Below are positions 1 to 64,000 of a stretch of DNA of 64,000 nucleotides, piece by piece. Every line of letters begins with the position of its first letter. Positions within the stretch are counted from its first letter, which is position 1. The notes under the pieces are model-generated. The model searched no databases. It was not told the origin of the DNA and worked only from the letters and a program-made list of their open reading frames with translations. The DNA is from Hwanghaeella grinnelliae. Lineage in GTDB: Bacteria; Pseudomonadota; Alphaproteobacteria; UBA8366; Aestuariispiraceae. Location of the stretch: assembly GCF_004005845.1 (NCBI RefSeq), contig NZ_SADE01000001.1, forward strand, positions 2,232,001 through 2,296,000, in the 5' to 3' direction. Made by a program: the position numbers and the translations under genes.

Positions 1-486
1 CGCTTTGTTCAGGCCGACCAGGGCCGGCAACAAACTGGTGACGGCCCCGGTGACAAATAAGTTGAGGGAAACTTCCGGAAAGAACCCTTTCGCGCTTTCG
101 GCCCAGACCGGGAAATCGCAATTGATCGCCCATTCGAAGCCGCCGCCGACGGCCCAGCCGTTAATCGCACCGACGACCGGCTTCGGGCCCAGCGTAATCG
201 CGTGGGTCGCGCGCTGAATCGCCAGGACGAGGTCCCGCGCCTCCTCCTCCGTTTCCGGATGGACATGTTCGCGACGATCATCGCCGGCGCAGAACGCCTT
301 GCCCGCGCCGGTGAAGATCATCGCTTTCGTCTTGGGGTCCGCGTTCGCGTCCTCGAACGCCTTGGCGACATCGTCGATCAATTGCCGGTTCATGGCGTTC
401 AAACTGTCGGGTCGGTTCAGGGTGATGGTGCGCACGCCATGATCGTCCAGCGCGCTCAACACGGTTTCATATGTAAAATCGGTCAT
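1..486 (-). CDS. Enoyl-CoA hydratase/isomerase (crotonase family), C-terminus cut by window edge
   Basis: The visible 162 residues read as a crotonase fold. A TLNRPDSLNAMN motif lies near the N-terminus, then FTGAGKAFCAGDD, which forms half of the oxyanion hole, and GAINGWAVGGGFEWA, the second half. Crotonases hydrate or isomerise acyl-CoA thioesters in the cytosol. The start at 486 is preceded by the stop of the CoA ligase with a 4-base ATGA overlap, so the two genes are translationally coupled. The pairing suggests activation of an acid to its CoA ester followed by hydration or isomerisation. The substrate cannot be told. The C-terminal third lies outside the window. Confidence 0.9.
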   Translation of the reverse strand, partial: MTDFTYETVLSALDDHGVRTITLNRPDSLNAMNRQLIDDVAKAFEDANADPKTKAMIFTGAGKAFCAGDDRREHVHPETEEEARDLVLAIQRATHAITLGPKPVVGAINGWAVGGGFEWAINCDFPVWAESAKGFFPEVSLNLFVTGAVTSLLPALVGLNKA

Positions 487-1787
487 TGATATCCCCTGAC
501 GACACGTTTCGTTTTGCCTTCCGTCCGCGGAAGACTACCTGCCGGTACCAGCGTCACCTTTGCGCTGGCGCCAAGCTGGGATTTGATCGCGGTTTCGACC
601 CGTCCAGTTAGATCACCCGGATCAACCGCCCCGTTTGCCAATTCAGCCGTGACCGGAAGAACGTCGTAGGGCGGCGGCATGTCCAATTGGATGCGGTATT
701 CGCCCGACAGTTCCGAGAAGCCGTTGATCACGGCCGCTACCATGGTCGGAAACATGTTCAAGCCGCGCACGACGACCATATCATCCGAGCGCCCGGTGAC
801 CGAGAAACGGAATCCCGTGCGCCCGCATCGGCACGGATCCGTCGCCCGGATCGAAACGATATCCCCGGTCCGGAAACGCACCAGCGGTTGGCAATCGCGC
901 ACCAGATGGGTCAGGACCAACTCCCCTTCCCGGCCCGCTTCCAGCGGAAGCGGCTCGGCAGTCTCCGGATCAATAAGTTCCGGGTAAAGAACATCGGCAG
1001 CCATGAAATGCAGACTGGTATCGTGCGGGCATTCCGCCCCAAAGTTCGACAGCACGTCTGAAACGCCGTAATTTGCGTTACGGGCCTGCATGCCCCAAGT
1101 CTCTCTCAGCCGCGCGCGGAAGGCCGGGTCGTCGACCCCGGCCTCGCCCCCGAACAGGCCGAGCTTGAGACCAAGGTCGCGCGGGTCCAGGCCCGGGAAC
1201 TTCTCCGCGATGACCTTTTCCAGAACTTTCGGATAGGAAGGCGTGCAGGAAATAGCGTTGATCCCGACTTCTTGGATCGTCCGCACTAGCAGTTCCGTCG
1301 CGCCGACCCCGAAGGGGACGACAAGCGCGCCGGTTGCCTCAAGGGTCAGGTGATCGGTTAACCCGCCCATCCACATCTGATAGTTCAGACAATGGACGAC
1401 CGTGTCCTTTTCCGTCAGCCCCGCCGCCTTGTGGCACCGGCCGCCGATTTCCTGCGTCACCTGTGTATCCTTGGCGGAAAGGGCCAGGTTCATCGCCTGC
1501 CCTGTTGTTCCCGATGTGCGATGCAATCGGTTCACCGCTGCGCGGCGGCCCGCCAGATAGTCGCCGAAAGGCGGATGCCGCGCCTGCGACGTGCGCAATT
1601 GCGCTTTTTCCGACAGCGGAAGCATGGGCAGATCCCGCAAATCCTGCGGCGGTTTCCGGCCCGCCCAAAGGGCTTGGTAGAAAGGCGAATGCCGCGCGAC
1701 ATATGTGCTTTGTTTTTCCCAGGCCTCCCGATGATGAGCGGCGAGATCCGCCTGCGTGGTGAATTCGGCATTCTTCACGGTGGTCAT
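483..1787 (-). CDS. Phenylacetate-CoA ligase-like AMP-forming ligase (PaaK family)
   Basis: This 434-residue protein matches PaaK-type adenylate-forming ligases in length and order. The phosphate-binding loop TSGTTG is at about residues 91-96. The substrate/AMP-site segment NYGVSDV lies mid-protein, VRFRTGDIVSI follows, and the C-terminal hinge segment reads GRSDDMVVVRGLNMFP. Such enzymes activate aryl or acyl acids to CoA thioesters with ATP. The gene sits between a TetR regulator (4-base overlap at its start) and a crotonase (4-base overlap at its end), forming one operon. The acid is unknown; an aromatic acid is the family default, not something the sequence proves. Confidence 0.88.
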   Translation of the reverse strand: MTTVKNAEFTTQADLAAHHREAWEKQSTYVARHSPFYQALWAGRKPPQDLRDLPMLPLSEKAQLRTSQARHPPFGDYLAGRRAAVNRLHRTSGTTGQAMNLALSAKDTQVTQEIGGRCHKAAGLTEKDTVVHCLNYQMWMGGLTDHLTLEATGALVVPFGVGATELLVRTIQEVGINAISCTPSYPKVLEKVIAEKFPGLDPRDLGLKLGLFGGEAGVDDPAFRARLRETWGMQARNANYGVSDVLSNFGAECPHDTSLHFMAADVLYPELIDPETAEPLPLEAGREGELVLTHLVRDCQPLVRFRTGDIVSIRATDPCRCGRTGFRFSVTGRSDDMVVVRGLNMFPTMVAAVINGFSELSGEYRIQLDMPPPYDVLPVTAELANGAVDPGDLTGRVETAIKSQLGASAKVTLVPAGSLPRTEGKTKRVVRGYQ

Positions 1788-2446
1788 TTTGCCATCCCCC
1801 GCGTCCAGATCAGTGTCAATGTATCCAGGACCGCTTCCCGGTCGCCGGAAACGGCGATCAGGCCCGGATCTTCGGACAGAAACAGGCTGGAAAGATATTG
1901 ATCGACCATACCGCCAAGAGCATAGGCGCGGCGGGTCAATTCATCCGGCGCCACCGCGCCTTCACTACCATCCCGCTTCAAGCGCATCCGCACCGAGGAA
2001 ACGACGGCTTCCACCCACGCGGCGTTCAGCGTGTGAAACACCTGTTTCGCGCCGGGGAAGCTGTCCATGTGGTGTATCAAACACCGCATCATGCCCCGGT
2101 TCAGGCGGAACAGCTCGTAATAGGCTTCGGTCGCGGCACGGATCGGGCCCTCCGGTTCTTGTCGGCTCGCCTCGCGCATACTGTCCTGCAGAAAGCCGAC
2201 GAAGCCCGTCAGCAAATCTTCCAGCAATCCGACCCTGTCGGTGAAGTAGATATAAAAAGTGCCGTTTGAAATACCCGCCCGCTCGCAGACATCCGTCACC
2301 CGCAGGTCCAGCGGGCCGGTCTCGTTCAAGATCTCACTAGTCGATTTCATGATGCGGGCGCGGGTGCGCTCCCCCTTGGCCATCCCCTCGCTCTGCGCAA
2401 GCAGTACATCGGCATAGAGAAAAGGGGATGTGATGGTTTGGAGCAT
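1784..2446 (-). CDS. TetR/AcrR family transcriptional regulator
   Basis: The N-terminal helix-turn-helix is clear, with VTDVCERAGISNGTFYIYF as the recognition region, followed by a divergent ligand-binding domain. It is the first gene of a coupled operon with the CoA ligase and crotonase, so it probably controls that operon in response to an acyl-CoA or acid. The start at 2446 gives 220 residues; an internal Met at 2383 (MAKGERT) would give the more usual TetR N-terminus, and neither start has a good Shine-Dalgarno. The AT-rich stretch at 2447-2520 is the probable promoter and operator region. Confidence 0.88.
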   Translation of the reverse strand: MLQTITSPFLYADVLLAQSEGMAKGERTRARIMKSTSEILNETGPLDLRVTDVCERAGISNGTFYIYFTDRVGLLEDLLTGFVGFLQDSMREASRQEPEGPIRAATEAYYELFRLNRGMMRCLIHHMDSFPGAKQVFHTLNAAWVEAVVSSVRMRLKRDGSEGAVAPDELTRRAYALGGMVDQYLSSLFLSEDPGLIAVSGDREAVLDTLTLIWTRGMAK

Positions 2447-2562
2447 GGTCGCGCCGATCCGTTAAAAAACAAAACTGACGTAGGTTTCATTTTTTACCCA
2501 AGCATTGTCAATATCCAATCATTGGCGCCCCTATCCCCAGCCCTCGGCGATGGTACGATCTT

Positions 2563-4272
2563 TCAGTTTCGACGCCCAGCCGCATGTTTGCCGGCGGCAT
2601 AGGCGAAAGCGATGGCGGGGCCGAGGTTGATGCCGGGACCCGGATAAACACCGCCCATGATCGACTGCATGTCGTTGCCGCAGGCATAGAGCCCGCCAAT
2701 CACCTGACCGTCCCGGTCAAGCAGTCGCGCATCCGTGTCGGTGGTCAGGCCGACGGCGGCGCCGATCTCCCCGGGATAGAGCTTGATGGCGTAGAAAGGC
2801 GGCGTGCGTGTCGGACCCAGGGTCGGATTCGGTTTGTGCATCGGATCGCCGTTGCCGCATTCATAGACCGTACTGCCGCGCTGGAACGCTTCATCGACGC
2901 CGGTCTCGGCATACCGGTTCATATCCGCGACGGTTTCCTCGAGTCCCTGCGCGTCGATATCGAGTTTCCGCGCCAAGTCGGGAAGCGTATCCGCCTTGGT
3001 CAGATACCCATCGCGCAGAAACGGCGCCAATCGCTGCCCGCCCGGTCGGATCATGCCCAGCCCGTATTTCCGCAAGCCCGCCGCATCCGTCACTTCAAAC
3101 GCGGGGATCGTCGCGCCTTCCCGGTTGGCCGCATACATCGCGATGACAAATTTGTGGTAGGAGGTGCTTTCATTGACGAAACGCCGTCCGTCGCGCCCGA
3201 CGCAGAAGATACCCGGCTTGGATCGGTCGAGTACGAAATGCGGAAACACGGCCATGCTGCCGTCCTTTCGCCGCCGACGCGACATCGGCGCCCAGAATAC
3301 CGGCTGCTCCGCCCCTTCCCCGTAAACCGCGCCAAGCTTAAGCGCTATGTCATGCATGGTTCCGGTGCCCGCCGGTGCGGCCGGTGTGTATTCCGGCACG
3401 GGATCAGGCAAGAATTCCAGTCGGCGCTGCGGATGACGGGCGAAACCGCCGGACGCCAGGATGACGCCGCCGGTGGCCGTCAATGTCTGTTCCGCCCCAT
3501 TGCGGCGCAGTGTGACGGTCCGTGCATCGGGATCGCCGGCGATATCCGTGACCTCGGCTTCGATTGCCACCGTCACGCCCAGGTCCAAAGCCGATTTCAG
3601 CAACCGGCCGACCAATGCATTGCCCATAACCATCCGGGCCCCGCGCCCGAACCGCAGACGGTCGATGGCATAGCGGCCCACCAGCCCCACCGAATAGACA
3701 AAAGACATGGCGGATTTGGTGAGTTTCAAGAGATGCGCAATGTCGTCCCGGTCGACCATCATACCGCCAAGCACTGTGAACTCGGGCAAAGGCGGTCGAA
3801 CCGAATGCAACGCTTCCCGGAGCGATCCGCCGTCGAACGGCAGAGCCTCAATCGCTCGGCCCGCCGTCTTCGAACCCGCCAATTCATAAAGGTAGTCGGG
3901 ATGGAACGGTCGCGACCGGAACCTTATGTCCGTCTCAGCTTCCAAGCGCGCCACCGCTTCCGGCCCCAGACGCAGGAAGGCATCCCGCATCGACCGGGGA
4001 GAGCGGTTACCGACCGCAGCGTCCAGAAAGGCGCCCGCTTCTTCCACGCTGTCCTCGACACCGGTTTCCGCGGCATGACGAGTATTCGGTATCCAAACGG
4101 ATCCGGCGGAAAGGGCCGACGTGCCCCCCACAAAGTGCGACCGTTCCAATATGATCACCCGCGCCCCTTCCAACGCGGCAAAGACGGCAGCGGACAGTCC
4201 AGCGGCGCCCGAGCCGATGACAATCACGTCCCAACTCGTTTCGAGAGAGGTTTGAGATTTTACGATACCCAT
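2563..4272 (-). CDS. FAD-binding fumarate reductase/3-ketosteroid dehydrogenase-like flavoprotein
   Basis: The N-terminus has the Rossmann dinucleotide motif VIVIGSGAAGLSAA and the C-terminus the family segment YACGNDMQSIMGGVYPGPG, both typical of the succinate dehydrogenase/fumarate reductase flavoprotein group that includes 3-oxosteroid 1-dehydrogenases. These soluble enzymes reduce or dehydrogenate C=C bonds next to a carbonyl or carboxylate. I chose the start at 4272 (MGIVKSQTS, 569 residues) because it leaves the usual short lead into the FAD motif; an in-frame start at 4323 would add 17 residues. The gene is divergent from the Gfo/Idh/MocA operon and probably shares its control region. 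It could act on an intermediate of either flanking pathway. Confidence 0.86.
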   Translation of the reverse strand: MGIVKSQTSLETSWDVIVIGSGAAGLSAAVFAALEGARVIILERSHFVGGTSALSAGSVWIPNTRHAAETGVEDSVEEAGAFLDAAVGNRSPRSMRDAFLRLGPEAVARLEAETDIRFRSRPFHPDYLYELAGSKTAGRAIEALPFDGGSLREALHSVRPPLPEFTVLGGMMVDRDDIAHLLKLTKSAMSFVYSVGLVGRYAIDRLRFGRGARMVMGNALVGRLLKSALDLGVTVAIEAEVTDIAGDPDARTVTLRRNGAEQTLTATGGVILASGGFARHPQRRLEFLPDPVPEYTPAAPAGTGTMHDIALKLGAVYGEGAEQPVFWAPMSRRRRKDGSMAVFPHFVLDRSKPGIFCVGRDGRRFVNESTSYHKFVIAMYAANREGATIPAFEVTDAAGLRKYGLGMIRPGGQRLAPFLRDGYLTKADTLPDLARKLDIDAQGLEETVADMNRYAETGVDEAFQRGSTVYECGNGDPMHKPNPTLGPTRTPPFYAIKLYPGEIGAAVGLTTDTDARLLDRDGQVIGGLYACGNDMQSIMGGVYPGPGINLGPAIAFAYAAGKHAAGRRN

Positions 4273-4414
4273 GAACGCGACCACACTTCCGGTTAGCTCG
4301 GCAAAAGACCGACGGGATGACACGGTAACCTAAAAAGAATTGTGTTCAATAACAGAAACAGTTTTCACTTTTTACTCGAGTTCGTATACCTTCAGCCAAA
4401 CAGGGGGAATACAC
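4273..4414. promoter_or_regulatory. Divergent control region between flavoprotein and Gfo/Idh/MocA operon
   Basis: This 142-base gap separates two divergent starts and is AT-rich at 4330-4390 compared with its surroundings. A Shine-Dalgarno-like CAGGGGGA at 4401-4408 serves the plus-strand start at 4415. The IclR regulator encoded in the plus-strand operon probably binds here, but I did not find a convincing palindrome. Confidence 0.45.
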
Positions 4415-5485
4415 ATGACGGAAATAAGGGTGGCCGTGGTCGGCACAGGCGTCATCGGCCGCACCCATATCGACACATTGAAGACCGTGCCCGGCATGGT
4501 CCTGACAGCGGTCGTCGACCCCTCACCCGCCTCAAAGGACCTGGCAGCCGGGCTTCAAATCCGTCATTTCACAACCGTCGACGATCTGCTCTCCGCCAAG
4601 ATCGCGGACGCGGTTGTCGTGGCGTCCCCCAACGACACCCACGTCCCCATCGGCTGCCAATTGCTAGAAGCGGGCCTTCCGATCCTGCTGGAAAAGCCGG
4701 TCGCGAACAGCCTGGCGGAAAGCGCCCAATTGGCGGCAGCTGCGGCAAAAACCGGCATGCCCGTCCTGGTCGGTCATCACCGGCGCCACAACCCGCTGAT
4801 CAAAGCAGCCAAACGCGCCCTTGAGGATGGCGCGATCGGTCCCCTGGTCATGGCCACGGTGACCTGCGCCGTTCTGAAACCCGACGATTATTTCGACGTC
4901 GCATGGCGGACCGATCCGGAACAAGGCGGCCCCCTGCTGATCAACGCGATCCACGATATTGACCTTCTGCGGCATTTCTTCGGTGAGGTCGCGGCTGTCC
5001 AAGGCAGCGCTTCTAACGCCGTGCGCGGCTTGCCTGTTGAAGATACCACGGCGGCAATCCTCACCTTCGAGAAAGCCGGATTGGCGACCATCGCATTATC
5101 CGATGCCGCCGTCGGCCCCTGGGCCTGGGAACTATCATCTGGCGAAAATCCGGGGCGGTTCCCGAAACATGACGCGATCACGCATATCTATGCCGGGCGC
5201 CAAGGCGGTCTGAGCCTGCCGGATTTGTCCCATTGGACACATGGTCCGGGCGGCAATTGGTATCACGCGTTGAAACACGGCACCGTCCCCTTCACGCAAA
5301 CCGACACTTATATCGCGCAGATGGAGCATTTCGGGCAGATCGTGCGGGGTAAGGCGGAACCGCTGGTCACCTGTACCGACGGCATCCGAAACATGGAAGT
5401 CGTCGTCGCCATCAAACAATCGTCCAAGACGGGGCGCGCCATCCAGATTGCCGATCTAGCGGACAGCAATGGTGCGGCGAGATGA
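4415..5485 (+). CDS. Gfo/Idh/MocA family oxidoreductase
   Basis: The N-terminal Rossmann motif AVVGTGVIGRTH and the family EKPV motif (LLEKPVANS), which contributes the catalytic lysine, identify an NAD(P)-dependent dehydrogenase of the Gfo/Idh/MocA family. At 356 residues it has the usual two-domain length. The start at 4415 was chosen over 4340 because CAGGGGGA lies 7 bases upstream and the Rossmann motif then begins near residue 5. The family oxidises sugars, inositols and dihydrodiols. It is the first gene of a coupled catabolic operon and overlaps the IclR gene by 4 bases. Confidence 0.9.
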   Translation: MTEIRVAVVGTGVIGRTHIDTLKTVPGMVLTAVVDPSPASKDLAAGLQIRHFTTVDDLLSAKIADAVVVASPNDTHVPIGCQLLEAGLPILLEKPVANSLAESAQLAAAAAKTGMPVLVGHHRRHNPLIKAAKRALEDGAIGPLVMATVTCAVLKPDDYFDVAWRTDPEQGGPLLINAIHDIDLLRHFFGEVAAVQGSASNAVRGLPVEDTTAAILTFEKAGLATIALSDAAVGPWAWELSSGENPGRFPKHDAITHIYAGRQGGLSLPDLSHWTHGPGGNWYHALKHGTVPFTQTDTYIAQMEHFGQIVRGKAEPLVTCTDGIRNMEVVVAIKQSSKTGRAIQIADLADSNGAAR

Positions 5486-6288
5486 GCAGCGCGCTGGAAC
5501 GCGGCCTCCGCATTCTCGAAATGCTTGCCGCCCATCCCGAAGGGCAGCAGGTCAGTCAGGTGGCGGACGCATTGGGCATTCCGATCTCCGGCGTTCATCG
5601 GCAATTGCAGGAATTGGGACGGCTGGGATATGTCCGGCAGGTTCGGGACCAGGGCGACTATGGCCTGACCGTCAAACTGGCTGCGCTAGGCCTCAGCTTC
5701 CTGGGTCGTAGCGGCGTCACAGACATCGCCCAACCGATACTGGACCGTTTGGCCACGGCCAGTGGCGAATTGATCCGCCTTTCCGTGATCGATGGAGACC
5801 GGCTTGTATGGGTCGCTGTCGCCCAAGGCGCGACCGGCGGCCTACGCTACGATCCCGGCAAGGAACAAGGGGTTGTCGTTCATTTGGCGACGGCCGCCGG
5901 CGGGCAAGCCTGGCTTTCCACCATGAGTGACGAGGACGCTCTGACATTGGTCAGCCGGCAAGGCATAAGGCCGGAGGGTTTCAACCCCGGCAGCGGCGCG
6001 CCGTCGACCCTGAAGGACCTTCTGAAGATATTGGAAACAGCCCGCAAGCGCGGGTATGCGCTTGCTGTCGACAGTTACATGGAAGGCATGGCGGCGATGG
6101 CCGTGCCGCTGCGGCGCGGCGACAGCGATACGGTGATCGGCTGCCTGTCGATAGCGGGACCGGCGGTGAGGCTGACCAAAACCCGAGTCGCCGAACTGGT
6201 CCCAGTGCTGAAGGAAGCGGCCACGGAATTATCCAATGCGGCCGATGCCTCGCAGTTCTTCCGGCAATTGGGGAATGACTTGCCATGA
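5482..6288 (+). CDS. IclR family transcriptional regulator
   Basis: The N-terminal winged helix (SQVADALGIPISGVHRQL, about residues 23-40) is followed by a GAF-like effector domain that includes LATAAGGQAWLS. At 268 residues it has normal IclR length. The start overlaps the stop of the dehydrogenase (ATGA) and its stop overlaps the start of the TIM-barrel gene, so it is embedded in the operon it probably regulates. IclR proteins of this kind bind small organic acids or sugar derivatives. Confidence 0.92.
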   Translation: MSSALERGLRILEMLAAHPEGQQVSQVADALGIPISGVHRQLQELGRLGYVRQVRDQGDYGLTVKLAALGLSFLGRSGVTDIAQPILDRLATASGELIRLSVIDGDRLVWVAVAQGATGGLRYDPGKEQGVVVHLATAAGGQAWLSTMSDEDALTLVSRQGIRPEGFNPGSGAPSTLKDLLKILETARKRGYALAVDSYMEGMAAMAVPLRRGDSDTVIGCLSIAGPAVRLTKTRVAELVPVLKEAATELSNAADASQFFRQLGNDLP

Positions 6289-7091
6289 GCCGCGCCTATT
6301 CCCTCGCCTATCTGACGGGCAATGGGGTCGACCCGGTCACCGCCGTCGGCCTTGCCGCCGATCACGGCTACGACATGGTGAGCTTCCGCCTGCTCCCAGC
6401 CGGGCCGCTCGACAACATCCATCCGCTTCTTGAGGATGACAGGCTTCTGGCGGAGGTGAAGGCGGCCATGCGCGCCACCGGCGTCACCATGGCGGATGCG
6501 GAAATGATCCGTCTGAACCCTGCCACGGTGCTGGACGATTTTACGCCCTTTCTGGATCGGATCGCGGAGCTGGGCGCGCGCCACGTGCTGGTCGCCGTCG
6601 ACGATATCGACATCAGCCGCGTGCAGGACAACTACACGGCCCTGTGTGATAAACTGGGCGGATACCGCCTGACCGCCGACCTGGAATTCATGCCCTGGAC
6701 CGGGGTGAAGGATTTGGCGACGGCCCGCCGCATCGTGGAAACGGCCAATCATCCGGCCGCCGCCGTGCTGTTCGACACACTGCATTTCGATCGTTGCGGG
6801 TCGACTTTGGAGGAATTCGCGGCGCTTCCCACAAGTCTAATGAACTATGTCCAGATTTGCGACGGCCCAGCTCCCTACGACACATCCGACGCGGCCCTGG
6901 TTCAAGTTGCGCGGACCGCGCGGCTAATCCCCGGCGAGGGTGGCATCGACTTGGCCTCCATCGCCAAATTCATACCACAAGACATGACCGTCAGTGTCGA
7001 GGTCCCGAACCATGCCCTCGCCGACCGCATCGGTCCGTCGGAAGTGGCACGCCGCGCACTGGCGGCAACAAAGGAACTGCTCGGCGATTGA
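6285..7091 (+). CDS. Sugar phosphate isomerase/epimerase-like TIM-barrel protein
   Basis: This 268-residue protein has the pattern of the xylose isomerase-like TIM-barrel family (AP endonuclease 2 superfamily). Strand-end acidic residues appear in LTADLEFMPW and VLFDTLHFDR, followed by YVQICDGPAP and a closing SVEVPN. Members isomerise or dehydrate sugars and 3-dehydroshikimate-like acids using a divalent metal. It is coupled to the upstream IclR gene by a 4-base overlap. The exact reaction cannot be assigned. Confidence 0.82.
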   Translation: MSRAYSLAYLTGNGVDPVTAVGLAADHGYDMVSFRLLPAGPLDNIHPLLEDDRLLAEVKAAMRATGVTMADAEMIRLNPATVLDDFTPFLDRIAELGARHVLVAVDDIDISRVQDNYTALCDKLGGYRLTADLEFMPWTGVKDLATARRIVETANHPAAAVLFDTLHFDRCGSTLEEFAALPTSLMNYVQICDGPAPYDTSDAALVQVARTARLIPGEGGIDLASIAKFIPQDMTVSVEVPNHALADRIGPSEVARRALAATKELLGD

Positions 7092-7123
7092 GCCGCGCGA
7101 CTAACAAAGAAGGAGGACATCCC

Positions 7124-7819
7124 ATGGCCCTAACCGGCAATGCCTTTCTGGCGATCTGGCACGACATCGAACCATCGGGACAGACCGAGTACATGGAATG
7201 GCATACGCGCGAACACATGCCCGAACGGCTTTCCATTCCGGGCTTCAAACTAGGCAAGCGGCTGATCAACCATGACATTCCCCGATATCGCTACGGTACG
7301 GTCTATTGTGGCGATACGGTAGAGGTCTTCCGCTCCCCCGCCTATCTGGAGCGCCTCAACAACCCTACCGACTGGAGCAACAAGGTCCAGCCGACCTTCC
7401 GAAACTTCCTGCGCGTCGCCTGCGACCGTGTGGCTTCGGCGGGGGTTGGCGAAGGCGGGGCGATGGCGACCATCCGTCTGGATCTGCAGGACGGGGCCAG
7501 CGCCGCGGATGTGACGCAAGGCGCCCAGAAACTGGTCGACGGCCTGCTCGATATTACCGCCGCCTGCGGCGCGCATCTGGGATTGGCCAAGACGGAGGTA
7601 TCCGGCGTAAAGACGCGGGAGACGGAATTGCGCCCCGGGATGAAGGAGAAGGAGTTCGACGCCGTCATCCTGGTCGAGGGCAGCGGCTTGCCTGAACTGG
7701 AAGCCTCGGTCCCGCAGTATCTGGAAGCGATCGCGGCCAGCAGCTGCGGCCTCGGCGATCCGGCGGTGATCGTCTACAACCTGGCCTATCAACTGAGCGC
7801 CGCGGATATGGGGCAATGA
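7124..7819 (+). CDS. EthD-like ferredoxin-fold protein, function unknown
   Basis: The start follows a strong AGGAGG at 7111-7116. The 231-residue product opens with a segment containing FLAIWHD and EYMEWHTREHMPERLSIPGF, the kind of EWH..EHMPER pattern seen in EthD/dabb-type ferredoxin-fold proteins. The length would allow two such folds in tandem. The family includes small accessory enzymes of ring or side-chain degradation but most members are uncharacterised. It lies between the TIM-barrel gene and an NAD-epimerase that starts inside its last codons, so it belongs to the same pathway. Confidence 0.6.
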   Translation: MALTGNAFLAIWHDIEPSGQTEYMEWHTREHMPERLSIPGFKLGKRLINHDIPRYRYGTVYCGDTVEVFRSPAYLERLNNPTDWSNKVQPTFRNFLRVACDRVASAGVGEGGAMATIRLDLQDGASAADVTQGAQKLVDGLLDITAACGAHLGLAKTEVSGVKTRETELRPGMKEKEFDAVILVEGSGLPELEASVPQYLEAIAASSCGLGDPAVIVYNLAYQLSAADMGQ

Positions 7820-8712
7820 GGGTCCTCATCACGGGCGGCGCCGGGTTTCTCGGCGCCTGGGTAATCCACCGGTTCTTTGAGTCCGGCGCGCAGGTTCGCG
7901 TCCTGGACCTAAAAGACGACCGCTCCATCGCCCGCAAGATCATGGGCGCGAAGGCCGACGGCCTGGATTGGCGCGTGGCCGATATCCGGGACGGCGATGC
8001 AGTGAAGGACGCCGCGGAAGGCTGTGATTTCATCGCCCATCTCGCCGCGTTGTTGACGCCCGATTGCGCGGCGAACCCGGTCCTTGGCGCGCAGGTCCTG
8101 CTGATCGGCACATTGAACGTCTTCGAGGCGGCGAAGGCCCATGGCATGAAAGGCGTTGCCTATGCCAGCAGCGGCGCGGTGTTCGGCGGGGATAACGGTA
8201 TCGACCCCTATCCGGTCACCCAATACGCCGCTTTCAAACTGGCCTGCGAAGGGGCGGCGCGGGCCTATTGGCGCGACGCCGGCATTCCAAGCGTCGGCTT
8301 CCGGCCCGCCGTCATCTACGGCCCGTTCCGGGAAACCGGCATGACCGCCGGTCCGTCGCTGGCATGCCGCGCCGCGACGCGGGGCGAAGGCTTCCACATG
8401 GGCTATTCCGGCGCGGCCGATATGATCTTTGTCGACGATGTCGCGGCCGCCTTTCACGCCGCGGCCACCCGCCCTTTCGAAGGGGCGCACGCCTTCACCC
8501 TGAAAGGGGAAGTGGCGGATGTCGCCGACATCGCCGCGACGATCAAGGACCTTGTCCCGGGAACGGAGGTGACCTGGGAGGGCGACCCCATCCCCATGCA
8601 TGCCATCCTGGCGGACAGTCCCGTGGAACCGCTGTTGGGACCCCTGCCCCGAACCGCGCTGCGCGACGGCCTGGCGAAGACCATCGAACACTACCGGCAG
8701 CATTCCGATTAG
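7816..8712 (+). CDS. NAD-dependent epimerase/dehydratase (extended SDR)
   Basis: The N-terminus carries the extended SDR motif TGGAGFLGAW. The catalytic region has Ser in YASSGAVFGG, and the YxxxK motif is YAAFK, so the catalytic set is complete. At 298 residues it is typical of NAD(P)-dependent sugar-acid or hydroxy-carbonyl epimerases/dehydrogenases. It overlaps the upstream EthD-like gene by 4 bases (ATGA). In a catabolic rather than glycan context it probably oxidises or epimerises a pathway intermediate. Confidence 0.88.
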   Translation: MRVLITGGAGFLGAWVIHRFFESGAQVRVLDLKDDRSIARKIMGAKADGLDWRVADIRDGDAVKDAAEGCDFIAHLAALLTPDCAANPVLGAQVLLIGTLNVFEAAKAHGMKGVAYASSGAVFGGDNGIDPYPVTQYAAFKLACEGAARAYWRDAGIPSVGFRPAVIYGPFRETGMTAGPSLACRAATRGEGFHMGYSGAADMIFVDDVAAAFHAAATRPFEGAHAFTLKGEVADVADIAATIKDLVPGTEVTWEGDPIPMHAILADSPVEPLLGPLPRTALRDGLAKTIEHYRQHSD

Positions 8713-8780
8713 AACGCCGGTCGAGGGGTTTGGAATAAAAGACTTGGTCTTGGCGCGGACCGCTTTAAAAAGAGGGTGTT

Positions 8781-9713
8781 GTGACAGACTTCATCCTCTC
8801 CATCGCGCCGATCTTCCTGATGATCGTGCTGGGCCACGCCTTACGGCGCGGCGGCATCCCGAATGCCGACTTCTGGAACCTGAACGACAAGTTGGTCTAT
8901 TGGGTGCTGATGCCGGCCCTGTTGTTCTACAAGACCAGCACGATCGAAATTTCGCTGCATTTCATCGGGTCCTACGCCTCGGTCCTTATCGGCGCCTTCG
9001 CGGCGGCGGGACTGGTGGGGACCGGCCTCGCGAAACTGGCGGGGCTGCCAAACCCAATCGCCAGTTCGGTGCTTCAGGGGTCGGCACGGCACAACACCTT
9101 CATAGCGCTTGCCGTCGCGGAACGCGTCTATGGGACCGAAGGCTTGGCGGTCGCCGCCCTGGCGACATCCATCCTGATCCCGATAACAAACGTAACAATG
9201 GTTTCCGCCATGGTCTCGATGCATCGAAAGGCGGGCACGACAGGGTTCGTGGGACCCATCCTGCGCGATCTGGGAAGAAACCCGTTGCTGATATCGGTCC
9301 TGTTGGGGCTGACGATGAATCTGGCCGGGATCGGCCGGATTCCGGTCCTGCACGAAACATTGGGCATTCTGGGCGCAGCGGCGCTGCCAATCGTGCTGAT
9401 GTGCGTCGGGGCGAATATCCGGCTGCGCGCGATGCAGACATCCACCCTGCCCGTCCTGTTCTCCGTGATCGGGAAAATGATCGTGTTTCCCGTGATGATC
9501 GTGGTCCTGTCGAAGCTGCTCGGCCTTACGACGCTGGAGATGACCATCGCCCTTCTATTCGGCGCGGCGCCGACCGCGTCCTCCGCCTATACGCTCGCCC
9601 GGCAGATGGGGGGCGACGCGCCGCTGATGGCCGCGATCGTGACCATTCAAACCGGCCTGTCCTTCCTGACATTGCCGCTGACGGTCTATCTGGTTGAGCG
9701 CTATTTCACCTGA
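8781..9713 (+). CDS. AEC family (auxin efflux carrier-like) transporter
   Basis: This hydrophobic protein of 310 residues has about ten membrane segments and the pattern of the AEC family, including ALRRGGIPNADFWNLNDKLVYWVLMP-type N-terminal and FGAAPTASSAY C-terminal regions. The likely start is GTG at 8781, preceded by AGAGGG. AEC carriers move organic acids such as malate or malonate across the inner membrane. Lying last in the catabolic operon, 68 bases after the epimerase, it probably handles the substrate or an acid product. Confidence 0.86.
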   Translation: MTDFILSIAPIFLMIVLGHALRRGGIPNADFWNLNDKLVYWVLMPALLFYKTSTIEISLHFIGSYASVLIGAFAAAGLVGTGLAKLAGLPNPIASSVLQGSARHNTFIALAVAERVYGTEGLAVAALATSILIPITNVTMVSAMVSMHRKAGTTGFVGPILRDLGRNPLLISVLLGLTMNLAGIGRIPVLHETLGILGAAALPIVLMCVGANIRLRAMQTSTLPVLFSVIGKMIVFPVMIVVLSKLLGLTTLEMTIALLFGAAPTASSAYTLARQMGGDAPLMAAIVTIQTGLSFLTLPLTVYLVERYFT

Positions 9714-9735
9714 CGGCATCCAGCCGAACGGGGAT

Positions 9736-10119
9736 CTATTCTTTTGCGGCGACCTCACCACCCGCTTTGACCCAGCCGGTGAACCCGTCGCTGATATGCG
9801 CCACCTTCGGCAGTCCCATCTCCTGCATCGCCAGGGTGGACAGCGCCGAGCGCCATCCGCTGGCGCAATAGAAGACGAAGGTCTTGTCTTCCTGAAAGAC
9901 CGGCTTGGCATAGGGGCTTTCAGGGTCGACCCAGAACTCCAGCATGCCCCGCGGACAATGAAACGCGCCCGGCACCATGCCTTCGCGCTGAAGTTCGCGA
10001 ACGTCGCGAAGGTCGACGAATTGAACGTCGTCCCGCCCGAGCATTTCCGTCGCCTCCGCCCCGGTGACGCAGCGGATTTTCGCATTCGCTTCGGCGACCA
10101 TGTCCTTGACGTGTTTCAT
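9736..10119 (-). CDS. Rhodanese-like sulfurtransferase domain protein
   Basis: A single rhodanese domain fills this 127-residue protein. It shows VQFVDLRDVREL, then the active-site loop CASGWRS with the catalytic cysteine near residue 97, and a closing DGFTGWVKAG segment. Such proteins carry persulfide sulfur or sense redox state. No signal peptide is visible. The gene is divergent from hemN, with the FNR-type box between them (centre about 99 bases upstream of this start), so oxygen-linked control is possible. Confidence 0.88.
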   Translation of the reverse strand: MKHVKDMVAEANAKIRCVTGAEATEMLGRDDVQFVDLRDVRELQREGMVPGAFHCPRGMLEFWVDPESPYAKPVFQEDKTFVFYCASGWRSALSTLAMQEMGLPKVAHISDGFTGWVKAGGEVAAKE

Positions 10120-10211
10120 CTCACTCCCTTTTCGAAATCGGCATTGGTTGCGTGCAGCCTAGGGCATCGGCCCTGGAATGGTCCATGCCACAATCCACCT
10201 CCCTCCATCAC

Positions 10212-10225
10212 TTGATCCTGATCAA
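10212..10225 (+). promoter_or_regulatory. FNR/FixK-type operator
   Basis: The sequence TTGATCCTGATCAA is an exact match to the FNR consensus TTGAT-N4-ATCAA and is fully palindromic in its half sites. It lies 72 bases before the hemN start, the distance expected for activation of an anaerobic gene. Confidence 0.8.
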
Positions 10226-10296
10226 CGACAGCCGTGTCCGCGCATGGAACCTAAGATGCAACGAATGTTGGATTTCTTGGTTTGGAAGAGAGTGAC

Positions 10297-11646
10297 ATGC
10301 CCCCGATGTTTCAGAAATACGCCTCAATGGCGGTGCCACGGTACACCAGCTATCCCACCGTGCCGCATTTCGATTCAGGCGTCGGCGGGCGCGGCTATGC
10401 CGGTTGGCTGGAGGCGCTGAACCCGGCTGAGCCTGTCTCCCTCTATCTCCATGTCCCCTTCTGCCGGAAGCTTTGCTGGTATTGCGGCTGCAATATGAAG
10501 CTGGCGTCGCGCTACGAACCCGTCGCGGATTATGTAGAAACGCTGATCCGGGAATTGGAACTGGTCGCGGAGCATCTGCCCGGCCGGGTCGGTCTGTCCC
10601 ATCTGCATTTCGGCGGCGGCACACCGACCGCCCTTGAACCCGACGACCTGGAACGGGTGATGGACACGGTGCGCGCCCATTTCACGGTGAATGAGGGCGC
10701 GGAACTGGCCATTGAATCCGACCCCCGCACATTGACGCCGGAAATGACCCGCCGCATCGGCAAGCTGGGCTTCACCCGCGCCAGTTTCGGCATTCAGGAA
10801 TTCGACCCCAAGGTCCAGAAAGCGATCAACCGTATCCAGCCGGAGGAAATGGTCGTTTCCGCCGTCAACGGCCTGCGGGACGCCGGCATCACAGGCATAA
10901 ATTTCGACCTGATCTACGGCCTGCCGCATCAAACCGTGAATACCCTGCGCGCGACCATTGCCGCCTGCGCGGCCTTGAAACCGGACCGCCTGGCCCTGTT
11001 CGGCTATGCCCATGTGCCTTGGATGGCGAAGAAGCAGCGCCTGATCGATGAAGCCGCCCTGCCCGGCGCACAGGCGCGAATCGACCAGGCCGAGGCCGCA
11101 GCCAGGATGATCAGCGCCGCGGGGTACGAGGCCATCGGCCTGGACCATTTCGCGCTGCCCCATGACGACCTGGCCATCGCCGCGCGCAACGGCACGCTAC
11201 GCCGGAATTTTCAGGGCTATACGACCGATAAGGCCGAAACCCTGCTGGGCGTCGGCGCGACCTCCATCGGCCGCACCCCGTCGGGCTATGTTCAGAACAT
11301 TGCTGAAACCGGCGCCTGGGCGCGCGCCGTGACCTCCGGCACGCTTCCGGTCGCGAAAGGGCATGCTTTTCAGGGGGAGGACACGCTGCGCGGCCATGTG
11401 ATCGAAGCGTTGATGTGCCGCGGCGAAGTCGACCTGGACGCCGCCATCCTGCATCACGGTGGCGCACCCGGCTGTTTCGACATGGACCTGTCCAGCCTTA
11501 GCGACATGGAACGCGACGGCTTGGTCATACGGGACGGATCCGTTCTGCGCCTGACCGAAGCCGGAAAACCGCTGGTCCGCACCGTCGCCTCCGTCTTCGA
11601 CGCCTATCTGTCGACCGGAACGGCGCGGCATTCAGTGGCGGTCTAG
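10297..11646 (+). CDS. hemN: Oxygen-independent coproporphyrinogen III oxidase (dehydrogenase)
   Basis: This cytosolic radical SAM enzyme converts coproporphyrinogen III to protoporphyrinogen IX without oxygen. The N-terminal YTSYPTVPHF and the cluster motif CRKLCWYCGC (Cys56, 60, 63, plus Cys65) are those of true HemN rather than HemW. FGGGTPTAL follows, then the SFGIQEFDPKVQ segment. The length of 449 residues is normal. The start at 10297 (MPPMFQKY) places the YTSYPT motif near residue 16; an in-frame start at 10282 is possible. The perfect FNR box upstream explains anaerobic expression. Confidence 0.95.
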   Translation: MPPMFQKYASMAVPRYTSYPTVPHFDSGVGGRGYAGWLEALNPAEPVSLYLHVPFCRKLCWYCGCNMKLASRYEPVADYVETLIRELELVAEHLPGRVGLSHLHFGGGTPTALEPDDLERVMDTVRAHFTVNEGAELAIESDPRTLTPEMTRRIGKLGFTRASFGIQEFDPKVQKAINRIQPEEMVVSAVNGLRDAGITGINFDLIYGLPHQTVNTLRATIAACAALKPDRLALFGYAHVPWMAKKQRLIDEAALPGAQARIDQAEAAARMISAAGYEAIGLDHFALPHDDLAIAARNGTLRRNFQGYTTDKAETLLGVGATSIGRTPSGYVQNIAETGAWARAVTSGTLPVAKGHAFQGEDTLRGHVIEALMCRGEVDLDAAILHHGGAPGCFDMDLSSLSDMERDGLVIRDGSVLRLTEAGKPLVRTVASVFDAYLSTGTARHSVAV

Positions 11647-11653
11647 GCACACA

Positions 11654-13177
11654 CTAGACCGGTTCTGGCTGCAGCCGGGTCATCCAACCCGGTTCCTTGT
11701 GATGGCGCCGGGGCAGCGTCATTTTCAGCATGTCGCGGACATTCTGCGCCGCGTCCTCGCCGAATGTCTCCCCCACCATCTTTTGGTAATCGGCCCGATC
11801 GAAATAATCGATGAAGGCCTGGTCGCGGAAGGCCAGCACCTGTTCCGCCGCGAGCGCTTCCGTCGGCAACGGCATGCAATCGTAGGAATGTTGGGAATAG
11901 CCGATCCAACCGGGACCGCCGGGGTCCTCCGGCAGCGGCAGCCCGGCGGCCTTCGCCTGGATGTGGAGCGCCGATCCCGGATAGGCCATGGCACAATAGA
12001 AATTGGCCCATTCCGTATTCAGTTCGAGCGCGAGGTCCAGCGTTTCCCGCATGCTGTCCATCGTGTCGTCCGGCAGACCGAAAATGTAGTTTCCAAGAAC
12101 AGAAATGCCGTGATCCCGGGTTCTGGAAACCGCATCGGCGATGTCCACATTGCCGAACCGTCCTTTGGTGACGCCGTCGCGGACATGCTTGCTGCCCGAT
12201 TCAATCCCCAGACAGAGCCAATTAAAACCGGCTTTCTTCAGTTTTCCGAGAAGCTCCGGGTGCAGCGTGTCGATCCGCGCATAGGCCCAGAAATTGAGGC
12301 CGTAGTCGCGTTCGATCAACGCATCGCACAGGTCTGAAACATGGCGGCGATTGAGGACGAACATTTCATCCGGGATCTTGATATGACGGACACCGTATTT
12401 CGTCACCATCTCGTCGATCTGGGCCATCACCGTATCGACCGACCAATACCGCATGCCCGGCCCGCCAAAGGGGGCGTTGATGCAGCAGAAGGAGCATTTG
12501 AAACTGCAGCCCAAGCTGGTTTGCAGGGAGGCGTAGTTTTCCCGGTGCGCCAAGTCATTGAACGCGTGCCAGTTATGGGCCCGGTATTTGGTCATATCCA
12601 GAATATCGAGCGCCTGGCGCGGCAAGACCGCATCCAGATCGGCGACGTTGGATGACGGCGCGGCGGCGACGACGTCGCCATCCTGCCAACGGACCAGGCC
12701 CGGCACCGAGTCGAGGCTTCCGTGGCCATACACCAGATGGGCAAGAAGCGCATCCAGCGTCGCCGGTCCCTCGCCCGTGAAAACGAAATCCACCGGCTCT
12801 TCCCTTAAGGTCCGTTCCGGCAGGGCGGCGCAATGCGTTCCCATCATCGCGACGGGCCGGTCCGACTGCGCGCGGAAGGCCGTCGCTGATTTTCTGGCAC
12901 CCGGCATGCATTGAGTGGACGCACTCGGCTGCTGGCCATAGACGACGAACAGGGTAAGCGCCGCATCCAACTGCGCCGCCTTCGCCGCGGTCTGCTCATG
13001 CGTCAGGCCTTCCGCCTCGGCATCCAACAAGGCGACGGAAAAGCCTTTCATCCGCGCATGTTCCGCCAACAGCCCCGCCCAGACCGGCGGTTCGACAGCC
13101 GCCAGGCCCGCACCCAGATTCTGATAGATTTCCATCTTGCCCGGCGGATTAATCAGCAGCAGGTCGAGATCGGCCAT
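11654..13177 (-). CDS. Cobalamin-binding-type radical SAM protein
   Basis: The N-terminal 200 residues have the B12-binding layout seen in BchE/methyltransferase-type enzymes (LLLINPPGK at the start, FVFTGEGPATLDAL at about 131-144). The radical SAM domain follows with a canonical cluster motif GCSFKCSFC (Cys224, 228, 231) and GLPDDT further on. Such enzymes perform radical methylations, cyclisations or rearrangements. The 507-residue length is typical. The gene lies back-to-back with the sugar nucleotidyltransferase at 13414, at the edge of a glycosylation locus, so a modified sugar is a plausible substrate. It converges with hemN with a gap of only 7 bases and no terminator between. Confidence 0.88.
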   Translation of the reverse strand: MADLDLLLINPPGKMEIYQNLGAGLAAVEPPVWAGLLAEHARMKGFSVALLDAEAEGLTHEQTAAKAAQLDAALTLFVVYGQQPSASTQCMPGARKSATAFRAQSDRPVAMMGTHCAALPERTLREEPVDFVFTGEGPATLDALLAHLVYGHGSLDSVPGLVRWQDGDVVAAAPSSNVADLDAVLPRQALDILDMTKYRAHNWHAFNDLAHRENYASLQTSLGCSFKCSFCCINAPFGGPGMRYWSVDTVMAQIDEMVTKYGVRHIKIPDEMFVLNRRHVSDLCDALIERDYGLNFWAYARIDTLHPELLGKLKKAGFNWLCLGIESGSKHVRDGVTKGRFGNVDIADAVSRTRDHGISVLGNYIFGLPDDTMDSMRETLDLALELNTEWANFYCAMAYPGSALHIQAKAAGLPLPEDPGGPGWIGYSQHSYDCMPLPTEALAAEQVLAFRDQAFIDYFDRADYQKMVGETFGEDAAQNVRDMLKMTLPRRHHKEPGWMTRLQPEPV

Positions 13178-13342
13178 TCAGTCCTCACAAATCGATACAA
13201 CGTCCCGCCGAACAGCTTGCGAAAGCCATGCCGGTTCGCGGCGCGGTGCACATTTTCTATCCGGCCACTCTGTCCGCTTCGCCGTTCAGCGTCCAGTTGC
13301 CTGTCCGGCGGATTGGCAATTCCCGGCCTGTACGGTAACGCT

Positions 13343-13358
13343 TGGTCAGAAGTTTGCA
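13343..13358 (+). promoter_or_regulatory. Candidate sigma-54 (RpoN) promoter before the SpsF-like gene
   Basis: TGGTCAGAAGTTTGCA has the GG and GC elements exactly 10 bases apart and the TTGCA end of the -24/-12 consensus (TGGCAC-N5-TTGCA); the only core change is C to T after TGG. Transcription would begin near 13369, about 45 bases before the start at 13414. Confidence 0.5.
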
Positions 13359-13413
13359 TCGAAACCGGGCAGAAACGGCACGGAAGCGTCCTACAGACCA
13401 AACCGGGGCATAG

Positions 13414-14157
13414 ATGAAGACAGTTTGTATTTCCCAAGCCCGTATGGGGTCCAGCCGGCTGCCCGGCAAGGTATTGCTGCCGATCCATGGTCAGCCGATG
13501 CTGTTCTATCACCTGCGCCGGCTGCAGCAGGCCACAGAGGTCGATACGGTCGCCGTCGCCACCACGCATCTGATGGAAGACGACGCCATCGAACTGTTCA
13601 CCGTCAATCTTGGCGTTCCGTGCCATCGCGGCCCGGTCGAGGACGTCCTGACCCGGTTTTTCGATTGCGCGGTGCGGCACGATCCGGACATCGTCGTGCG
13701 GGTGACCGCGGACTGCCCCCTGATCGATCCGTCCCTGGTCGATTACGCCGTTCGGTCCCTGAAGGACGCCCCGCCGGAAATCGACTACATGAATCTCAGC
13801 TTGTCACATTTCCCGCGCGGGATGGACGTGGAGGTCATGCGTTTCAGCGCCCTGGCCCAAGCCTTTAAAGAGGCGACAGACCCCTATGCGCGCGAGCATG
13901 TGACCCCTTTCCTATACGGCCATCCGGAGCGGTTCGGCTGGCGGCAGTTGGAAACCGATACGCCTGCGGCGCAGTACCGGTTCTGCGTGGACGAACAGAG
14001 GGATCTGGACCTGATCGCCGAATTGCTTGACCGTCTGCCCGACGGTGACCTCAGCTTCACATGGCACGATGTCATCCGGCTGATGCAGGCAGACCCGACG
14101 CTTGAAAAGATCAACGGGGGCGTCGCGCAAAAGCCGTCCCAGCGCGCGGGCGGATGA
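13414..14157 (+). CDS. SpsF-like sugar cytidylyltransferase/glycosyltransferase-family protein
   Basis: The N-terminus ISQARMGSSRLPGKVL is the nucleotide-binding signature of the SpsF/KdsB-like cytidylyltransferase family, and VRVTADCPLIDPSL contains the metal-binding aspartate region. At 247 residues it matches stand-alone SpsF proteins, which occur in spore-coat and flagellin glycan clusters and are thought to make CMP-activated sugars. It is the first plus-strand gene of the glycosylation locus, behind a sigma-54-like promoter, and is followed after 46 bases by the PLP enzyme. Confidence 0.82.
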   Translation: MKTVCISQARMGSSRLPGKVLLPIHGQPMLFYHLRRLQQATEVDTVAVATTHLMEDDAIELFTVNLGVPCHRGPVEDVLTRFFDCAVRHDPDIVVRVTADCPLIDPSLVDYAVRSLKDAPPEIDYMNLSLSHFPRGMDVEVMRFSALAQAFKEATDPYAREHVTPFLYGHPERFGWRQLETDTPAAQYRFCVDEQRDLDLIAELLDRLPDGDLSFTWHDVIRLMQADPTLEKINGGVAQKPSQRAGG

Positions 14158-14203
14158 TCGGTTTGCCTGTTCGCGTATCTGTATCGTTTTGAAGGGAATG
14201 TCC

Positions 14204-15385
14204 GTGACCGAACCATTTGCACTGGCCGCAACCAGTTGGGATGCGCGGGAAATCGACGCCATGCAGGCCGTGATCGACAGCGGCATGTTCACTATGGGCG
14301 ACAAGGTGAAGGCGTTCGAAGCCGCGTTCGCCGCCCATTTCGGCATGGGCTACGCGATCATGACCAATTCCGGCTCTTCCGCGAACCTCGTTTCCACCGC
14401 GTCGCTTGCCTTTCGCAAACAAGGCCCGGCGCTGAAACCCGGCGATGAAGTGATCGTACCCGCGATTTCCTGGACAACGACCTATACGCCACTACAGCAA
14501 TACGGGCTGAAGACGCGCTTCGTCGACGTGGAACTGGACACCTTGAACGTCGACATGGCCAAGCTTGAAGACGCGATAACACCCAACACCAAAATGCTGA
14601 TGGCGGTCAGCATCCTGGGCAATCCGGCGGCGCTGGGACAGATGCGGAAACTGGCGGATGACCGCGGCCTGATCTTCATGGAAGACAATTGCGAAAGCCT
14701 GGACGCGGATATTGGCGGCAAGCCGACCGGCACATTCGGCGACATTTCGACAGCCAGTTTCTTCTTTTCGCACCACATCTCGACCATGGAAGGCGGGATG
14801 ATCATGACCAACGACCGGGAGCTGGCCCATCTTTGCCGGGCGCTTCGGGCGCATGGCTGGACCCGGGATTTGCCGGACGACAACGAATTGGTGACCCGCG
14901 GCGACGATGACTTGTTCGAGGCCTATCGCTTCATCCTGCCCGGCTACAATGTCCGTCCCCTGGAATTCAGTGGGGCCGTCGGGCTGGTGCAATTGGACAA
15001 ACTGCCTGAAATGACGGCCCAGCGCCGCCGGAATTGGGGGCTGTTCACCTCCCTTTTCGGCGAGGACGAACGCTTTATCATTCAACGGGAAAAGGAAGGC
15101 CGGTCATCCGCCTTCAGCTTCACACTGGTTCTGAACCCGGCGATGGATCTGGACCGAAAGGGCATTTTCGACGCGCTTTCCGCCAACAAGATCGGCTTCC
15201 GCATCATCACCGGGGGATGCTATCCCCGGCATGAAGTTATCGAGCATTTCGATTACACTTGCCACGACGACCTGCCGAACGCGAACCTTGCCCATGACCG
15301 GGGATTCTTTGTAGGCAATCATCCATTGGACCTGACCGATCAGATCCACCGCCTGCGCGACGTGCTGGACCGCGCCGCGCAATAG
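14204..15385 (+). CDS. DegT/DnrJ/EryC1-fold sugar enzyme of the lysine-less RfbH/ColD type (PMP-dependent 3-dehydrase-like)
   Basis: The protein has the DegT aminotransferase fold, with TNSGSSANLVSTASL near the N-terminus and the sugar-site MEDNCESL. At the position of the usual PLP-binding lysine it has FSHHISTMEGG, so His replaces Lys (about residue 190). That change is the hallmark of RfbH/E1 and ColD, which deoxygenate C-3 of a nucleotide 4-keto-6-deoxyhexose instead of transaminating it. I prefer the GTG start at 14204, 7 bases after GAAGGG, over ATG at 14198, which lies 1 base after it. The four-cysteine [2Fe-2S] motif of E1 is not evident, which favours a ColD-like mechanism. Confidence 0.82.
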   Translation: MTEPFALAATSWDAREIDAMQAVIDSGMFTMGDKVKAFEAAFAAHFGMGYAIMTNSGSSANLVSTASLAFRKQGPALKPGDEVIVPAISWTTTYTPLQQYGLKTRFVDVELDTLNVDMAKLEDAITPNTKMLMAVSILGNPAALGQMRKLADDRGLIFMEDNCESLDADIGGKPTGTFGDISTASFFFSHHISTMEGGMIMTNDRELAHLCRALRAHGWTRDLPDDNELVTRGDDDLFEAYRFILPGYNVRPLEFSGAVGLVQLDKLPEMTAQRRRNWGLFTSLFGEDERFIIQREKEGRSSAFSFTLVLNPAMDLDRKGIFDALSANKIGFRIITGGCYPRHEVIEHFDYTCHDDLPNANLAHDRGFFVGNHPLDLTDQIHRLRDVLDRAAQ

Positions 15386-15412
15386 GCCAAACCAACAAAG
15401 GCGGAACCACAG

Positions 15413-15442
15413 ATGGCGGATGGGCAGATGGCGGATGGACAA
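15413..15442 (+). repeat. Tandem 15-base duplication at the 5' end of the SDR gene
   Basis: Two 15-base units (15413-15427 and 15428-15442) differ at two positions and both encode MADGQ. The duplication provides two start codons in the same frame; only the first has a well-spaced Shine-Dalgarno. Confidence 0.85.
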
Positions 15443-16372
15443 AAAATCCTGGTGACGGGCGCTGCGGGATATCTGGGGTCCATCCTATGCGAGCATCTGC
15501 TGGACCAAGGCCATGAGGTCACGGCGGTCGACAGTTTCGCGCATGGCATCCCTTCCCTCGCCCATCTTTGCGCCAAGCCGGGTTTCGACCTGTTGCGAGC
15601 AGATGTGCGTGACAGCGGCACGATGAAGCCGCTCTACACCAAGCATGATGTCGTCATTCCGCTGGCCGCCCTGGTCGGCGCACCGCTTTGCGCGCGGGAG
15701 CCGGAGGCCGCCGTTTCCGTCAACCTCACTGCGGTCGAGACCATGCTGTCGGTATTGGGTCGGGACCAGCGTATACTGATGCCAATCACCAATTCCGGCT
15801 ATGGCATCGGGTCGAAAGACGGCTATTGCACCGAAGAAAGCCCGCTCAACCCGATCTCGCTCTATGGCCGAACCAAGGTCGACGCCGAGGCCGCCGTGCT
15901 GGCCCATGGCAATGCGATTTCGTTCCGCCTGGCGACCGTATTCGGCATGGCGCCGCGGATGCGTCTGGACCTGTTGGTCAACGATTTCGTCCACCGCGCC
16001 GTCACCGACCGTTCCATCGTGCTGTTCGAGGCGCATTTCCGCCGCAACTACATCCATGTGCGCGACGTGGCGCGCGCTTTCCTGCACGGATTGGAAAAAT
16101 TCGATACCTTGCGCGACAATGTCTTCAATGTCGGTCTGTCCGACGCAAACCTGACCAAGCGGGAGCTGTGCGAAAAGATCAAGGAACAGGTCCCCGCCCT
16201 GCAGATTCTGGAAGCGCCTGTTGGCGAGGACCCGGACAAACGCGACTACCTCGTCTCCAACGCAAAGATCGAAGCGACGGGCTATGTCCCGGCCTATAGT
16301 TTGGAAACGGGGATCGCGGAACTGATCATGGGATACCGGATGATCAACGCGAAACGGTTTACCAATGTCTGA
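15413..16372 (+). CDS. NAD-dependent sugar epimerase/dehydratase (extended SDR)
   Basis: An extended SDR of 319 residues has the Rossmann motif TGAAGYLGS and the catalytic region ITNSGYGIG, followed by YGRTK as the YxxxK motif. RRNYIHVRDVARAF is the C-terminal family signature. It probably epimerises, reduces or dehydrates a nucleotide sugar in the glycosylation pathway. The start at 15413 has an AAAGGCGG Shine-Dalgarno; an in-frame start at 15428 is created by a 15-base duplication at the very beginning of the gene. Confidence 0.87.
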   Translation: MADGQMADGQKILVTGAAGYLGSILCEHLLDQGHEVTAVDSFAHGIPSLAHLCAKPGFDLLRADVRDSGTMKPLYTKHDVVIPLAALVGAPLCAREPEAAVSVNLTAVETMLSVLGRDQRILMPITNSGYGIGSKDGYCTEESPLNPISLYGRTKVDAEAAVLAHGNAISFRLATVFGMAPRMRLDLLVNDFVHRAVTDRSIVLFEAHFRRNYIHVRDVARAFLHGLEKFDTLRDNVFNVGLSDANLTKRELCEKIKEQVPALQILEAPVGEDPDKRDYLVSNAKIEATGYVPAYSLETGIAELIMGYRMINAKRFTNV

Positions 16373-16405
16373 CGCATCGCTGCTGCAACAACGCCGGACG
16401 GTATC

Positions 16406-17140
16406 ATGACGGCGCTGCCGCCAGTTCTGATCCTCGCCGGCGGCAAGGCGACGCGGCTGGCCGACGTCCTGCCCGAATTGCCGAAAATACTGGCCCCGGT
16501 GGATGGAGTTCCCTTTCTGGATATCCTTTTGAACCGGCTGTTGCGGCAAGGTTTCACACAGGCCCATTTCTGCCTGGGCGTAATGGCGGAACAGGTCATC
16601 GACTATCTGATGCGCGCGGATATGGCCGATCTGCGGGTAACCGCCAGCATCGAAGACCGCCCCCTCGGCACCGGTGGAGCGATCCTGAATGCATTGTCCC
16701 CCACCCGCGGGCAACGATTCTTCGTCCTGAACGGCGACAGTTTGATCGATTACGATCCGGGCGCGATGCTGGCCCGGCACACCGAGATGCATAAGGAAGC
16801 CGGCGTCACCCTTCTGACGACCGCCGTTGCCGATGCCGCGCGTTTCGGAACGGTCGCGGTCGAAGACGGCCGTGTCACCCGGTTCGGGGAGAAGTCTTCC
16901 GATGGTCCGGGACGGATCAATGCCGGTGTCTATTTATTTGACCGGGGGATGTTCGACCCGCCGTACTTCGAAGATCGACGGTATGACGGATCCGACATTT
17001 CGCTGGAACGGCAGATGCTGCCACACTGGGTCACCCAGGGCCGCGTTGCCGATCATCCCGTCTCCGCGCCGCTTCTGGATATCGGCACACCGGAGGCACT
17101 GGCCGGCGCCGCCGGCTTTCTGGGGCCCATTTCCGGATGA
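16406..17140 (+). CDS. Sugar-1-phosphate nucleotidyltransferase, HddC-like
   Basis: The N-terminal LILAGGKATRLADVLPELPK is the nucleotidyltransferase signature with the catalytic Arg and Lys. LNGDSLIDYD carries the metal-binding aspartate and GRINAGVYLFDRGMF the sugar site. At 244 residues it resembles the short GDP-heptose-type guanylyltransferases (HddC) rather than long GlmU-type enzymes. Its natural partner, an HddA-like GHMP kinase, is encoded in the same locus at 30033. It overlaps the next glycosyltransferase gene by 4 bases. Specificity for a heptose or another sugar cannot be told. Confidence 0.82.
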   Translation: MTALPPVLILAGGKATRLADVLPELPKILAPVDGVPFLDILLNRLLRQGFTQAHFCLGVMAEQVIDYLMRADMADLRVTASIEDRPLGTGGAILNALSPTRGQRFFVLNGDSLIDYDPGAMLARHTEMHKEAGVTLLTTAVADAARFGTVAVEDGRVTRFGEKSSDGPGRINAGVYLFDRGMFDPPYFEDRRYDGSDISLERQMLPHWVTQGRVADHPVSAPLLDIGTPEALAGAAGFLGPISG

Positions 17141-19353
17141 ACCAATCCGCGCAGGATGCCTTTGAACGGGCCGATTATCAGGCTGCCGCCCGCCTTGCCG
17201 ACGACCCGATCCTGAAAGGCCTGGCGCTGGTGATGATCGGCAACCCATTGGATGGCCTGCCATTGCTATCGGGCACCGATCCCGCAGATCGGCAAGTCCC
17301 GGCGGGCACCGCCGCCATCCTGGCTTTCGGTCACTGGCTGGGCGGTAATACAGCTGAAGCACGGACGATATTGAGCGCCCGTCGCGAAGACCGCTTGTGC
17401 GCAGCATTTCTGGATCTGCTCAAGGACGAACCGATCCCCTGTCTGTTTCAGACCGCCCGCGCACCGCTTTTGTCCTCATGCAAACAAGTCGACGGCTTCG
17501 CCGTCACCACCGTCGGATCAAGCGGTCAGGATTGCGATATCGCATTGGACGATTGCGACAATAAAACGCTTGGAAACACCCTGGATGAAGCCGCGTTCCT
17601 GTTCGGGTTCGACTTCGCGGGCCCGCCACCCCTTCGTGCGCCCGGCAACGACACGCCTTACCTGATCCATCTGACCGATCCCGACGTGCATGTGCTGACA
17701 GGACTGCATCCGGTTCGGGACTATGACCGGGCCATCGCCGGCACATCAGGTCAGGCCGCGATGCTTCGGGCAATCACCGGAACACCGACGGCGAGCGGCC
17801 CGTTGTTCGGCGGTTTGTCGGCGTTTCATCCCTCGCTGGCCGATTTCGGGCCGGCCCCTGACAATGACAGGAAAACCGACCTGTTCTTTTCCGGTTCCTA
17901 CGGCACCCCAATCTATCACGAGAAACCGGCGCGCTTCTTCGCCGTCAGCCAAGTTCCCGAAGCCTATCGGATTGATCTGTTCGACAGTACGCGGCCCCTG
18001 TCCGATTATGCCGCCGGGTTGCAATCTGCCCGGTTTGCCTTGGTTTCGGTCCGGGCGCCCGGCAGCTTCAGCACGCGGGCCATGCAAGCCCTTGAATGTG
18101 GGGCCTTCGTCCTATGCGAAGCGGATTCCGGCGTTCTCGATTATTTCCCTGGTGAGGACTGGGGCGTTTTCACCTATCGCCCGGACCATATCACCGAGGA
18201 CATTGCGGCCCATTTGGCCCGCTACGACGACTATGCCGAGCGACTGCGCACCCGATGGGGCGCAATCCGGCAGCGTCTGTCCGCCTTGTCCCCCGGCTCC
18301 CCCGCGGCGGAAGAACGGTGGCTGAAATACGCGGCCTTCCAGTCGCTTCTGATCCGCCATGGCGGCAGACCTTCAAGACGGCCCCGCAGCGCCGCCGCGC
18401 CGCTCGACTGGTTTACGGTGCGGGGTCTTCCGGCGCCGGCGCATGAGGCACCGTGGACGACCCGTTCCGCCGGCTATACGGACCTGGCCGTGAAGGCCCG
18501 CGGGGCCACGCCCCCGGCCGAATGGTTGGCGGAGGATGGCGGGTTTACCCCGTTGCGCGGCCATCCTGCACGGATTCCTGCCCTGCAACGCGACCTTAGC
18601 GGCGCGTTTCTTCGCTTGGCCGAAACCTGGCAGGCCCGCGACCGTCCCGGATTCGAAGCCGCGGCGGAGGCCGTTTGGGAAAACCGAGAGGGGTACGCCG
18701 GGCAAAGTTTGGACGGCATGGCGATCCCGGATTACTGGCTCGGCGTTTTCCTGAACCGATTGGGCCTGCCGCTCGGCCGTCTCTACGAGGAAACCACCAC
18801 AACACGGATCAAAAATCGCACGGGCTCCGAAGCCTCCCTTCTGGTAGCCGCCTTGGGCATGGTCGGGGCCGAACGGGCCTGGGCCGGGGGCGACACCGCC
18901 GCAGCCGCGGAACGGGCCGGGCTGGCCGCAATGGTGGACCCGGCAAACCATGCGGCGACGGCGATGACCCTGCTCTGCGACCTGAAGCAAGAGCGCGCCT
19001 TGGAGTCCCAACCTGCACAGTTTGCGGACTATCCCTGGCACCTGCCGCGCGTCCTGGCATTGCTGGTGGAGAACACCGCAACGGACAGCCAATTGGCTGA
19101 GGGGAAATTGCACGCGGTCTATTTGCGCTTCGTTCAACGAATGCGCGACAGCCGTCCCCTCTTGTCGCCATCCAAAGTGCCCGCCGGGGCAGCCCGCTAT
19201 CTGGCGTGGAAGCTGGGTATTCCGGCCGCCAGTGACGGCGATAGTATCCTGGACAGGCTGCGGCAGGAGGAATTGCTGCTGACCGACGCGTTCATTGCGA
19301 CACGCTTGATCGCGGAACCGATCCTGGCCGCACTGAAAGCCCCGTCGGTCTAG
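17137..19353 (+). CDS. Large CgeB-like glycosyltransferase
   Basis: Residues about 235-400 form a CgeB/YkvP-type GT-B C-terminal domain: DLFFSGSYGTPIYHEK, then ALVSVRAPGSFSTRAMQALE and a nucleotide-sugar region containing CGAFVLCE. The N-terminal 230 residues and the C-terminal 320 residues are not recognisable; the C-terminal part is alanine-rich and helical, possibly repeat-like. The protein is cytosolic by appearance, with no signal or membrane segments. It is coupled by a 4-base overlap to the HddC-like gene, so it probably uses that nucleotide sugar. Its stop codon overlaps the stop of the convergent glycosyltransferase in a CTAG. Confidence 0.75.
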   Translation: MNQSAQDAFERADYQAAARLADDPILKGLALVMIGNPLDGLPLLSGTDPADRQVPAGTAAILAFGHWLGGNTAEARTILSARREDRLCAAFLDLLKDEPIPCLFQTARAPLLSSCKQVDGFAVTTVGSSGQDCDIALDDCDNKTLGNTLDEAAFLFGFDFAGPPPLRAPGNDTPYLIHLTDPDVHVLTGLHPVRDYDRAIAGTSGQAAMLRAITGTPTASGPLFGGLSAFHPSLADFGPAPDNDRKTDLFFSGSYGTPIYHEKPARFFAVSQVPEAYRIDLFDSTRPLSDYAAGLQSARFALVSVRAPGSFSTRAMQALECGAFVLCEADSGVLDYFPGEDWGVFTYRPDHITEDIAAHLARYDDYAERLRTRWGAIRQRLSALSPGSPAAEERWLKYAAFQSLLIRHGGRPSRRPRSAAAPLDWFTVRGLPAPAHEAPWTTRSAGYTDLAVKARGATPPAEWLAEDGGFTPLRGHPARIPALQRDLSGAFLRLAETWQARDRPGFEAAAEAVWENREGYAGQSLDGMAIPDYWLGVFLNRLGLPLGRLYEETTTTRIKNRTGSEASLLVAALGMVGAERAWAGGDTAAAAERAGLAAMVDPANHAATAMTLLCDLKQERALESQPAQFADYPWHLPRVLALLVENTATDSQLAEGKLHAVYLRFVQRMRDSRPLLSPSKVPAGAARYLAWKLGIPAASDGDSILDRLRQEELLLTDAFIATRLIAEPILAALKAPSV

Positions 19354-20291
19354 TCTATCCCGATTTCCGCCAATAACGGCGCAAGGACGCCCGCCATCGG
19401 CCGCGCCTTGGCCAGCCGCTCACGCTCGGCGACGGCCCGGTCGGTAAAGTCGCCGAGCGCCAGTTGCGACGCGACGAAATCGACGACGGATCCGGATATT
19501 TCCGGCGCGTAGTCATGCAAATCGGAGGAGTCCGGACAAGCTTCGGTCAGGACCACGGAGTCATTGACGATGTGATAATAGAGCCGCGAATTGGATTCGT
19601 AGGGCCAGGATTCGTCCTGCCGGATATTGATCGCCAGTTTCGACCGCGCGACCAGATCATCCCGATGAAACGGCGCGGTCATCTGATGCGTCACGCCCAT
19701 TTTGAAACCGGCGTTTTTCAATTCTTCAAGGATAGCGGCCCGATACCGGGTCATCGAGCCCGAATAAAAGACGTCGATGTCCTTTTCACTGTCCGGCAGT
19801 TGGCGCACCGTGGCGCATCTATCGGTATAGCCATGGGCGACATAGTTGACGACCGTATCGGGAAGATGGGCCTTGAAGGGTTCCACCTGCTGAAAGGCCA
19901 GATGCCAGACCGCATCCATCCGTGGCGCGAGACTGAGGAAGTTCCGGAACCGTTCGTTCAAAACCGGCCTATTGCGATAATTGTCCAGCCGCCGGTCCCA
20001 GGGATGCCCGGTATCGCCGGAATCCGTGGAGAAGTTGTTGAAGGTCCCATCGGTGACGATTTCCGTGCCGATGACGATCAGCCGGGTGTCCGACGTCCAT
20101 TGATCCTCAAGCGCGGCGACATAGTCGTTCGTGAAGTTCTCGACAATGATGTTCACGAAGCCGGGTTGCAGATCCTTCTCGATATCCGCGCGATGGCCCA
20201 GATCCTCCAACCCGTGTTTCAGCATCATCAGGGTGTGCGAGACAGAAAGCCCGAAATTGTAGTGATTACCGTAGCCGATCTTGAAGTGCAT
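19350..20291 (-). CDS. CgeB-like glycosyltransferase
   Basis: The 313-residue protein has a GT-B-like layout. An N-terminal half contains MMLKHGLEDLGH. The C-terminal half contains DVFYSGSMTRYRAAILEEL, then SKLAINIRQDE and an acidic nucleotide-sugar region ending VVLTEACPDSSDL, similar in order to the CgeB-like domain of the neighbouring 738-residue enzyme. The start at 20291 (MHFKIGYG) was chosen because the upstream in-frame residues to 20354 are rich in arginine and unlike the family. No signal peptide is seen. The substrate is unknown; the context is flagellin or surface glycan assembly. Confidence 0.7.
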   Translation of the reverse strand: MHFKIGYGNHYNFGLSVSHTLMMLKHGLEDLGHRADIEKDLQPGFVNIIVENFTNDYVAALEDQWTSDTRLIVIGTEIVTDGTFNNFSTDSGDTGHPWDRRLDNYRNRPVLNERFRNFLSLAPRMDAVWHLAFQQVEPFKAHLPDTVVNYVAHGYTDRCATVRQLPDSEKDIDVFYSGSMTRYRAAILEELKNAGFKMGVTHQMTAPFHRDDLVARSKLAINIRQDESWPYESNSRLYYHIVNDSVVLTEACPDSSDLHDYAPEISGSVVDFVASQLALGDFTDRAVAERERLAKARPMAGVLAPLLAEIGID

Positions 20292-20628
20292 CGATTGCGA
20301 TTTCCCGGTTGTATGACGTGCCGCAGTCCTAGTCCGGACGAGGCGTCTTTCCAATACCGACTTTCAACGCCGCAACCACCTTTGCATCCGGCTCCCGAAG
20401 GAAAAGGATCGATTCTTGCAGCATGAAAATATCGGCGAGATTCGGATATCAGCGTTGCCGCAAATCGAACGGATCCGCCCCCATAAAAAATGAATAGCTT
20501 CCGAGACACGCGATTGGGTTACGCTTATGATCGAACACTTTTATAGTACCAGATCGACATGGAAGAATATGCGACCCTTTGAGAGCAGGAATATCGGCAC
20601 TTAAATTACCGTTGAATGAGCAGCAAAG
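20292..20628. other. 337-base divergent intergenic region with candidate promoter
   Basis: No gene is seen here. The half nearest the radical SAM gene is AT-rich. A sigma-70-like pair, TTACGC at 20519-20524 and TATAGT at 20542-20547 with a 17-base spacer, could drive the plus-strand radical SAM gene. No sigma-54 element with correct spacing was found. Confidence 0.4.
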
Positions 20629-23583
20629 ATGGAAATGACGGCAAAGAACATCCTTAAACTCAGTGATGGAATCAGTGAGTTCGAAGCCGAGGGGAAGAGA
20701 GTGTTCTTCTCTCCCTACCGCCTGTTCAACCTGATCGACAGAGAAACCGAGGCCTTTTCCCGGCTCTGTGAAGAATTGGCCGGCTTTTTGCGCTCCCAAG
20801 AGCGGCTTTATGTATACGCCCGTACAACCTTCTTTCGGGACCTTCAGCAGGATTCACCCGCCCTGGCATCGCTTGACGTCGAATTTATCGATGAGTCCGG
20901 GCTGGCGGCGCTGGCCGACGATCACCCAACCGGTTTACCGACTATTTTCATCGCGGAGATCGATGCGCGGGACTATTTCGACATGCAGTTGGGCATCAAG
21001 AAACTGTTCCGGGCACAGCCCACTGTCCTGGATTTTTCCTGTCTCACCACGATCTGTCCGGAGCAAATCCCTTATTACTGTTGGGGCAATTCCTCCCTGA
21101 GCGTTTATCCACTTGAAGTGCCGAAGGTCGAAATTCAGCCCGGTCTGGACCTTCTTTTGTTGGATTGCCCGGCACGAAATCTTTCGCTCATGCCGAATGG
21201 GCTTGCCTATGTCCACAACGCCCTAAAGAAGACGACCGCGAATTTCCAAACGCTCGATCTGGATATCATCACCTATCACAATTACCACATTCACAGAATT
21301 CACAATCTCTGTGACTCGGTAGTTCTGCCTTCCGGTCTGGAGATGCCGGAAGACCCTTGGCAAGCGGCGCATTACGACATCTGGTTCATGTCGGAGGTCA
21401 TCGATTACTTCGGGCCCGTCATCAACGAGGTCGCGGACAAGATTGTCGCCGCGCGCCCGAAGATACTCGCCATGTCCATTCAGGCATGCAACGAGACGTT
21501 TTCCAGACGCCTGATCAACATCGTACGGGCCAGGTCACCGGAAACGATTATTCTGTTGGGCGGCTATAGTTGTTACAATGCCGATATCGGTCTGAGGGCC
21601 TTCCCGGAAGCGGATTACATGTGTGTCGGCGAAGCCGACCTGTCGATCGGCCCCCTGGTGGAATCCTTGATCCGGGATGAGCATGTCGCCAACATGCCGG
21701 GCGTCATATCCAGGAATGACGATACGAAAATACCGTTCATTCCTGCACCCATGCAGCATAATCTGGATGAGCTGGATTTCCCCAAATACGAATGGATCGG
21801 CACCGATATCTATGTGAATTTCAACGGGTACCGCCTGACGCCCGTTATCGCGAGCCGGGGGTGCCGTTGGGCCCGCTGCACTTTCTGCGCCGAACGTTTT
21901 TACTGGCGCATCCGTTCGCCCAAGAATTTCGTCGATGAACTGGAATGGCTGGCTTCCAAAGGATGCCACCTGTTCATGTTCAATGAAAGCGACCTGAACG
22001 GCCACCCCGAAATGCTGCTGGCGATCTGCGACGAAATCATACGCCGCGGGCTAAAGGTTCTGCTCACAGGCCAGCTTCGCATTCACAAGAAATGCACCCG
22101 GGCCTATTTCGACAAGCTCAAGAAGGCAGGGTTCGTCGCCCTCCGCTTCGGTGTCGATGCATTCTCCGCAAACGCACTTCGGTTACAAAAGAAGGGCTAT
22201 ACGACGGAGACCATTTCCAATGTCCTCAGAGATTGCCATGAAGCTGGGATCGCATCGGAAATAAATTGGGTGATCGGTGTTCCGGGGGAAACCGAGGAAG
22301 ACATCGATGAGGGCATCGATCTTATACTGCAGAACAAGAAATACATAAATCGGCTGGCAAATATCAATCCGCTGATTCTTTCGAACGGCAGCGTTTACTG
22401 GCTGGAACCCGAAGAACACAATATCAAATTCAGATTGCCACAGGAAGAACTGTATAAGCGCTACTTCCGAGCAATTCCGGCGCATCTTTGGTATTCTGAA
22501 GAACCCTATATCGATGCAAACGTCCGCAAGAGATGGTTTGAGAAAATCCTTCTGCGATTGCACGAAAGCGACTTCACGATCGGCGACTGGGCCAAACGCG
22601 TGATCGAGGACGTGGTGGAGAACAAGGACGTTCATCGCGTCGCGATTCCGCAGCCTGAGACGGAGCACAATGAGCACGTCTTGCCCAACCCCGTCTTGAG
22701 GGAGAACTACAAGGGGTTCGATATCTACGAACTGTCAGACACGTTCTACGCCGTGCCGGAAAACATCGAGGACGTGTCTTTCCTGATGACGGGGGTAATG
22801 AAACCGGGGGTCATCACCGACCTGACCGAACAAGCCGTCAAGAGTATCATCGACGAAAGTTTGGATTGGGCCAATTCACGCAGTATGTATCGAAAACGCA
22901 TCAGTGAAGACACCAAGGGGAAGCCGGAGCTGAGGCTGTCCCCGTTCATGAAAGACGCAGCCTTCTTCGAATACGACGGTTTTTTTTACGCGGTCTCTTT
23001 GGCAGATACTGACGCAAAAGCCAGTGCCGATACGGTGCGTTCCTGCAAGGTCGTCGAATACAAGGTCGCGAATTGGTTCGGCCGGCTGATTACCCGAACG
23101 GACAATTACAAAATTATCGGGTCGGACAGTGATTTCTATGCCGTACCTTTGTCGGTGCACCGTATGGAAGCGCACATGGTCAATGACTTGAAGAGGTATG
23201 GCATTCGGTCCTTTGCCCATTTGGAAGACGCCGTCCGATTTGCCAAAGACATGGCAGCGCAAGCGCCCCAAAATGAGGGGAAGACAACGAATGCGCATGC
23301 CGACGAGAATGACGGGAATATGCAAGAAGCATTCGGGCCGGCATTCGGAAACTTCTTCGAACAACCGAAACTGCTGGAAGAAGTCGATAGCTATCTCGTT
23401 ATCGGCTATGAGGGGTTTGTCTACGGGCTGCCGAAACAGTATGGCGACGTTGATCTGACCCAGGTGGACGTCATGACCTGGCCCGGTGTTTTGCGCGACG
23501 TTTCGAACGATGCGGTGATTGAGCAAATTCTGGAAAAGCGCCAAACGGAAATGGTTTACGGGCGGGCCCAGGTAAGGGTTTGA
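20629..23583 (+). CDS. Large cobalamin-type radical SAM protein with C-terminal repeat module
   Basis: Four parts can be seen in this 984-residue protein. An N-terminal extension of about 230 residues is unassigned. A B12-binding-like domain follows at about 275-350 (IILLGGYSCYNAD, CVGEADLSIGPL). The radical SAM domain at about 405-600 has the cluster motif GCRWARCTFC; its cysteines 412, 417 and 420 make CX4CX2C rather than CX3CX2C. The tail holds four related segments beginning near residues 693, 781, 826 and 920, with cores such as DTFYAVP, GFFYAVS, SDFYAVP and GFVYGLP. It is followed directly by an SDR gene and probably modifies a glycan precursor or acceptor. The function is unknown. Confidence 0.82.
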   Translation: MEMTAKNILKLSDGISEFEAEGKRVFFSPYRLFNLIDRETEAFSRLCEELAGFLRSQERLYVYARTTFFRDLQQDSPALASLDVEFIDESGLAALADDHPTGLPTIFIAEIDARDYFDMQLGIKKLFRAQPTVLDFSCLTTICPEQIPYYCWGNSSLSVYPLEVPKVEIQPGLDLLLLDCPARNLSLMPNGLAYVHNALKKTTANFQTLDLDIITYHNYHIHRIHNLCDSVVLPSGLEMPEDPWQAAHYDIWFMSEVIDYFGPVINEVADKIVAARPKILAMSIQACNETFSRRLINIVRARSPETIILLGGYSCYNADIGLRAFPEADYMCVGEADLSIGPLVESLIRDEHVANMPGVISRNDDTKIPFIPAPMQHNLDELDFPKYEWIGTDIYVNFNGYRLTPVIASRGCRWARCTFCAERFYWRIRSPKNFVDELEWLASKGCHLFMFNESDLNGHPEMLLAICDEIIRRGLKVLLTGQLRIHKKCTRAYFDKLKKAGFVALRFGVDAFSANALRLQKKGYTTETISNVLRDCHEAGIASEINWVIGVPGETEEDIDEGIDLILQNKKYINRLANINPLILSNGSVYWLEPEEHNIKFRLPQEELYKRYFRAIPAHLWYSEEPYIDANVRKRWFEKILLRLHESDFTIGDWAKRVIEDVVENKDVHRVAIPQPETEHNEHVLPNPVLRENYKGFDIYELSDTFYAVPENIEDVSFLMTGVMKPGVITDLTEQAVKSIIDESLDWANSRSMYRKRISEDTKGKPELRLSPFMKDAAFFEYDGFFYAVSLADTDAKASADTVRSCKVVEYKVANWFGRLITRTDNYKIIGSDSDFYAVPLSVHRMEAHMVNDLKRYGIRSFAHLEDAVRFAKDMAAQAPQNEGKTTNAHADENDGNMQEAFGPAFGNFFEQPKLLEEVDSYLVIGYEGFVYGLPKQYGDVDLTQVDVMTWPGVLRDVSNDAVIEQILEKRQTEMVYGRAQVRV

Positions 23584-24440
23584 GGACCTCACTCCCCCAG
23601 CAGGACCTCGCCTTAGAGGGCATGCGCGACCATCGTTTCGGTTTGTCCCCGAAGGCATGGCAGCGGTTTCGCGGGCTCGCCGCGTTGGTTACCGGCGCCG
23701 GCACGGGTTACGGACAGGCAATTGCAACAGCACTTGCGGGCGCCGGCGCGAATGTCATTCTTGTCGGCAGGCGGCGGGAAAAGCTGGAGGAAACCGCAGA
23801 GAAGTGTCGGGAGAATTCGGAGCCCTCTGTCGATACTCTGGTTTGCCCAACCGACCTATGCGACTTCAACAGCCAATTGACGATGCTGGACTGGGTCGAG
23901 CGAGAGATGAATCACCCCGCCCTGCTCGTAAACAGCGCCGCGTTGCCGTGTGCGAGGGATATCGCCAAACCGGTGCCCCTCTTCTCCTACGGTGTCGAGG
24001 AATGGGAAAAGCTCATGCGAACCAATGTGACCGCACCATGGTTTCTGAGCCGGGAATTCATCGCGCGATTTCACGACAGTAACCCGATACGGATCGTCAA
24101 CATGACATCTCGGGCCGGTTGGTCGGCAAAGGGTTCCGTCGGCCCATACAATGTCAGCAAAGCCGCCTTGAACAATCTGACCATGTCCCTGGCCGAGGAG
24201 GCCCGCATGCAGTTTCCGGGCGCAGATATTCAGATCAACGCCCTTAATCCATGGGAAGCCCGAACCGAAATGAATCAAGGATCAACGGCCAAACCGGAAG
24301 AAGTTCTACCCATGACGCTTCTTCTTCTTGCGCAACCTGCCGGCGGGCCGTCCGGATATTTCTTCTGCCGAGACGGCAGGCATGATCAATTCACCGACAC
24401 ACTGCCATACGGGAAAGACCTGGCCGCTGAATCGCGATAG
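23580..24440 (+). CDS. Short-chain dehydrogenase/reductase
   Basis: A classical SDR with the cofactor motif TGAGTGYGQA, the structural NSAA motif (LLVNSAALP) and the catalytic YNVSK motif preceded by NMTSRAGWS. The most probable start is TTG at 23580, overlapping the radical SAM stop codon; ATG at 23622 would shorten the protein from 286 to 272 residues. Tight linkage to the radical SAM gene suggests that it reduces or oxidises the same sugar-derived product. The C-terminus (GPSGYFFCRDG) resembles the substrate-loop end of SDRs. Confidence 0.84.
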   Translation: MRTSLPQQDLALEGMRDHRFGLSPKAWQRFRGLAALVTGAGTGYGQAIATALAGAGANVILVGRRREKLEETAEKCRENSEPSVDTLVCPTDLCDFNSQLTMLDWVEREMNHPALLVNSAALPCARDIAKPVPLFSYGVEEWEKLMRTNVTAPWFLSREFIARFHDSNPIRIVNMTSRAGWSAKGSVGPYNVSKAALNNLTMSLAEEARMQFPGADIQINALNPWEARTEMNQGSTAKPEEVLPMTLLLLAQPAGGPSGYFFCRDGRHDQFTDTLPYGKDLAAESR

Positions 24441-24487
24441 ACGGCACAACGCAAACTGCAATATTCGGGAAAGAAGAAAATCGACAC

Positions 24488-24925
24488 ATGGCAGAAACGC
24501 GCGAAAAAAAGATCCCCGTTTTCATTACGCATGCTTGGCGCTTTCACGATGATTGGAACCGCCTCGCTCAGATGATCGAGCAGTTTCCCGGCAGCCCCTG
24601 GGTCAACTACAGCGTCCCGTGGTACGATCCGGCGATCCGTGTTCATTCCGACGCAGGAAAAGAAAAACTGACCTCGATCCTGCTCGCTCAGATCATACCC
24701 GCGAAGTTTCTGATCTTTCTGTGCGGTCCCTATTCCGCGAAAAGCGCGCATATATGGTTCGACAAGGCCGTGGATATCGCGCTGGAGCGGAACAAGGAAA
24801 TCCTCCTTCTACCGGGATACGCGACCCAGGAGTATCTCGCGCCCGATCGCATCGCGGATGCGCGCCGCATTTCCTGGGACCTGGAGAAAGTGCATAAGGA
24901 AATCGTCGATAATTATGCGCTGTAG
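24488..24925 (+). CDS. TIR-like (MTH538/ThsB-type) domain protein
   Basis: The 145 residues form one domain: VFITHAW at the N-terminus, then NYSVPWYDPAI (about 40-50), LLAQIIPAKFLIFLCG, and KEILLLPGYA, ending with a WDLEKVHKEI helix. This order matches the MTH538 TIR-like family, which includes ThsB of the Thoeris antiphage system. No ThsA-like partner is encoded nearby. It lies 47 bases after the SDR gene on the same strand and within the glycosylation locus, so it may be a house-keeping or signalling variant or a displaced defence gene. Confidence 0.72.
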   Translation: MAETREKKIPVFITHAWRFHDDWNRLAQMIEQFPGSPWVNYSVPWYDPAIRVHSDAGKEKLTSILLAQIIPAKFLIFLCGPYSAKSAHIWFDKAVDIALERNKEILLLPGYATQEYLAPDRIADARRISWDLEKVHKEIVDNYAL

Positions 24926-24978
24926 GAAACACGGTTTCTTGGCGCGCCGGAAGCGTAGGCGGCGTCAGTTTAGCGCCT

Positions 24979-25006
24979 GCGGCCACGTCCTAGGGGCAGC
25001 TTTTTT
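24979..25006 (+). terminator. Candidate terminator between the TIR-like gene and maf
   Basis: GCGGCC and GGGCAGC can pair with one mismatch and are followed by TTTTTT at 25001-25006. It lies 53 bases after the TIR-like stop and abuts the stop of the convergent maf gene. The stem is short, so the call is tentative. Confidence 0.4.
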
Positions 25007-27679
25007 CTAGAGCCCTTCCCATTGTGCATTTGGAAATTCAACGCGGCAGAAATCTTTGAGTTTCTTTTTCTCGTGCTCGAAATCGCCGGACAGCGCGAAG
25101 TCCTCGTTACCGCATCTAAAAGAATATTCGAGATACAGGTCTATGTACTCTTCCAGCCCGCCGCGATCTTTCCTGTAACACTGCAGGCGGTCGTGTTTGT
25201 CATGGGACATGGACATCAAATGCGCGGGCAGCATCTTCGTTTGAAAATTCTTACGGGAGAAGAACGTCTGCGAGCATTGCCCGCATTTCAACGACGGCAT
25301 CACCTGCATCGGCGTGCGGATGACGTTATCGACTTTCAACTCTGTCGCCCCGCAATACGGACAAGAGTCCCAATACCCCGGAATCGAGGTCTTGTTGACG
25401 AAATCGAAGAGTGGTTCAAGTTCCTCCGAGTCTTGCGGAAATTGGCAAAGATACCAGCCGATCGTTTCCTCGACGGTCCAACAAGGGTCTGCCAGAAGCG
25501 GCAGCATCGCGCCCAAGTTCCGCAGAACGCCGTCCGTATCGAAGTCGAAAAGAGCTTCCCACCAACATCTGTACAAGCCATACAACTCATTCGTCGAATG
25601 CTCGGAATCGAATGTCATAAGGCCGGTACCGGCGATCGAACGTTCCGCTTCTAGCCGAAAACGGGCCATCGTTCTGATCAGGGATTCACACAGGAAACGA
25701 AGGCCTTTTTTCAGAAAAGAGCCTACGCTATCAGCCGACTGCGTAACGAAATATTGGCGTAGGATATGAAAAGAGTACCTGCATTCCTCTCGAATGAGGG
25801 TCGCCGCGCCGAGGTCTTTGGACGACACGGTATTTATCCGCTCGAATGACTCTTCAAATGCGTCGACGACGAGGCGGTCCATATCGGCCAATGGGATATT
25901 AGGGTATAATTTTTCGGTCTTTGCTTGGAATATTGACACCAAGTCGAGAACCAGTTTTTCCGACTCCTGAAGCATGGCGGCGGCATTGTCGATGAAAGCC
26001 GCCAACTCGGTTTCACCGAGTGTGACGTAGTTCAACCCGGCCAAGGGTGACAAGCCGCTCTCGCGCGCCAATTCGACGTCTCGGCAATGTTCCCTCACCA
26101 GGGCGAGGAAGCGTGCTGGATCGAGTACAGGGTCTGCTTTGGCAATAGCCGCCCCTTCTCCGCAATTGTAAACAAGCGTTTCCGACTCATTTTGCAACAG
26201 CAGACGATTGGTCAGCGAAAGCATGAAAGCCCAATTGTCGGTCGTTTGAACATTGCGGCCATCGTTCCCGGGAATGGAGCGCGAGTCCGGCGGCTTGATG
26301 AACCCCGGATTCTTTGTGGTCCAGGCCTTGTGATTATAGGCGACATTCTCGACGTGATGCGCGCCGTCCGCACTATAGGCGTAGTCGACCCCGGCAAGAA
26401 AAATAGCCGGGGGATTCAATGTCAGGCATAGGTTAAGGGCGCTGTTTACAGCCGTGCCGCCACTTTCCGGAAAAGGCTCCAGAATTGGTCTCAACGCATG
26501 AAGAACCATATCCCCGGTACGATTGAAAAAATAGACATCGTCGAACATGTCGCTGACCTGTCTATCGACGGACACAGATGCGACCAACGTCGTCTGCTTG
26601 AACGCATCGGGATTTTCGACCGTGGACAGTTGATCCACGACCATCGGCGTGTTCTCGAGCTCAAAATGCAGATCCGGATACAATCCGGCCTCGGCGAGAG
26701 GCTTCAGCGACGTTCCGGCACCTACCAAAATCACGTCTTCCCGAATTTCCGCAAGAGCTGGAATGAATTGCGTAAGCGACGGACCGCTGCCGGCAACAAC
26801 GACGGGCTTTGAAGATTTTTCATTCGTCTTCGACGGCGCGATGAAAGAATAGCGCGGTCGCTCCTCGTCAGTCTGGCCATGCGCCTGGTGCACGGCCTTG
26901 CGAAGATTATCGCAGATATTCCTTAGATGAATGGATTCGTCTTCCGCCCAACCGTTGTATCCCTTTATGGAATTGAACTCTGAGACGATGCTCTTGTAGA
27001 GCGTCAGTTCCCGGTCCAAGTCGTAGTGCGGATAGAAATAACTTCCCGGAAGCAACCCAATGTCTTTCTCGCGCAAATATGTGGAAAGCGCGATCGAGAG
27101 CATTCTCTGATCGTCCGACATAAGGAATTTCAAGGTGGCGCGCTTTTCTCGCAACTTTGATGCGACCCGCACCCAATCCGTAAACCCGAGGGACGCCTGT
27201 AGGAAATCTATGTAATAGTCGCAAATAACAAAATTCTGACAATTGAGCTTATCAATCAAAAACTCCACATGCCGCCCCGTGCCCAAGCCGACGATGACGG
27301 CAAAGCCATTTCGGGTTTCGGTGGAAAGCGCATGCTCCCCAGTATAGTTCGCCCCTTCCAAGTTTAGCAGTTGGTTTTTTAGGAAGTGTCCAGAGCGGGC
27401 CTTGCCTAAGGCCTTCTTGGAATCGAACGGGATCAAGTAAATAGGCTCTGCCAAATTTACCCTGGTCGGGTTCTGAAAATAGTCGCGGAGTTGTTTTGAT
27501 ATGACGGTCTCGGCATCGGGATGATAATGCGGCCGTCCTTCTATGAACATGTTGTGCCGGGTACCGTCGGGGTCCACCGGCAAGATCTCCACGCCGCACG
27601 GCTCTTTCCGGCGGAGAAATTCATAATGCTCCGGACTGAGATACGGTTTGAGCGCTTCAAGATTATCGTCATACAGCAT
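25007..27679 (-). CDS. Motility-associated factor (Maf, DUF115) glycosyltransferase with C-terminal zinc ribbon
   Basis: Maf proteins glycosylate flagellin, usually with nonulosonic acids. This 890-residue member has an N-terminal domain (IVGLGTGRHVEFLID near 130), the DUF115 core with VVVAGSGPSL (about 293-302), PDLHFELENTP and GGTAVNSALNL, and then a long helical region. Near the C-terminus a four-cysteine ribbon is visible: CPYC at 773-776 and CGQC at 799-802. Ordinary Maf proteins do not have this. It is convergent with the TIR-like gene and monocistronic by appearance, with base use visibly less GC-rich than the core genes. Confidence 0.85.
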   Translation of the reverse strand: MLYDDNLEALKPYLSPEHYEFLRRKEPCGVEILPVDPDGTRHNMFIEGRPHYHPDAETVISKQLRDYFQNPTRVNLAEPIYLIPFDSKKALGKARSGHFLKNQLLNLEGANYTGEHALSTETRNGFAVIVGLGTGRHVEFLIDKLNCQNFVICDYYIDFLQASLGFTDWVRVASKLREKRATLKFLMSDDQRMLSIALSTYLREKDIGLLPGSYFYPHYDLDRELTLYKSIVSEFNSIKGYNGWAEDESIHLRNICDNLRKAVHQAHGQTDEERPRYSFIAPSKTNEKSSKPVVVAGSGPSLTQFIPALAEIREDVILVGAGTSLKPLAEAGLYPDLHFELENTPMVVDQLSTVENPDAFKQTTLVASVSVDRQVSDMFDDVYFFNRTGDMVLHALRPILEPFPESGGTAVNSALNLCLTLNPPAIFLAGVDYAYSADGAHHVENVAYNHKAWTTKNPGFIKPPDSRSIPGNDGRNVQTTDNWAFMLSLTNRLLLQNESETLVYNCGEGAAIAKADPVLDPARFLALVREHCRDVELARESGLSPLAGLNYVTLGETELAAFIDNAAAMLQESEKLVLDLVSIFQAKTEKLYPNIPLADMDRLVVDAFEESFERINTVSSKDLGAATLIREECRYSFHILRQYFVTQSADSVGSFLKKGLRFLCESLIRTMARFRLEAERSIAGTGLMTFDSEHSTNELYGLYRCWWEALFDFDTDGVLRNLGAMLPLLADPCWTVEETIGWYLCQFPQDSEELEPLFDFVNKTSIPGYWDSCPYCGATELKVDNVIRTPMQVMPSLKCGQCSQTFFSRKNFQTKMLPAHLMSMSHDKHDRLQCYRKDRGGLEEYIDLYLEYSFRCGNEDFALSGDFEHEKKKLKDFCRVEFPNAQWEGL

Positions 27680-27862
27680 TATTATTGTCCGTCGGGTAAG
27701 GCTGCGGAAAACAGAAGTATTTCAAATCTTCCTGTAACGCAGTGCACGCCCCTCCATCACGGCCCCCCGTTATGTCACCCATCCTCCGTGGACGTTGCAG
27801 CCGCGAGCAATCAGCAGAATGCGCCTGAAACGGCGTTGCGTGCCCGACGCCGAACCCCATCC

Positions 27863-28918
27863 TCAAAACGGCCCCTTGAAAACCGGGTCCTGCTGCATGT
27901 CCTCGGCCATGGCGGCGAAGGGCGGTATGGACGCCTCCGGCACGGCAAGGCGCATGGCGGCCACGCAGATGGTCACGGCATCGGGGTAGAAGGCCTTTTC
28001 CAGCGACGGTGTCGTCGGGCATGGCGTCGGTGCGAAGCCGATCCGCGCCACCTGGACGCCGGGCACGCGCTCGGCAACAGCGGCGACGATCTCAGCCGAT
28101 GCGCCGCAAGCGGTCCAGGCGGCATCCGCGACGATAAGCCGGCCGGTTTTCTCCACGGATCGGGTGATCAAATCCATGTCCAGCGGCGCAAGCCAGATCG
28201 GATCGATCACTTCGGCTGAAACATTCGCCTGTTCCAGCAAGGCCGCCGCCTTCAAGGCGTCATGCAGCATGTTCGATATCCCGACGATGGTGACATCACC
28301 GCCTTCCCGGCAGACCCGCCCCTTGCCGATGGTCGAGGCGCCGGCGGAGATATCCACCGGGCCTTCACGGTTGTAGAGCAGGCGGTGTTCGACGAAGACG
28401 ACCGGGTTGTTGTCGGCAACAGAGGCCATCATGCAGGTCATCGCATCCTGCGGCGTGGCGGGGGCGACAACGTGCAGCCCCGGAATATGCATGAAAAGGC
28501 TATGCAGGCCCTGGCTGTGCTGCGCCCCCTGCCCCCAGGATTTCCCGATGATGCCACGCGCCACCATCGGCACCGTCACCTGGCCGCCGAACATGTAATG
28601 CGCCTTGGCGGCGATGTTCACCAATTGGTTCATGCAGAGCAGCAGGAAGTCCATCCGGATATGGGTGTGGATCGGGCGCATTCCGGCCATGGCCGCCCCA
28701 ATGGCAACGCCGGTCATCGCATCTTCCGACAACGGGGTTCCGAAACACCGCTTTGCGCCGAATTCTTCCGCCAGCCCCAAAGTCGTCCCCTGAATGCCCA
28801 GGTGGTCGTCCACATCCAAACCGAACAGGAAGACGTCGTCGTCCGCCCGCATCGCACGCGCGATGCCCAGGCGCACGGCCTCCTTATAGGCGGTCATGTC
28901 AGGCATAGGCGCCAACAT
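27863..28918 (-). CDS. Thiamine-diphosphate 2-oxoacid dehydrogenase-type E1 beta subunit
   Basis: The protein has the E1 beta/transketolase pyrimidine-domain layout: FGTPLSEDAMTGVAIGAAM near residue 58, GQGAQHSQGLHSLFMHIPG mid-protein, and the C-terminal domain with a PCPTTPSLEKAFYP segment. It pairs with the adjacent E1 alpha gene, which it overlaps by about 20 bases from the start at 28918 (GGGTGA upstream); starts at 28906 and 28897 are also possible. No E2 or E3 gene is present, so a classic dehydrogenase complex is unlikely to be encoded here. Within a glycan locus, transfer of a two-carbon unit to a sugar is a possible role. Confidence 0.85.
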   Translation of the reverse strand: MLAPMPDMTAYKEAVRLGIARAMRADDDVFLFGLDVDDHLGIQGTTLGLAEEFGAKRCFGTPLSEDAMTGVAIGAAMAGMRPIHTHIRMDFLLLCMNQLVNIAAKAHYMFGGQVTVPMVARGIIGKSWGQGAQHSQGLHSLFMHIPGLHVVAPATPQDAMTCMMASVADNNPVVFVEHRLLYNREGPVDISAGASTIGKGRVCREGGDVTIVGISNMLHDALKAAALLEQANVSAEVIDPIWLAPLDMDLITRSVEKTGRLIVADAAWTACGASAEIVAAVAERVPGVQVARIGFAPTPCPTTPSLEKAFYPDAVTICVAAMRLAVPEASIPPFAAMAEDMQQDPVFKGPF

Positions 28919-29861
28919 TCAGTTCACCCGGCTGCGGGAAGGGGCTGGATTCGGCATAGGCGACCGCCTCGGCGATAATAGCCTCAACCTCCTCATCTAT
29001 GGCTGACCGCATATCGGGGGCCAAGGCGTCGCCCAGGCGCGCTACCTCGTCCTTGCCCCGCCAGTGCGCCGCTTCGCCGGCATCGCGATAGTCCTGATCG
29101 TGGTCATCGTTCGGCCCGACATGTTGAAGCCATCGATAGGTCGGGCATTCAGCGAAAATCGGCCCTTCTGACGCCCCCGTGCGGATCGCCTCGATCCGCT
29201 CCGCCGCCCAGGCCCGCAATACGATTGTGTCCATATCCTCGAAGCGGTGGGTCTCCACACCATATCCCTCAACCCGTCGGCAGAGATCCGGTTGAGCCCA
29301 ACGATTGGACAGTGGCGAATGAATCGCCAGGCCGTTGTTCTCACAGACGAACAATATCGGTAGGCCATGCAGCGCCGCGAAGTTGAGGCTTTCGGGGAAA
29401 ACCCCCTCCTCAGTCGCGCCATCGCCCAGGAAACAGACCACGACGCGGTCTTCGCCCCGCATCTTGATCGCCATCGCATAACCGACGGCCACGGGAATAG
29501 TGGTTCCGACCACCGCTGAGGCGCCCAAAATACCGTTATCCATGTCGACCAGATGCATGGATCCCGCGATTCCGTGGGCGACCCCGTCCCGCTTGCCATA
29601 AAGTTCGGCCATCATGCCGGACGGCGACCCGCCTTTGGCGAGAAATGCCGCATGCCCGCGATAGGTCATCGACACCACGTCCTGGCGCCGCAGCGGATCG
29701 CAGAAAGCGACGGAAATCGCCTCCTGCCCGATGGAGAGGTGGACCGGGCTCTTGATCTTGTCACTGGGATAAATCTCAGCCACGACTTCTTCCATCCGGC
29801 GGATCAGTCGGATCTTCCGATAAAGCCTTGAAATCAGATCATTGTCGAAATTTTTGCTCAT
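28899..29861 (-). CDS. Thiamine-diphosphate 2-oxoacid dehydrogenase-type E1 alpha subunit
   Basis: The thiamine-diphosphate/Mg motif reads GDGATEEGVFPESLNFA and ends at CENN, as in E1 alpha subunits of the acetoin/pyruvate dehydrogenase type. HLSIGQEAISVAF and YRGHAAFLAKG precede it. With the start at 29861 (MSKNFDNDL) the protein has 320 residues, the usual length; the frame stays open upstream to 30167 but that part is not E1-like. It is the first gene of the alpha-beta pair. The partner acyl carrier is missing from the neighbourhood. Confidence 0.86.
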   Translation of the reverse strand: MSKNFDNDLISRLYRKIRLIRRMEEVVAEIYPSDKIKSPVHLSIGQEAISVAFCDPLRRQDVVSMTYRGHAAFLAKGGSPSGMMAELYGKRDGVAHGIAGSMHLVDMDNGILGASAVVGTTIPVAVGYAMAIKMRGEDRVVVCFLGDGATEEGVFPESLNFAALHGLPILFVCENNGLAIHSPLSNRWAQPDLCRRVEGYGVETHRFEDMDTIVLRAWAAERIEAIRTGASEGPIFAECPTYRWLQHVGPNDDHDQDYRDAGEAAHWRGKDEVARLGDALAPDMRSAIDEEVEAIIAEAVAYAESSPFPQPGELNVGAYA

Positions 29862-30032
29862 GGGTTTTCGTCTACAGGGATTCAGCCGATGGTGGCCAGC
29901 AGGCATGGCCACCCTCTCAGCAAACCTTTGCCACGGAACCGAAGGCACGGATATAGTGAAACACGTTGAAACGCGACGGGCAGAAGCCCGATCCACCCAA
30001 ATGATTGGACATCTCAGAAGAGATCGCCGCAG

Positions 30033-31052
30033 ATGATTATTGCCCGAACCCCCTATCGCGTCTCGTTTTTCGGCGGCGGAACGGATTATCCCGCGTGGTA
30101 CCGAGAGCACGGTGGCGCGGTCATCGGCACCGCGATAGACAAATACTGTCATGTCACGATCCGCCACCTACCGCCGTTCTTCGAACACAAACATCGCATC
30201 GTCTATTCCAAGGTCGAGACGGTCGACGCTATTGAGCAGATTGAGCATCCCAGCGTCCGCGCGGTCCTGCAGTATCTGGACATCCACAAGGGCGTCGAAA
30301 TCCATCACGACGGCGATTTGCCCGCCAGGACCGGCCTTGGGTCCAGTTCGTCCTTCACCTGCGGCATGTACAACGCCGCCTCCGCCCTTCTGGGCCGGAT
30401 GCACAAACCGGCCCGACTTGCCGATGAAGTCACCCATATCGAACAGGATCTGATCGGCGAGAATGTCGGCGACCAGGACCAAATATGGGCGGCATACGGC
30501 GGAACGAACTATGTCGACTTCAAGCCGGATGGATCGCGGACGGTTACGCCGCTGGTGATATCGGCAGAGCGCCGCCGCGCCCTGGAAAGCCACCTAGTCC
30601 TGGTCTTTACCGGTTTCGCGCGCTATGCGGACCAATACGCCAAGAACCAGATCGACAATATTCCAAAGCGTCAGGCCCAGTTGAAAAACATCCAACAAAT
30701 GGCCGATGAAGCCTTCAACATCCTGATTTCCCCGAACCGGGATATTGCCGAATTCGGCCGGCTGATGGGAGAATCCTGGCGCAACAAACGCGAAATCCAT
30801 GAAACGGTTTCGACCGACAGGGTCGACGAGATCTATCAAGCCGGCATCGACGCCGGGGCCTATGGCGGCAAACTGTTGGGCGCCGGCGGCGGAGGCTTCA
30901 TGCTTTTCGTCGTGCCCCCCGAACGCAAGCCAACCTTGCTGAGCGCACTCGCAGACCTCGTTCCCGTCGAGTTCAAAATCGGGGCGCCCGGCAGCACCAT
31001 TGTCCTGTACGAACCGAACGGGTGGGATACAGCCGTCAACGCCGCCCCCTAA
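30033..31052 (+). CDS. GHMP-family sugar kinase, HddA-like
   Basis: The N-terminal RTPYRVSFFGGGTDYPAWY and the phosphate loop LPARTGLGSSSS (about 96-107) are those of D-glycero-D-manno-heptose-7-phosphate kinase (HddA) and related GHMP kinases. The C-terminal GGKLLGAGGGGFMLF is the third GHMP motif. At 339 residues it has the family length. With the HddC-like nucleotidyltransferase at 16406 it could prepare an activated heptose-type sugar. GmhA and GmhB homologues are not in the window. It is followed 23 bases later by a NagZ-like gene. Confidence 0.86.
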   Translation: MIIARTPYRVSFFGGGTDYPAWYREHGGAVIGTAIDKYCHVTIRHLPPFFEHKHRIVYSKVETVDAIEQIEHPSVRAVLQYLDIHKGVEIHHDGDLPARTGLGSSSSFTCGMYNAASALLGRMHKPARLADEVTHIEQDLIGENVGDQDQIWAAYGGTNYVDFKPDGSRTVTPLVISAERRRALESHLVLVFTGFARYADQYAKNQIDNIPKRQAQLKNIQQMADEAFNILISPNRDIAEFGRLMGESWRNKREIHETVSTDRVDEIYQAGIDAGAYGGKLLGAGGGGFMLFVVPPERKPTLLSALADLVPVEFKIGAPGSTIVLYEPNGWDTAVNAAP

Positions 31053-31075
31053 CCGGCACGGAGCAATAATCAGAG

Positions 31076-32089
31076 ATGCCTGCAAGTAATGTGATTTATG
31101 GTCTGGAAGAAACCATGCCGACCGCGCAGGAACGCGCTTTCTTCCGCGACATGGATCCTTTCGGCTACATTCTGTTCGCACGGAACATCAAGGATGCCGA
31201 ACAGGTACGGGCCTTGACCAAAAGCCTGCGCGAGATCAGCGGGCGCGATGACCTACCGATCTTGATCGATCAGGAAGGCGGCCGGGTCCAACGCCTGCGC
31301 GGGCCGCATTTCCGGGAAGCCCCGCCCGCGGGCGCAATCGCGGAACTGGCCCTGATTGACGAGAAACAAGGGCTGCGCGCTGCCTATCTTCATGCGCTTG
31401 GGATTGGGGTGCAATTGCGGGACCTCGGCATCACCGTCGACTGTGCGCCCTGCCTGGACCTTCGGTTCGAGGGGGCAAGCGACGTGATCGGCGACCGATC
31501 ATACGGCAATGACCCGGAATTGGTCGGAAAACTGGGCCGCGCGGCGATCGACGGCTTCCGGCAAGCCGGCGTCATGCCGGTCATCAAACATCTGCCCGGG
31601 CATGGCCGGGCCTTGGTCGATAGCCATCATGGTCTGCCCGTGATCGATACCGGCCTGGAACTCTTGGCGAAGACTGATTTCAGGCCATTCGCCAATTGCC
31701 GGCAAAAGACCTGGGGAATGACGGCGCATCTTGTCCTCACCGCTGTCGATCCCGACCGTCCGATCACGCAATCGGCAACCGGAATTCAGGAAATCATTCG
31801 GGACAGGATCGGTTTTGACGGTCCGTTGATGACCGACGATCTTTCGATGAATGCCCTGACAGGTGAAATGGCCTATCGCGCGGATAAGGCCGTCGCGGCC
31901 GGGTGCGACCTGCTTCTACATTGCAACGGCAAATTCGACGAGATGGAATCCGTGGCCGAAGCGGTCGTCCCGCTTTCAGGCAAGGCCCTTGAACGGATCA
32001 AGGGCGCGCCTATTCCAAAACAGGCGGCACATCCGGGACTTACCGAGATCGAGGCTGAGTTGTCGGACCTGCTTGCACGGACGCAATAG
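31076..32089 (+). CDS. nagZ: Glycoside hydrolase family 3, beta-N-acetylhexosaminidase (NagZ-like)
   Basis: The family-3 motif KHLPGHGRALVDSHHGLP (about residues 170-187) holds the catalytic His-Asp dyad of NagZ, and MTDDLSMNAL carries the nucleophile aspartate. PILIDQEGGRVQRL lies near residue 62. NagZ releases N-acetylglucosamine from anhydromuropeptides in the cytosol during peptidoglycan recycling; no signal peptide is visible. At 337 residues it is the standard length. Its place directly after the GHMP kinase may be chance, or it may be the boundary between the glycan locus and core chromosome. Confidence 0.9.
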   Translation: MPASNVIYGLEETMPTAQERAFFRDMDPFGYILFARNIKDAEQVRALTKSLREISGRDDLPILIDQEGGRVQRLRGPHFREAPPAGAIAELALIDEKQGLRAAYLHALGIGVQLRDLGITVDCAPCLDLRFEGASDVIGDRSYGNDPELVGKLGRAAIDGFRQAGVMPVIKHLPGHGRALVDSHHGLPVIDTGLELLAKTDFRPFANCRQKTWGMTAHLVLTAVDPDRPITQSATGIQEIIRDRIGFDGPLMTDDLSMNALTGEMAYRADKAVAAGCDLLLHCNGKFDEMESVAEAVVPLSGKALERIKGAPIPKQAAHPGLTEIEAELSDLLARTQ

Positions 32090-32099
32090 CGGTCGGCGG

Positions 32100-32582
32100 T
32101 TAAAGCGACGCCCTGATTTCCTTCAATTCGGCCAGGACTTCCCTTAAAACCGTTTTCGTCGCGGCCGGCATGCCCGGCGGTGGCAACGGGAACAGCGACC
32201 CTTGCGGTCCGGTATCTTCCGGTACGGGCGCTGCCGCCTCTACCGGGGCTTCCGTCGGCGCGGTATTGACTTCGGGTTCGGCAAGCAACCCTTTCGGGCC
32301 TTTTTCGCGCAACAGTTTCTGTACGCCGCGGATCGTATAGCCTTCGGAATACAGCAGATCGCGAATGCGGGACAGAAGCTGAACATCCTCCGGCCGGTAG
32401 TACCGCCGGCCGCCAGCGCGTTTCATCGGTTTTACCTGGGTGAACTTCGTTTCCCAGAAGCGCAGGACATGTTGCGGAATATCGAGCTCCGACGAGACTT
32501 CGCTGATGGTGCGGAACGCGGCGGCGGACTTGCCGCCTTTCGGTTCAGTTTGACCACCCTTGGCTGCGGAGTTTTCTGCCAT
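32100..32582 (-). CDS. MerR family transcriptional regulator
   Basis: The winged-helix domain is clear: [20 protein letters not shown], then [16 protein letters not shown] and [11 protein letters not shown]. This is the small MerR protein that follows ihfA in many alphaproteobacteria. A proline/alanine-rich linker leads to a short C-terminal helix. I use the start at 32582 (MAENSAAKG, 160 residues); an alternative at 32636 adds 18 residues. It lacks the cysteines of metal-sensing MerR proteins, so the signal is unknown. Confidence 0.85.
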
Positions 32583-32673
32583 AGTCAATAATTGTCCCAG
32601 CTCAATAACTGTCCTACTGCGCCGCGACGTTTCCATCCGGCTACAAACCTATCCAATCCGGCTATACCGATGG

Positions 32674-32976
32674 CTAGTCTTTCAGATTCGCGTTGATTCT
32701 GTTCTTCAGAACGTGACTCGGCCTGAAAACCAAGACTTTGCGGGGAAGAATCGGTACTTCCTCACCCGTCTTGGGGTTCCGGCCGATCCGCTCGCCCTTC
32801 TGACGGACGGAAAAACTGCCAAACGAAGAAATCTTCACCGACTCTCCACGTGTCAGCGCATCCGACATCTCCCCCAGAACCGCCTCGACAAGGTCCGCCG
32901 ATTCATTCCGGGAAAGGCCAACTTCCTGGTATACCGCCTCGGATAGCTCCGCACGGGTAACCGTCTTCTCCACCAT
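32674..32976 (-). CDS. ihfA: Integration host factor alpha subunit
   Basis: This 100-residue HU/IHF-fold protein has the IHF alpha signature [12 protein letters not shown] and the DNA-contacting [15 protein letters not shown] arm. With IHF beta it bends DNA and assists sigma-54 promoters, replication and recombination. The order fabH, ihfA, MerR is conserved in alphaproteobacteria. A 185-base gap upstream separates it from fabH and may hold its own promoter. Confidence 0.96.
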
Positions 32977-33161
32977 ATTCTCCCCCGCCGCCTTTGCAGG
33001 ACTGTGAAAGAGCCGGGTAGGTCGGGATTACCCCCCAAAACCGCCTCGGCGTCGTTGCGCAAAACTTTGGCTATTTCATGAGGTTAACGTCGGGCTTTAC
33101 CGAGGTCAACGAGAAGCTCCGAACGGAAAACGATTGTTCTCTCGGACAGAACTACCAATCG

Positions 33162-34139
33162 TTACCAGCGCAGAATCGCCGAACCCCAGGAGAAGCCCCC
33201 GCCCATCGCCGTCAGTGCCAGCAGATCGCCCGGTTTGAACAATTGACGCTCGAATCCGTGGGTCAACGCCAGCGGTATTGTCGCGGCCGATGTATTGGCA
33301 TGGTTCTGCACCGTGACGATCACTTTTTCATCCGGCACGTCCAGCGTCTCGCCGACTTTAGCGATGATCCGGCTGTTGGCTTGGTGCGGTATCAGCCAGT
33401 TGATGTCTTTCAGCGTCAAGCCATTTGCTTCGAGTCCCGTACGAACAGAAGACGCCATGCTATTGACAGCAAAACGAAATACTTCCTGGCCCTGCATCCG
33501 AACATGGCCGGATGAAGCGTTCGTCGCCGGGCCGCCGTCAACATAGAGCTGATCGTAGCGCGTACCGTCGGTATAAATATGTGTGGAGAGAATGCCGCGA
33601 TCGGCGTTGCTGCCCGCACCGTCCACCGCGCGCAGAACCGCCGCGCCAGCGCCGTCGCCGAACAGGACGCAGGTTCCCCGGTCATTCCAATCCAGGATGC
33701 GGGAATAGATTTCCGCCCCGATCACCAGAGCCGTCGTTGCCTGCCCCAGCCGCAGCATATTGTCCGCCATGGCAAGGCCGAAGACGAACCCGCTGCAAAC
33801 AGCCTGAACGTCAAATGCCGGGCCCTTGGTCACGCCCAATTGGCTTTGAATACGCGCGGCCGTTGCCGGAAACGTATTGTCAGGGGTGGTCGTGGCCAGC
33901 ACGATCAGATCCACGTCTTGCGGTTTCACCTGCGCCGCCGACATGGCCCGCAAGGCCGCTTCCCGGCCCAAATCCGAGGTCAGTTCCCCGTCAGCCGCGA
34001 TATGACGCTGCTTGATGCCGGTCCGTTTGACGATCCAGGCGTCCGAGGTATCGACGGTCTTCGCCAAATCGTCGTTGGTCAGGACTCTTTCCGGAAGGTA
34101 GCTGCCGACACCGACGACCTGGGACCGAACTATACTCAT
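33162..34139 (-). CDS. fabH: Beta-ketoacyl-ACP synthase III
   Basis: FabH starts fatty-acid synthesis by condensing acetyl-CoA with malonyl-ACP in the cytosol. The catalytic triad is visible: Cys115 in VQAVCSGF, His in WLIPHQANSRII (near 251), and Asn in HANTSAATIP (near 281). The C-terminus carries the usual GGGFSWGSAI loop. Length is the normal 325 residues. It overlaps the plsX stop by 4 bases, so the pair is coupled. Confidence 0.97.
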   Translation of the reverse strand: MSIVRSQVVGVGSYLPERVLTNDDLAKTVDTSDAWIVKRTGIKQRHIAADGELTSDLGREAALRAMSAAQVKPQDVDLIVLATTTPDNTFPATAARIQSQLGVTKGPAFDVQAVCSGFVFGLAMADNMLRLGQATTALVIGAEIYSRILDWNDRGTCVLFGDGAGAAVLRAVDGAGSNADRGILSTHIYTDGTRYDQLYVDGGPATNASSGHVRMQGQEVFRFAVNSMASSVRTGLEANGLTLKDINWLIPHQANSRIIAKVGETLDVPDEKVIVTVQNHANTSAATIPLALTHGFERQLFKPGDLLALTAMGGGFSWGSAILRW

Positions 34140-35185
34140 TGTGCAGCAGCCTCCCGCGCGGCCTCGGAATCGACCTGCAAGCCTTCAAAATCCGCCTTCA
34201 TCGCATCGATGAAGCCATGTACCGCCATATCCGCAGCGACGCCGATGGCGTTCGCGAAACCGATCCCGTCGGTGCCGCCATGGCTTTTCACCACGATCCC
34301 GTTCAAACCCAGAAAGACCGCGCCGTTGTAGCGTCGCGGATCCAGGCGCAGGCGCAGCTTGTCGATCGACCGGCTGGCAAACAGATAGCCGATCTTGGCC
34401 ATCAGGCTGCTTTGGAAAGTCTCGCGGATAAAGGTACTGATCAGTTTGGATGTTCCTTCCACGGTCTTCAGCGCCACATTGCCCGTAAAACCGTCGGTCA
34501 CGATGACATCCACCGTGCCCTTAGAGATGTCGTCACCTTCGACGAACCCCTTGAATTCAATAGGTAGATTGCTGTTGCGGATGGTGTTGGCCGCGGCCTT
34601 CACCTCCTCATTGCCTTTCAATTCCTCGACCCCGATGTTCATCAGGCCGATCGTCGGCTTGGCCAGCCCAAGGACGGTTCTGGCGAAAACCTCGCCCATC
34701 ACCGCGAATTGCACCAGGTTTTCGGCGCTGCATTCCACATTGGCGCCCAGATCGAGCATGCAGCTTTCGCCGTTCATGGTGGGCAGGACAGAGCAGATGG
34801 CAGGCCGGTCGATACCCGGCAAGGTGCGCAGTCCGAACATCGCCATCGCCATCAAGGCACCGGTATTGCCCGCTGACACCGTACAGGAAGCCTCACCGGA
34901 CTTCACCGCATCAATGGCGAGCCGCATGCTGGACTGCTTACCGTTCCGCAACGCCGCCGACGGTTTGTCATCGTTGGAAATCGCCTTGTCGGTGTGACGA
35001 ATTTCGACGCACCCTTTCAGCAGGGGCTGCGCCTCCACCAAGGGGCGAAGCCGGGCTTCGTCGCCGAACAGCAGAAAATAGGCATTCGGCAAACGCTCGC
35101 GCGCAATCGCGGCGCCTGCAACAACAATATCGGGGGCGTGATCGCCCCCCATACCGTCCAGCGAAATTGTTAGCCGATCCGCCAA
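34136..35185 (-). CDS. plsX: Phosphate acyltransferase PlsX
   Basis: PlsX converts acyl-ACP to acyl-phosphate for phospholipid synthesis. The N-terminal SLDGMGGDHAPDIVVAGA is the family signature and VTDGFTGNVALKTVEG follows near residue 230. Length is 349 residues, as usual. It lies between rpmF and fabH, the arrangement widely conserved in bacteria, and is translationally coupled to fabH. Confidence 0.97.
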   Translation of the reverse strand: MADRLTISLDGMGGDHAPDIVVAGAAIARERLPNAYFLLFGDEARLRPLVEAQPLLKGCVEIRHTDKAISNDDKPSAALRNGKQSSMRLAIDAVKSGEASCTVSAGNTGALMAMAMFGLRTLPGIDRPAICSVLPTMNGESCMLDLGANVECSAENLVQFAVMGEVFARTVLGLAKPTIGLMNIGVEELKGNEEVKAAANTIRNSNLPIEFKGFVEGDDISKGTVDVIVTDGFTGNVALKTVEGTSKLISTFIRETFQSSLMAKIGYLFASRSIDKLRLRLDPRRYNGAVFLGLNGIVVKSHGGTDGIGFANAIGVAADMAVHGFIDAMKADFEGLQVDSEAAREAAAQ

Positions 35186-35317
35186 AGCGTTGTCCCGCCG
35201 CGTGCCTTGTTCTTGTGCCTTGCAGGGCCTTTTCCGTCCCTACAAGGAGGCGTTCCGGGCTCATGCGTGCTGGTTAGCGTCCTCGCCCAACCAACCGGAC
35301 GCCTTATGAACAGGCAA

Positions 35318-35500
35318 TCAGAGTCCGGCCGCTTCCACAACCTCGCGGTTGTCGTAATGACCGCAGGATGCGCAAACGTGATGCGGGCGCTTCAGCTCAC
35401 CGCAGTTCGGGCATTCGGCATGTGCCATGCTTTTCAGTGAATCATGAGCCCGGCGCATATCGCGACGCGAACGGCTCACCTTTCTTTTGGGTACAGCCAT
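35318..35500 (-). CDS. rpmF: 50S ribosomal protein L32
   Basis: The 60-residue protein begins [20 protein letters not shown], the L32 signature, and has a zinc-binding pair CPNC and CASC. The start at 35500 follows the universal MAVPK pattern; the reading frame extends three codons upstream. It precedes plsX in the conserved order. Confidence 0.97.
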
Positions 35501-35635
35501 TTTCTTCAACTTTCGACAAATGAGAAACGAGCGGCTTCTTAGAGGATTTGATCACCGACGACAAGCCGCCGCATGCAATAGAACAACATGCGCGGACACC
35601 CGTACGGCGATCCACCCTCTAACCGTGGCGGTGCT

Positions 35636-36223
35636 TTAATCCTTACGCTTCAGTTTTGCAAGCTCTGCGAACGGACCGCTGGGGGCATTGAGGGTAACGA
35701 CTTCCGCGACCTTCTTTCCGCCATCGCCATTCAGCAGGTCCTCGACCGCGACCCCCGGGGCGCGTGGATAAGGATCGAGCGAAAGGGAAAGGTGTTGCAC
35801 GGCCAGTTCCCCGATATCGATCCCCCGGTCCTCGAAAGGTTCAACGGGATCGTCGTCTTCCAAGGTCAGTTCGATATTCACCACGTCATCAACCGCGCCG
35901 AATTCTGCTTCGAACTCTTCGGCGACCTCTCCCTCGACAGGCTCCAGCGATACGACGCAGGCCTGCACGACCTTGGCGCTAAACGTGCCGGTGGCCTTAA
36001 CCCCGCGCCCACCGCCTTTGGTCGGGCGCAGATGCACCTTCGCTTCGAAAGACGGCAGACCCAGCAGGCCCAGGCGCTTTGCAATCGCCATACGTTCGGA
36101 TTCGGTAGGCGCAAGGCGCACGTAGCGTCCCTCACCCGGTAACGAGTCCGGATCGACCCAGACGCTGAACTCCCGTTCCTCGACCGGAACGGCGGCGCCC
36201 TCTTCTTTCTCGTGTTCAGTCAT
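35636..36223 (-). CDS. DUF177 (YceD-like) protein
   Basis: This 195-residue acidic protein has the DUF177 core around VVQACVVSLEPVEGEVAEEF and is located upstream of rpmF, as YceD proteins are. YceD is linked to 23S rRNA accumulation and plastid/bacterial ribosome assembly. The start at 36223 lies one base after the stop of the CBP3-like gene. The frame remains open upstream to 36325 but only over the neighbouring gene. Confidence 0.88.
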   Translation of the reverse strand: MTEHEKEEGAAVPVEEREFSVWVDPDSLPGEGRYVRLAPTESERMAIAKRLGLLGLPSFEAKVHLRPTKGGGRGVKATGTFSAKVVQACVVSLEPVEGEVAEEFEAEFGAVDDVVNIELTLEDDDPVEPFEDRGIDIGELAVQHLSLSLDPYPRAPGVAVEDLLNGDGGKKVAEVVTLNAPSGPFAELAKLKRKD

Positions 36224-36224
36224 T

Positions 36225-36893
36225 TCAATTTCCTGTTCCGGGCCGCGGCTCGGGGAAGGACACCTGGCCGCCCAAAATGGCGGACGGGTCCTGTGCCGCA
36301 AGCGCGGCCCTGGCTTCCAAAACATAGCGCGTCAGCCCTTCCTGGGCAGACGCAATACCAGGCGATGCCGGCAGAACGCCGGAATCGGGGCCGGAATCGA
36401 GGCCGAAATCGGGGCTTTCCCCGGCCTTGGAAACAGAATCGGACACGGTCCCCGACCCTTCCAAAACCGCGCCACGATAGACGTTTCGCCCCAGGGCATC
36501 GGCCAAGTCTTCCACCGGAGTGGCGCCGTTCAGGGCCTTCTCATAGGTCTCAAACCGCCCATACAGCGCGTCGATCATGCGATGGATCTTCTTCGGAACG
36601 CTCAGGTCACCGACGCCGATTTCCCGCAAGGAATTGTCCATATCCGCGAAATGTTCCTCCAGCATCGCCCGCAAGACAGGGTTCTGTCGGTCTTCGCGCG
36701 GGAATCGATTCAGTATCAGGAACAGGTGCAGCACGATCATGTCGAACCGACCATCTACCGTATCGGGCACCTTCATCACAGTATAGAAGACCGGGCGGCG
36801 CGCCTGATCCACCACCGCCGCATAAAGCGCGACAGCGCGGGAATCGTGGCTATCCAGGTCTAGAAAGCGTCGAATGGCGCGCAGCAGGGGCAT
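36225..36893 (-). CDS. Ubiquinol-cytochrome c chaperone (CBP3/UQCC1 family)
   Basis: The 222-residue helical protein has the family pattern: VALYAAVVDQARRPVFY near the N-terminus, TVDGRFDMIVLHLFLILNR, then LFDMDNSLREIGVGDLSVPKK-like sequence (here FADMDNSLREIGVGDLSVPK). The family is found upstream of DUF177 and rpmF in alphaproteobacteria and is related to the chaperone needed for assembly of the cytochrome bc1 complex. It is divergent from bamE. Confidence 0.9.
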   Translation of the reverse strand: MPLLRAIRRFLDLDSHDSRAVALYAAVVDQARRPVFYTVMKVPDTVDGRFDMIVLHLFLILNRFPREDRQNPVLRAMLEEHFADMDNSLREIGVGDLSVPKKIHRMIDALYGRFETYEKALNGATPVEDLADALGRNVYRGAVLEGSGTVSDSVSKAGESPDFGLDSGPDSGVLPASPGIASAQEGLTRYVLEARAALAAQDPSAILGGQVSFPEPRPGTGN

Positions 36894-37125
36894 ATGGGTC
36901 TCAACGGATCAGAGGGACAAGCATTCTGGCATGGCGTTCCTGAATTGACACAAACAGGGGCCGGTGCGAGTTTGCCCACCAAATCGTCCCTAAACGCGGC
37001 GGGGTCAAGGTCCCGGCACGGAAAACATTACGGGAATCGTGTTGGATGGCGTGTCCGGCGATCCCATATGCACCGGGTCGGCCCCTGTATACCTTTCAAA
37101 TGAAGAAGCACCAGTTGACCGGTCC

Positions 37126-37623
37126 ATGACGAAACGATCCGCCTCACCTTCCCGAACCAGCCGAGCCAAAATCGGCAGACATGCGCGCCTTTTGGCCAGT
37201 GTCGCAGTGATCGCGCTTGCGGCCACCGCCTGTACGCCCAAGACGGCCCTGCGCGGAAATCTGCCGCGTCCTCATCAGATCGAGCAACTGGAAGTCGGGA
37301 AACAACGCAAAACCCAGGTCGAATCGATCATGGGAAGCCCGTCCGTGATCGGCACGTTCGACGACAACATCTGGTACTATATGAGCCGCCGGACGGAGCA
37401 ATGGGCCTTCTTCCCGGAAGAGGTCGTGGAGCAAAAGGTCCTGGCGCTGTATTTCAGCAATGAAGGCGTCCTGCAGCACGTTGAAACCTATACCGAGGAC
37501 GACGCCCGCGAAATCGCCACCAGCAGCCGGACGACGCCGACCGCCGGTAAGGAACTGGGGGTTCTGGAGCAAATCTTCGGCAATGTCGGCAAGTTCGGCG
37601 GCAACCCGGATACCGGTTACTAG
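37126..37623 (+). CDS. bamE: Outer-membrane assembly lipoprotein BamE (SmpA/OmlA)
   Basis: An N-terminal signal ends with LAATAC, giving a lipobox-like site with Cys near residue 36. The SmpA/OmlA domain follows: LEVGKQRKTQVESIMGSPS and NIWYYMSRR. BamE is a periplasmic lipoprotein of the BAM complex that inserts outer-membrane proteins. The start at 37126 (MTKRSAS) gives 165 residues; the frame is open to 37039 but upstream residues do not look like a signal sequence. A strong terminator follows. Confidence 0.92.
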   Translation: MTKRSASPSRTSRAKIGRHARLLASVAVIALAATACTPKTALRGNLPRPHQIEQLEVGKQRKTQVESIMGSPSVIGTFDDNIWYYMSRRTEQWAFFPEEVVEQKVLALYFSNEGVLQHVETYTEDDAREIATSSRTTPTAGKELGVLEQIFGNVGKFGGNPDTGY

Positions 37624-37686
37624 CCGCGTTCGGCTCCTACAACATGAACCGGCAGGTCGGATTCTCCGCTGGCCGCCCCTGGCCAC

Positions 37687-37710
37687 CCCCCTGCCTGCCC
37701 CCCTGCCTGC
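37687..37710 (+). repeat. Tandem 12-base repeat, two copies
   Basis: CCCCCTGCCTGC occurs twice head-to-tail (37687-37698, 37699-37710) between bamE and its terminator. No coding role is apparent. Confidence 0.85.
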
Positions 37711-37723
37711 CATTGCAAAGAAA

Positions 37724-37760
37724 AGCCCCCGAGGCATCGCCCCGGGGGTTAGTTTTTTTT
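37724..37760 (+). terminator. Rho-independent terminator of bamE
   Basis: A 10-base stem (CCCCCGAGGC / GCCCCGGGGG, one mismatch) with an ATC loop spans 37726-37748 and is followed by a run of eight T at 37753-37760. It lies about 100 bases after bamE. Confidence 0.88.
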
Positions 37761-37809
37761 CCGGGCTCCGGCGAACCGGGCCCGTTCGATTTGTCGCCTT
37801 ACGCGCGGT

Positions 37810-39882
37810 TTAGTGCGCGAGTGCAGCCAGAAGCAGGATCGCCACGATATTGGTGATCTTGATCATCGGGTTCACAGCCGGACCCGCCGTATCTTTGTAC
37901 GGATCGCCAACGGTATCCCCGGTGACCGCGGCCTTGTGGGCCTCGGACCCTTTACCGCCGTGGTTGCCGTCTTCGATGTACTTCTTGGCGTTGTCCCAGG
38001 CACCACCGCCCGCCGTCATCGACAGCGCGACGAAGAGGCCGGTGACGATCACGCCCAACAGCAAGGCGCCGAGTGCCGCGAAGGCAGCCGCCTGGCCGGC
38101 AATCGCGTTGATCACGAAGTAGATCACGATCGGCGAGAAGATCGGCAGCAGCGACGGGATGACCATTTCCTTGATCGCGGTCTTGGTCAGCATGTCGACG
38201 CAACGGCCGTATTCGGGCTTGGTCGTGCCTTCCATGATGCCCGGCAGTTCCTTGAACTGACGGCGAACCTCGACCACGACAGCACCACCGGCGCGGCCGA
38301 CGGCGGTCATGCTCATCGCGCCGAACAGATAGGGCAGCAAGCCACCCAGCAATAGACCGACCACGACATACGGGTTGGAGAGCGAGAAGTTGACCTTCAC
38401 GTCACTGAAATAGGCATCCAGATCCGACGTATAGGCCGCGAACAGCACCAGCGCGCCGAGACCGGCGGAACCGATCGCATAGCCCTTGGTGACGGCCTTG
38501 GTGGTGTTGCCCACTGCGTCCAGCGCATCCGTGGTGTTGCGGACGCTATCGTCCAGCTCCGCCATTTCAGCGATGCCGCCTGCGTTATCCGTCACCGGAC
38601 CGTAGGCGTCGAGCGCGACAACCATGCCGGCCAGGGCCAGCATCGTGGTCACCGCGATGGCGATGCCGAACAGCCCCGCGAACAGATAGGTCACGATGAT
38701 CGCGGCGCAGATCAGTATCGCCGGGATCGCGGTTGCTTCCATGGAAACGGCAAGACCTTGGATGACGTTCGTGCCGTGACCGGTTTCAGACGCCTTTGCG
38801 ACCGAACGGACCGGACGGTATTCCGTCGAGGTATAGTATTCGGTAACCCAGACGATCAGGCCCGTCAGGACCAGGCCGGTAATCCCACAATAGAACAGAT
38901 CCATGCCGGTGAAGGTCGTCCCGCCGATGGTCAGTTCCGTGGCCGTGCCGATGGTCATTTCCGTGATCGGATACAGCGCGATCGCCGATAGCACCGCCGA
39001 AGCGAAGAAGCCCTTATACAAAGCCCCCATGATGTTCTGGCTGCTGCCCAACCGGACGAAGAAGGTCGCGATGATCGACGCGACCAGGCAAACGCCGCCG
39101 ATTGCCATCGGATAGATCAGCATTTGTTCCAGGTTCGGGTCGTTGCCGAGATACAGCAGGGCCAGGACCATTGTGGCGCCGATGGTGACGACATAGGTCT
39201 CGAACAAATCGGCCGCCATGCCCGCGCAATCGCCGACATTGTCGCCGACATTGTCGGCGATAACCGCCGGATTGCGGGGGTCGTCTTCCGGGATGCCGGC
39301 TTCGACCTTACCGACCAAATCCGCGCCGACATCCGCACCCTTGGTGAAGATACCGCCGCCGAGACGGGCGAAAATCGAAATCAGCGATGCGCCGAAGGCC
39401 AAGCCGATCAACGGGTTGATCATGTCGCGGCCGGTGGCGCCCATGCCGTCGAGGATGGCGTAGTAGACGGCGATGGACATCAACGCCAAGCCGGCGACCA
39501 ACATGCCCGTCACCGCACCGGAGCGGAACGACATGCTGAGGCCCGCGGCCAGGCTCGTCCGTGCCGCTTCGGTCGTGCGCACATTCGCGCGAACCGAGAC
39601 CAGCATGCCAATATAGCCGGCGGCGCCGGACATTATCGCGCCGATCAGGAAACCAATGGCCGTCGTAAGGCCAAGCGATAGAAACAGGACGACCGCCACG
39701 ATGACGCCGACGATGCCGATCGTCGTGTACTGGCGGTTCAGGTAAGCGGATGCGCCTTCCTGAATGGCCGCCGCAATTTCCTGCATGCGCTCGTTGCCAG
39801 CGCTCGAGGCGATAATGGCGCGCGATGTGAACAGTCCGTACAGGACCGCTAACACACCACAGCCGATAATAAGGTAAATCAT
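37810..39882 (-). CDS. hppA: Membrane-bound proton-translocating pyrophosphatase, K+-independent type
   Basis: HppA couples pyrophosphate hydrolysis to H+ pumping across a membrane. The 690-residue protein has about 16 membrane segments, the substrate motif [21 protein letters not shown] and [20 protein letters not shown] carries Lys at the position that separates K+-independent enzymes (Lys) from K+-dependent ones (Ala). The start at 39882 has AAGGGT upstream; the frame stays open to 40050 without homology. It is monocistronic. Confidence 0.96.
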
Positions 39883-40122
39883 TTTGCTCTGACCCTTCCC
39901 AAACTTGAAGTTTGATCCCGTAATGGGATTCCCGTGCGACGGTCTTTTTGCCGCCTGAACATCCCCAATCACGGGGTTTTTTGCCCTTCGCCGTCTGCCT
40001 CCAGCAACAGGGTTACAGTGACCGTCGCCCCGACCAAAGCCGGGGCGCAAGCCGCAAAAAAGCTACGGTAACGCGGAAATTTAGGCAAGTAGAGGAATTA
40101 CCCCCGCACCGCGGGGGGCCGA
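39883..40122. other. Intergenic region with hppA promoter and two hairpins
   Basis: This gap holds the hppA 5' region. A perfect 7-base stem with an 8-base loop (CGCCCCG 40026-40032, CGGGGCG 40041-40047) lacks a T-run on either strand. A short CCCC/GGGG stem followed by TTTTTT at about 39963-39982 does not follow any plus-strand gene. Neither is convincing as a terminator. Confidence 0.4.
40101..40117 (-). terminator. GC hairpin just after the MFS gene
   Basis: CCCCCGC and GCGGGGG form a perfect 7-base stem with a 3-base loop five bases beyond the stop of the minus-strand transporter gene. The T-run downstream is weak (TAATTCC), so termination efficiency is uncertain. Confidence 0.5.
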
Positions 40123-41400
40123 TCAGGCCAAACGGGTGCCGTCAGGGCGATAGAAACGCAACCACAGCGCCGCCAGGAAGACGACGAGCACCGGTCCAAT
40201 GATCGCCATGTTGACTGCATCCCAACCGACCAGATTCTGAAGCATCCCGGCCGACAGACTGGCCACGCTGACCGATCCGAAGACCATGAAATCATTGAGT
40301 GCTTGAACCTTATTGCGCTCGGACGCGGTATAGGTTCTGGTCAACAGGGTCGTGCCCCCGATGAACATGAAGTTCCATCCCACGCCAAGCAGAAGAAGCC
40401 CAAGCCAGAACTCCTCGATATTCACGCCGGACAGGTTGACCGCGACACAGCCGATATTCAGCGCGGTGCCGAGTTTGATGATGTTCAGCACGCCAAATTT
40501 GCGAATCAACGAACCGGTAAAGAAGCTGGGCGCGAACATGCCAAGCGCATGCCATTGAATGACGAAAGCCGTGTCGGCGACGCCGAAACCACAGACCTGC
40601 ATGGCCAGCGGGGTGGCCGTCATGACAAACGACATCACGGCATAGCCAAGCATCGCCGCGACGACAGCAACGACGAAAATCGGCTGTTTCGCGATCTGGC
40701 CCAACGGACGGCCGGATTCCCGCCGCTGTTCCGGCGGCAGGTTCGGAATTCGGATGAATTGCAGGATACCGACGGTTATCAGGCACAAGACGATCACCAC
40801 CGCATACGAGCCCGCGAACATGACGGGTGCCAGAAGATCCTGACTTTCCCGCGCCAATGTGGGTCCGACCACGGCGGCGATGACACCGCCCGCCATGACC
40901 AGCGAAATCGCCCGCGGGCGAAAGGCCTCGCTGGCGGTTTCAGACGCTGCGAAACGGTAATACTGCCAGAACGCGTTGTGGACGCCGATCATCAACCCAC
41001 AGGCGGTGAACATCCAGAAACTGCCTTCCAGAATGGCGTAGCACGCGAGCGCCGCGCCGCCGGCCCCAATGAACTGACCGATCGTGAAGCCTACACGGCG
41101 ACCGACGCGGCGCATGAACATCGATGCAGGGATCGTCGCCATCATGGTCCCGATGAACTGCATGCTGAGCGGCAAGGTCGCCAAGCTCTCTTCCGGCAAG
41201 GTTCCCAGGAAGGGCAGCGTTACCGTGGCGTTCGGGTCGGCGAGCATTTTGCCCGTCAGCGCCGAGATGACCATGTTGAGGCTGGTTCCAGACATGCTGC
41301 ACGCCAAGCACAACGACAGCAGGATGACGTTGCGCTTGGTCGGGTCCGAACCGGAAAAGGCCGAACGCGTACCGGACAAAATAGACATGGGGCGATTCAC
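40123..41400 (-). CDS. Major facilitator superfamily transporter
   Basis: Twelve hydrophobic segments and the intracellular motif FMRRVGRRVGFTIGQ after the second or third helix place this 425-residue protein in the MFS. A cytoplasmic mid-loop near residue 220 (IRIPNLPPEQRRESGRPL) separates the halves. Substrate is unknown. It lies 18 bases downstream of the FliL-like gene on the same strand and may be in the same transcript. An alternative start is 41388. Confidence 0.86.
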   Translation of the reverse strand: MNRPMSILSGTRSAFSGSDPTKRNVILLSLCLACSMSGTSLNMVISALTGKMLADPNATVTLPFLGTLPEESLATLPLSMQFIGTMMATIPASMFMRRVGRRVGFTIGQFIGAGGAALACYAILEGSFWMFTACGLMIGVHNAFWQYYRFAASETASEAFRPRAISLVMAGGVIAAVVGPTLARESQDLLAPVMFAGSYAVVIVLCLITVGILQFIRIPNLPPEQRRESGRPLGQIAKQPIFVVAVVAAMLGYAVMSFVMTATPLAMQVCGFGVADTAFVIQWHALGMFAPSFFTGSLIRKFGVLNIIKLGTALNIGCVAVNLSGVNIEEFWLGLLLLGVGWNFMFIGGTTLLTRTYTASERNKVQALNDFMVFGSVSVASLSAGMLQNLVGWDAVNMAIIGPVLVVFLAALWLRFYRPDGTRLA

Positions 41401-41418
41401 TCAAACAATTGGAACAGG

Positions 41419-41877
41419 TCAACTTCCGCGTTTTTCGTAGATGCCCTCGATCAGGACATCCACCAGGTTCTCCGACCCGATATTCTTGGCCACGATTTTT
41501 CTGAGGCGCCGCTTGATTGCCACAATGCTGATCGGTTGGTCGAGGGGCGCAGCCGAAAAATAGTCGTGAAGCGAAAGGTAGGTTTCTTCCTTAATACGGG
41601 GCATGACCTGAAGCGCAAATTCTTTTCCACCCTGATCAGTCACCTGGAGCGTGATCTTCAACAGGATGTATTTCTTGACGGCCCCTTGTCGGATTACGGG
41701 GATGGTCAGGGAATCGAGTTGAACCAGTTCCGGGTCCGGCGGTGGTGGTGGCGGCTCCGGTTCCGCCATCTGATCGGTCGCATCTTTCAACACAAACCAA
41801 TAATAAGCGGCGCCGCCGGCGGTACCGACGAGCAACAATATGGGGATGATGATCAGTAGAAGCTTTTTCATATGCAC
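41419..41877 (-). CDS. fliL: FliL-like flagellar basal-body associated protein
   Basis: One N-terminal membrane segment (LLLIIIPILLLVGTAG) is followed by a proline-rich linker and a periplasmic FliL domain ending in LVDVLIEGIY. FliL sits at the flagellar motor and helps stator function and torque. The 152-residue length fits. Unusually, it is not next to other flagellar genes but between an uncharacterised membrane protein and an MFS carrier, so a second, FliL-like role is possible. Confidence 0.8.
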   Translation of the reverse strand: MHMKKLLLIIIPILLLVGTAGGAAYYWFVLKDATDQMAEPEPPPPPPDPELVQLDSLTIPVIRQGAVKKYILLKITLQVTDQGGKEFALQVMPRIKEETYLSLHDYFSAAPLDQPISIVAIKRRLRKIVAKNIGSENLVDVLIEGIYEKRGS

Positions 41878-41928
41878 GCGCCGTTAAAGGTGACGCTTAC
41901 CATACCCGGCCAATGCCCGAAACCGCCG

Positions 41929-42585
41929 TCACTGGGAATACCCGCTCCCAGGCGACTCGTTCTCCTGCTTGCTCCAATCGATATAGACCGCTTCCCGTTT
42001 GTTCTTTTTTCCCCTCGGCAGCCACAACGCCCCAAGGATAACCAGGGTGATCCCACCGAGTTCCAAGATCCAGTTCACTTTGACATCGTTGATCGTGGTC
42101 TGGATGACGACATCGAAATGGTGGAACCCAACCGCCCTGACCAAAATGAACAGCACGACCAGGAAGACGCCAAGAATGGCCAGCCAGTTGGTCAGCACGA
42201 TGCGCCGTAACCCAATGCCCAGAACCACGAAAGCCGCGAAGGTCACGCCCATCAAACCGTAGATGAAATGCCGCTGGAACTCGCGTCGTTCGTCATACCA
42301 GCCGTTGATCTTCGAATAGCAACGGCCGACCGCCGTCATGAAGGATTGCAGGTCCAACTGCTTGTTCACGCAAAGGAACAGGAAAAGCAGGGTGACTGAA
42401 ATCCAGAAGAAGCGCTGCAGAGCGACGGTATCGTCGGAATAGATGCGTGGCGCCTTCAACACCGCGCGAAACGCCAGCAGTGCCGCCACCGCATAGGCGA
42501 CGACCGTGACCCAGCCCATCACCGTCGGATCGCCGATCTTCGGCGACCAGCGCGCGAAGGTGCAGGCTTCAATTTCGTCAAACAT
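41929..42585 (-). CDS. Uncharacterised multi-pass membrane protein
   Basis: The 218-residue protein has about five hydrophobic segments, including VVAYAVAALLAFRAVL, FFWISVTLLFLFLCV and LAILGVFLVVLFILVRAVG, and a charged C-terminus. I do not recognise the family. It lies directly upstream of the fliL-like gene (51 bases) and is probably transcribed with it. The last 20 residues are polar and cytosolic by charge. Confidence 0.7.
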   Translation of the reverse strand: MFDEIEACTFARWSPKIGDPTVMGWVTVVAYAVAALLAFRAVLKAPRIYSDDTVALQRFFWISVTLLFLFLCVNKQLDLQSFMTAVGRCYSKINGWYDERREFQRHFIYGLMGVTFAAFVVLGIGLRRIVLTNWLAILGVFLVVLFILVRAVGFHHFDVVIQTTINDVKVNWILELGGITLVILGALWLPRGKKNKREAVYIDWSKQENESPGSGYSQ

Positions 42586-42655
42586 GAACCCGACTCGTCT
42601 TTGCCCGGCTGGCGCCAGGACTTCCCCCCAAAGACCTAACCGGCCCCAATTTCCG

Positions 42656-42683
42656 GTAGTATGGTGCGCGCGTTTCGGGTCAA
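42656..42683 (-). promoter_or_regulatory. Candidate sigma-70 promoter for the membrane protein/fliL operon
   Basis: On the minus strand TTGACC (42683-42678) and TACTAC (42661-42656) are separated by 16 bases. They lie about 70 bases before the start at 42585. Confidence 0.35.
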
Positions 42684-42717
42684 AGGCAATCTTGTAAAAG
42701 GAACCGTAGAAGGCCGG

Positions 42718-43875
42718 TCAGGCAACCCTGTAGCGTTCCGCCGCGTCCCAATTCACGGTGACCCCAAGGCCCGGACGCATCGGCGGTTTGGCCTTGCCGT
42801 CCTGTCGTTTGACCTGCCCGAAAATATCCAGCGGCTCTTCGAGAATCTCGTCGCGGAAATGGCTGACGGTCGAATCGAATTCCAACATCGGTGTCTGCGG
42901 GAACAGGCCGCCCGGCAAATCCTGTTGGGCGCAAAGCAGGTGGAGGGTCATCGCCACAGACACATCCGACCCCCAGCAATGGTTCATGCAGGGAATGAAA
43001 TGCGTGTGCGCCAGGGCAAGCACATTCAGGTATTCCGTAATCCCGCCCAATCCGCAGACTTCCGGCTGCACGATATCGACGCAGCGATTTTCGATCAGAT
43101 CACGAAAGCCCCAGCGGGTGAATTCCGCCTCACCGCCTGAAACAGGTGTTTTCAACGATTGGCAAAGGTCGCGATACCCCTGGTGGTCCTCGTTCGCGAC
43201 CGGTTCTTCGAACCAATCGATTTCCATCTCGTCCATTGCGGCCCCGACATACATCGCGTCCTTGAAGACATAAGCGTGGTTCGCATCGACGCCGAGGCCC
43301 ATTTCGTCGGGGATCGCATTGCGAACGGCCTGGATCAGTTTCACGTCCTTCTTAGGCCCCATGCCGATTTTCATCTTGGTACATTTGAAGCCCATTTCGG
43401 CAATGGCGGCGGCTTCTTCGGCAAAGGAGGATTCCAGGTCCTCCTCCTCCCGCAACATCATGCCGTAACCGTAGACGGTGACGTCGTCCCGGCACGGGCC
43501 GCCCAGCAGTTTCACCAAGGGCAAGCCGGTCGCCTGCCCGGCGATGTCCCACAGCGCAATATCCACCGCGGACTGGGCTTGCAGCGGCATGCCTTTCTGC
43601 CCGTGGTCCCGCAATGCGTTATAGACCTTGTGCCAGAGGTACTGTCGAGCAATCGGATCTTCCCCCAGCAACAGGGGCTGGATTACCTGTTCGACGATCG
43701 CCTTATTACCGAGCGCGACATTCCCCGCCCCAAAACATTCACCAACGCCGACAAGCCCCTCATCGGTTTCCACCCGCACCAAATGGCACGACCGCCGGGT
43801 GAACCAAGCCTGGCTATAGCCCATCTTGGGCATATCGTGGCCATAGATCCGGCTTTCGATTTTTGTGATTTTCAC
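42718..43875 (-). CDS. Enolase-superfamily (mandelate racemase/muconate lactonising) enzyme
   Basis: The 385-residue protein has the enolase-superfamily barrel: KCTKMKIGMGPKKD with a catalytic Lys pair at about 160-170, a metal site in GLGVDANHAYVF, IDWFEEPVANED, and VQPEVCGLGGITEY. Family members abstract a proton alpha to a carboxylate to dehydrate or racemise acid sugars or to cycloisomerise muconate. It lies 56 bases downstream of the ferredoxin reductase gene on the same strand, so the three genes may form one operon. The substrate is unknown. Confidence 0.88.
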   Translation of the reverse strand: MKITKIESRIYGHDMPKMGYSQAWFTRRSCHLVRVETDEGLVGVGECFGAGNVALGNKAIVEQVIQPLLLGEDPIARQYLWHKVYNALRDHGQKGMPLQAQSAVDIALWDIAGQATGLPLVKLLGGPCRDDVTVYGYGMMLREEEDLESSFAEEAAAIAEMGFKCTKMKIGMGPKKDVKLIQAVRNAIPDEMGLGVDANHAYVFKDAMYVGAAMDEMEIDWFEEPVANEDHQGYRDLCQSLKTPVSGGEAEFTRWGFRDLIENRCVDIVQPEVCGLGGITEYLNVLALAHTHFIPCMNHCWGSDVSVAMTLHLLCAQQDLPGGLFPQTPMLEFDSTVSHFRDEILEEPLDIFGQVKRQDGKAKPPMRPGLGVTVNWDAAERYRVA

Positions 43876-43931
43876 CTTTCCGCCTCCCGCTCGTTCTTAT
43901 TGTTCGGGCCGCGGAACGTGTTCCGGAAGCC

Positions 43932-45182
43932 CTAGCCGCCCTTGCGCGCCGCCTTGACCAATTCCTTCAGGGCCAGTCCCTCGTCAGCCGCTTCGGCTTG
44001 CGACAGGGCATAGCCCGCGTCGAGAAGGCGCCGGCTGGCAATATGATTGGCCGGCTGGTTCACCGTATCGGTGCCCAGCCACGTGTCGCCCTTGAAGTAG
44101 AATACCGAGAATTCGCCGGCAGCAACATCGCCACGGATGACTTCCGTGTCGTAGCCGACCGTGATGCCGGTCATCTGCAGTTTCAGATCGAATTGATCGG
44201 ACCAGAACCAGGGCGCGGAATCATAGGGCTTCTTTTCACCCGAGACGGTCGCCCCGGCGGTGCGTGCTTGATCGGTCGCGTTCTGAACGGATTCAAGCCG
44301 CAGCGATCCGTCATAGAAACGTCCTTCGAACTGGGCGCAATCACCCACCGCAAGAATGTCCGGATCGCTGGTTTGCGTATTTTCGTCGACGATGATGCCA
44401 TTGGCGCAATCAACGCCAGCCTCTTCCGCAATCTCCTGGTTCGGCAAAACACCGATGCCGACAATCACCATATCCGCCGGCAGGGTTTCGCCGCCGCTCA
44501 AGATGACACCGGTTACTTGGCCGTTTTCGCCCTCCAAGCGTTCGACACCCGTCGACAGGCGCACATCCACGCCTTGGCTTCTGTGGTGGTCTGCATAGAA
44601 GGTGCTGACCGTCTTCCCCACACCACGCGTCATCAGGCGGTCGGCAAGTTCGACCACAGCCACATCTCGCCCCATCGTCTTCAAGGCGGCAGCGCCTTCC
44701 AGGCCGATGAACCCACCGCCGATCACGACGACCGACTTCACCCGGTCGAGTTCGGCCAGCATGGCATCGATATCCGCCAGGGTGCGAATATAGTGCACAC
44801 CGACAAGGTCAGAACCCGGCACGGTCAAGGGGCGAACCCGCGTCCCCGTCGCGATCACAAGCTTTCGGTAGGAAAGAACGGTGCCATTGTCGCATGTAAC
44901 CGTATGCGCCGCGCGGTCGATGGCCGTGGCGCTGACGCCGAGGCGCAGATCGATGCCCTGTTCTTCATAGAAAGCAGCGGGACGGAACAACAAAGCCTCG
45001 CGTGGCTGCTTGCCCATCAGATAGGCCTTGGAAAGCGGCGGGCGCTGATACGGCAATTCCCGCTCGTCGCTCAAAACCGTGACCGGCCCTTCGAAACCGG
45101 CCGCGCGCGCCGCGATCGCAACCTGATGTCCGGCATGAGAACCGCCGATAACGACAAGGCCTGCTGCTTCGTCGGTCGCCAT
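43932..45182 (-). CDS. FAD-dependent ferredoxin reductase (rhodocoxin/putidaredoxin reductase type)
   Basis: Two dinucleotide motifs (VIGGSHAGHQVA at the N-terminus for FAD, VIGGGFIGLEGAAAL mid-protein for NAD(P)H) and the signature DPDILAVGDCAQ show a class of reductases that feed electrons to [2Fe-2S] ferredoxins of P450 or Rieske oxygenases. Length is 416 residues. It overlaps the ferredoxin gene by one base (TGATG), so the proteins are made together. The terminal oxygenase is not in the window. Confidence 0.9.
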   Translation of the reverse strand: MATDEAAGLVVIGGSHAGHQVAIAARAAGFEGPVTVLSDERELPYQRPPLSKAYLMGKQPREALLFRPAAFYEEQGIDLRLGVSATAIDRAAHTVTCDNGTVLSYRKLVIATGTRVRPLTVPGSDLVGVHYIRTLADIDAMLAELDRVKSVVVIGGGFIGLEGAAALKTMGRDVAVVELADRLMTRGVGKTVSTFYADHHRSQGVDVRLSTGVERLEGENGQVTGVILSGGETLPADMVIVGIGVLPNQEIAEEAGVDCANGIIVDENTQTSDPDILAVGDCAQFEGRFYDGSLRLESVQNATDQARTAGATVSGEKKPYDSAPWFWSDQFDLKLQMTGITVGYDTEVIRGDVAAGEFSVFYFKGDTWLGTDTVNQPANHIASRRLLDAGYALSQAEAADEGLALKELVKAARKGG

Positions 45183-45505
45183 CAGATCTGTGACTCCGGC
45201 AATTCAACAACGATGCCGTCGAGCGCGTCGCTCATTTCGATCTGGCAGCTCAACCGGCTGTTAGGCTTCCGTTCGGATGCCGTGTCGTCGAGCATTTCGT
45301 CTTCCAGGACTTGCACCTTGGGAAGCTTGTCGAGCCATGCTTCGTCCACATAAACATGGCAGGTCGCGCACATGCAGGACCCGCCGCATTCCGCTTCGAT
45401 GCCTTCGACCCCGCCGGTCAACGCCCCCAGCATCAAACTGGTTCCGGCCCGAACTTCCAACGTCTCTTCGGAACCGTCGTGCTGTCTGTAGGTAACTTTG
45501 GGCAT
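45182..45505 (-). CDS. [2Fe-2S] ferredoxin, adrenodoxin/putidaredoxin type
   Basis: The 107-residue protein has the cluster motif [15 protein letters not shown], with a fourth ligand cysteine expected later but not obvious in [20 protein letters not shown], where it is the Cys of LSCQI. It carries electrons from the neighbouring reductase to an oxygenase. It begins the operon; a short gap separates it from the rocD gene. Confidence 0.9.
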
Positions 45506-45620
45506 CGCCTCATCCCCCGATCAAAGAAAGCTTGTTCGGTTCGCTATCAAATCACGGCGTGAAGGGCAATTACTCCGTGACATATCCCGGAAGGAAAGCC
45601 TCCCCGAAACGGCTTTGTGT

Positions 45621-46853
45621 TCAGTCGAGCGCGGTCAAAACGGAATCGAACTGCTCCAGGCACCAATCCGTCTGATCGTGGTCGATCACCAGTGGCGGCG
45701 CAATGCGGATGGAATGCTCGTGCGTGTCCTTGCACAGAATGCCTTTTTGCTTCAGCGCCTCGCAATAGCGCCGGGCGCCGCCCGCGGATGGATCCAGTTC
45801 CACCGCGATCATCAGCCCGCGCCCACGCACCTCTCGCACCGCGTTGGCGCGGATGTTTTCCAGCCCGTCTTTCAGATAGGCACCCTGTTCGGCGGAATTT
45901 TCGATCATCCCCTCTTCGACCAACACCCGCATCGCGGTGCGCGCGATGGCGCAGGCCAACGGATTCCCGCCGAAGGTGGAGCCATGTTGCCCCGGCTGCA
46001 GCACGCCCAGGACGTCGCTGTTCGAAAGCACGGCCGATACCGGATAGAAACCACCGGACAGCGCTTTCCCGACGAGGGTCACATCGGCGACGATGCCTTC
46101 GTGCTCTTCCGCCAACAGCCTGCCGGTCCGTCCCAGGCCAGTTTGAATTTCGTCCAGGATCAAGGTGATGTTCCGCGCGGTGCAGACCTCCCGCACTTCC
46201 TTCATGTAACCATCCGGCGGAATGATTACGCCGGCCTCGCCCTGGATCGGCTCAACCAAAAAGGCCACCGTGTTCTCGGTGATCGTGGATTTGAAGGCGT
46301 CGATATTCCCGAATTCGGCAACCTTGAATCCCGGCGCGAAAGGACCGAAACCGCCTCGCGCCACCGGGTCGGTGGAAAAGCCGACGACGCCGAGGGTCCG
46401 GCCGTGGAAATTGTTGGAACAGACGATGATCTCCGCCTTGTCCTCCGGCACGCCTTTTACCTCATAGCCCCATTTCCGCACGGCCTTGATGGCGCTCTCC
46501 ACGGCCTCGGCCCCGGAATTCATCGGTAGGACTTTATGTGAACCCGTCAGTTCGGCGATTTCCTCGTAGAACGGCGCAAGCTGATCGTTGCGGAAGGCGC
46601 GCGAGGTCAGCGTCAGTTTACCCGCCTGTTCGATCATGGTTTCCAAAATCTTTGGGTGACAATGGCCCTGGTTCACGGCCGAGTATGCCGACAGGCAATC
46701 GAGATAGCGGTTGCCGTCCACATCCCAAAGGTACACGCCCTCGCCCCGGCTAAGCACGACGTCTATCGGCTTATAATTATGCGCGCCGAGAAGGCGTTCG
46801 GTGCGGATCAGTTCGTCGGCAACGCCGAATTGATCGGTGGCTGCGGATGGCAT
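45621..46853 (-). CDS. rocD: Ornithine aminotransferase
   Basis: This PLP enzyme transfers the delta-amino group of ornithine to 2-oxoglutarate, giving glutamate semialdehyde. [33 protein letters not shown] and the Lys region [12 protein letters not shown] with the PLP-binding lysine are typical. The start at 46853 (MPSAATDQF) follows the usual lead-in; the open frame runs to 47027 without homology. It follows the arginase gene by 43 bases, so the two degrade arginine in sequence. Confidence 0.93.
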
Positions 46854-46896
46854 GGTTCTCTCCTGTACGAAACGGTTGGGTCGGCTGACGTCTCGG

Positions 46897-47871
46897 TCAA
46901 ACGCCAGAATTCCAGTCCGGGCCCTGCATGCGGTTAACGTCCTGCGGTGCGCGGTCGATGATCTTTTTGCCAAACAAGCTGGTAACCAGATCGACCAGCA
47001 GCAGCGAGGTCTTGCCCCGTTCGTCAAGAAACGGGTTCAGTTCCGCCAGGTCCATGGAGGTGACGAGTTCCGAATCGCTCAGCATCTCCATGATCAGATG
47101 GGCTTCGCGATAGGTCGCGCCGCCCGGCACGGTGGTCCCGACCGCGGGGGCAATCGATGGGTCCAGGAAATCGACGTCCAGACTGACATGCAGCATCGCG
47201 TTCCGGCGTTTCACGTCTTCCAGAATGCCACCGACCAAGTGGGAGACGCCCTTTTCATCGATCAGCCGCATATCCATCACCGATACGCCGCGGCGCGCCA
47301 GCAACTGCCGTTCGATCCGGTCGACGGATCGGATCCCGAACAGCTGGAAGTCAGCCGGCATCACGCCGACACGGTCCATGCCTTCGAAAATGAAATCCAT
47401 CCCCGGCTCGCCGCAAAGGCCCGCTACCGGCATGCCGTGGATATTGCCGCTGGGCGTCGTTTCCGGGGTGTTGTAATCGGAATGAGCGTCGAGCCACAGA
47501 ACGATCAGATCCCGTTCCTGGTCCCTGGCCCGGCGGGCCATGGCATTGATCGTTCCCAACGCCATGCTGTGATCGCCGCCCATGAAGATGGGAAAGCGCT
47601 TGCCCTGCGAAACCTCAAAGGCTTTTGCATCCGCCGCCTTGGCCCAGGCCGCGACTTCCATGGTTCGGTCGGATTGCGGGGCAATAGAGACATCGCCCGC
47701 ATCTTCTACCGTGTGCCCTTGCTCCATGAGCGCTTCCGCCAATCCGGCGGTCCGCAGGGCCGAAGGCCCCATCGAGCATCCCCGCAATTGGGTCCCAGAC
47801 TGAATGGGCAGGCCGAGCAAAACGATTTCCGACACGCTTTGCGCTGGCATGTCCTGCATTGGCGCCGTCAT
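46897..47871 (-). CDS. rocF: Arginase
   Basis: The manganese ligands are visible: [22 protein letters not shown] and [11 protein letters not shown], followed by [11 protein letters not shown]. The enzyme hydrolyses arginine to ornithine and urea in the cytosol. The start at 47871 (MTAPMQDM) gives 324 residues. It is first in an operon with ornithine aminotransferase and is divergent from an Lrp-type regulator; the AT-rich gap at 47872-47997 is a likely operator. Urea produced here could be linked to the nitrogen import genes at 60 kb only through wider metabolism. Confidence 0.94.
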
Positions 47872-47997
47872 AACGATTCCTTTCAACAAAACTGATAACC
47901 CATTTGTACGACAGGCAGATGGCGGCATATAGTCGGATATCTGATCTTTTTCGTAACTAAATTTATCATTTTGATAGGTTCCATTGAGCAAACTGAC

Positions 47998-48420
47998 ATG
48001 GATAATCTGGACAACGATCTGATTTCGCTTCTGCGCGCGGATGCCCGCAGCCCTGTTTCCAGCCTGGCGCAACGGTTGAACGTGTCCCGCGCAACGGTGA
48101 AGGCGCGGATCGACCGGTTGGTTGAAGCCGGCATCATCCAGGGCTTCACCATCACCACCGGCACGGAGGCCCCAAGCGGCGTGCGCTCCATCATGATGGT
48201 CGAGGTCGAAGGCAAGGCGGCCGAAACCGTGCTGCGCCGCCTGCGCGGCATCCCGGAGGTTCGTACACTCTATGCGACGAACGGGCGCTGGGACATCGTC
48301 GCCGAACTGGAAACCGCCAATCTTGGCGATTTCGACGAAGTCTTGCGTCGCATCCGCCTGATCGACGGCATCGCCGCGACGGAGACCAGCATTCTGCTCG
48401 CCGCGCATAAACGAACTTGA
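47998..48420 (+). CDS. Lrp/AsnC family transcriptional regulator
   Basis: The N-terminal helix-turn-helix VSSLAQRLNVSRATVKARID is followed by an alpha-beta RAM domain with a TTGTEAPSG loop. With the start at 47998 (MDNLDNDLI) it has 140 residues. It lies divergent from arginase/ornithine aminotransferase, and such regulators commonly activate arginine catabolism in response to arginine, so it is probably the local activator. Confidence 0.92.
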   Translation: MDNLDNDLISLLRADARSPVSSLAQRLNVSRATVKARIDRLVEAGIIQGFTITTGTEAPSGVRSIMMVEVEGKAAETVLRRLRGIPEVRTLYATNGRWDIVAELETANLGDFDEVLRRIRLIDGIAATETSILLAAHKRT

Positions 48421-48535
48421 CCCGAACACATCAAAGTCTCCGGCACGACGAATATTCCGGTTGGGGCGGATGCGTCGCTGCGTGTAGTCTGCGGCGCAAT
48501 CCATCAGTTAAGACTTTCGAACAGGACAAGCCCCC

Positions 48536-49852
48536 GTGACCATGCTGACGCGCCGCGACTGGGTTCCGGCAGAAACCGAAGACTTCGTGATGGCGGTGGC
48601 GGCGGAAGCAGCCGCACGCGATGCCGACGCTCAGGAGGCCGAAATTGATCGGTTGATCAATTGGAACCGGCAAATCCACGAACGCGACTGCATCAACCTG
48701 AACCCGGCCACCAATGTCATGAACCCGAAGGCGGAGGCGGTGCTTTCATCGGGCTTAGGATCCCGTCCCTCCCTGGGCTATCCGGGCGACAAATACGAGA
48801 TGGGTTTGGAGGCGATTGAACGGATTGAAGTCATCGCCGCCGAATTGGCCGCGGAAGTCTTCAATGCCAAATATGCGGAAATTCGCGTCGCCTCCGGCGC
48901 GCTGTCGAACCTCTATGCTTTCATGGCTACCTGCAAACCGGGCGATAGCATCATTGCCCCCGCCGCCGCCATCGGTGGACATGTTACCCATCACGAGGCC
49001 GGCGCGGCGGGGCTGTATGGTTTAAAAATCCACCCCGCGCCTGTCGACCCGACGCGCTATACCGTGGACCTGGATGCGCTTCGGGAAATGGCACAGCAGG
49101 TTCGCCCAAAGCTGATCACCATCGGCGGCAGCCTGAATTTGCGCCCGCACCCAGTCGCGGAGATCCGCGCAATCTGCGACGAGGTCGGCGCGCATCTTCT
49201 ATTCGACGCAGCGCATCTCTGCGGCATGATCGCCGGCGGGAGCTGGCCGAATCCGCTGGACGAAGGCGCCCATCTGATGACGATGAGCACCTATAAAAGT
49301 CTAGGCGGACCGGCCGGCGGACTGATCGTGACGAATGATGCAGGTTTGGCCGAGCGCCTCGACGCCATCGCCTTTCCCGGCCTGACCGCGAATTTCGATG
49401 CCGCGAAATCAGCCGCCCTGGCCCTGACCATGCTGGATTGGAAGCAACATGGCGCGGCCTATGCCAAGGCGATGGTCGAGACGGCGGGCGCCCTCGCCAC
49501 CGCCTTGCAGAAACGCGGCCTGCCTGTTTTCGGAACGGGGAATGAAGTGACGACATCCCATCAATTCGCCATCGAAGCGGCACGCTATGGCGGTGGACAA
49601 GCCGCGGCGAAGAAGCTGCGCCAGGCGAATATTCTGACGTGCGGGATCGGCCTGCCCATCGCCCCGGTCCCCGGCGATATGAATGGGTTGCGTCTGGGCA
49701 CGCCTGAAATCGTACGCTGGGGCATGACGGTCGCGGATATGGAACCGCTGGCCGATCTGATCGTCAGCGGCCTGGAAGATCCAGAATCTACCATCGACAA
49801 GGCGATCGCCTTCCGGCGCCGGTTCCAGACCATTCATTTCATTAGAAAATAA
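48536..49852 (+). CDS. Serine hydroxymethyltransferase-like PLP enzyme
   Basis: The 438-residue protein has a type-I PLP fold with the SHMT-like NLNPATNVMNPKAEAVLSSG lead, HVTHHEAGAAGLYGL and the Lys region STYKSLGGPAGG. Standard SHMT has a His before the Lys (THK), replaced by Tyr here. The likely start is GTG at 48536, with ATG at 48542 as an alternative. A role in glycine/serine or other beta-hydroxy-amino acid cleavage is plausible, but tetrahydrofolate use is not proven. It follows the Lrp-type regulator by 115 bases. Confidence 0.8.
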   Translation: MTMLTRRDWVPAETEDFVMAVAAEAAARDADAQEAEIDRLINWNRQIHERDCINLNPATNVMNPKAEAVLSSGLGSRPSLGYPGDKYEMGLEAIERIEVIAAELAAEVFNAKYAEIRVASGALSNLYAFMATCKPGDSIIAPAAAIGGHVTHHEAGAAGLYGLKIHPAPVDPTRYTVDLDALREMAQQVRPKLITIGGSLNLRPHPVAEIRAICDEVGAHLLFDAAHLCGMIAGGSWPNPLDEGAHLMTMSTYKSLGGPAGGLIVTNDAGLAERLDAIAFPGLTANFDAAKSAALALTMLDWKQHGAAYAKAMVETAGALATALQKRGLPVFGTGNEVTTSHQFAIEAARYGGGQAAAKKLRQANILTCGIGLPIAPVPGDMNGLRLGTPEIVRWGMTVADMEPLADLIVSGLEDPESTIDKAIAFRRRFQTIHFIRK

Positions 49853-49932
49853 CCGAAAACCCTCGGGTCAGCCTTTGCCAGGCGTCATAAATCAGTATCC
49901 TGTGCACAGGGACATCGTGGCGGAATGTTTAG

Positions 49933-50382
49933 ATGAATCATCAGCAGGTTTTGAAATCGGCGCTGGCGGGGCTGCCAGCAGAAAAGGCCGGCTATTTCAT
50001 CGAGCTTGGGAGTTTCATCGACGAAACAGCCGCCTTCGAGGACTACAAACACTGGATGTTCCTGCTGCTGGCCAAGGGCTGCGAGTTGATTCCGCCGGTG
50101 CTCGAAAAACAGATGATGGCGGCGGAGCTATCGAAATTCGTCACCCAGCGGATGATGCGCATTCAGCAGGCGGCCTATAGCCGGGAATACATACTGAACA
50201 ACGGTGCCCCCATTACGGAGCTTGCGACCGAATTCGCCAGCATGGTCTCGGAAACCGCTTTGCAGGCCTATAAGGAAGGCAAACTGAAAAGCGATGAGCC
50301 GGAGGTTCTTGTCTATCGCTGGCCCTTCAACAATGTGGACGAATTTCCATACGAAGACCTAGATGAGATGGACGACGACTGA
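49933..50382 (+). CDS. Conserved-looking protein of unknown function
   Basis: The 149-residue product is mainly helical with an acidic C-terminus (YEDLDEMDDD) and no signal sequence, membrane helix or recognised motif. AT-rich DNA precedes it. Its stop is 12 bases before the stop of the convergent esterase gene. I assign no function. Confidence 0.65.
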   Translation: MNHQQVLKSALAGLPAEKAGYFIELGSFIDETAAFEDYKHWMFLLLAKGCELIPPVLEKQMMAAELSKFVTQRMMRIQQAAYSREYILNNGAPITELATEFASMVSETALQAYKEGKLKSDEPEVLVYRWPFNNVDEFPYEDLDEMDDD

Positions 50383-50394
50383 CCGCAAAGCGGA

Positions 50395-51213
50395 TCAGTT
50401 CGACAAACCCGTCATCCAATCATATCCCTGCGCCACCCATTCGCCGGGAATACTGTGCCCACCGGGATGAGTGCATAGTTGCAACTCCCGCCCCGACCCA
50501 CAGTCGGACCAAATATCGCATTGATATTTCGGCAGAGAGATCGATCCGTCAGGCTTGGCCCCGCAGCCATCCAGCTTCCGCAAAAACGTCATGCCGTCGG
50601 TGATCGGCATTGAGTTATATCGCCCGATCCTGTCATAGGCGACGACCTTGTCCGACAGACCATGAATATGCCGCATATTCACCGGGCCCGAGGGGCAGTC
50701 CTCAGGCATCGACGACCAGAAGCCTCCTGCGATAGGCAGATAGGCGGTGAATAAATCGCCCGTATAGCAGGCCACATTCCACACCATGCTGGCCCCGCGT
50801 GAGAACCCCGCAGCCAAAGTCCGGCGATCATCGACCGGCCAGCGCTTGGCTACATCGGCCATGACCGCGCGGATGAAGGCGGCTTCATCCCGCCCCTCCT
50901 CAGCTCGGCCGGCGCCCATCTGCCGCCAGTATCCTATCCGCGCATAGGGCGCGACGAAAAGCGCGCCACGGTCCAGCACCGGTTTCACCATCGACCGGTT
51001 ATGGAAAGTCCCTTCCGGCGAGGCGTTCCAGCCGTGAAAAAAGACGACCAAGGGCAATAAGGCTTTTCTATCCCAATCGGGTGGTGCCTCGGCCAGGTAG
51101 TAGCCACCAGGTACTGTGCATTTGCCGCCCGCGCCACAAACCGGTTCAGCCGCTGAAACGGCGAACGGAACCATAAATACCGTCATGAACCAACAGAACA
51201 ACAAAGCGCGCAT
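50395..51213 (-). CDS. Secreted PHB depolymerase/feruloyl esterase-like hydrolase
   Basis: The start at 51213 gives an N-terminal signal (MRALLFCWFMTVFMVPFAVSAA), so the protein is exported. The alpha/beta hydrolase elements are LVVFFHGWNASPEG, a GFSRG nucleophile elbow, Asp in HGLSDKVVAYD and His in HPGGHSIPG. This is the LpqC-like group of polyhydroxyalkanoate depolymerases and feruloyl esterases. The polymer or ester is unknown. Several cysteines suggest disulfides. Confidence 0.82.
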   Translation of the reverse strand: MRALLFCWFMTVFMVPFAVSAAEPVCGAGGKCTVPGGYYLAEAPPDWDRKALLPLVVFFHGWNASPEGTFHNRSMVKPVLDRGALFVAPYARIGYWRQMGAGRAEEGRDEAAFIRAVMADVAKRWPVDDRRTLAAGFSRGASMVWNVACYTGDLFTAYLPIAGGFWSSMPEDCPSGPVNMRHIHGLSDKVVAYDRIGRYNSMPITDGMTFLRKLDGCGAKPDGSISLPKYQCDIWSDCGSGRELQLCTHPGGHSIPGEWVAQGYDWMTGLSN

Positions 51214-51306
51214 TGGGGTACTTTCGCAGGAATATGGGAATTCATTGTGCGCCGTCACGGTCCTGACCGTGAAGTCAAAGCCCCGTGAAGATGGCGAGCG
51301 CTTGGG

Positions 51307-51747
51307 CTAAAGCTGGATCAATCCCGCGGTCACGGCGGCCAGGAAGACATACCGGCCGAACTTCGCGATGGTAACTAGGATGACGAAATCCAGCAGCCTT
51401 TCGCGCATCACACCGGCGACGATGGTCAGCGGATCGCCGATGAAAGGCGCCCAGCTTAACAGCAGCGACCACTTGCCATAGCGATGATACCAGCGTTGGG
51501 CACGGTCCAGCGCCTTGCCGCCGGCGGGAAACCATTTCCGGTCACGGAAGCGTTCGATCCAGCGTCCCAGGAACCAGTTCACCACCGCGCCAAGCGTGTT
51601 CCCCACCCCAGCGACCAAGACCAGCATCCAGGCAGGATAGTCGGCAATCTGCATGCCGACGAAGACGATTTCGGATTGAATAGGCAAAATCGTCGCGGCC
51701 CCGAATGCCGACAGGAACAGACCGCCATACGCCAACACTTCATCCAT
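51307..51747 (-). CDS. YqaA/DedA-like membrane protein
   Basis: The 146-residue membrane protein has four hydrophobic segments and the YqaA pattern: SEIVFVGMQIADYPAW, GAVVNWFLGRW and LLSWAPFIGDPLTIVAGVMR. The family resembles DedA (SNARE-associated Golgi) proteins tied to envelope lipid flipping. The start at 51747 (MDEVLAYGG) is preferred over 51768. The small gap to the esterase shows no strong terminator. Confidence 0.83.
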   Translation of the reverse strand: MDEVLAYGGLFLSAFGAATILPIQSEIVFVGMQIADYPAWMLVLVAGVGNTLGAVVNWFLGRWIERFRDRKWFPAGGKALDRAQRWYHRYGKWSLLLSWAPFIGDPLTIVAGVMRERLLDFVILVTIAKFGRYVFLAAVTAGLIQL

Positions 51748-51890
51748 GACGCAGGCTTCCCATTCCACAGTGCCTCGAAGGCGGCGACGCTACAGTTCCG
51801 CCATGCAACGCGCAAGGGAACCGGAAGCAGGCCGGCAGCCCCCTTTCCGTCAAGACGAGGAAACTTCCAATACCGCCGGACGGTATACCG

Positions 51891-52196
51891 TCAGCCGTCT
51901 ATCTCCATGTCCAGGATGGTCGATCCCAATGCCTTGCCATGCGCATCCAGGGCAAGCGACCGGGTGACGCCGCCGGCAAGCGCACCGCGCAGCACGAAGT
52001 TCAGGGCGTGAAGCTGGGGCAGTTCATAACGCACCACATTGCCGCCCATGGCCGGGCCAAAATGGGCCGCGACGCGCTCGGCGGTCACTTCACTCTGGAT
52101 CAGCGGCCAATCTTCCGCGCGATAGGCGATGACGGAGATATTGCAGGTATCCCCTTTATCCCCGGTGCGGGAATGGGCGATGTCTCGCAGCCGCAT
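51891..52196 (-). CDS. AtuA-like C-terminal domain protein
   Basis: The 101-residue protein begins MRLRDIAHSRTGDKGDTCN, the signature of the small domain that, in acyclic-terpene utilisation proteins, is fused or adjacent to the large AtuA domain. Here it is a separate gene one base after the AtuA-like gene, probably forming a complex with it. The family function is uncertain. Confidence 0.85.
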   Translation of the reverse strand: MRLRDIAHSRTGDKGDTCNISVIAYRAEDWPLIQSEVTAERVAAHFGPAMGGNVVRYELPQLHALNFVLRGALAGGVTRSLALDAHGKALGSTILDMEIDG

Positions 52197-52197
52197 C

Positions 52198-53532
52198 TCA
52201 GCTCTCCAAAATCGTCACGGTTTGGGAAACCAGATCTTCCGGGACGAAGGTCGAGGCGATGCCCACGACCTCCCGCGCCTGTTTCGTGACCCCGCCGCCA
52301 CCGTAGGGGCCGTTGAGGTAGAGGCTCTCCACCTCCTCCCCTATCCTGATAGCATCGTCTTTCGTCTCACAACGCGCGGCGAAACGCATCCGCACCTCGC
52401 GCGGAGGCGCTTGCGATACCGCGCCGGGAAGAACGGAATTGACGCCGATAAGCTCGCCCCGACTTTCCACCACCGAGGGCCCCAGTTCCGCCAAACGCTG
52501 CTCGACAAGTTGAAGGGCGAGGCGGCCGCGTTCTTCCGCGCCCGGCCCGGCATAGGAGATCTGGCCCTCCCCGATCCAGCCATCCACATAGCCGACCGAG
52601 ACTTTCAGCAAGCCGGTGCGTGCACGCCCATCGGCACCGTCGACCGCAACCCGGTCCGGCCCTTCCTGATGGAATGTCACACCTGAAAAATCAGCGATGA
52701 CGTCCGGCTGGAAATAGGCGGATGGATCGTGAACTTCGTAGAGCAGTTGTTCTGTGCAGGTCGCTGTCGAGACGATGCCGCCGCTGCCGTCGACCTTGGT
52801 CACGATAGCACTGCCGTCGGCCTGGACCTCAGCTAGGGGATAGCCGATATGCAGCATGTCCGGTACGTCCTTCATGCCGGGATCGGCGAAATAACCGCCG
52901 GTCACCTGTGCCGCGCATTCCAGCAAATGTCCCACAAGCGTCCCCCGCCCCAGCGCAGACCAATCGTCGCGCGCCCAGTCGAATTCATGGACCAGCGGTG
53001 CCAGGAAAAGAACCGGGTCCGCCGCACGGCCGGTGATGACGATATCCGCGTCCTTGGCCAATGCATCGACGATGCCGTCGAGGCCCGTATACGCGTTGGC
53101 GGAAACGATCTTATTGCCAAGGTCCGAGACTGGGCGTCCGCTTTCGTCCAGCGTGTAGTCGCCGGCCAGGATCAGGTCGAGAATATCGTCGCCCGTGACG
53201 GCAGCAATGCGCAGCCCTTTCATGCCCATCCCACGGGCAACCCGCCGGGCGGCCTCAGCGGCAGCCTTCGGATTGGCCGCGCCCATATTGGTGATGATCT
53301 TCGTTCCGTTGGCCCGCGCCGCCGGCAGAACAGCCTTCAGCCGCCGCTCCAGCATGCGGTCATAACCCGCTGAAGGGTCGCGCATTTTCTCTTGTTGGGA
53401 GAGCGCGATGGTGCGTTCGGCCAAACACTCGAAGGAGAGATAATCGAGCCCGCCCTTCTCCACCAATTCCACGGCGGGTTCTATGCGGTCACCCGCGAAA
53501 CCGGCGCCGGATCCAATTCTTATTGTTTTCAT
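52198..53532 (-). CDS. AtuA-like (DUF1446) protein
   Basis: The 444-residue protein begins with KTIRIGSGAGFAGDRIEPA and continues with LDYLSFECLAERT and IITNMGAANPKAAAEAA, the AtuA/DUF1446 pattern. AtuA takes part in degradation of acyclic terpenes and related branched acids, but its reaction is not established. The start at 53532 overlaps the stop of the TRAP permease gene (ATGA), so the transporter and the AtuA pair form one operon, pointing to uptake and catabolism of one acid. Confidence 0.86.
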   Translation of the reverse strand: MKTIRIGSGAGFAGDRIEPAVELVEKGGLDYLSFECLAERTIALSQQEKMRDPSAGYDRMLERRLKAVLPAARANGTKIITNMGAANPKAAAEAARRVARGMGMKGLRIAAVTGDDILDLILAGDYTLDESGRPVSDLGNKIVSANAYTGLDGIVDALAKDADIVITGRAADPVLFLAPLVHEFDWARDDWSALGRGTLVGHLLECAAQVTGGYFADPGMKDVPDMLHIGYPLAEVQADGSAIVTKVDGSGGIVSTATCTEQLLYEVHDPSAYFQPDVIADFSGVTFHQEGPDRVAVDGADGRARTGLLKVSVGYVDGWIGEGQISYAGPGAEERGRLALQLVEQRLAELGPSVVESRGELIGVNSVLPGAVSQAPPREVRMRFAARCETKDDAIRIGEEVESLYLNGPYGGGGVTKQAREVVGIASTFVPEDLVSQTVTILES

Positions 53533-55385
53533 TGCACCTGTCCGCTCTTGCGCCGTCCGATAAGGATGCCCCCGACAAGTATCGCGCCTGCCACGAAAGG
53601 ACCGGCCGGGTTCGGCCAAATCGCCATCGCGATGGCCGCACCATACAACCCGATGTCCAGGAGTTTCACGCCACTCAATCGCGTTCCCGACAACAAGCCC
53701 GGCACGGAGACGACAAGAACCAATCCCGAAATAACGGCTTCCAGAATTGAGAGCATCCCACCCCGCATGGTCATTCCAGGATAAAGAAGCAGCGTGAACG
53801 GCACGATATAGGTTACCGCGCCCAACCGTACCGCTTCGATCGCGGCTGGCAACCAATCCGTCTTGGCGATTCCCGCGCCAACGAACACCGCCACACAAAC
53901 CGGCGGCGTGATCACGGAGATGGTCGCGAAATAGAAGACGAACAAATGAGCGGCAAGCGGGTCGACCCCGACCGCGATCATCGCCGGTGCCAAGACCGCT
54001 GCGACGAGGACATAGGCGGCGGTCGTTGGAAGTCCCATTCCCATGACCAGGCAAACCAAACCGACGATCAACGAAACCAAGACAACGGAATCACCCGCAA
54101 GCGTGACGATGAGCGAGGAGAGCGTAACGCCGATACCGGTCATGTTGATCATGGAAACAAGAATTTGGGCACCGGCCAGAAGCACGCCGATAATGACCAT
54201 GCCACGGCCCGCATCGGCCAGCCCTTCGACCACTTTCGATACCATGTCGCGCAGCGGCGTTTGCCCCGCATGGACAACGACGAAAGCCAACAGAAGACCG
54301 CATATGCCATAGAAGGCTGCGGTGGAGATGGACCGGCCCAGCCAAATCCCAATTCCCAAACCGCCAAGCGCGCAGAGCACGGGCAGTACGCGGCGCGGCT
54401 TAACGATGACGCTCCAAGCCGGCATCTCGTCTTCGGGCACCACCGCCAAGGAACGACGCTTGGCTATCATGTGGACGGTCACGAAGACCGACACATAGAA
54501 AAGGACCGCCGGGATTATGGCCGCCAAGATGATCGTGAGATAGGAGACGCCCAGGATCTCCGCCATCACGAAGGCGGCGGCCCCCATGATCGGCGGCGCG
54601 ATCTGTCCCCCGGTGGACGCCACCGCCTCGACAGCCGCAGCAAAGGGTGCCGGATATCCAAGCCGCTTCATCATCGGGATTGTGAAATTTCCGGTCGTTG
54701 CCACATTCGCGACGGCGGAACCCGAGATCATGCCGAACAAACCGCTGGCAATGGTCGCAATCTTCGCCGCACCACCCGGCTGCCGGCCGCCAAGCCGCGT
54801 GGCAAGGTCCATGAAAGCCTGGCCCCCGCCTGTATGAAGCAGCAAAGCGCCGAAAAGGACGAAAGCGGCAATCACCGTTGCGGCGACGCCCGTCAGCATT
54901 CCCCAAACGCCCAGATCGCCCAAGAAGATCGTTTCCGTCACGAAGGCGACATCGAACCCACGGTGCTGAAGCGCACCGGGCAGATGGTTGCCAAACAGCG
55001 CGTAGGCAATGCCGGTCGAAACCAGAATGGGAAAGATCGGGCCGACGGTGCGCCGCCCAAGTTCCAGTACGGCAATCACCAACCCGGCGGTGAGCCAGAT
55101 ATCCACCGCCTCCGCCCACGGCAATGTCGTCATGATCTTATCGTAGTTCACAACGACATAGGCGCAGGCGGCCACCGTCGCGGCGGTCAACGAAAGATCG
55201 ACAAGCGCACCCAAGGGACGCCATTTCCTGCCCGCCCCCAAGGGATAGAGCGCAAACCCAAGCGCCGTCGTCAAAGCGAGGAAGACGGCGCGCTGGATCA
55301 AGCCTTCAAAAGGACCGGTCGCGGCGGTGTAGAAAACGAAACACCCCACGAGAACGGCCAAGACCTGCTGGACTCGAAGAAACAT
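53529..55385 (-). CDS. TRAP transporter fused permease (TAXI type)
   Basis: A very hydrophobic 618-residue protein with about 16-17 segments has the DctM-like core (IAPPIMGAAAFVMAEILG and LPTTAAYVLVAAVLAPA), preceded by an N-terminal four-helix DctQ-like part. Such fused permeases work with TAXI-type binding proteins to import organic acids using a Na+ gradient. The binding protein gene is 22 bases upstream. It is coupled to the AtuA-like gene. Confidence 0.92.
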   Translation of the reverse strand: MFLRVQQVLAVLVGCFVFYTAATGPFEGLIQRAVFLALTTALGFALYPLGAGRKWRPLGALVDLSLTAATVAACAYVVVNYDKIMTTLPWAEAVDIWLTAGLVIAVLELGRRTVGPIFPILVSTGIAYALFGNHLPGALQHRGFDVAFVTETIFLGDLGVWGMLTGVAATVIAAFVLFGALLLHTGGGQAFMDLATRLGGRQPGGAAKIATIASGLFGMISGSAVANVATTGNFTIPMMKRLGYPAPFAAAVEAVASTGGQIAPPIMGAAAFVMAEILGVSYLTIILAAIIPAVLFYVSVFVTVHMIAKRRSLAVVPEDEMPAWSVIVKPRRVLPVLCALGGLGIGIWLGRSISTAAFYGICGLLLAFVVVHAGQTPLRDMVSKVVEGLADAGRGMVIIGVLLAGAQILVSMINMTGIGVTLSSLIVTLAGDSVVLVSLIVGLVCLVMGMGLPTTAAYVLVAAVLAPAMIAVGVDPLAAHLFVFYFATISVITPPVCVAVFVGAGIAKTDWLPAAIEAVRLGAVTYIVPFTLLLYPGMTMRGGMLSILEAVISGLVLVVSVPGLLSGTRLSGVKLLDIGLYGAAIAMAIWPNPAGPFVAGAILVGGILIGRRKSGQVQ

Positions 55386-55407
55386 GGACTTGGCCGCCCC
55401 GCTTAGA

Positions 55408-56379
55408 TCAATTGGCCGGCTTCAGTTTGGCCGGAAGATCATATCCGTTTTCTTCGAACCACCGGGCCGCACCGGGATGCAGCGGCACCGTGCCGTATTG
55501 CAGCGTCAGTTCGGCAAGGTTCACGCCCTTAACGCTGGCCATGGCATTCCCCTGCGCGGATTTGTCTTCCATGATCGCTTTCACGATCTTGTAGGCATCC
55601 TCTTCCGACAGGTCGGGCCCGGCGGCAACGCCGACACCGAAACTCCAAGTCTTATAGGCCGGAACGCCATCGGCCGCGCCGGCGGGAATGTCCACAACGG
55701 AAATGTCCGGCATTTCAGAGGTCAGCGTCTTCGCCTGCGCATCGCTCAATCCCAAGATACGGATCGGGGTTTGCGTGGCGATATCCATCGTCGATGAATC
55801 GAGCTTCAATCCCGCGCCCGATTTCACATACCCGGCGACGCGGTTGTCCTTGATGGCACTGACGATATCGGTGGTGGATCCGCGTACATAGTCGGCGGAA
55901 AGGCCCAGGGTGTTGAAGACCGCTTCCGTCGTCGCTTCGGTCGCCGACCCTTTGATGCCGGGATTGAAGCGAACGCCGTTGAGCCCTTCCAGATTCTCGA
56001 CCGATGCATCAGCGCGGGTCACGACATTTTGCGGCGCGCCGGTATAGACCCAAAGCAGAGACAGATTCTGCGGTTTGCCATCGAATTTCTTGGTTCCGGA
56101 GACGGCATGCTGAACCACGTTCGTGGTCACCAGACCCAGATCGATCTGCCCGCGCTCCATGCGCCGCATATTGTCCAGCGTCGCGCCCGTCTCAACGACC
56201 GTTGCGTTCAGGCCGTCGGCTTTCTCGTTGATCAATTGCCCCACGGCAACGAAGTAGCCGTAATGACTGGAAGACGCTGAGGTCGACCCGACAAGCAAGT
56301 TCTTGTCGGCGGCGGCGGCGGTGCCGGCAACGGAAAACGCCACGGTGGCGCCCAAGAGCGCCCGAGTAATGGAATTCAT
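55408..56379 (-). CDS. TAXI-type TRAP transporter substrate-binding protein
   Basis: The start at 56379 has a strong GGAGGAAATC and yields an N-terminal signal peptide (LLGATVAFSVAGTAAA), so the protein is periplasmic. The TAXI core contains LLVGSTSASSSHYGYFVA and LGLVTTNVVQHAVSG. Length is 323 residues. It is the first gene of the operon with the fused permease and the AtuA pair, and divergent from a LysR regulator. Confidence 0.92.
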   Translation of the reverse strand: MNSITRALLGATVAFSVAGTAAAADKNLLVGSTSASSSHYGYFVAVGQLINEKADGLNATVVETGATLDNMRRMERGQIDLGLVTTNVVQHAVSGTKKFDGKPQNLSLLWVYTGAPQNVVTRADASVENLEGLNGVRFNPGIKGSATEATTEAVFNTLGLSADYVRGSTTDIVSAIKDNRVAGYVKSGAGLKLDSSTMDIATQTPIRILGLSDAQAKTLTSEMPDISVVDIPAGAADGVPAYKTWSFGVGVAAGPDLSEEDAYKIVKAIMEDKSAQGNAMASVKGVNLAELTLQYGTVPLHPGAARWFEENGYDLPAKLKPAN

Positions 56380-56476
56380 GATTTCCTCCCTATTTACGAC
56401 CTGTAATCCAGGTTCATCCACTACGCTATCCCTGAAACTTTGTTGCTAGAATTTCATTTTTTTCTATTATTGTTGC

Positions 56477-57397
56477 ATGAATCACAATTATCCCGATCTA
56501 AGAGACTGCCGCGCCTTCATGTCCGTCTACCGGCACCAGTCGTTTCGCCGTGCCGCGGAGGAGATCGGGCTGTCGCCATCCGCCTTGTCACGCCAGATCG
56601 TCGCCTTGGAAGAGACCGTTGGCGCGCGCCTCTTCAACCGGGATACCCGCAACGTCTTTCCCACGGATCAAGGAGACGCTTTCGCCACATTGGCCGAAAG
56701 GATGCTGAACGTTGCCGGTCTGGAGATGTCCGATTTCCAGGCCTATCTGTCCGCCCGTCATGGGCGGTTGGTTATTGCGGGGTTGCCGTCGGTGACAGCC
56801 GGTTTGCTGCCGCGTCTTTTAACCCACTTCAAAACCGCGCATCCCAATGTAGACGTCCGAGTCCTCGACGCGCTTTCAGACAGCGTCCTTCATGCCGTCG
56901 AAAACGGTGAGGCGGATATCGGGTTCACCGCCGCCACGGTCAGTCCGCGCAGCCGCCTGTCCTTCCTGCGCCTGCTGGAGGACCGTTTCATTGCCATCGG
57001 CACGCCCGATAGCGCATTGGCGGAAGATCGTCCCTATTCCTGGGAAGAAGTGGTGGAGATGCCTTTCATCGCCATGGCGGCGGGAACCAGCGTAAGGGAG
57101 TTGGTTGACTGGGCTTGTCAGCGCATCGGCCATCCGCTGGAACCGAAATACGAAGTGTCCCATCTAGCAACAGCCGGCGCTTTGGTAAGTGAGGGATTGG
57201 GCATCACCGCCCTGCCCCACCTGACCCTGCCGGTCCTCGGCAATTGGGGACTCATCCAGCGGCCAATCCTGGATTTTGGTACCGAACGGCGGATCGGTCT
57301 GATCTGGCGCGCGGGCCAGGTTCTGTCACCCAGCGCCAACGCTTTTCTGAATATCGTGCGGAGCAATCTTTCCGAAGGGCCCGCCCTGTCCCCGTGA
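56477..57397 (+). CDS. LysR family transcriptional regulator
   Basis: The N-terminal winged helix (SFRRAAEEIGLSPSALSRQI at residues 16-35) and a periplasmic-binding-like effector domain fill 306 residues. It is divergent from the TAXI operon, with a 97-base AT-rich gap, and so is the probable acid-sensing activator. Initiation is at ATG 56477; no good Shine-Dalgarno is visible. Confidence 0.93.
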   Translation: MNHNYPDLRDCRAFMSVYRHQSFRRAAEEIGLSPSALSRQIVALEETVGARLFNRDTRNVFPTDQGDAFATLAERMLNVAGLEMSDFQAYLSARHGRLVIAGLPSVTAGLLPRLLTHFKTAHPNVDVRVLDALSDSVLHAVENGEADIGFTAATVSPRSRLSFLRLLEDRFIAIGTPDSALAEDRPYSWEEVVEMPFIAMAAGTSVRELVDWACQRIGHPLEPKYEVSHLATAGALVSEGLGITALPHLTLPVLGNWGLIQRPILDFGTERRIGLIWRAGQVLSPSANAFLNIVRSNLSEGPALSP

Positions 57398-57473
57398 CGG
57401 CCGGCGGTTTGGCCGAAACAGCATGCCGCCCCGGGGACTTCAGGCTGGTTAGAAGATCAACGGCCGTCCGCGA

Positions 57474-57512
57474 ACGGTCCCGGTCGTGAGGTATATGGGA
57501 AAGCGGGACCGT
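57474..57512. repeat. Perfect 9-base inverted repeat with 21-base spacer
   Basis: ACGGTCCCG at 57474-57482 and CGGGACCGT at 57504-57512 are exact complements. They lie in the 263-base gap between the convergent lysR and glnT genes. No T-run follows, so a bidirectional hairpin or protein-binding site is as likely as a terminator. Confidence 0.6.
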
Positions 57513-57660
57513 CCGTGGATTGCACGATGACCTTCTGCTCGAAAAACGTAGTTTTGCCTTTGGGCTTTACCCCCTTATGCAAACCACTTTTCCCGAACCG
57601 GCGCCATACGACACCGGCTAACGTTTCGTTGCGTCACGGGTAAAGTTGCCCAAACGTGGA

Positions 57661-59076
57661 TTACAGGAACTCCAGCATGTCTTCCCGCTCTTCCGCATAG
57701 ACCGTGTAGAAGCTGCGTTCCCATTCCTTCATCTTGAAATCCAGATAGATATCGCGGAACTCCTCGCCGAAGGTCGAGACAACCAGTGGATCGGTCTCGA
57801 ACCCTTCCAGGGCTTCCAACAAGGTCCGCGGCAGTCGGCGGATGGTGCCGCCCTTTACCTTATGCACGCCCTTGGCCGACGCTTTGCCCAGGCTTTGGTA
57901 TAGGTTCTGATTGAAGGGCCGGCCCGGATCCGCCTGCTTTGCAATGCCTTCCAGTCCGGCATTCAGGGACAAGGCGGCGGACAGGTAGAAATTCGCGGCC
58001 ATATCCGGCGCACGGTTCTCGATGCAGGGGCGGCTCATCGGCAGGCGCAGCATGGCGGACCGGTTGTTGTCGCCATAACAGCGCAGCACCGGCGCCCAGC
58101 TCATATCCGGCATGGCACCCTGTGCCAGCAATCCTTTATACGAATTATGCGTCGGACAGGTGATTGCCGAAAGCGCTTGGGCGTGATCAAGCAGCCCCGA
58201 AACGAAATGGTAGCCAAGATCGGGGAAAGCGATGCCATGTTTTTCGGCCAAGGCGCCCGTCCCCACCGCATCGCGGTCGAACAGGTTTTCGCCTGTCTTC
58301 GCATCGGCAAGCGACATATTGAAATGCGCGCCAGACCTGAAATCGGTCGAAAAAGGTTTCGGCATGAAAGAGGCGACCATGCCATTCTGCTGCGCGATCG
58401 ATTTCGCCATCAGGCGGAAGAACGTCACGCGATCGGCCATGGTAAGCACATCGGCATAGTCGAAATCGGTTTCGAATTGTCCCCTTCCGCCTTCGGCATC
58501 AAAGGAATAGACGCCCCAGCCAAGCTCGTTCATCGCCGCCACCAGCGGGTCCAGGAAGGACGCCGCCTGGATCGTCTGGTTCACGTCATAGGCCGGGCAC
58601 GGTCCCTTGAAGGGCCGTTCCTGCACCGGCTCTATGCCCTGGTCGGTTTTGCGATAGACGTAAAATTCCGTCTCGACACCCAAGTTGAAGGCATAGCCTT
58701 GCTTTGCGGCTTCCGCGACCGCCTTTTTCAGGATGGTCCGGGAGCAGTTCGCATAGGGTTCACCATGATAGTAGAGATCGGCGGCAAACCAGGCGAAGCG
58801 TTTGTCCCAAGGCAGGACGGTCATGGTCGACAGGTCGGGAACGGCAGCGCACTCATCTTGTTCGGGGCCGATCAATCCCATGCCGTCCATCGCGCCGACG
58901 GTGAACAGTTCTGACCCTTTTGCCATCTTTTCGAACTTGTCGACCGGCACGGTCTTGGCTTTCGGAACGCCGTTCACATCGACATAGGCGGCGAAGCAAT
59001 ATTTGACGCCCAGCTCTTCCAGTTTCCGCTTGGTTTCGGCAATCAAGGCCGGGTCATTCACAGTCGCTTCACTCAT
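57661..59076 (-). CDS. glnT: Type III glutamine synthetase-like (GlnT/GmaS group)
   Basis: The enzyme ligates ammonia or a small amine to glutamate with ATP. GVETEFYVYRK holds metal-binding glutamates and SFDAEGGRGQFETDFDY is the family core; HNSYKGL and RLPMSRPCIENRAPD follow. The start at 59076 (MSEATVN, 471 residues) follows GGGGA, and the upstream start at 59100 would lie only about 7 bases from the predicted sigma-54 transcript start. The GlnT/GmaS group includes gamma-glutamylmethylamide synthetases, so an amine substrate is possible. It is divergent from the creatininase gene. Confidence 0.86.
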   Translation of the reverse strand: MSEATVNDPALIAETKRKLEELGVKYCFAAYVDVNGVPKAKTVPVDKFEKMAKGSELFTVGAMDGMGLIGPEQDECAAVPDLSTMTVLPWDKRFAWFAADLYYHGEPYANCSRTILKKAVAEAAKQGYAFNLGVETEFYVYRKTDQGIEPVQERPFKGPCPAYDVNQTIQAASFLDPLVAAMNELGWGVYSFDAEGGRGQFETDFDYADVLTMADRVTFFRLMAKSIAQQNGMVASFMPKPFSTDFRSGAHFNMSLADAKTGENLFDRDAVGTGALAEKHGIAFPDLGYHFVSGLLDHAQALSAITCPTHNSYKGLLAQGAMPDMSWAPVLRCYGDNNRSAMLRLPMSRPCIENRAPDMAANFYLSAALSLNAGLEGIAKQADPGRPFNQNLYQSLGKASAKGVHKVKGGTIRRLPRTLLEALEGFETDPLVVSTFGEEFRDIYLDFKMKEWERSFYTVYAEEREDMLEFL

Positions 59077-59117
59077 TTGGTGTCCCCAAAAATGGTTCAT
59101 AGGATTGTGGGCTATTC

Positions 59118-59133
59118 AGCAAGAAGAAGGCCA
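59118..59133 (-). promoter_or_regulatory. Candidate sigma-54 promoter of glnT
   Basis: On the minus strand TGGCCTTCTTCTTGCT matches TGGC-N7-TTGCW with correct spacing. The transcript would begin near 59107, leaving a leader of about 31 bases to the start at 59076. Confidence 0.6.
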
Positions 59134-59193
59134 TTTCCGGGGTGCCCGACCGCGATGATACCAAGCCTTTGATTTCCATGGGCCGGCACCTTG

Positions 59194-59236
59194 ATCATGA
59201 CTACCAGCGTAAATGTCTACTTTTTAATCATGGCTA
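59194..59236. repeat. Two direct repeats ATCATGRCTA
   Basis: Copies at 59194-59203 and 59227-59236 differ at one base and are spaced about three helical turns apart, within the region between the two sigma-54-type promoters. They are candidate enhancer-protein sites. Confidence 0.45.
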
Positions 59237-59331
59237 TTAATTAGGCATTCTGAAAAATGAATCAGTTCAAAGTTTAGGCAACCGACCCCCTGCATTAGGA
59301 AAAAACCAAACAGAATCAATTGGAACCGAGC

Positions 59332-59347
59332 TGGCATATCCATTGCT
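59332..59347 (+). promoter_or_regulatory. Candidate sigma-54 promoter of the creatininase gene
   Basis: TGGCATATCCATTGCT matches TGGCA-N6-TTGCW exactly in position. The transcript would begin near 59358, about 71 bases before the start at 59429, which has its own GAGGAGAG Shine-Dalgarno. Confidence 0.65.
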
Positions 59348-59428
59348 CTTCCTTATCCATCCGCAAGGGCGGATCGGACACGGGGCTATAGCTGCAATCC
59401 GCGTCCCGATACACTGTGAGGAGAGCGC

Positions 59429-60193
59429 ATGCCGCGTTGGGATTTGATGACCAGCACCGAGATCGGCGCCGCCATCGCGTCGGGGATAGATCTCGCCATT
59501 CTGCCTGTGGGCGCAACGGAACAACACGGCCCCCATCTGGCCAGCGGATGCGACACGATTTCCGCTGAAACAATCGCCGTTTTGGCCTCCGAGAAAAGCG
59601 GCGCCTTGGTCCTACCCGGTATTCCCTACGGATGTTCACTGGGGCATACGGACAAATGGCCCGGCACATTGTCTCTGCATCCGATGACACTGACACAGGT
59701 CGTCCTGGAATGCTGCCGATGGCTGCAGAAGAACGGGATTCGGAAGGTCCTGCTGCTGTCCGGCCATGCCACCAACGACCCGCCCCTGCGCAGTGCGATC
59801 CTGCAATTGCGCTATGAACAGCCTGAATGCCAATACGCGACCATGGGGTTGTGGGAAATTTCAACCCGGGCGCGCGACCTTTATCTGCGCGACGGGGACG
59901 ACATCCACGCCAATCGCGGCGAGACATCGGTTTTGATGCATTTGCGCCCGGAAATGGTCCGCATAGACAAGGCCGAAGACGTCGGCGACGTCACACCCGG
60001 CAAGGTCTTTTCCTACGCCATGCCGGCGACGACGCCCAACGGTGTCGTCGGGCGGCCCTCGGAATCCACAGCCGAAGACGGCGAAATGATGGTCCGCGCG
60101 ATTGTGGAAGACCTGGAAGACTGGATTGAAAAGGCCCTGGCCGAAGGTTGGCCGGAAATACCCGACGCTTGCGGCCCCGTGGCCGCCGAATAG
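59429..60193 (+). CDS. Creatininase-family amidohydrolase
   Basis: The metal-binding segment GATEQHGPHLASGCDT holds Glu31, His33 and Asp42, and LLSGHATN plus RGETSVLMH supply further ligands. Such enzymes hydrolyse cyclic or linear amides (creatinine, formamides, mycofactocin precursors) with zinc or manganese. At 254 residues it is the standard length. Its promoter is of the sigma-54 type and it lies upstream of a nitrogen-type ABC importer, so it probably releases ammonia or an amine from an imported amide. Confidence 0.88.
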   Translation: MPRWDLMTSTEIGAAIASGIDLAILPVGATEQHGPHLASGCDTISAETIAVLASEKSGALVLPGIPYGCSLGHTDKWPGTLSLHPMTLTQVVLECCRWLQKNGIRKVLLLSGHATNDPPLRSAILQLRYEQPECQYATMGLWEISTRARDLYLRDGDDIHANRGETSVLMHLRPEMVRIDKAEDVGDVTPGKVFSYAMPATTPNGVVGRPSESTAEDGEMMVRAIVEDLEDWIEKALAEGWPEIPDACGPVAAE

Positions 60194-60297
60194 GCACGGA
60201 CCCGGCAAGCACGGACAGAGATTGGTTTTGAAAAATGGCGCGCCATCAACAAGCGCCGGACGAACAGGGAAGTGGAACGGCCCATAGCCAAGTTTCA

Positions 60298-60315
60298 CGC
60301 GGGGCTTAACCCGCG
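60298..60315 (+). promoter_or_regulatory. Leader hairpin before the ABC binding-protein gene
   Basis: CGCGGG (60298-60303) and CCCGCG (60310-60315) form a perfect 6-base stem with a 6-base loop, about 8 bases before the GGAGAAGGAGAG Shine-Dalgarno. It may stabilise the binding-protein transcript after processing. Confidence 0.4.
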
Positions 60316-60339
60316 ATTTGTGGAGAAGGAGAGTATTCC

Positions 60340-61437
60340 ATGGTGACCAAGAAGTTCTCGCTCAAAAATTTCTCAGTGGGGAAGATGGCCTCGGCCGTTG
60401 CCATCGCCGCAGCCCTGCTGACCGGGGCCGTTGGCGCCGCGGAAGCGAAGACCTACAAATTCGGATACAACATCTATGTCGGCTTCATGCCCTATGGCTG
60501 GATGGCGCAAAACGGCATCCTTGAAAAATGGGCCAAGAAATACGGCGTCGACATCGAAGTCATTCAGGTCAACGACTATGTCGGCGGCATCAACCAGTTC
60601 ACCGCCGGTGAGTTGGACGGCATGGCCGTCGCCTCCATGGACGGATTGACGATCCCGGCCGCCAGCGGCGTGGATACCACGATCATGCTGGCCGGCGACT
60701 TCTCGAACGGCAATGACGGCATCCTTTCCAAGAAGGTTTCCGACATCAAGTCACTGAAGGGTGAGACCATTCACCTCTTCGAACTGACCGTGTCGCACTA
60801 TTTGCTGTCGCGGGCGCTTGAACTGAACGGCATGTCGCTGCGCGACGTGAAGACCGTCAACATCACCGATGCGGATATCGCGCCGGCCTATTTGGGGTCC
60901 GACGAATTGGTGCATGCGGTGGCCTGGAACCCGATGCTGCTGCAGATGGAAACCAAGGTCGAAGGCTCGAAGCGGATCTTTGACAGCGCCTCCACGCCGG
61001 AAGAAATCGTCGACGTGATGCTGATGCACACGAAGACGGTTGAAGAGCACCCGGAAGTGGCCAAGGCCTTTGTCGGCGCTTGGTACGAAACCATGCAGAT
61101 CATGAGCAAGGGCGGCTTCGTGGGCGAAGCGATGATCGCGGATCTCGCCGATGCCTCCGGCGGCACCGTGCCGGAATACAAAGCGCAACTCGATAGCACG
61201 AAGATGTACTACGATCCGGCCGAAGCCCTGGACCTGATGAACTCTAAGCGTCATCAGAAGACCTGGGACTTCGTACGCACGTTCTCCTTCGATGTGGGCT
61301 TGTTCGGCGAAGCCGCGACCTCGGCCGATTTCATCGGCATCGAGTTCCCGGACGGCACCGTTCTGGGCGACAAGGACAACATCCAGCTGCGCATCAACTC
61401 TTCCTTCACCGAAATGGCCGTGAAGGGCGAACTCTAA
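60340..61437 (+). CDS. ABC transporter periplasmic substrate-binding protein (SsuA/NrtA-like, urea-type)
   Basis: A signal peptide (ASAVAIAAALLTGAVGAAEA) precedes a binding-protein fold with YNIYVGFMPYGWMAQNG and QFTAGELDGMAVASMDG. The layout resembles the NrtA/SsuA/TauA group and most closely the members seen beside urea-carboxylase genes. A strong GGAGAAGGAGAG precedes the start. It is the first gene of a three-gene importer and follows the creatininase gene by 146 bases. The ligand is probably a small nitrogen compound. Confidence 0.82.
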   Translation: MVTKKFSLKNFSVGKMASAVAIAAALLTGAVGAAEAKTYKFGYNIYVGFMPYGWMAQNGILEKWAKKYGVDIEVIQVNDYVGGINQFTAGELDGMAVASMDGLTIPAASGVDTTIMLAGDFSNGNDGILSKKVSDIKSLKGETIHLFELTVSHYLLSRALELNGMSLRDVKTVNITDADIAPAYLGSDELVHAVAWNPMLLQMETKVEGSKRIFDSASTPEEIVDVMLMHTKTVEEHPEVAKAFVGAWYETMQIMSKGGFVGEAMIADLADASGGTVPEYKAQLDSTKMYYDPAEALDLMNSKRHQKTWDFVRTFSFDVGLFGEAATSADFIGIEFPDGTVLGDKDNIQLRINSSFTEMAVKGEL

Positions 61438-61551
61438 ACCTTGTCCGGCGGATAATTCCGGCGCGGCCCACACCAGGGCCGCGCCGGTTCCCGCAAGTTC
61501 CGTTCAAGTTCGACTTCGCGCCATTAATTTCAGGCTTCAAGGGTCAGGGTC

Positions 61552-62364
61552 ATGCGTCGCGCCATCAATTACGTGCCGGACCGGCATAGCGGTCTCATTC
61601 TGGCGATCTTGCCGTTCGTCTTCTTGATGGGGATATACTTGGTCGGGTCGGATGCCCGGTTGAGCGCCAATCCCGACGACAAACTGATGCCGGGACTGAA
61701 AGCTTTCTTCGATGCCATCAACCACCTCGCCTTCACCGAAAACAGAAGGACCGGCGAATACGTCTTCTGGACCGACACGCTGATCAGCCTGCAACGCATT
61801 TTCATCGGCCTATCGATTTCCACAGTACTGGCCATCGTCATCGGTTTGCCAATCGGGCTTCTGCCGTATCTGAACCGGCTGTTCGGCCCCTTCATGGCCG
61901 CCTTCTCGTTGATCCCCCCACTGGCGGTCCTGCCTATTCTTTTCATCATTTTTGGATTGGGCGAACTTTCCAAAATCGTTCTAATCATCTTCGGCGTTGC
62001 CCCCTTCCTGATCCGGGACATGGCAATGGCCACGCTGGCGATACCGAAGGAACAAATCGTCAAGGCGCAGACTTTAAGCGCATCCAGTTGGCAGATCCTC
62101 ATCCATGTCGTCTTCCCGCAGGTTCTGCCGCGGTTGTTCGACTCGCTTCGCCTGATGCTGGGCGCAACCTGGCTGTTCTTGATCGCCGCGGAGGCAATCG
62201 CTTCGGAAGGCGGTTTGGGCTATCGGATCTTCCTGGTGCGGCGTTACCTCGCCATGGACGTCATCTTGCCCTATGTCGCCTGGATCACCCTGCTGGCCTT
62301 CCTGATGGACTATTTCCTGATGCTAGGGTCGCGCGCCATGTGCCGCTGGCACCACATCCGTTAA
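61552..62364 (+). CDS. ABC transporter permease (SsuC/TauC-like)
   Basis: About six membrane segments and the ABC-coupling EAA-like loop (TLSASSWQILIHVVFPQVLP) identify an inner-membrane permease. Two copies assemble with the ATPase encoded next. The 270-residue length is normal. It lies 114 bases after the binding-protein gene and 21 bases before the ATPase gene. Confidence 0.92.
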   Translation: MRRAINYVPDRHSGLILAILPFVFLMGIYLVGSDARLSANPDDKLMPGLKAFFDAINHLAFTENRRTGEYVFWTDTLISLQRIFIGLSISTVLAIVIGLPIGLLPYLNRLFGPFMAAFSLIPPLAVLPILFIIFGLGELSKIVLIIFGVAPFLIRDMAMATLAIPKEQIVKAQTLSASSWQILIHVVFPQVLPRLFDSLRLMLGATWLFLIAAEAIASEGGLGYRIFLVRRYLAMDVILPYVAWITLLAFLMDYFLMLGSRAMCRWHHIR

Positions 62365-62385
62365 GCCGGAAAGGACCGACGCGGC

Positions 62386-63264
62386 ATGACCGAAATCGCC
62401 ATCAAGAACGTCTTCAAAGAATACAACCGAAACCCAATCTTGGAACGTGTGAACGTGACGCTTCCCGATCACGAATTCTGCCTGATCCTGGGATCGTCCG
62501 GTGCGGGAAAGAGCACGCTTCTGCGCATGCTTCTGTCACAAGAAACGCCGAGCCGCGGCGAAATTCTGATCGACGGGGAACCGATCGACGTCGAACCGCA
62601 AGCCGACCGAGGTGTGGTCTTCCAGCGGTACTCGGTATTCCCTCACAAGACGGTTTTGGACAATGTCCTGGCCGGCCCGAGCTTTCGGGAATCGCGGTTC
62701 TTCGGACGGCTGTTCGGCAACCGGAAAGCCAAGCTCCGGGACCGGGCGATGGAGCTCCTGGATCAAGTCGGCCTTTCTGATGCCGCGGACAAATATCCGG
62801 TGCAACTATCGGGCGGGATGCAACAGCGTCTCGCCATCGCCCAGGCCCTGATCATGGAACCGAAGGTTCTGTTGCTGGATGAACCTTTCGGTGCGCTCGA
62901 CCAAAGCACAAAGAAGTCGATGCACAAACTGATCCTGGATCTGTGGAACGCGAACAAGATGACCATCGTCATGGTGACGCATGACATCCAGGAAGCCTTC
63001 ACGCTGGGCACACGGGTTCTTATGGTCGACAAGCAGCGGCGCGACCCGCAAGCGCCGGAAGCCTATGGCTCCACCATTGTCCACGACCTTCGGCTCGACC
63101 CGGCCCGAAAAGCGCCCTTGGACCCGAGCGATAACGAGGAAAACCAGAGCATGGAAGACATCTTCCTTAAATGGGCAGGCCGGATGGACCACGCCATCGT
63201 CGAGGGTGCCCCGCATCCGACGACGCCCGAAGCCGCTTCGGTTTCAGCGAAGGAAGTGGCCTGA
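62386..63264 (+). CDS. ABC transporter ATP-binding protein (SsuB/TauB-like)
   Basis: Walker A GSSGAGKST (residues 36-44), the signature LSGGMQQRLA near 143, Walker B LLLDEPFGALDQ near 163 and the His switch TIVMVTHDIQEAF are all present. The 292-residue protein has a C-terminal extension of about 50 residues (from GSTIVHDLRLD) beyond the usual end, possibly regulatory. It energises the permease at 61552. The SDR gene starts 4 bases later. Confidence 0.93.
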   Translation: MTEIAIKNVFKEYNRNPILERVNVTLPDHEFCLILGSSGAGKSTLLRMLLSQETPSRGEILIDGEPIDVEPQADRGVVFQRYSVFPHKTVLDNVLAGPSFRESRFFGRLFGNRKAKLRDRAMELLDQVGLSDAADKYPVQLSGGMQQRLAIAQALIMEPKVLLLDEPFGALDQSTKKSMHKLILDLWNANKMTIVMVTHDIQEAFTLGTRVLMVDKQRRDPQAPEAYGSTIVHDLRLDPARKAPLDPSDNEENQSMEDIFLKWAGRMDHAIVEGAPHPTTPEAASVSAKEVA

Positions 63265-63268
63265 CCCC

Positions 63269-64000
63269 ATGCCGAACCAATTGACTGACGGATTGCCGCT
63301 CGCCGGCAAGGTATTCGCGGTGACCGGCGGCGCACGCGGGATCGGCGCCGCCATTGTCGCCACCTTGAATGCACGCGGTGCGAACGCCGTCGCTTTCGAC
63401 ATCGATCCATCCGCCGCCCCTGCAGGAAGTGAGTCCATCACCTGTGACGTGACGGACGAAGCGTCGGTCAAAGGCGCCTTTGAATCGCTCAATGCGAAAT
63501 ACGGGCGGTTGGACGGGATCGTCAGCAATGCCGGCATCATGCTCGAGAAGCCGGTAGCGGACACGACGTTGGAGGATTTCGACCGCGTCATCGCCGTCAA
63601 TCTGCGTGGCGTATTTCTGATGGCCAAATCCGCCCTGCCCTATTTCCGCACGGACATGCCGGATGCGGACAAGCCGCGCATCGTCAATGTCGCGTCGGAA
63701 CTCGGCCATCTTGGCCGCCCGGAATACAGCGCCTATTGCGCCAGCAAGGGCGGCGTCATCGCCTTGACCCGTGCCTTGGCGCGCGAATTTGCCCCCGGCA
63801 TTCTCGTCAACACACTGGCCCCCGGCCCAACGGACACGGATATGCTGCGGGCGGAAAAGAACTACGATAGTTGGGTAAAGGACGGCGAAGGCATTCCGCT
63901 GGGCCGCGTCGCGACCGCTGAAGAGGTTGCCTTGGCCGCCGCATTCCTATGTGGCCCGGACTCGCGTTTCATGACCGGCACCATTGTCGACGTGAACGGC
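63269..64000 (+). CDS. Short-chain dehydrogenase/reductase, 3' end cut by window edge
   Basis: A classical SDR: cofactor motif TGGARGIGAA, NAG motif (IVSNAGIM) and catalytic YSAYCASK preceded by NVASELGHLG. The reading frame is open to the last base, with about the last ten residues missing. It follows the ABC ATPase gene by 4 bases and so belongs to the same operon; the substrate is unknown. Confidence 0.9.
   Translation, partial: MPNQLTDGLPLAGKVFAVTGGARGIGAAIVATLNARGANAVAFDIDPSAAPAGSESITCDVTDEASVKGAFESLNAKYGRLDGIVSNAGIMLEKPVADTTLEDFDRVIAVNLRGVFLMAKSALPYFRTDMPDADKPRIVNVASELGHLGRPEYSAYCASKGGVIALTRALAREFAPGILVNTLAPGPTDTDMLRAEKNYDSWVKDGEGIPLGRVATAEEVALAAAFLCGPDSRFMTGTIVDVNG

What the first reader, a model, noticed from the sequence alone, without database searches (positions are those of the whole stretch)
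11654..32089. A glycosylation locus combining Maf, two cobalamin-type radical SAM proteins, an RfbH/ColD-like enzyme and an E1 alpha/beta pair
Seen: SpsF-like, RfbH/ColD-like, SDR, HddC-like and HddA-like sugar genes, two CgeB-like glycosyltransferases, Maf, two B12-type radical SAM proteins, a TIR-like protein and orphan E1 subunits within 20 kb. Known: Maf glycosylates flagellin; RfbH/ColD remove the 3-hydroxyl of nucleotide sugars; thiamine enzymes such as YerE add two-carbon branches to 3,6-dideoxy sugars. Inference: the locus makes an unusual deoxy, possibly branched or radical-modified, sugar and attaches it to flagellin. I know of no described pathway with this combination.
Basis: partly seen in the sequence, partly recalled or inferred. 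Interest (0 to 1): 0.72.

Follow-up and report, generated by a model that had tools for sequence, protein, structure and literature searches.

The report
Gene set for a branched heptose
This stretch of DNA carries a widely shared but apparently undescribed set of enzymes that probably turns a seven-carbon sugar into a deoxygenated sugar with a two-carbon side branch for decorating the cell surface, in some marine bacteria probably the flagellum.

Summary
The genes described are present. E1 alpha, E1 beta, a ColD-type 3-dehydratase, a Cj1427-like (GDP-heptose 4-dehydrogenase) SDR, HddC- and HddA-like genes and often the first B12-radical SAM gene form one compact cluster in many Proteobacteria and in bins labelled Myxococcota and Acidobacteriota. 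In 289 alphaproteobacterial genomes, all 18 with this kind of E1 alpha also carry the ColD-like gene, which only 19 have (p = 1e-27). Related enzymes were combined in vitro by others to make GDP-3-deoxy-4-keto-heptose, and E1-type pairs add two-carbon branches to ketosugars in antibiotic pathways. I infer a GDP-3-deoxy-4-C-acetyl-heptose; no chemistry was shown.

Maf, rSAM2, SDR2, the TIR-like gene and SpsF are not part of the conserved set; a block with low-GC rSAM2 and Maf splits the cluster here. The flagellin link is not supported in this genome, whose flagellins lie 0.44 and 1.25 Mb away, two of them beside another Maf. It is supported in seven marine gammaproteobacteria, where the cluster lies 7-17 kb from flagellin genes.

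The parts
11654..13177 (-). rSAM1: B12-binding radical SAM protein, optional member of the conserved cluster (28 of 41 full-flank loci)
   Evidence: Pfam Radical_SAM and B12-binding; relatives at 42-62% identity in homologous clusters; model (pLDDT 78) resembles TsrM and AprD4
13414..14157 (+). SpsF-like cytidylyltransferase family protein; adjacent but not conserved with the cluster
   Evidence: CTP_transf_3; no match in the homologous loci searched
14198..15385 (+). ColD-type PLP-dependent sugar 3-dehydratase (core gene)
   Evidence: PDB ColD E = 2e-116; His193 aligns with the ColD residue that is Asn in the variant chain 3b8x; invariant His-His in 15 homologues
15413..16372 (+). SDR like the Campylobacter GDP-heptose C4-dehydrogenase (core gene)
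   Evidence: PDB 6vo6/6vo8 E = 7e-105; present in 41 of 41 full-flank loci
16406..17140 (+). HddC-like sugar-1-phosphate guanylyltransferase family protein (core gene)
   Evidence: HddC NCBIfam 101 bits, below its 300 cut-off; conserved in the cluster
17137..19353 (+). CgeB-like glycosyltransferase, local
   Evidence: Glyco_trans_1_2; rarely found near homologous clusters
19350..20291 (-). putative glycosyltransferase without Pfam match; relatives in Marinomonas flagellar regions
   Evidence: 35-41% identity near the cluster in five Marinomonas genomes
20629..23583 (+). rSAM2: long B12-type radical SAM protein, low GC (0.528), not part of the conserved core
   Evidence: Pfam; relatives in 1 other of 398 genomes and in Marinomonas ostreistagni; GC
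23580..24440 (+). SDR2, short-chain dehydrogenase; possible ketoreductase
   Evidence: adh_short; not conserved with the core
24488..24925 (+). TIR/ThsB-like protein, role unknown
   Evidence: ThsB_TIR 22.1 bits against cut-off 21.2
25007..27679 (-). Maf family protein, one of seven in the genome, low GC (0.523)
   Evidence: PF20157 and PF01973; GC
27863..28918 (-). E1 beta, ThDP-dependent carboligase subunit (core gene)
   Evidence: Transket_pyr and Transketolase_C; Glu and His motifs aligned with human PDH E1 beta; directly 5' of ColD in 52 of 55 homologous loci
28899..29861 (-). E1 alpha, ThDP-dependent carboligase subunit (core gene); overlaps E1 beta by 20 bases
   Evidence: E1_dh; GDG...NN ThDP motif invariant; one branch of its own in the tree
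30033..31052 (+). HddA-like GHMP sugar kinase (core gene)
   Evidence: HddA NCBIfam 142 bits, below cut-off 600; PDB heptose kinases E = 4e-34 to 3e-36; conserved in the cluster

Best explanation
The conserved part of the locus (ColD-type dehydratase, Cj1427-type dehydrogenase, HddC, HddA, E1 alpha and beta, optional rSAM1) is a pathway for a GDP-activated, 3-deoxygenated heptose with a two-carbon branch at C4. Proposed steps: a heptose phosphate is phosphorylated by HddA and activated by HddC to GDP-heptose; the SDR oxidises C4; the ColD-like enzyme removes the 3-hydroxyl with PLP and glutamate, giving GDP-3-deoxy-4-keto-heptose; the E1 pair decarboxylates pyruvate and adds the acetyl carbanion to the C4 ketone; a reductase may reduce the branch; rSAM1 may further methylate or deoxygenate. 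The sugar then goes to a surface glycan, which in marine gammaproteobacteria is probably on flagellin and in this genome is unknown. Shown here: gene content, conservation, tree position and key residues. Inferred: every reaction and the product.
For: The cluster is conserved in alpha- and gammaproteobacteria and in bins labelled Myxococcales and Bryobacterales. In 41 full-flank loci the SDR is present in 41, E1 beta 31, E1 alpha 30, HddA 30, rSAM1 28, HddC 25. E1 alpha of this kind occurs only in genomes with the ColD-like gene, 18 of 18, p = 1e-27, with a sharp gap to other E1s (E < 1e-104 against 1e-78). The cluster E1 alphas lie on one branch, SH-aLRT 96. E1 beta is directly 5' of ColD in 52 of 55 loci that have both. 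The ThDP motif and the Glu/His regions are kept, while the loop around the PDH phosphorylation serine is replaced by YRWxxHVGP. Campylobacter Cj1427 plus a C3-dehydratase make GDP-D-glycero-3-deoxy-4-keto-heptose in vitro (PMC10680097). E1-type pairs are assigned to pyruvate-derived two-carbon branches in paulomycin, avilamycin, aldgamycin and related sugars (PMC4802897, PMC4425429, PMC12247030).
Against: No enzyme was assayed. Some loci have ColD, SDR and rSAM1 but no such E1: of eight E1-less loci tested, seven genomes had none elsewhere, so branching is an optional module. HddA and HddC matches are below the equivalog cut-offs, so the heptose scaffold is not certain. A GmhA-like gene was found below its cut-off (172 against 209 bits) and GmhB only weakly. 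The assignment of PDB 6vo6/6vo8 to Cj1427 is from memory. In this genome E1 and ColD are 12 kb apart on opposite strands.
Confidence: 0.6

Rival explanations
1. The same enzymes act on a hexose: a GDP-mannose-derived 3-deoxy-4-keto sugar is branched by E1, much as in yersiniose, and HddA/HddC serve another sugar.
For: ColD itself acts on a GDP-hexose (established knowledge); HddA and HddC matches are below equivalog cut-offs; HddC was not found in 16 of 41 full-flank loci.
Against: No 4,6-dehydratase is among the conserved genes; the SDR is far closer to the Campylobacter heptose enzyme structure than to any other solved enzyme; HddA is in 30 of 41 loci.
Confidence: 0.2
2. The E1 pair is an ordinary 2-oxoacid dehydrogenase E1 that supplies acetyl or acyl groups, and does not act on the sugar.
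For: E1 alpha and beta score highest against PDH E1 families.
Against: It occurs only with the ColD-like gene, mostly directly beside it; it forms one branch apart from other E1s; the PDH loop is replaced; no E2 or E3 gene was recognised among the genes scanned in the locus.
Confidence: 0.12
3. The full 20 kb set works as one flagellin glycosylation pathway with this Maf as the transferase.
For: Maf lies between the two halves of the core; in seven gammaproteobacteria the cluster is close to flagellin genes, with a Maf beside it in Marinomonas and Pseudoalteromonas.
Against: Maf, rSAM2, SDR2, TIR and SpsF do not travel with the core in Alphaproteobacteria; the genome has seven Mafs, one next to two of its flagellins; rSAM2 and Maf have low GC, which points to a separate origin.
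Confidence: 0.15

Closest known systems
Campylobacter jejuni GDP-heptose capsule pathways (Cj1427 C4-dehydrogenase, HS:5 C3-dehydratase, HddA, HddC)
   Same: Same enzyme families and the same proposed intermediate, GDP-3-deoxy-4-keto-heptose (PMC10680097)
   Different: In the published work the two key enzymes come from different serotypes and were combined in vitro; a C4-reductase ends the pathway, and no E1 pair or radical SAM protein is among the enzymes listed there
AviB1/AviB2, Pau11/Pau12 (Plm8/Plm9) and related alpha-keto acid dehydrogenase-type sugar carboligases
   Same: E1 alpha/beta pair in a deoxysugar cluster, proposed to add a pyruvate-derived two-carbon branch at a ketone (PMC4425429, PMC4802897, PMC12247030)
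   Different: Those are antibiotic pathways; here the pair sits with GDP-heptose genes in Gram-negative surface-glycan loci. Direct sequence relationship not tested
YerE and yersiniose A biosynthesis
   Same: A 3-deoxy-4-keto sugar is branched at C4 with a two-carbon unit
   Different: YerE is a single ThDP-dependent flavoprotein (PMC4753412) acting on a CDP-dideoxyhexose
ColD (GDP-colitose pathway)
   Same: Same PLP dehydratase type with His in place of the catalytic Lys
   Different: ColD acts on GDP-4-keto-6-deoxymannose, made by a GDP-mannose 4,6-dehydratase; here the neighbour is a C4-dehydrogenase type SDR

Membership tests
ColD-type PLP 3-dehydratase | DegT family with ColD as nearest solved relative | tested here: met
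   393 bits, E = 2e-116 over residues 8-391
ColD-type PLP 3-dehydratase | His in place of the PLP-binding Lys | tested here: met
   His193 aligns with the ColD His that is Asn in 3b8x; His193-His194 invariant in 15 homologues
ColD-type PLP 3-dehydratase | Removes the 3-hydroxyl of a GDP-4-keto sugar | not testable with these tools
   needs an assay
RfbH equivalog (NF011936) | Score over the curated cut-off | tested here: not met
   252 bits against 423
GDP-heptose C4-dehydrogenase (Cj1427) | Close sequence relationship to the solved Campylobacter enzyme | tested here: met
   E = 7e-105 over the whole chain, next PDB match 6e-20; identity of the PDB entry as Cj1427 is from memory
GDP-heptose C4-dehydrogenase (Cj1427) | Oxidises GDP-heptose at C4 | not testable with these tools
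   needs an assay
E1-type two-component sugar carboligase (AviB1/AviB2 kind) | E1 alpha/beta pair with intact ThDP motif inside a ketosugar cluster | tested here: met
E1-type two-component sugar carboligase (AviB1/AviB2 kind) | Groups by sequence with AviB1, Pau11 and relatives | not tested
   their sequences were not at hand
E1-type two-component sugar carboligase (AviB1/AviB2 kind) | Pyruvate-dependent C-C bond formation on a ketone | not testable with these tools
   needs an assay
Pyruvate dehydrogenase E1 alpha equivalog (TIGR03182) | Score over the curated cut-off | tested here: not met
   260.8 bits against 393.85
HddA heptose kinase (NF049969) and HddC (NF049965) | Score over the curated cut-off | tested here: not met
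   142 against 600 and 101 against 300 bits
Maf flagellin glycosyltransferase | Maf N-terminal and MptE-like domains | tested here: met
Maf flagellin glycosyltransferase | Encoded near flagellin genes (usual, not obligatory) | tested here: not met
   nearest flagellin about 0.44 Mb away on the same contig

The most novel reading that the evidence does not exclude
A widespread, undescribed nine-carbon branched sugar, GDP-3-deoxy-4-C-acetyl- or 4-C-(1-hydroxyethyl)-heptose, sometimes further modified by a B12-radical SAM enzyme, is made in Gram-negative bacteria by a two-component E1 carboligase. A wider set of such E1 pairs with the loop YRWxEH(C/V)GP lies beside other sugar genes and makes further branched sugars.
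Probability: 0.5. Interest if true: 0.75.

Novelty: new variant of a known kind. Interest (0 to 1): 0.62.

Why it matters
If right, it predicts a specific new surface sugar in many bacteria, including Azospirillum and marine genera that can be grown, and gives a Gram-negative pathway in which a pyruvate dehydrogenase-like pair, rather than a YerE-type enzyme, builds a carbon branch. Every step can be tested with purified enzymes, and the key intermediate has already been made enzymatically by others. It would also turn a set of genes usually annotated as aminotransferase, pyruvate dehydrogenase and epimerase into one pathway.

Tried and rejected
RfbH type: rejected by score and by the closer match to ColD. 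All 13 genes as one unit: rejected by the co-occurrence counts. rSAM2 as a member: a close long relative in only 1 other of 398 genomes, in a region with a glycosyltransferase and several radical SAM genes but without the core genes; one relative near the core in Marinomonas ostreistagni. Bradyrhizose as the product: its reported cluster includes a dTDP-glucose 4,6-dehydratase gene (PMC4743980), a different route. Structure of the second glycosyltransferase-like protein: model too poor (mean pLDDT 55.5), not searched; the first alignment for it held a spurious row and was remade. Mobile-element ends around the low-GC block: only weak short repeats found. Streptomyces plasmid E1 pairs as antibiotic sugar carboligases: the one annotated region showed no nucleotide-sugar genes in the stretch read, so no conclusion. 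The careful tree did not finish; the quick one is quoted.
Full report
The finding. The window is bases 2232001-2296000 of contig 1 of a 5.3 Mb genome. Three details change. The PLP enzyme is of ColD type, not RfbH type. The SDR at 15413 is specifically alike to a solved enzyme, PDB 6vo6/6vo8, which from memory is the Campylobacter GDP-heptose C4-dehydrogenase Cj1427. The second CgeB-like protein is not recognised by Pfam.

The ColD-like protein was sought in 385 alphaproteobacterial genomes: 31 matched at E <= 1e-60, with a close group at 56-66% identity in many families and none in the few same-family genomes shown in that table; the whole order was not sampled for this gene. Neighbourhoods of 20 hits showed a compact set: HddA, HddC, rSAM1, the Cj1427-like SDR, ColD, E1 beta, E1 alpha. 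A scan of about 85,000 species genomes returned 80 loci, which is the cap, in Azospirillum, Magnetospirillum, Marinomonas, Alteromonas, Pseudoalteromonas and others, with metagenome bins labelled Myxococcales and Bryobacterales (bin labels may be wrong). In the 41 loci with full flanks, the SDR is in 41, E1 beta 31, E1 alpha 30, HddA 30, rSAM1 28, HddC 25, an Fcl-like SDR 12. SpsF, SDR2 and TIR-like genes are in none at the thresholds used.

E1 belongs to the sugar genes. In 289 genomes, E1 alpha homologues fall into a close group (E < 1e-104) and the rest (1e-78 and weaker). All 18 genomes of the close group also have the ColD-like gene, out of 19 that do (Fisher p = 1e-27; the count of 19 was read from the table for genomes taken to be in both samples, and related genomes are not independent). 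E1 beta lies directly 5' of ColD on the same strand in 52 of 55 loci that have both. A quick tree of 94 sequences puts the 63 cluster E1 alphas on one branch, SH-aLRT 96. Of eight genomes with an E1-less locus, seven have no such E1 elsewhere and one does. So E1 is an optional module on a ColD plus SDR core, and so is rSAM1: of 41 loci, 20 have both, 11 E1 only, 8 rSAM1 only, 2 neither.

Mechanism. The ThDP motif GDG...NN is invariant in E1 alpha, and E1 beta aligns with human PDH E1 beta through the active-site Glu and His regions. The loop that in human E1 alpha reads YRYHGHSMSDP reads YRWLQHVGPND here. The ColD-like enzyme has the His in place of Lys. Published work made GDP-D-glycero-3-deoxy-4-keto-heptose with Cj1427 plus a Campylobacter C3-dehydratase that needs PLP and glutamate (PMC10680097). 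Published work assigns E1-type pairs to two-carbon branching of ketosugars in paulomycin, avilamycin and others, with in vitro ketone coupling shown for the kibdelomycin pair, and contrasts this with Gram-negative yersiniose, which uses the single enzyme YerE. Put together, the product is inferred to be a GDP-3-deoxy-4-C-acetyl-heptose. This is inference from families and gene order, not shown.

rSAM1. The model (mean pLDDT 78) matches TsrM, a B12 methyltransferase, and AprD4, a radical 1,2-diol dehydratase of an aminosugar, about equally; AprD4 is the best solved relative by sequence. Methylation and deoxygenation are both open.

What does not belong. rSAM2 (GC 0.528) and Maf (0.523) are low against 0.59-0.64 for the core genes. 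Between the ColD half and the E1 half of this genome's cluster lie CgeB1, CgeB2, rSAM2, SDR2, TIR and Maf, so the set is split and partly inverted here; insertion is the simplest reading but no element ends were found. A close rSAM2 relative occurred in 1 other of 398 genomes.

Acceptor. The window's genome has seven Maf-type genes, three flagellins at about 993, 994 and 1807 kb of the contig and three NeuB genes. Two flagellins have a Maf beside them. The cluster lies about 1.25 and 0.44 Mb from the flagellins, so a flagellin link is not supported here. In five Marinomonas genomes, Pseudoalteromonas peptidolytica and Alteromonas hispanica the cluster and flagellin genes are on the same contig (contig lengths agree), with the nearest flagellin 7-17 kb from the ColD-like gene (from the coordinates). 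In Marinomonas balearica the order is flagellin, FliD, FliS, Maf, NeuB, an unassigned gene, acetyltransferase, SDR, AMP-binding, LuxE, LuxC, E1 alpha, E1 beta, ColD, SDR. The window's E1 alpha groups with the gammaproteobacterial ones, support 83, which is modest.

Precursor supply. A GmhA-like gene is present below the family's cut-off and GmhB is only weakly matched, so the heptose supply is plausible but not settled.

Novelty. I found no paper in the library searched describing this combination; subscription journals are mostly absent from it. Each enzyme type is known; the combination and its spread appear new.

Noticed in passing
L195-L202, L208, L243, L244; neighbourhoods L254-L264: Other E1 alpha proteins, most with the loop YRWxEH(C/V)GP, lie beside other nucleotide-sugar genes (HddA, HddC, Fcl-like, DegT-type, SDRs), suggesting more E1-type sugar carboligases.
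   Followed up: partly
L089:904-4588: Azospirillum argentinense plasmid p5 has a split transketolase pair and a cobalamin-dependent protein about 9-13 kb from the ColD-like gene, perhaps another branching system.
   Followed up: no
L245:14838-18353: The Marinomonas balearica flagellar region carries AMP-binding, LuxE and LuxC genes between Maf and E1 alpha, an acid-reducing set of unknown role.
   Followed up: no
L268:11111-18418 and L269:7604-13448: The only other sampled genome with a close long rSAM2 relative has several B12-radical SAM proteins and a glycosyltransferase in the same region.
   Followed up: partly
window 24488-24925: A small TIR/ThsB-like protein follows SDR2, barely over the Pfam cut-off; its role in a glycan locus is unexplained.
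   Followed up: no
window 20629-23583, C-terminal third: The C-terminal part of rSAM2 appears by eye to hold about four degenerate repeats around a 'FYAVP' motif, with no Pfam match.
   Followed up: no
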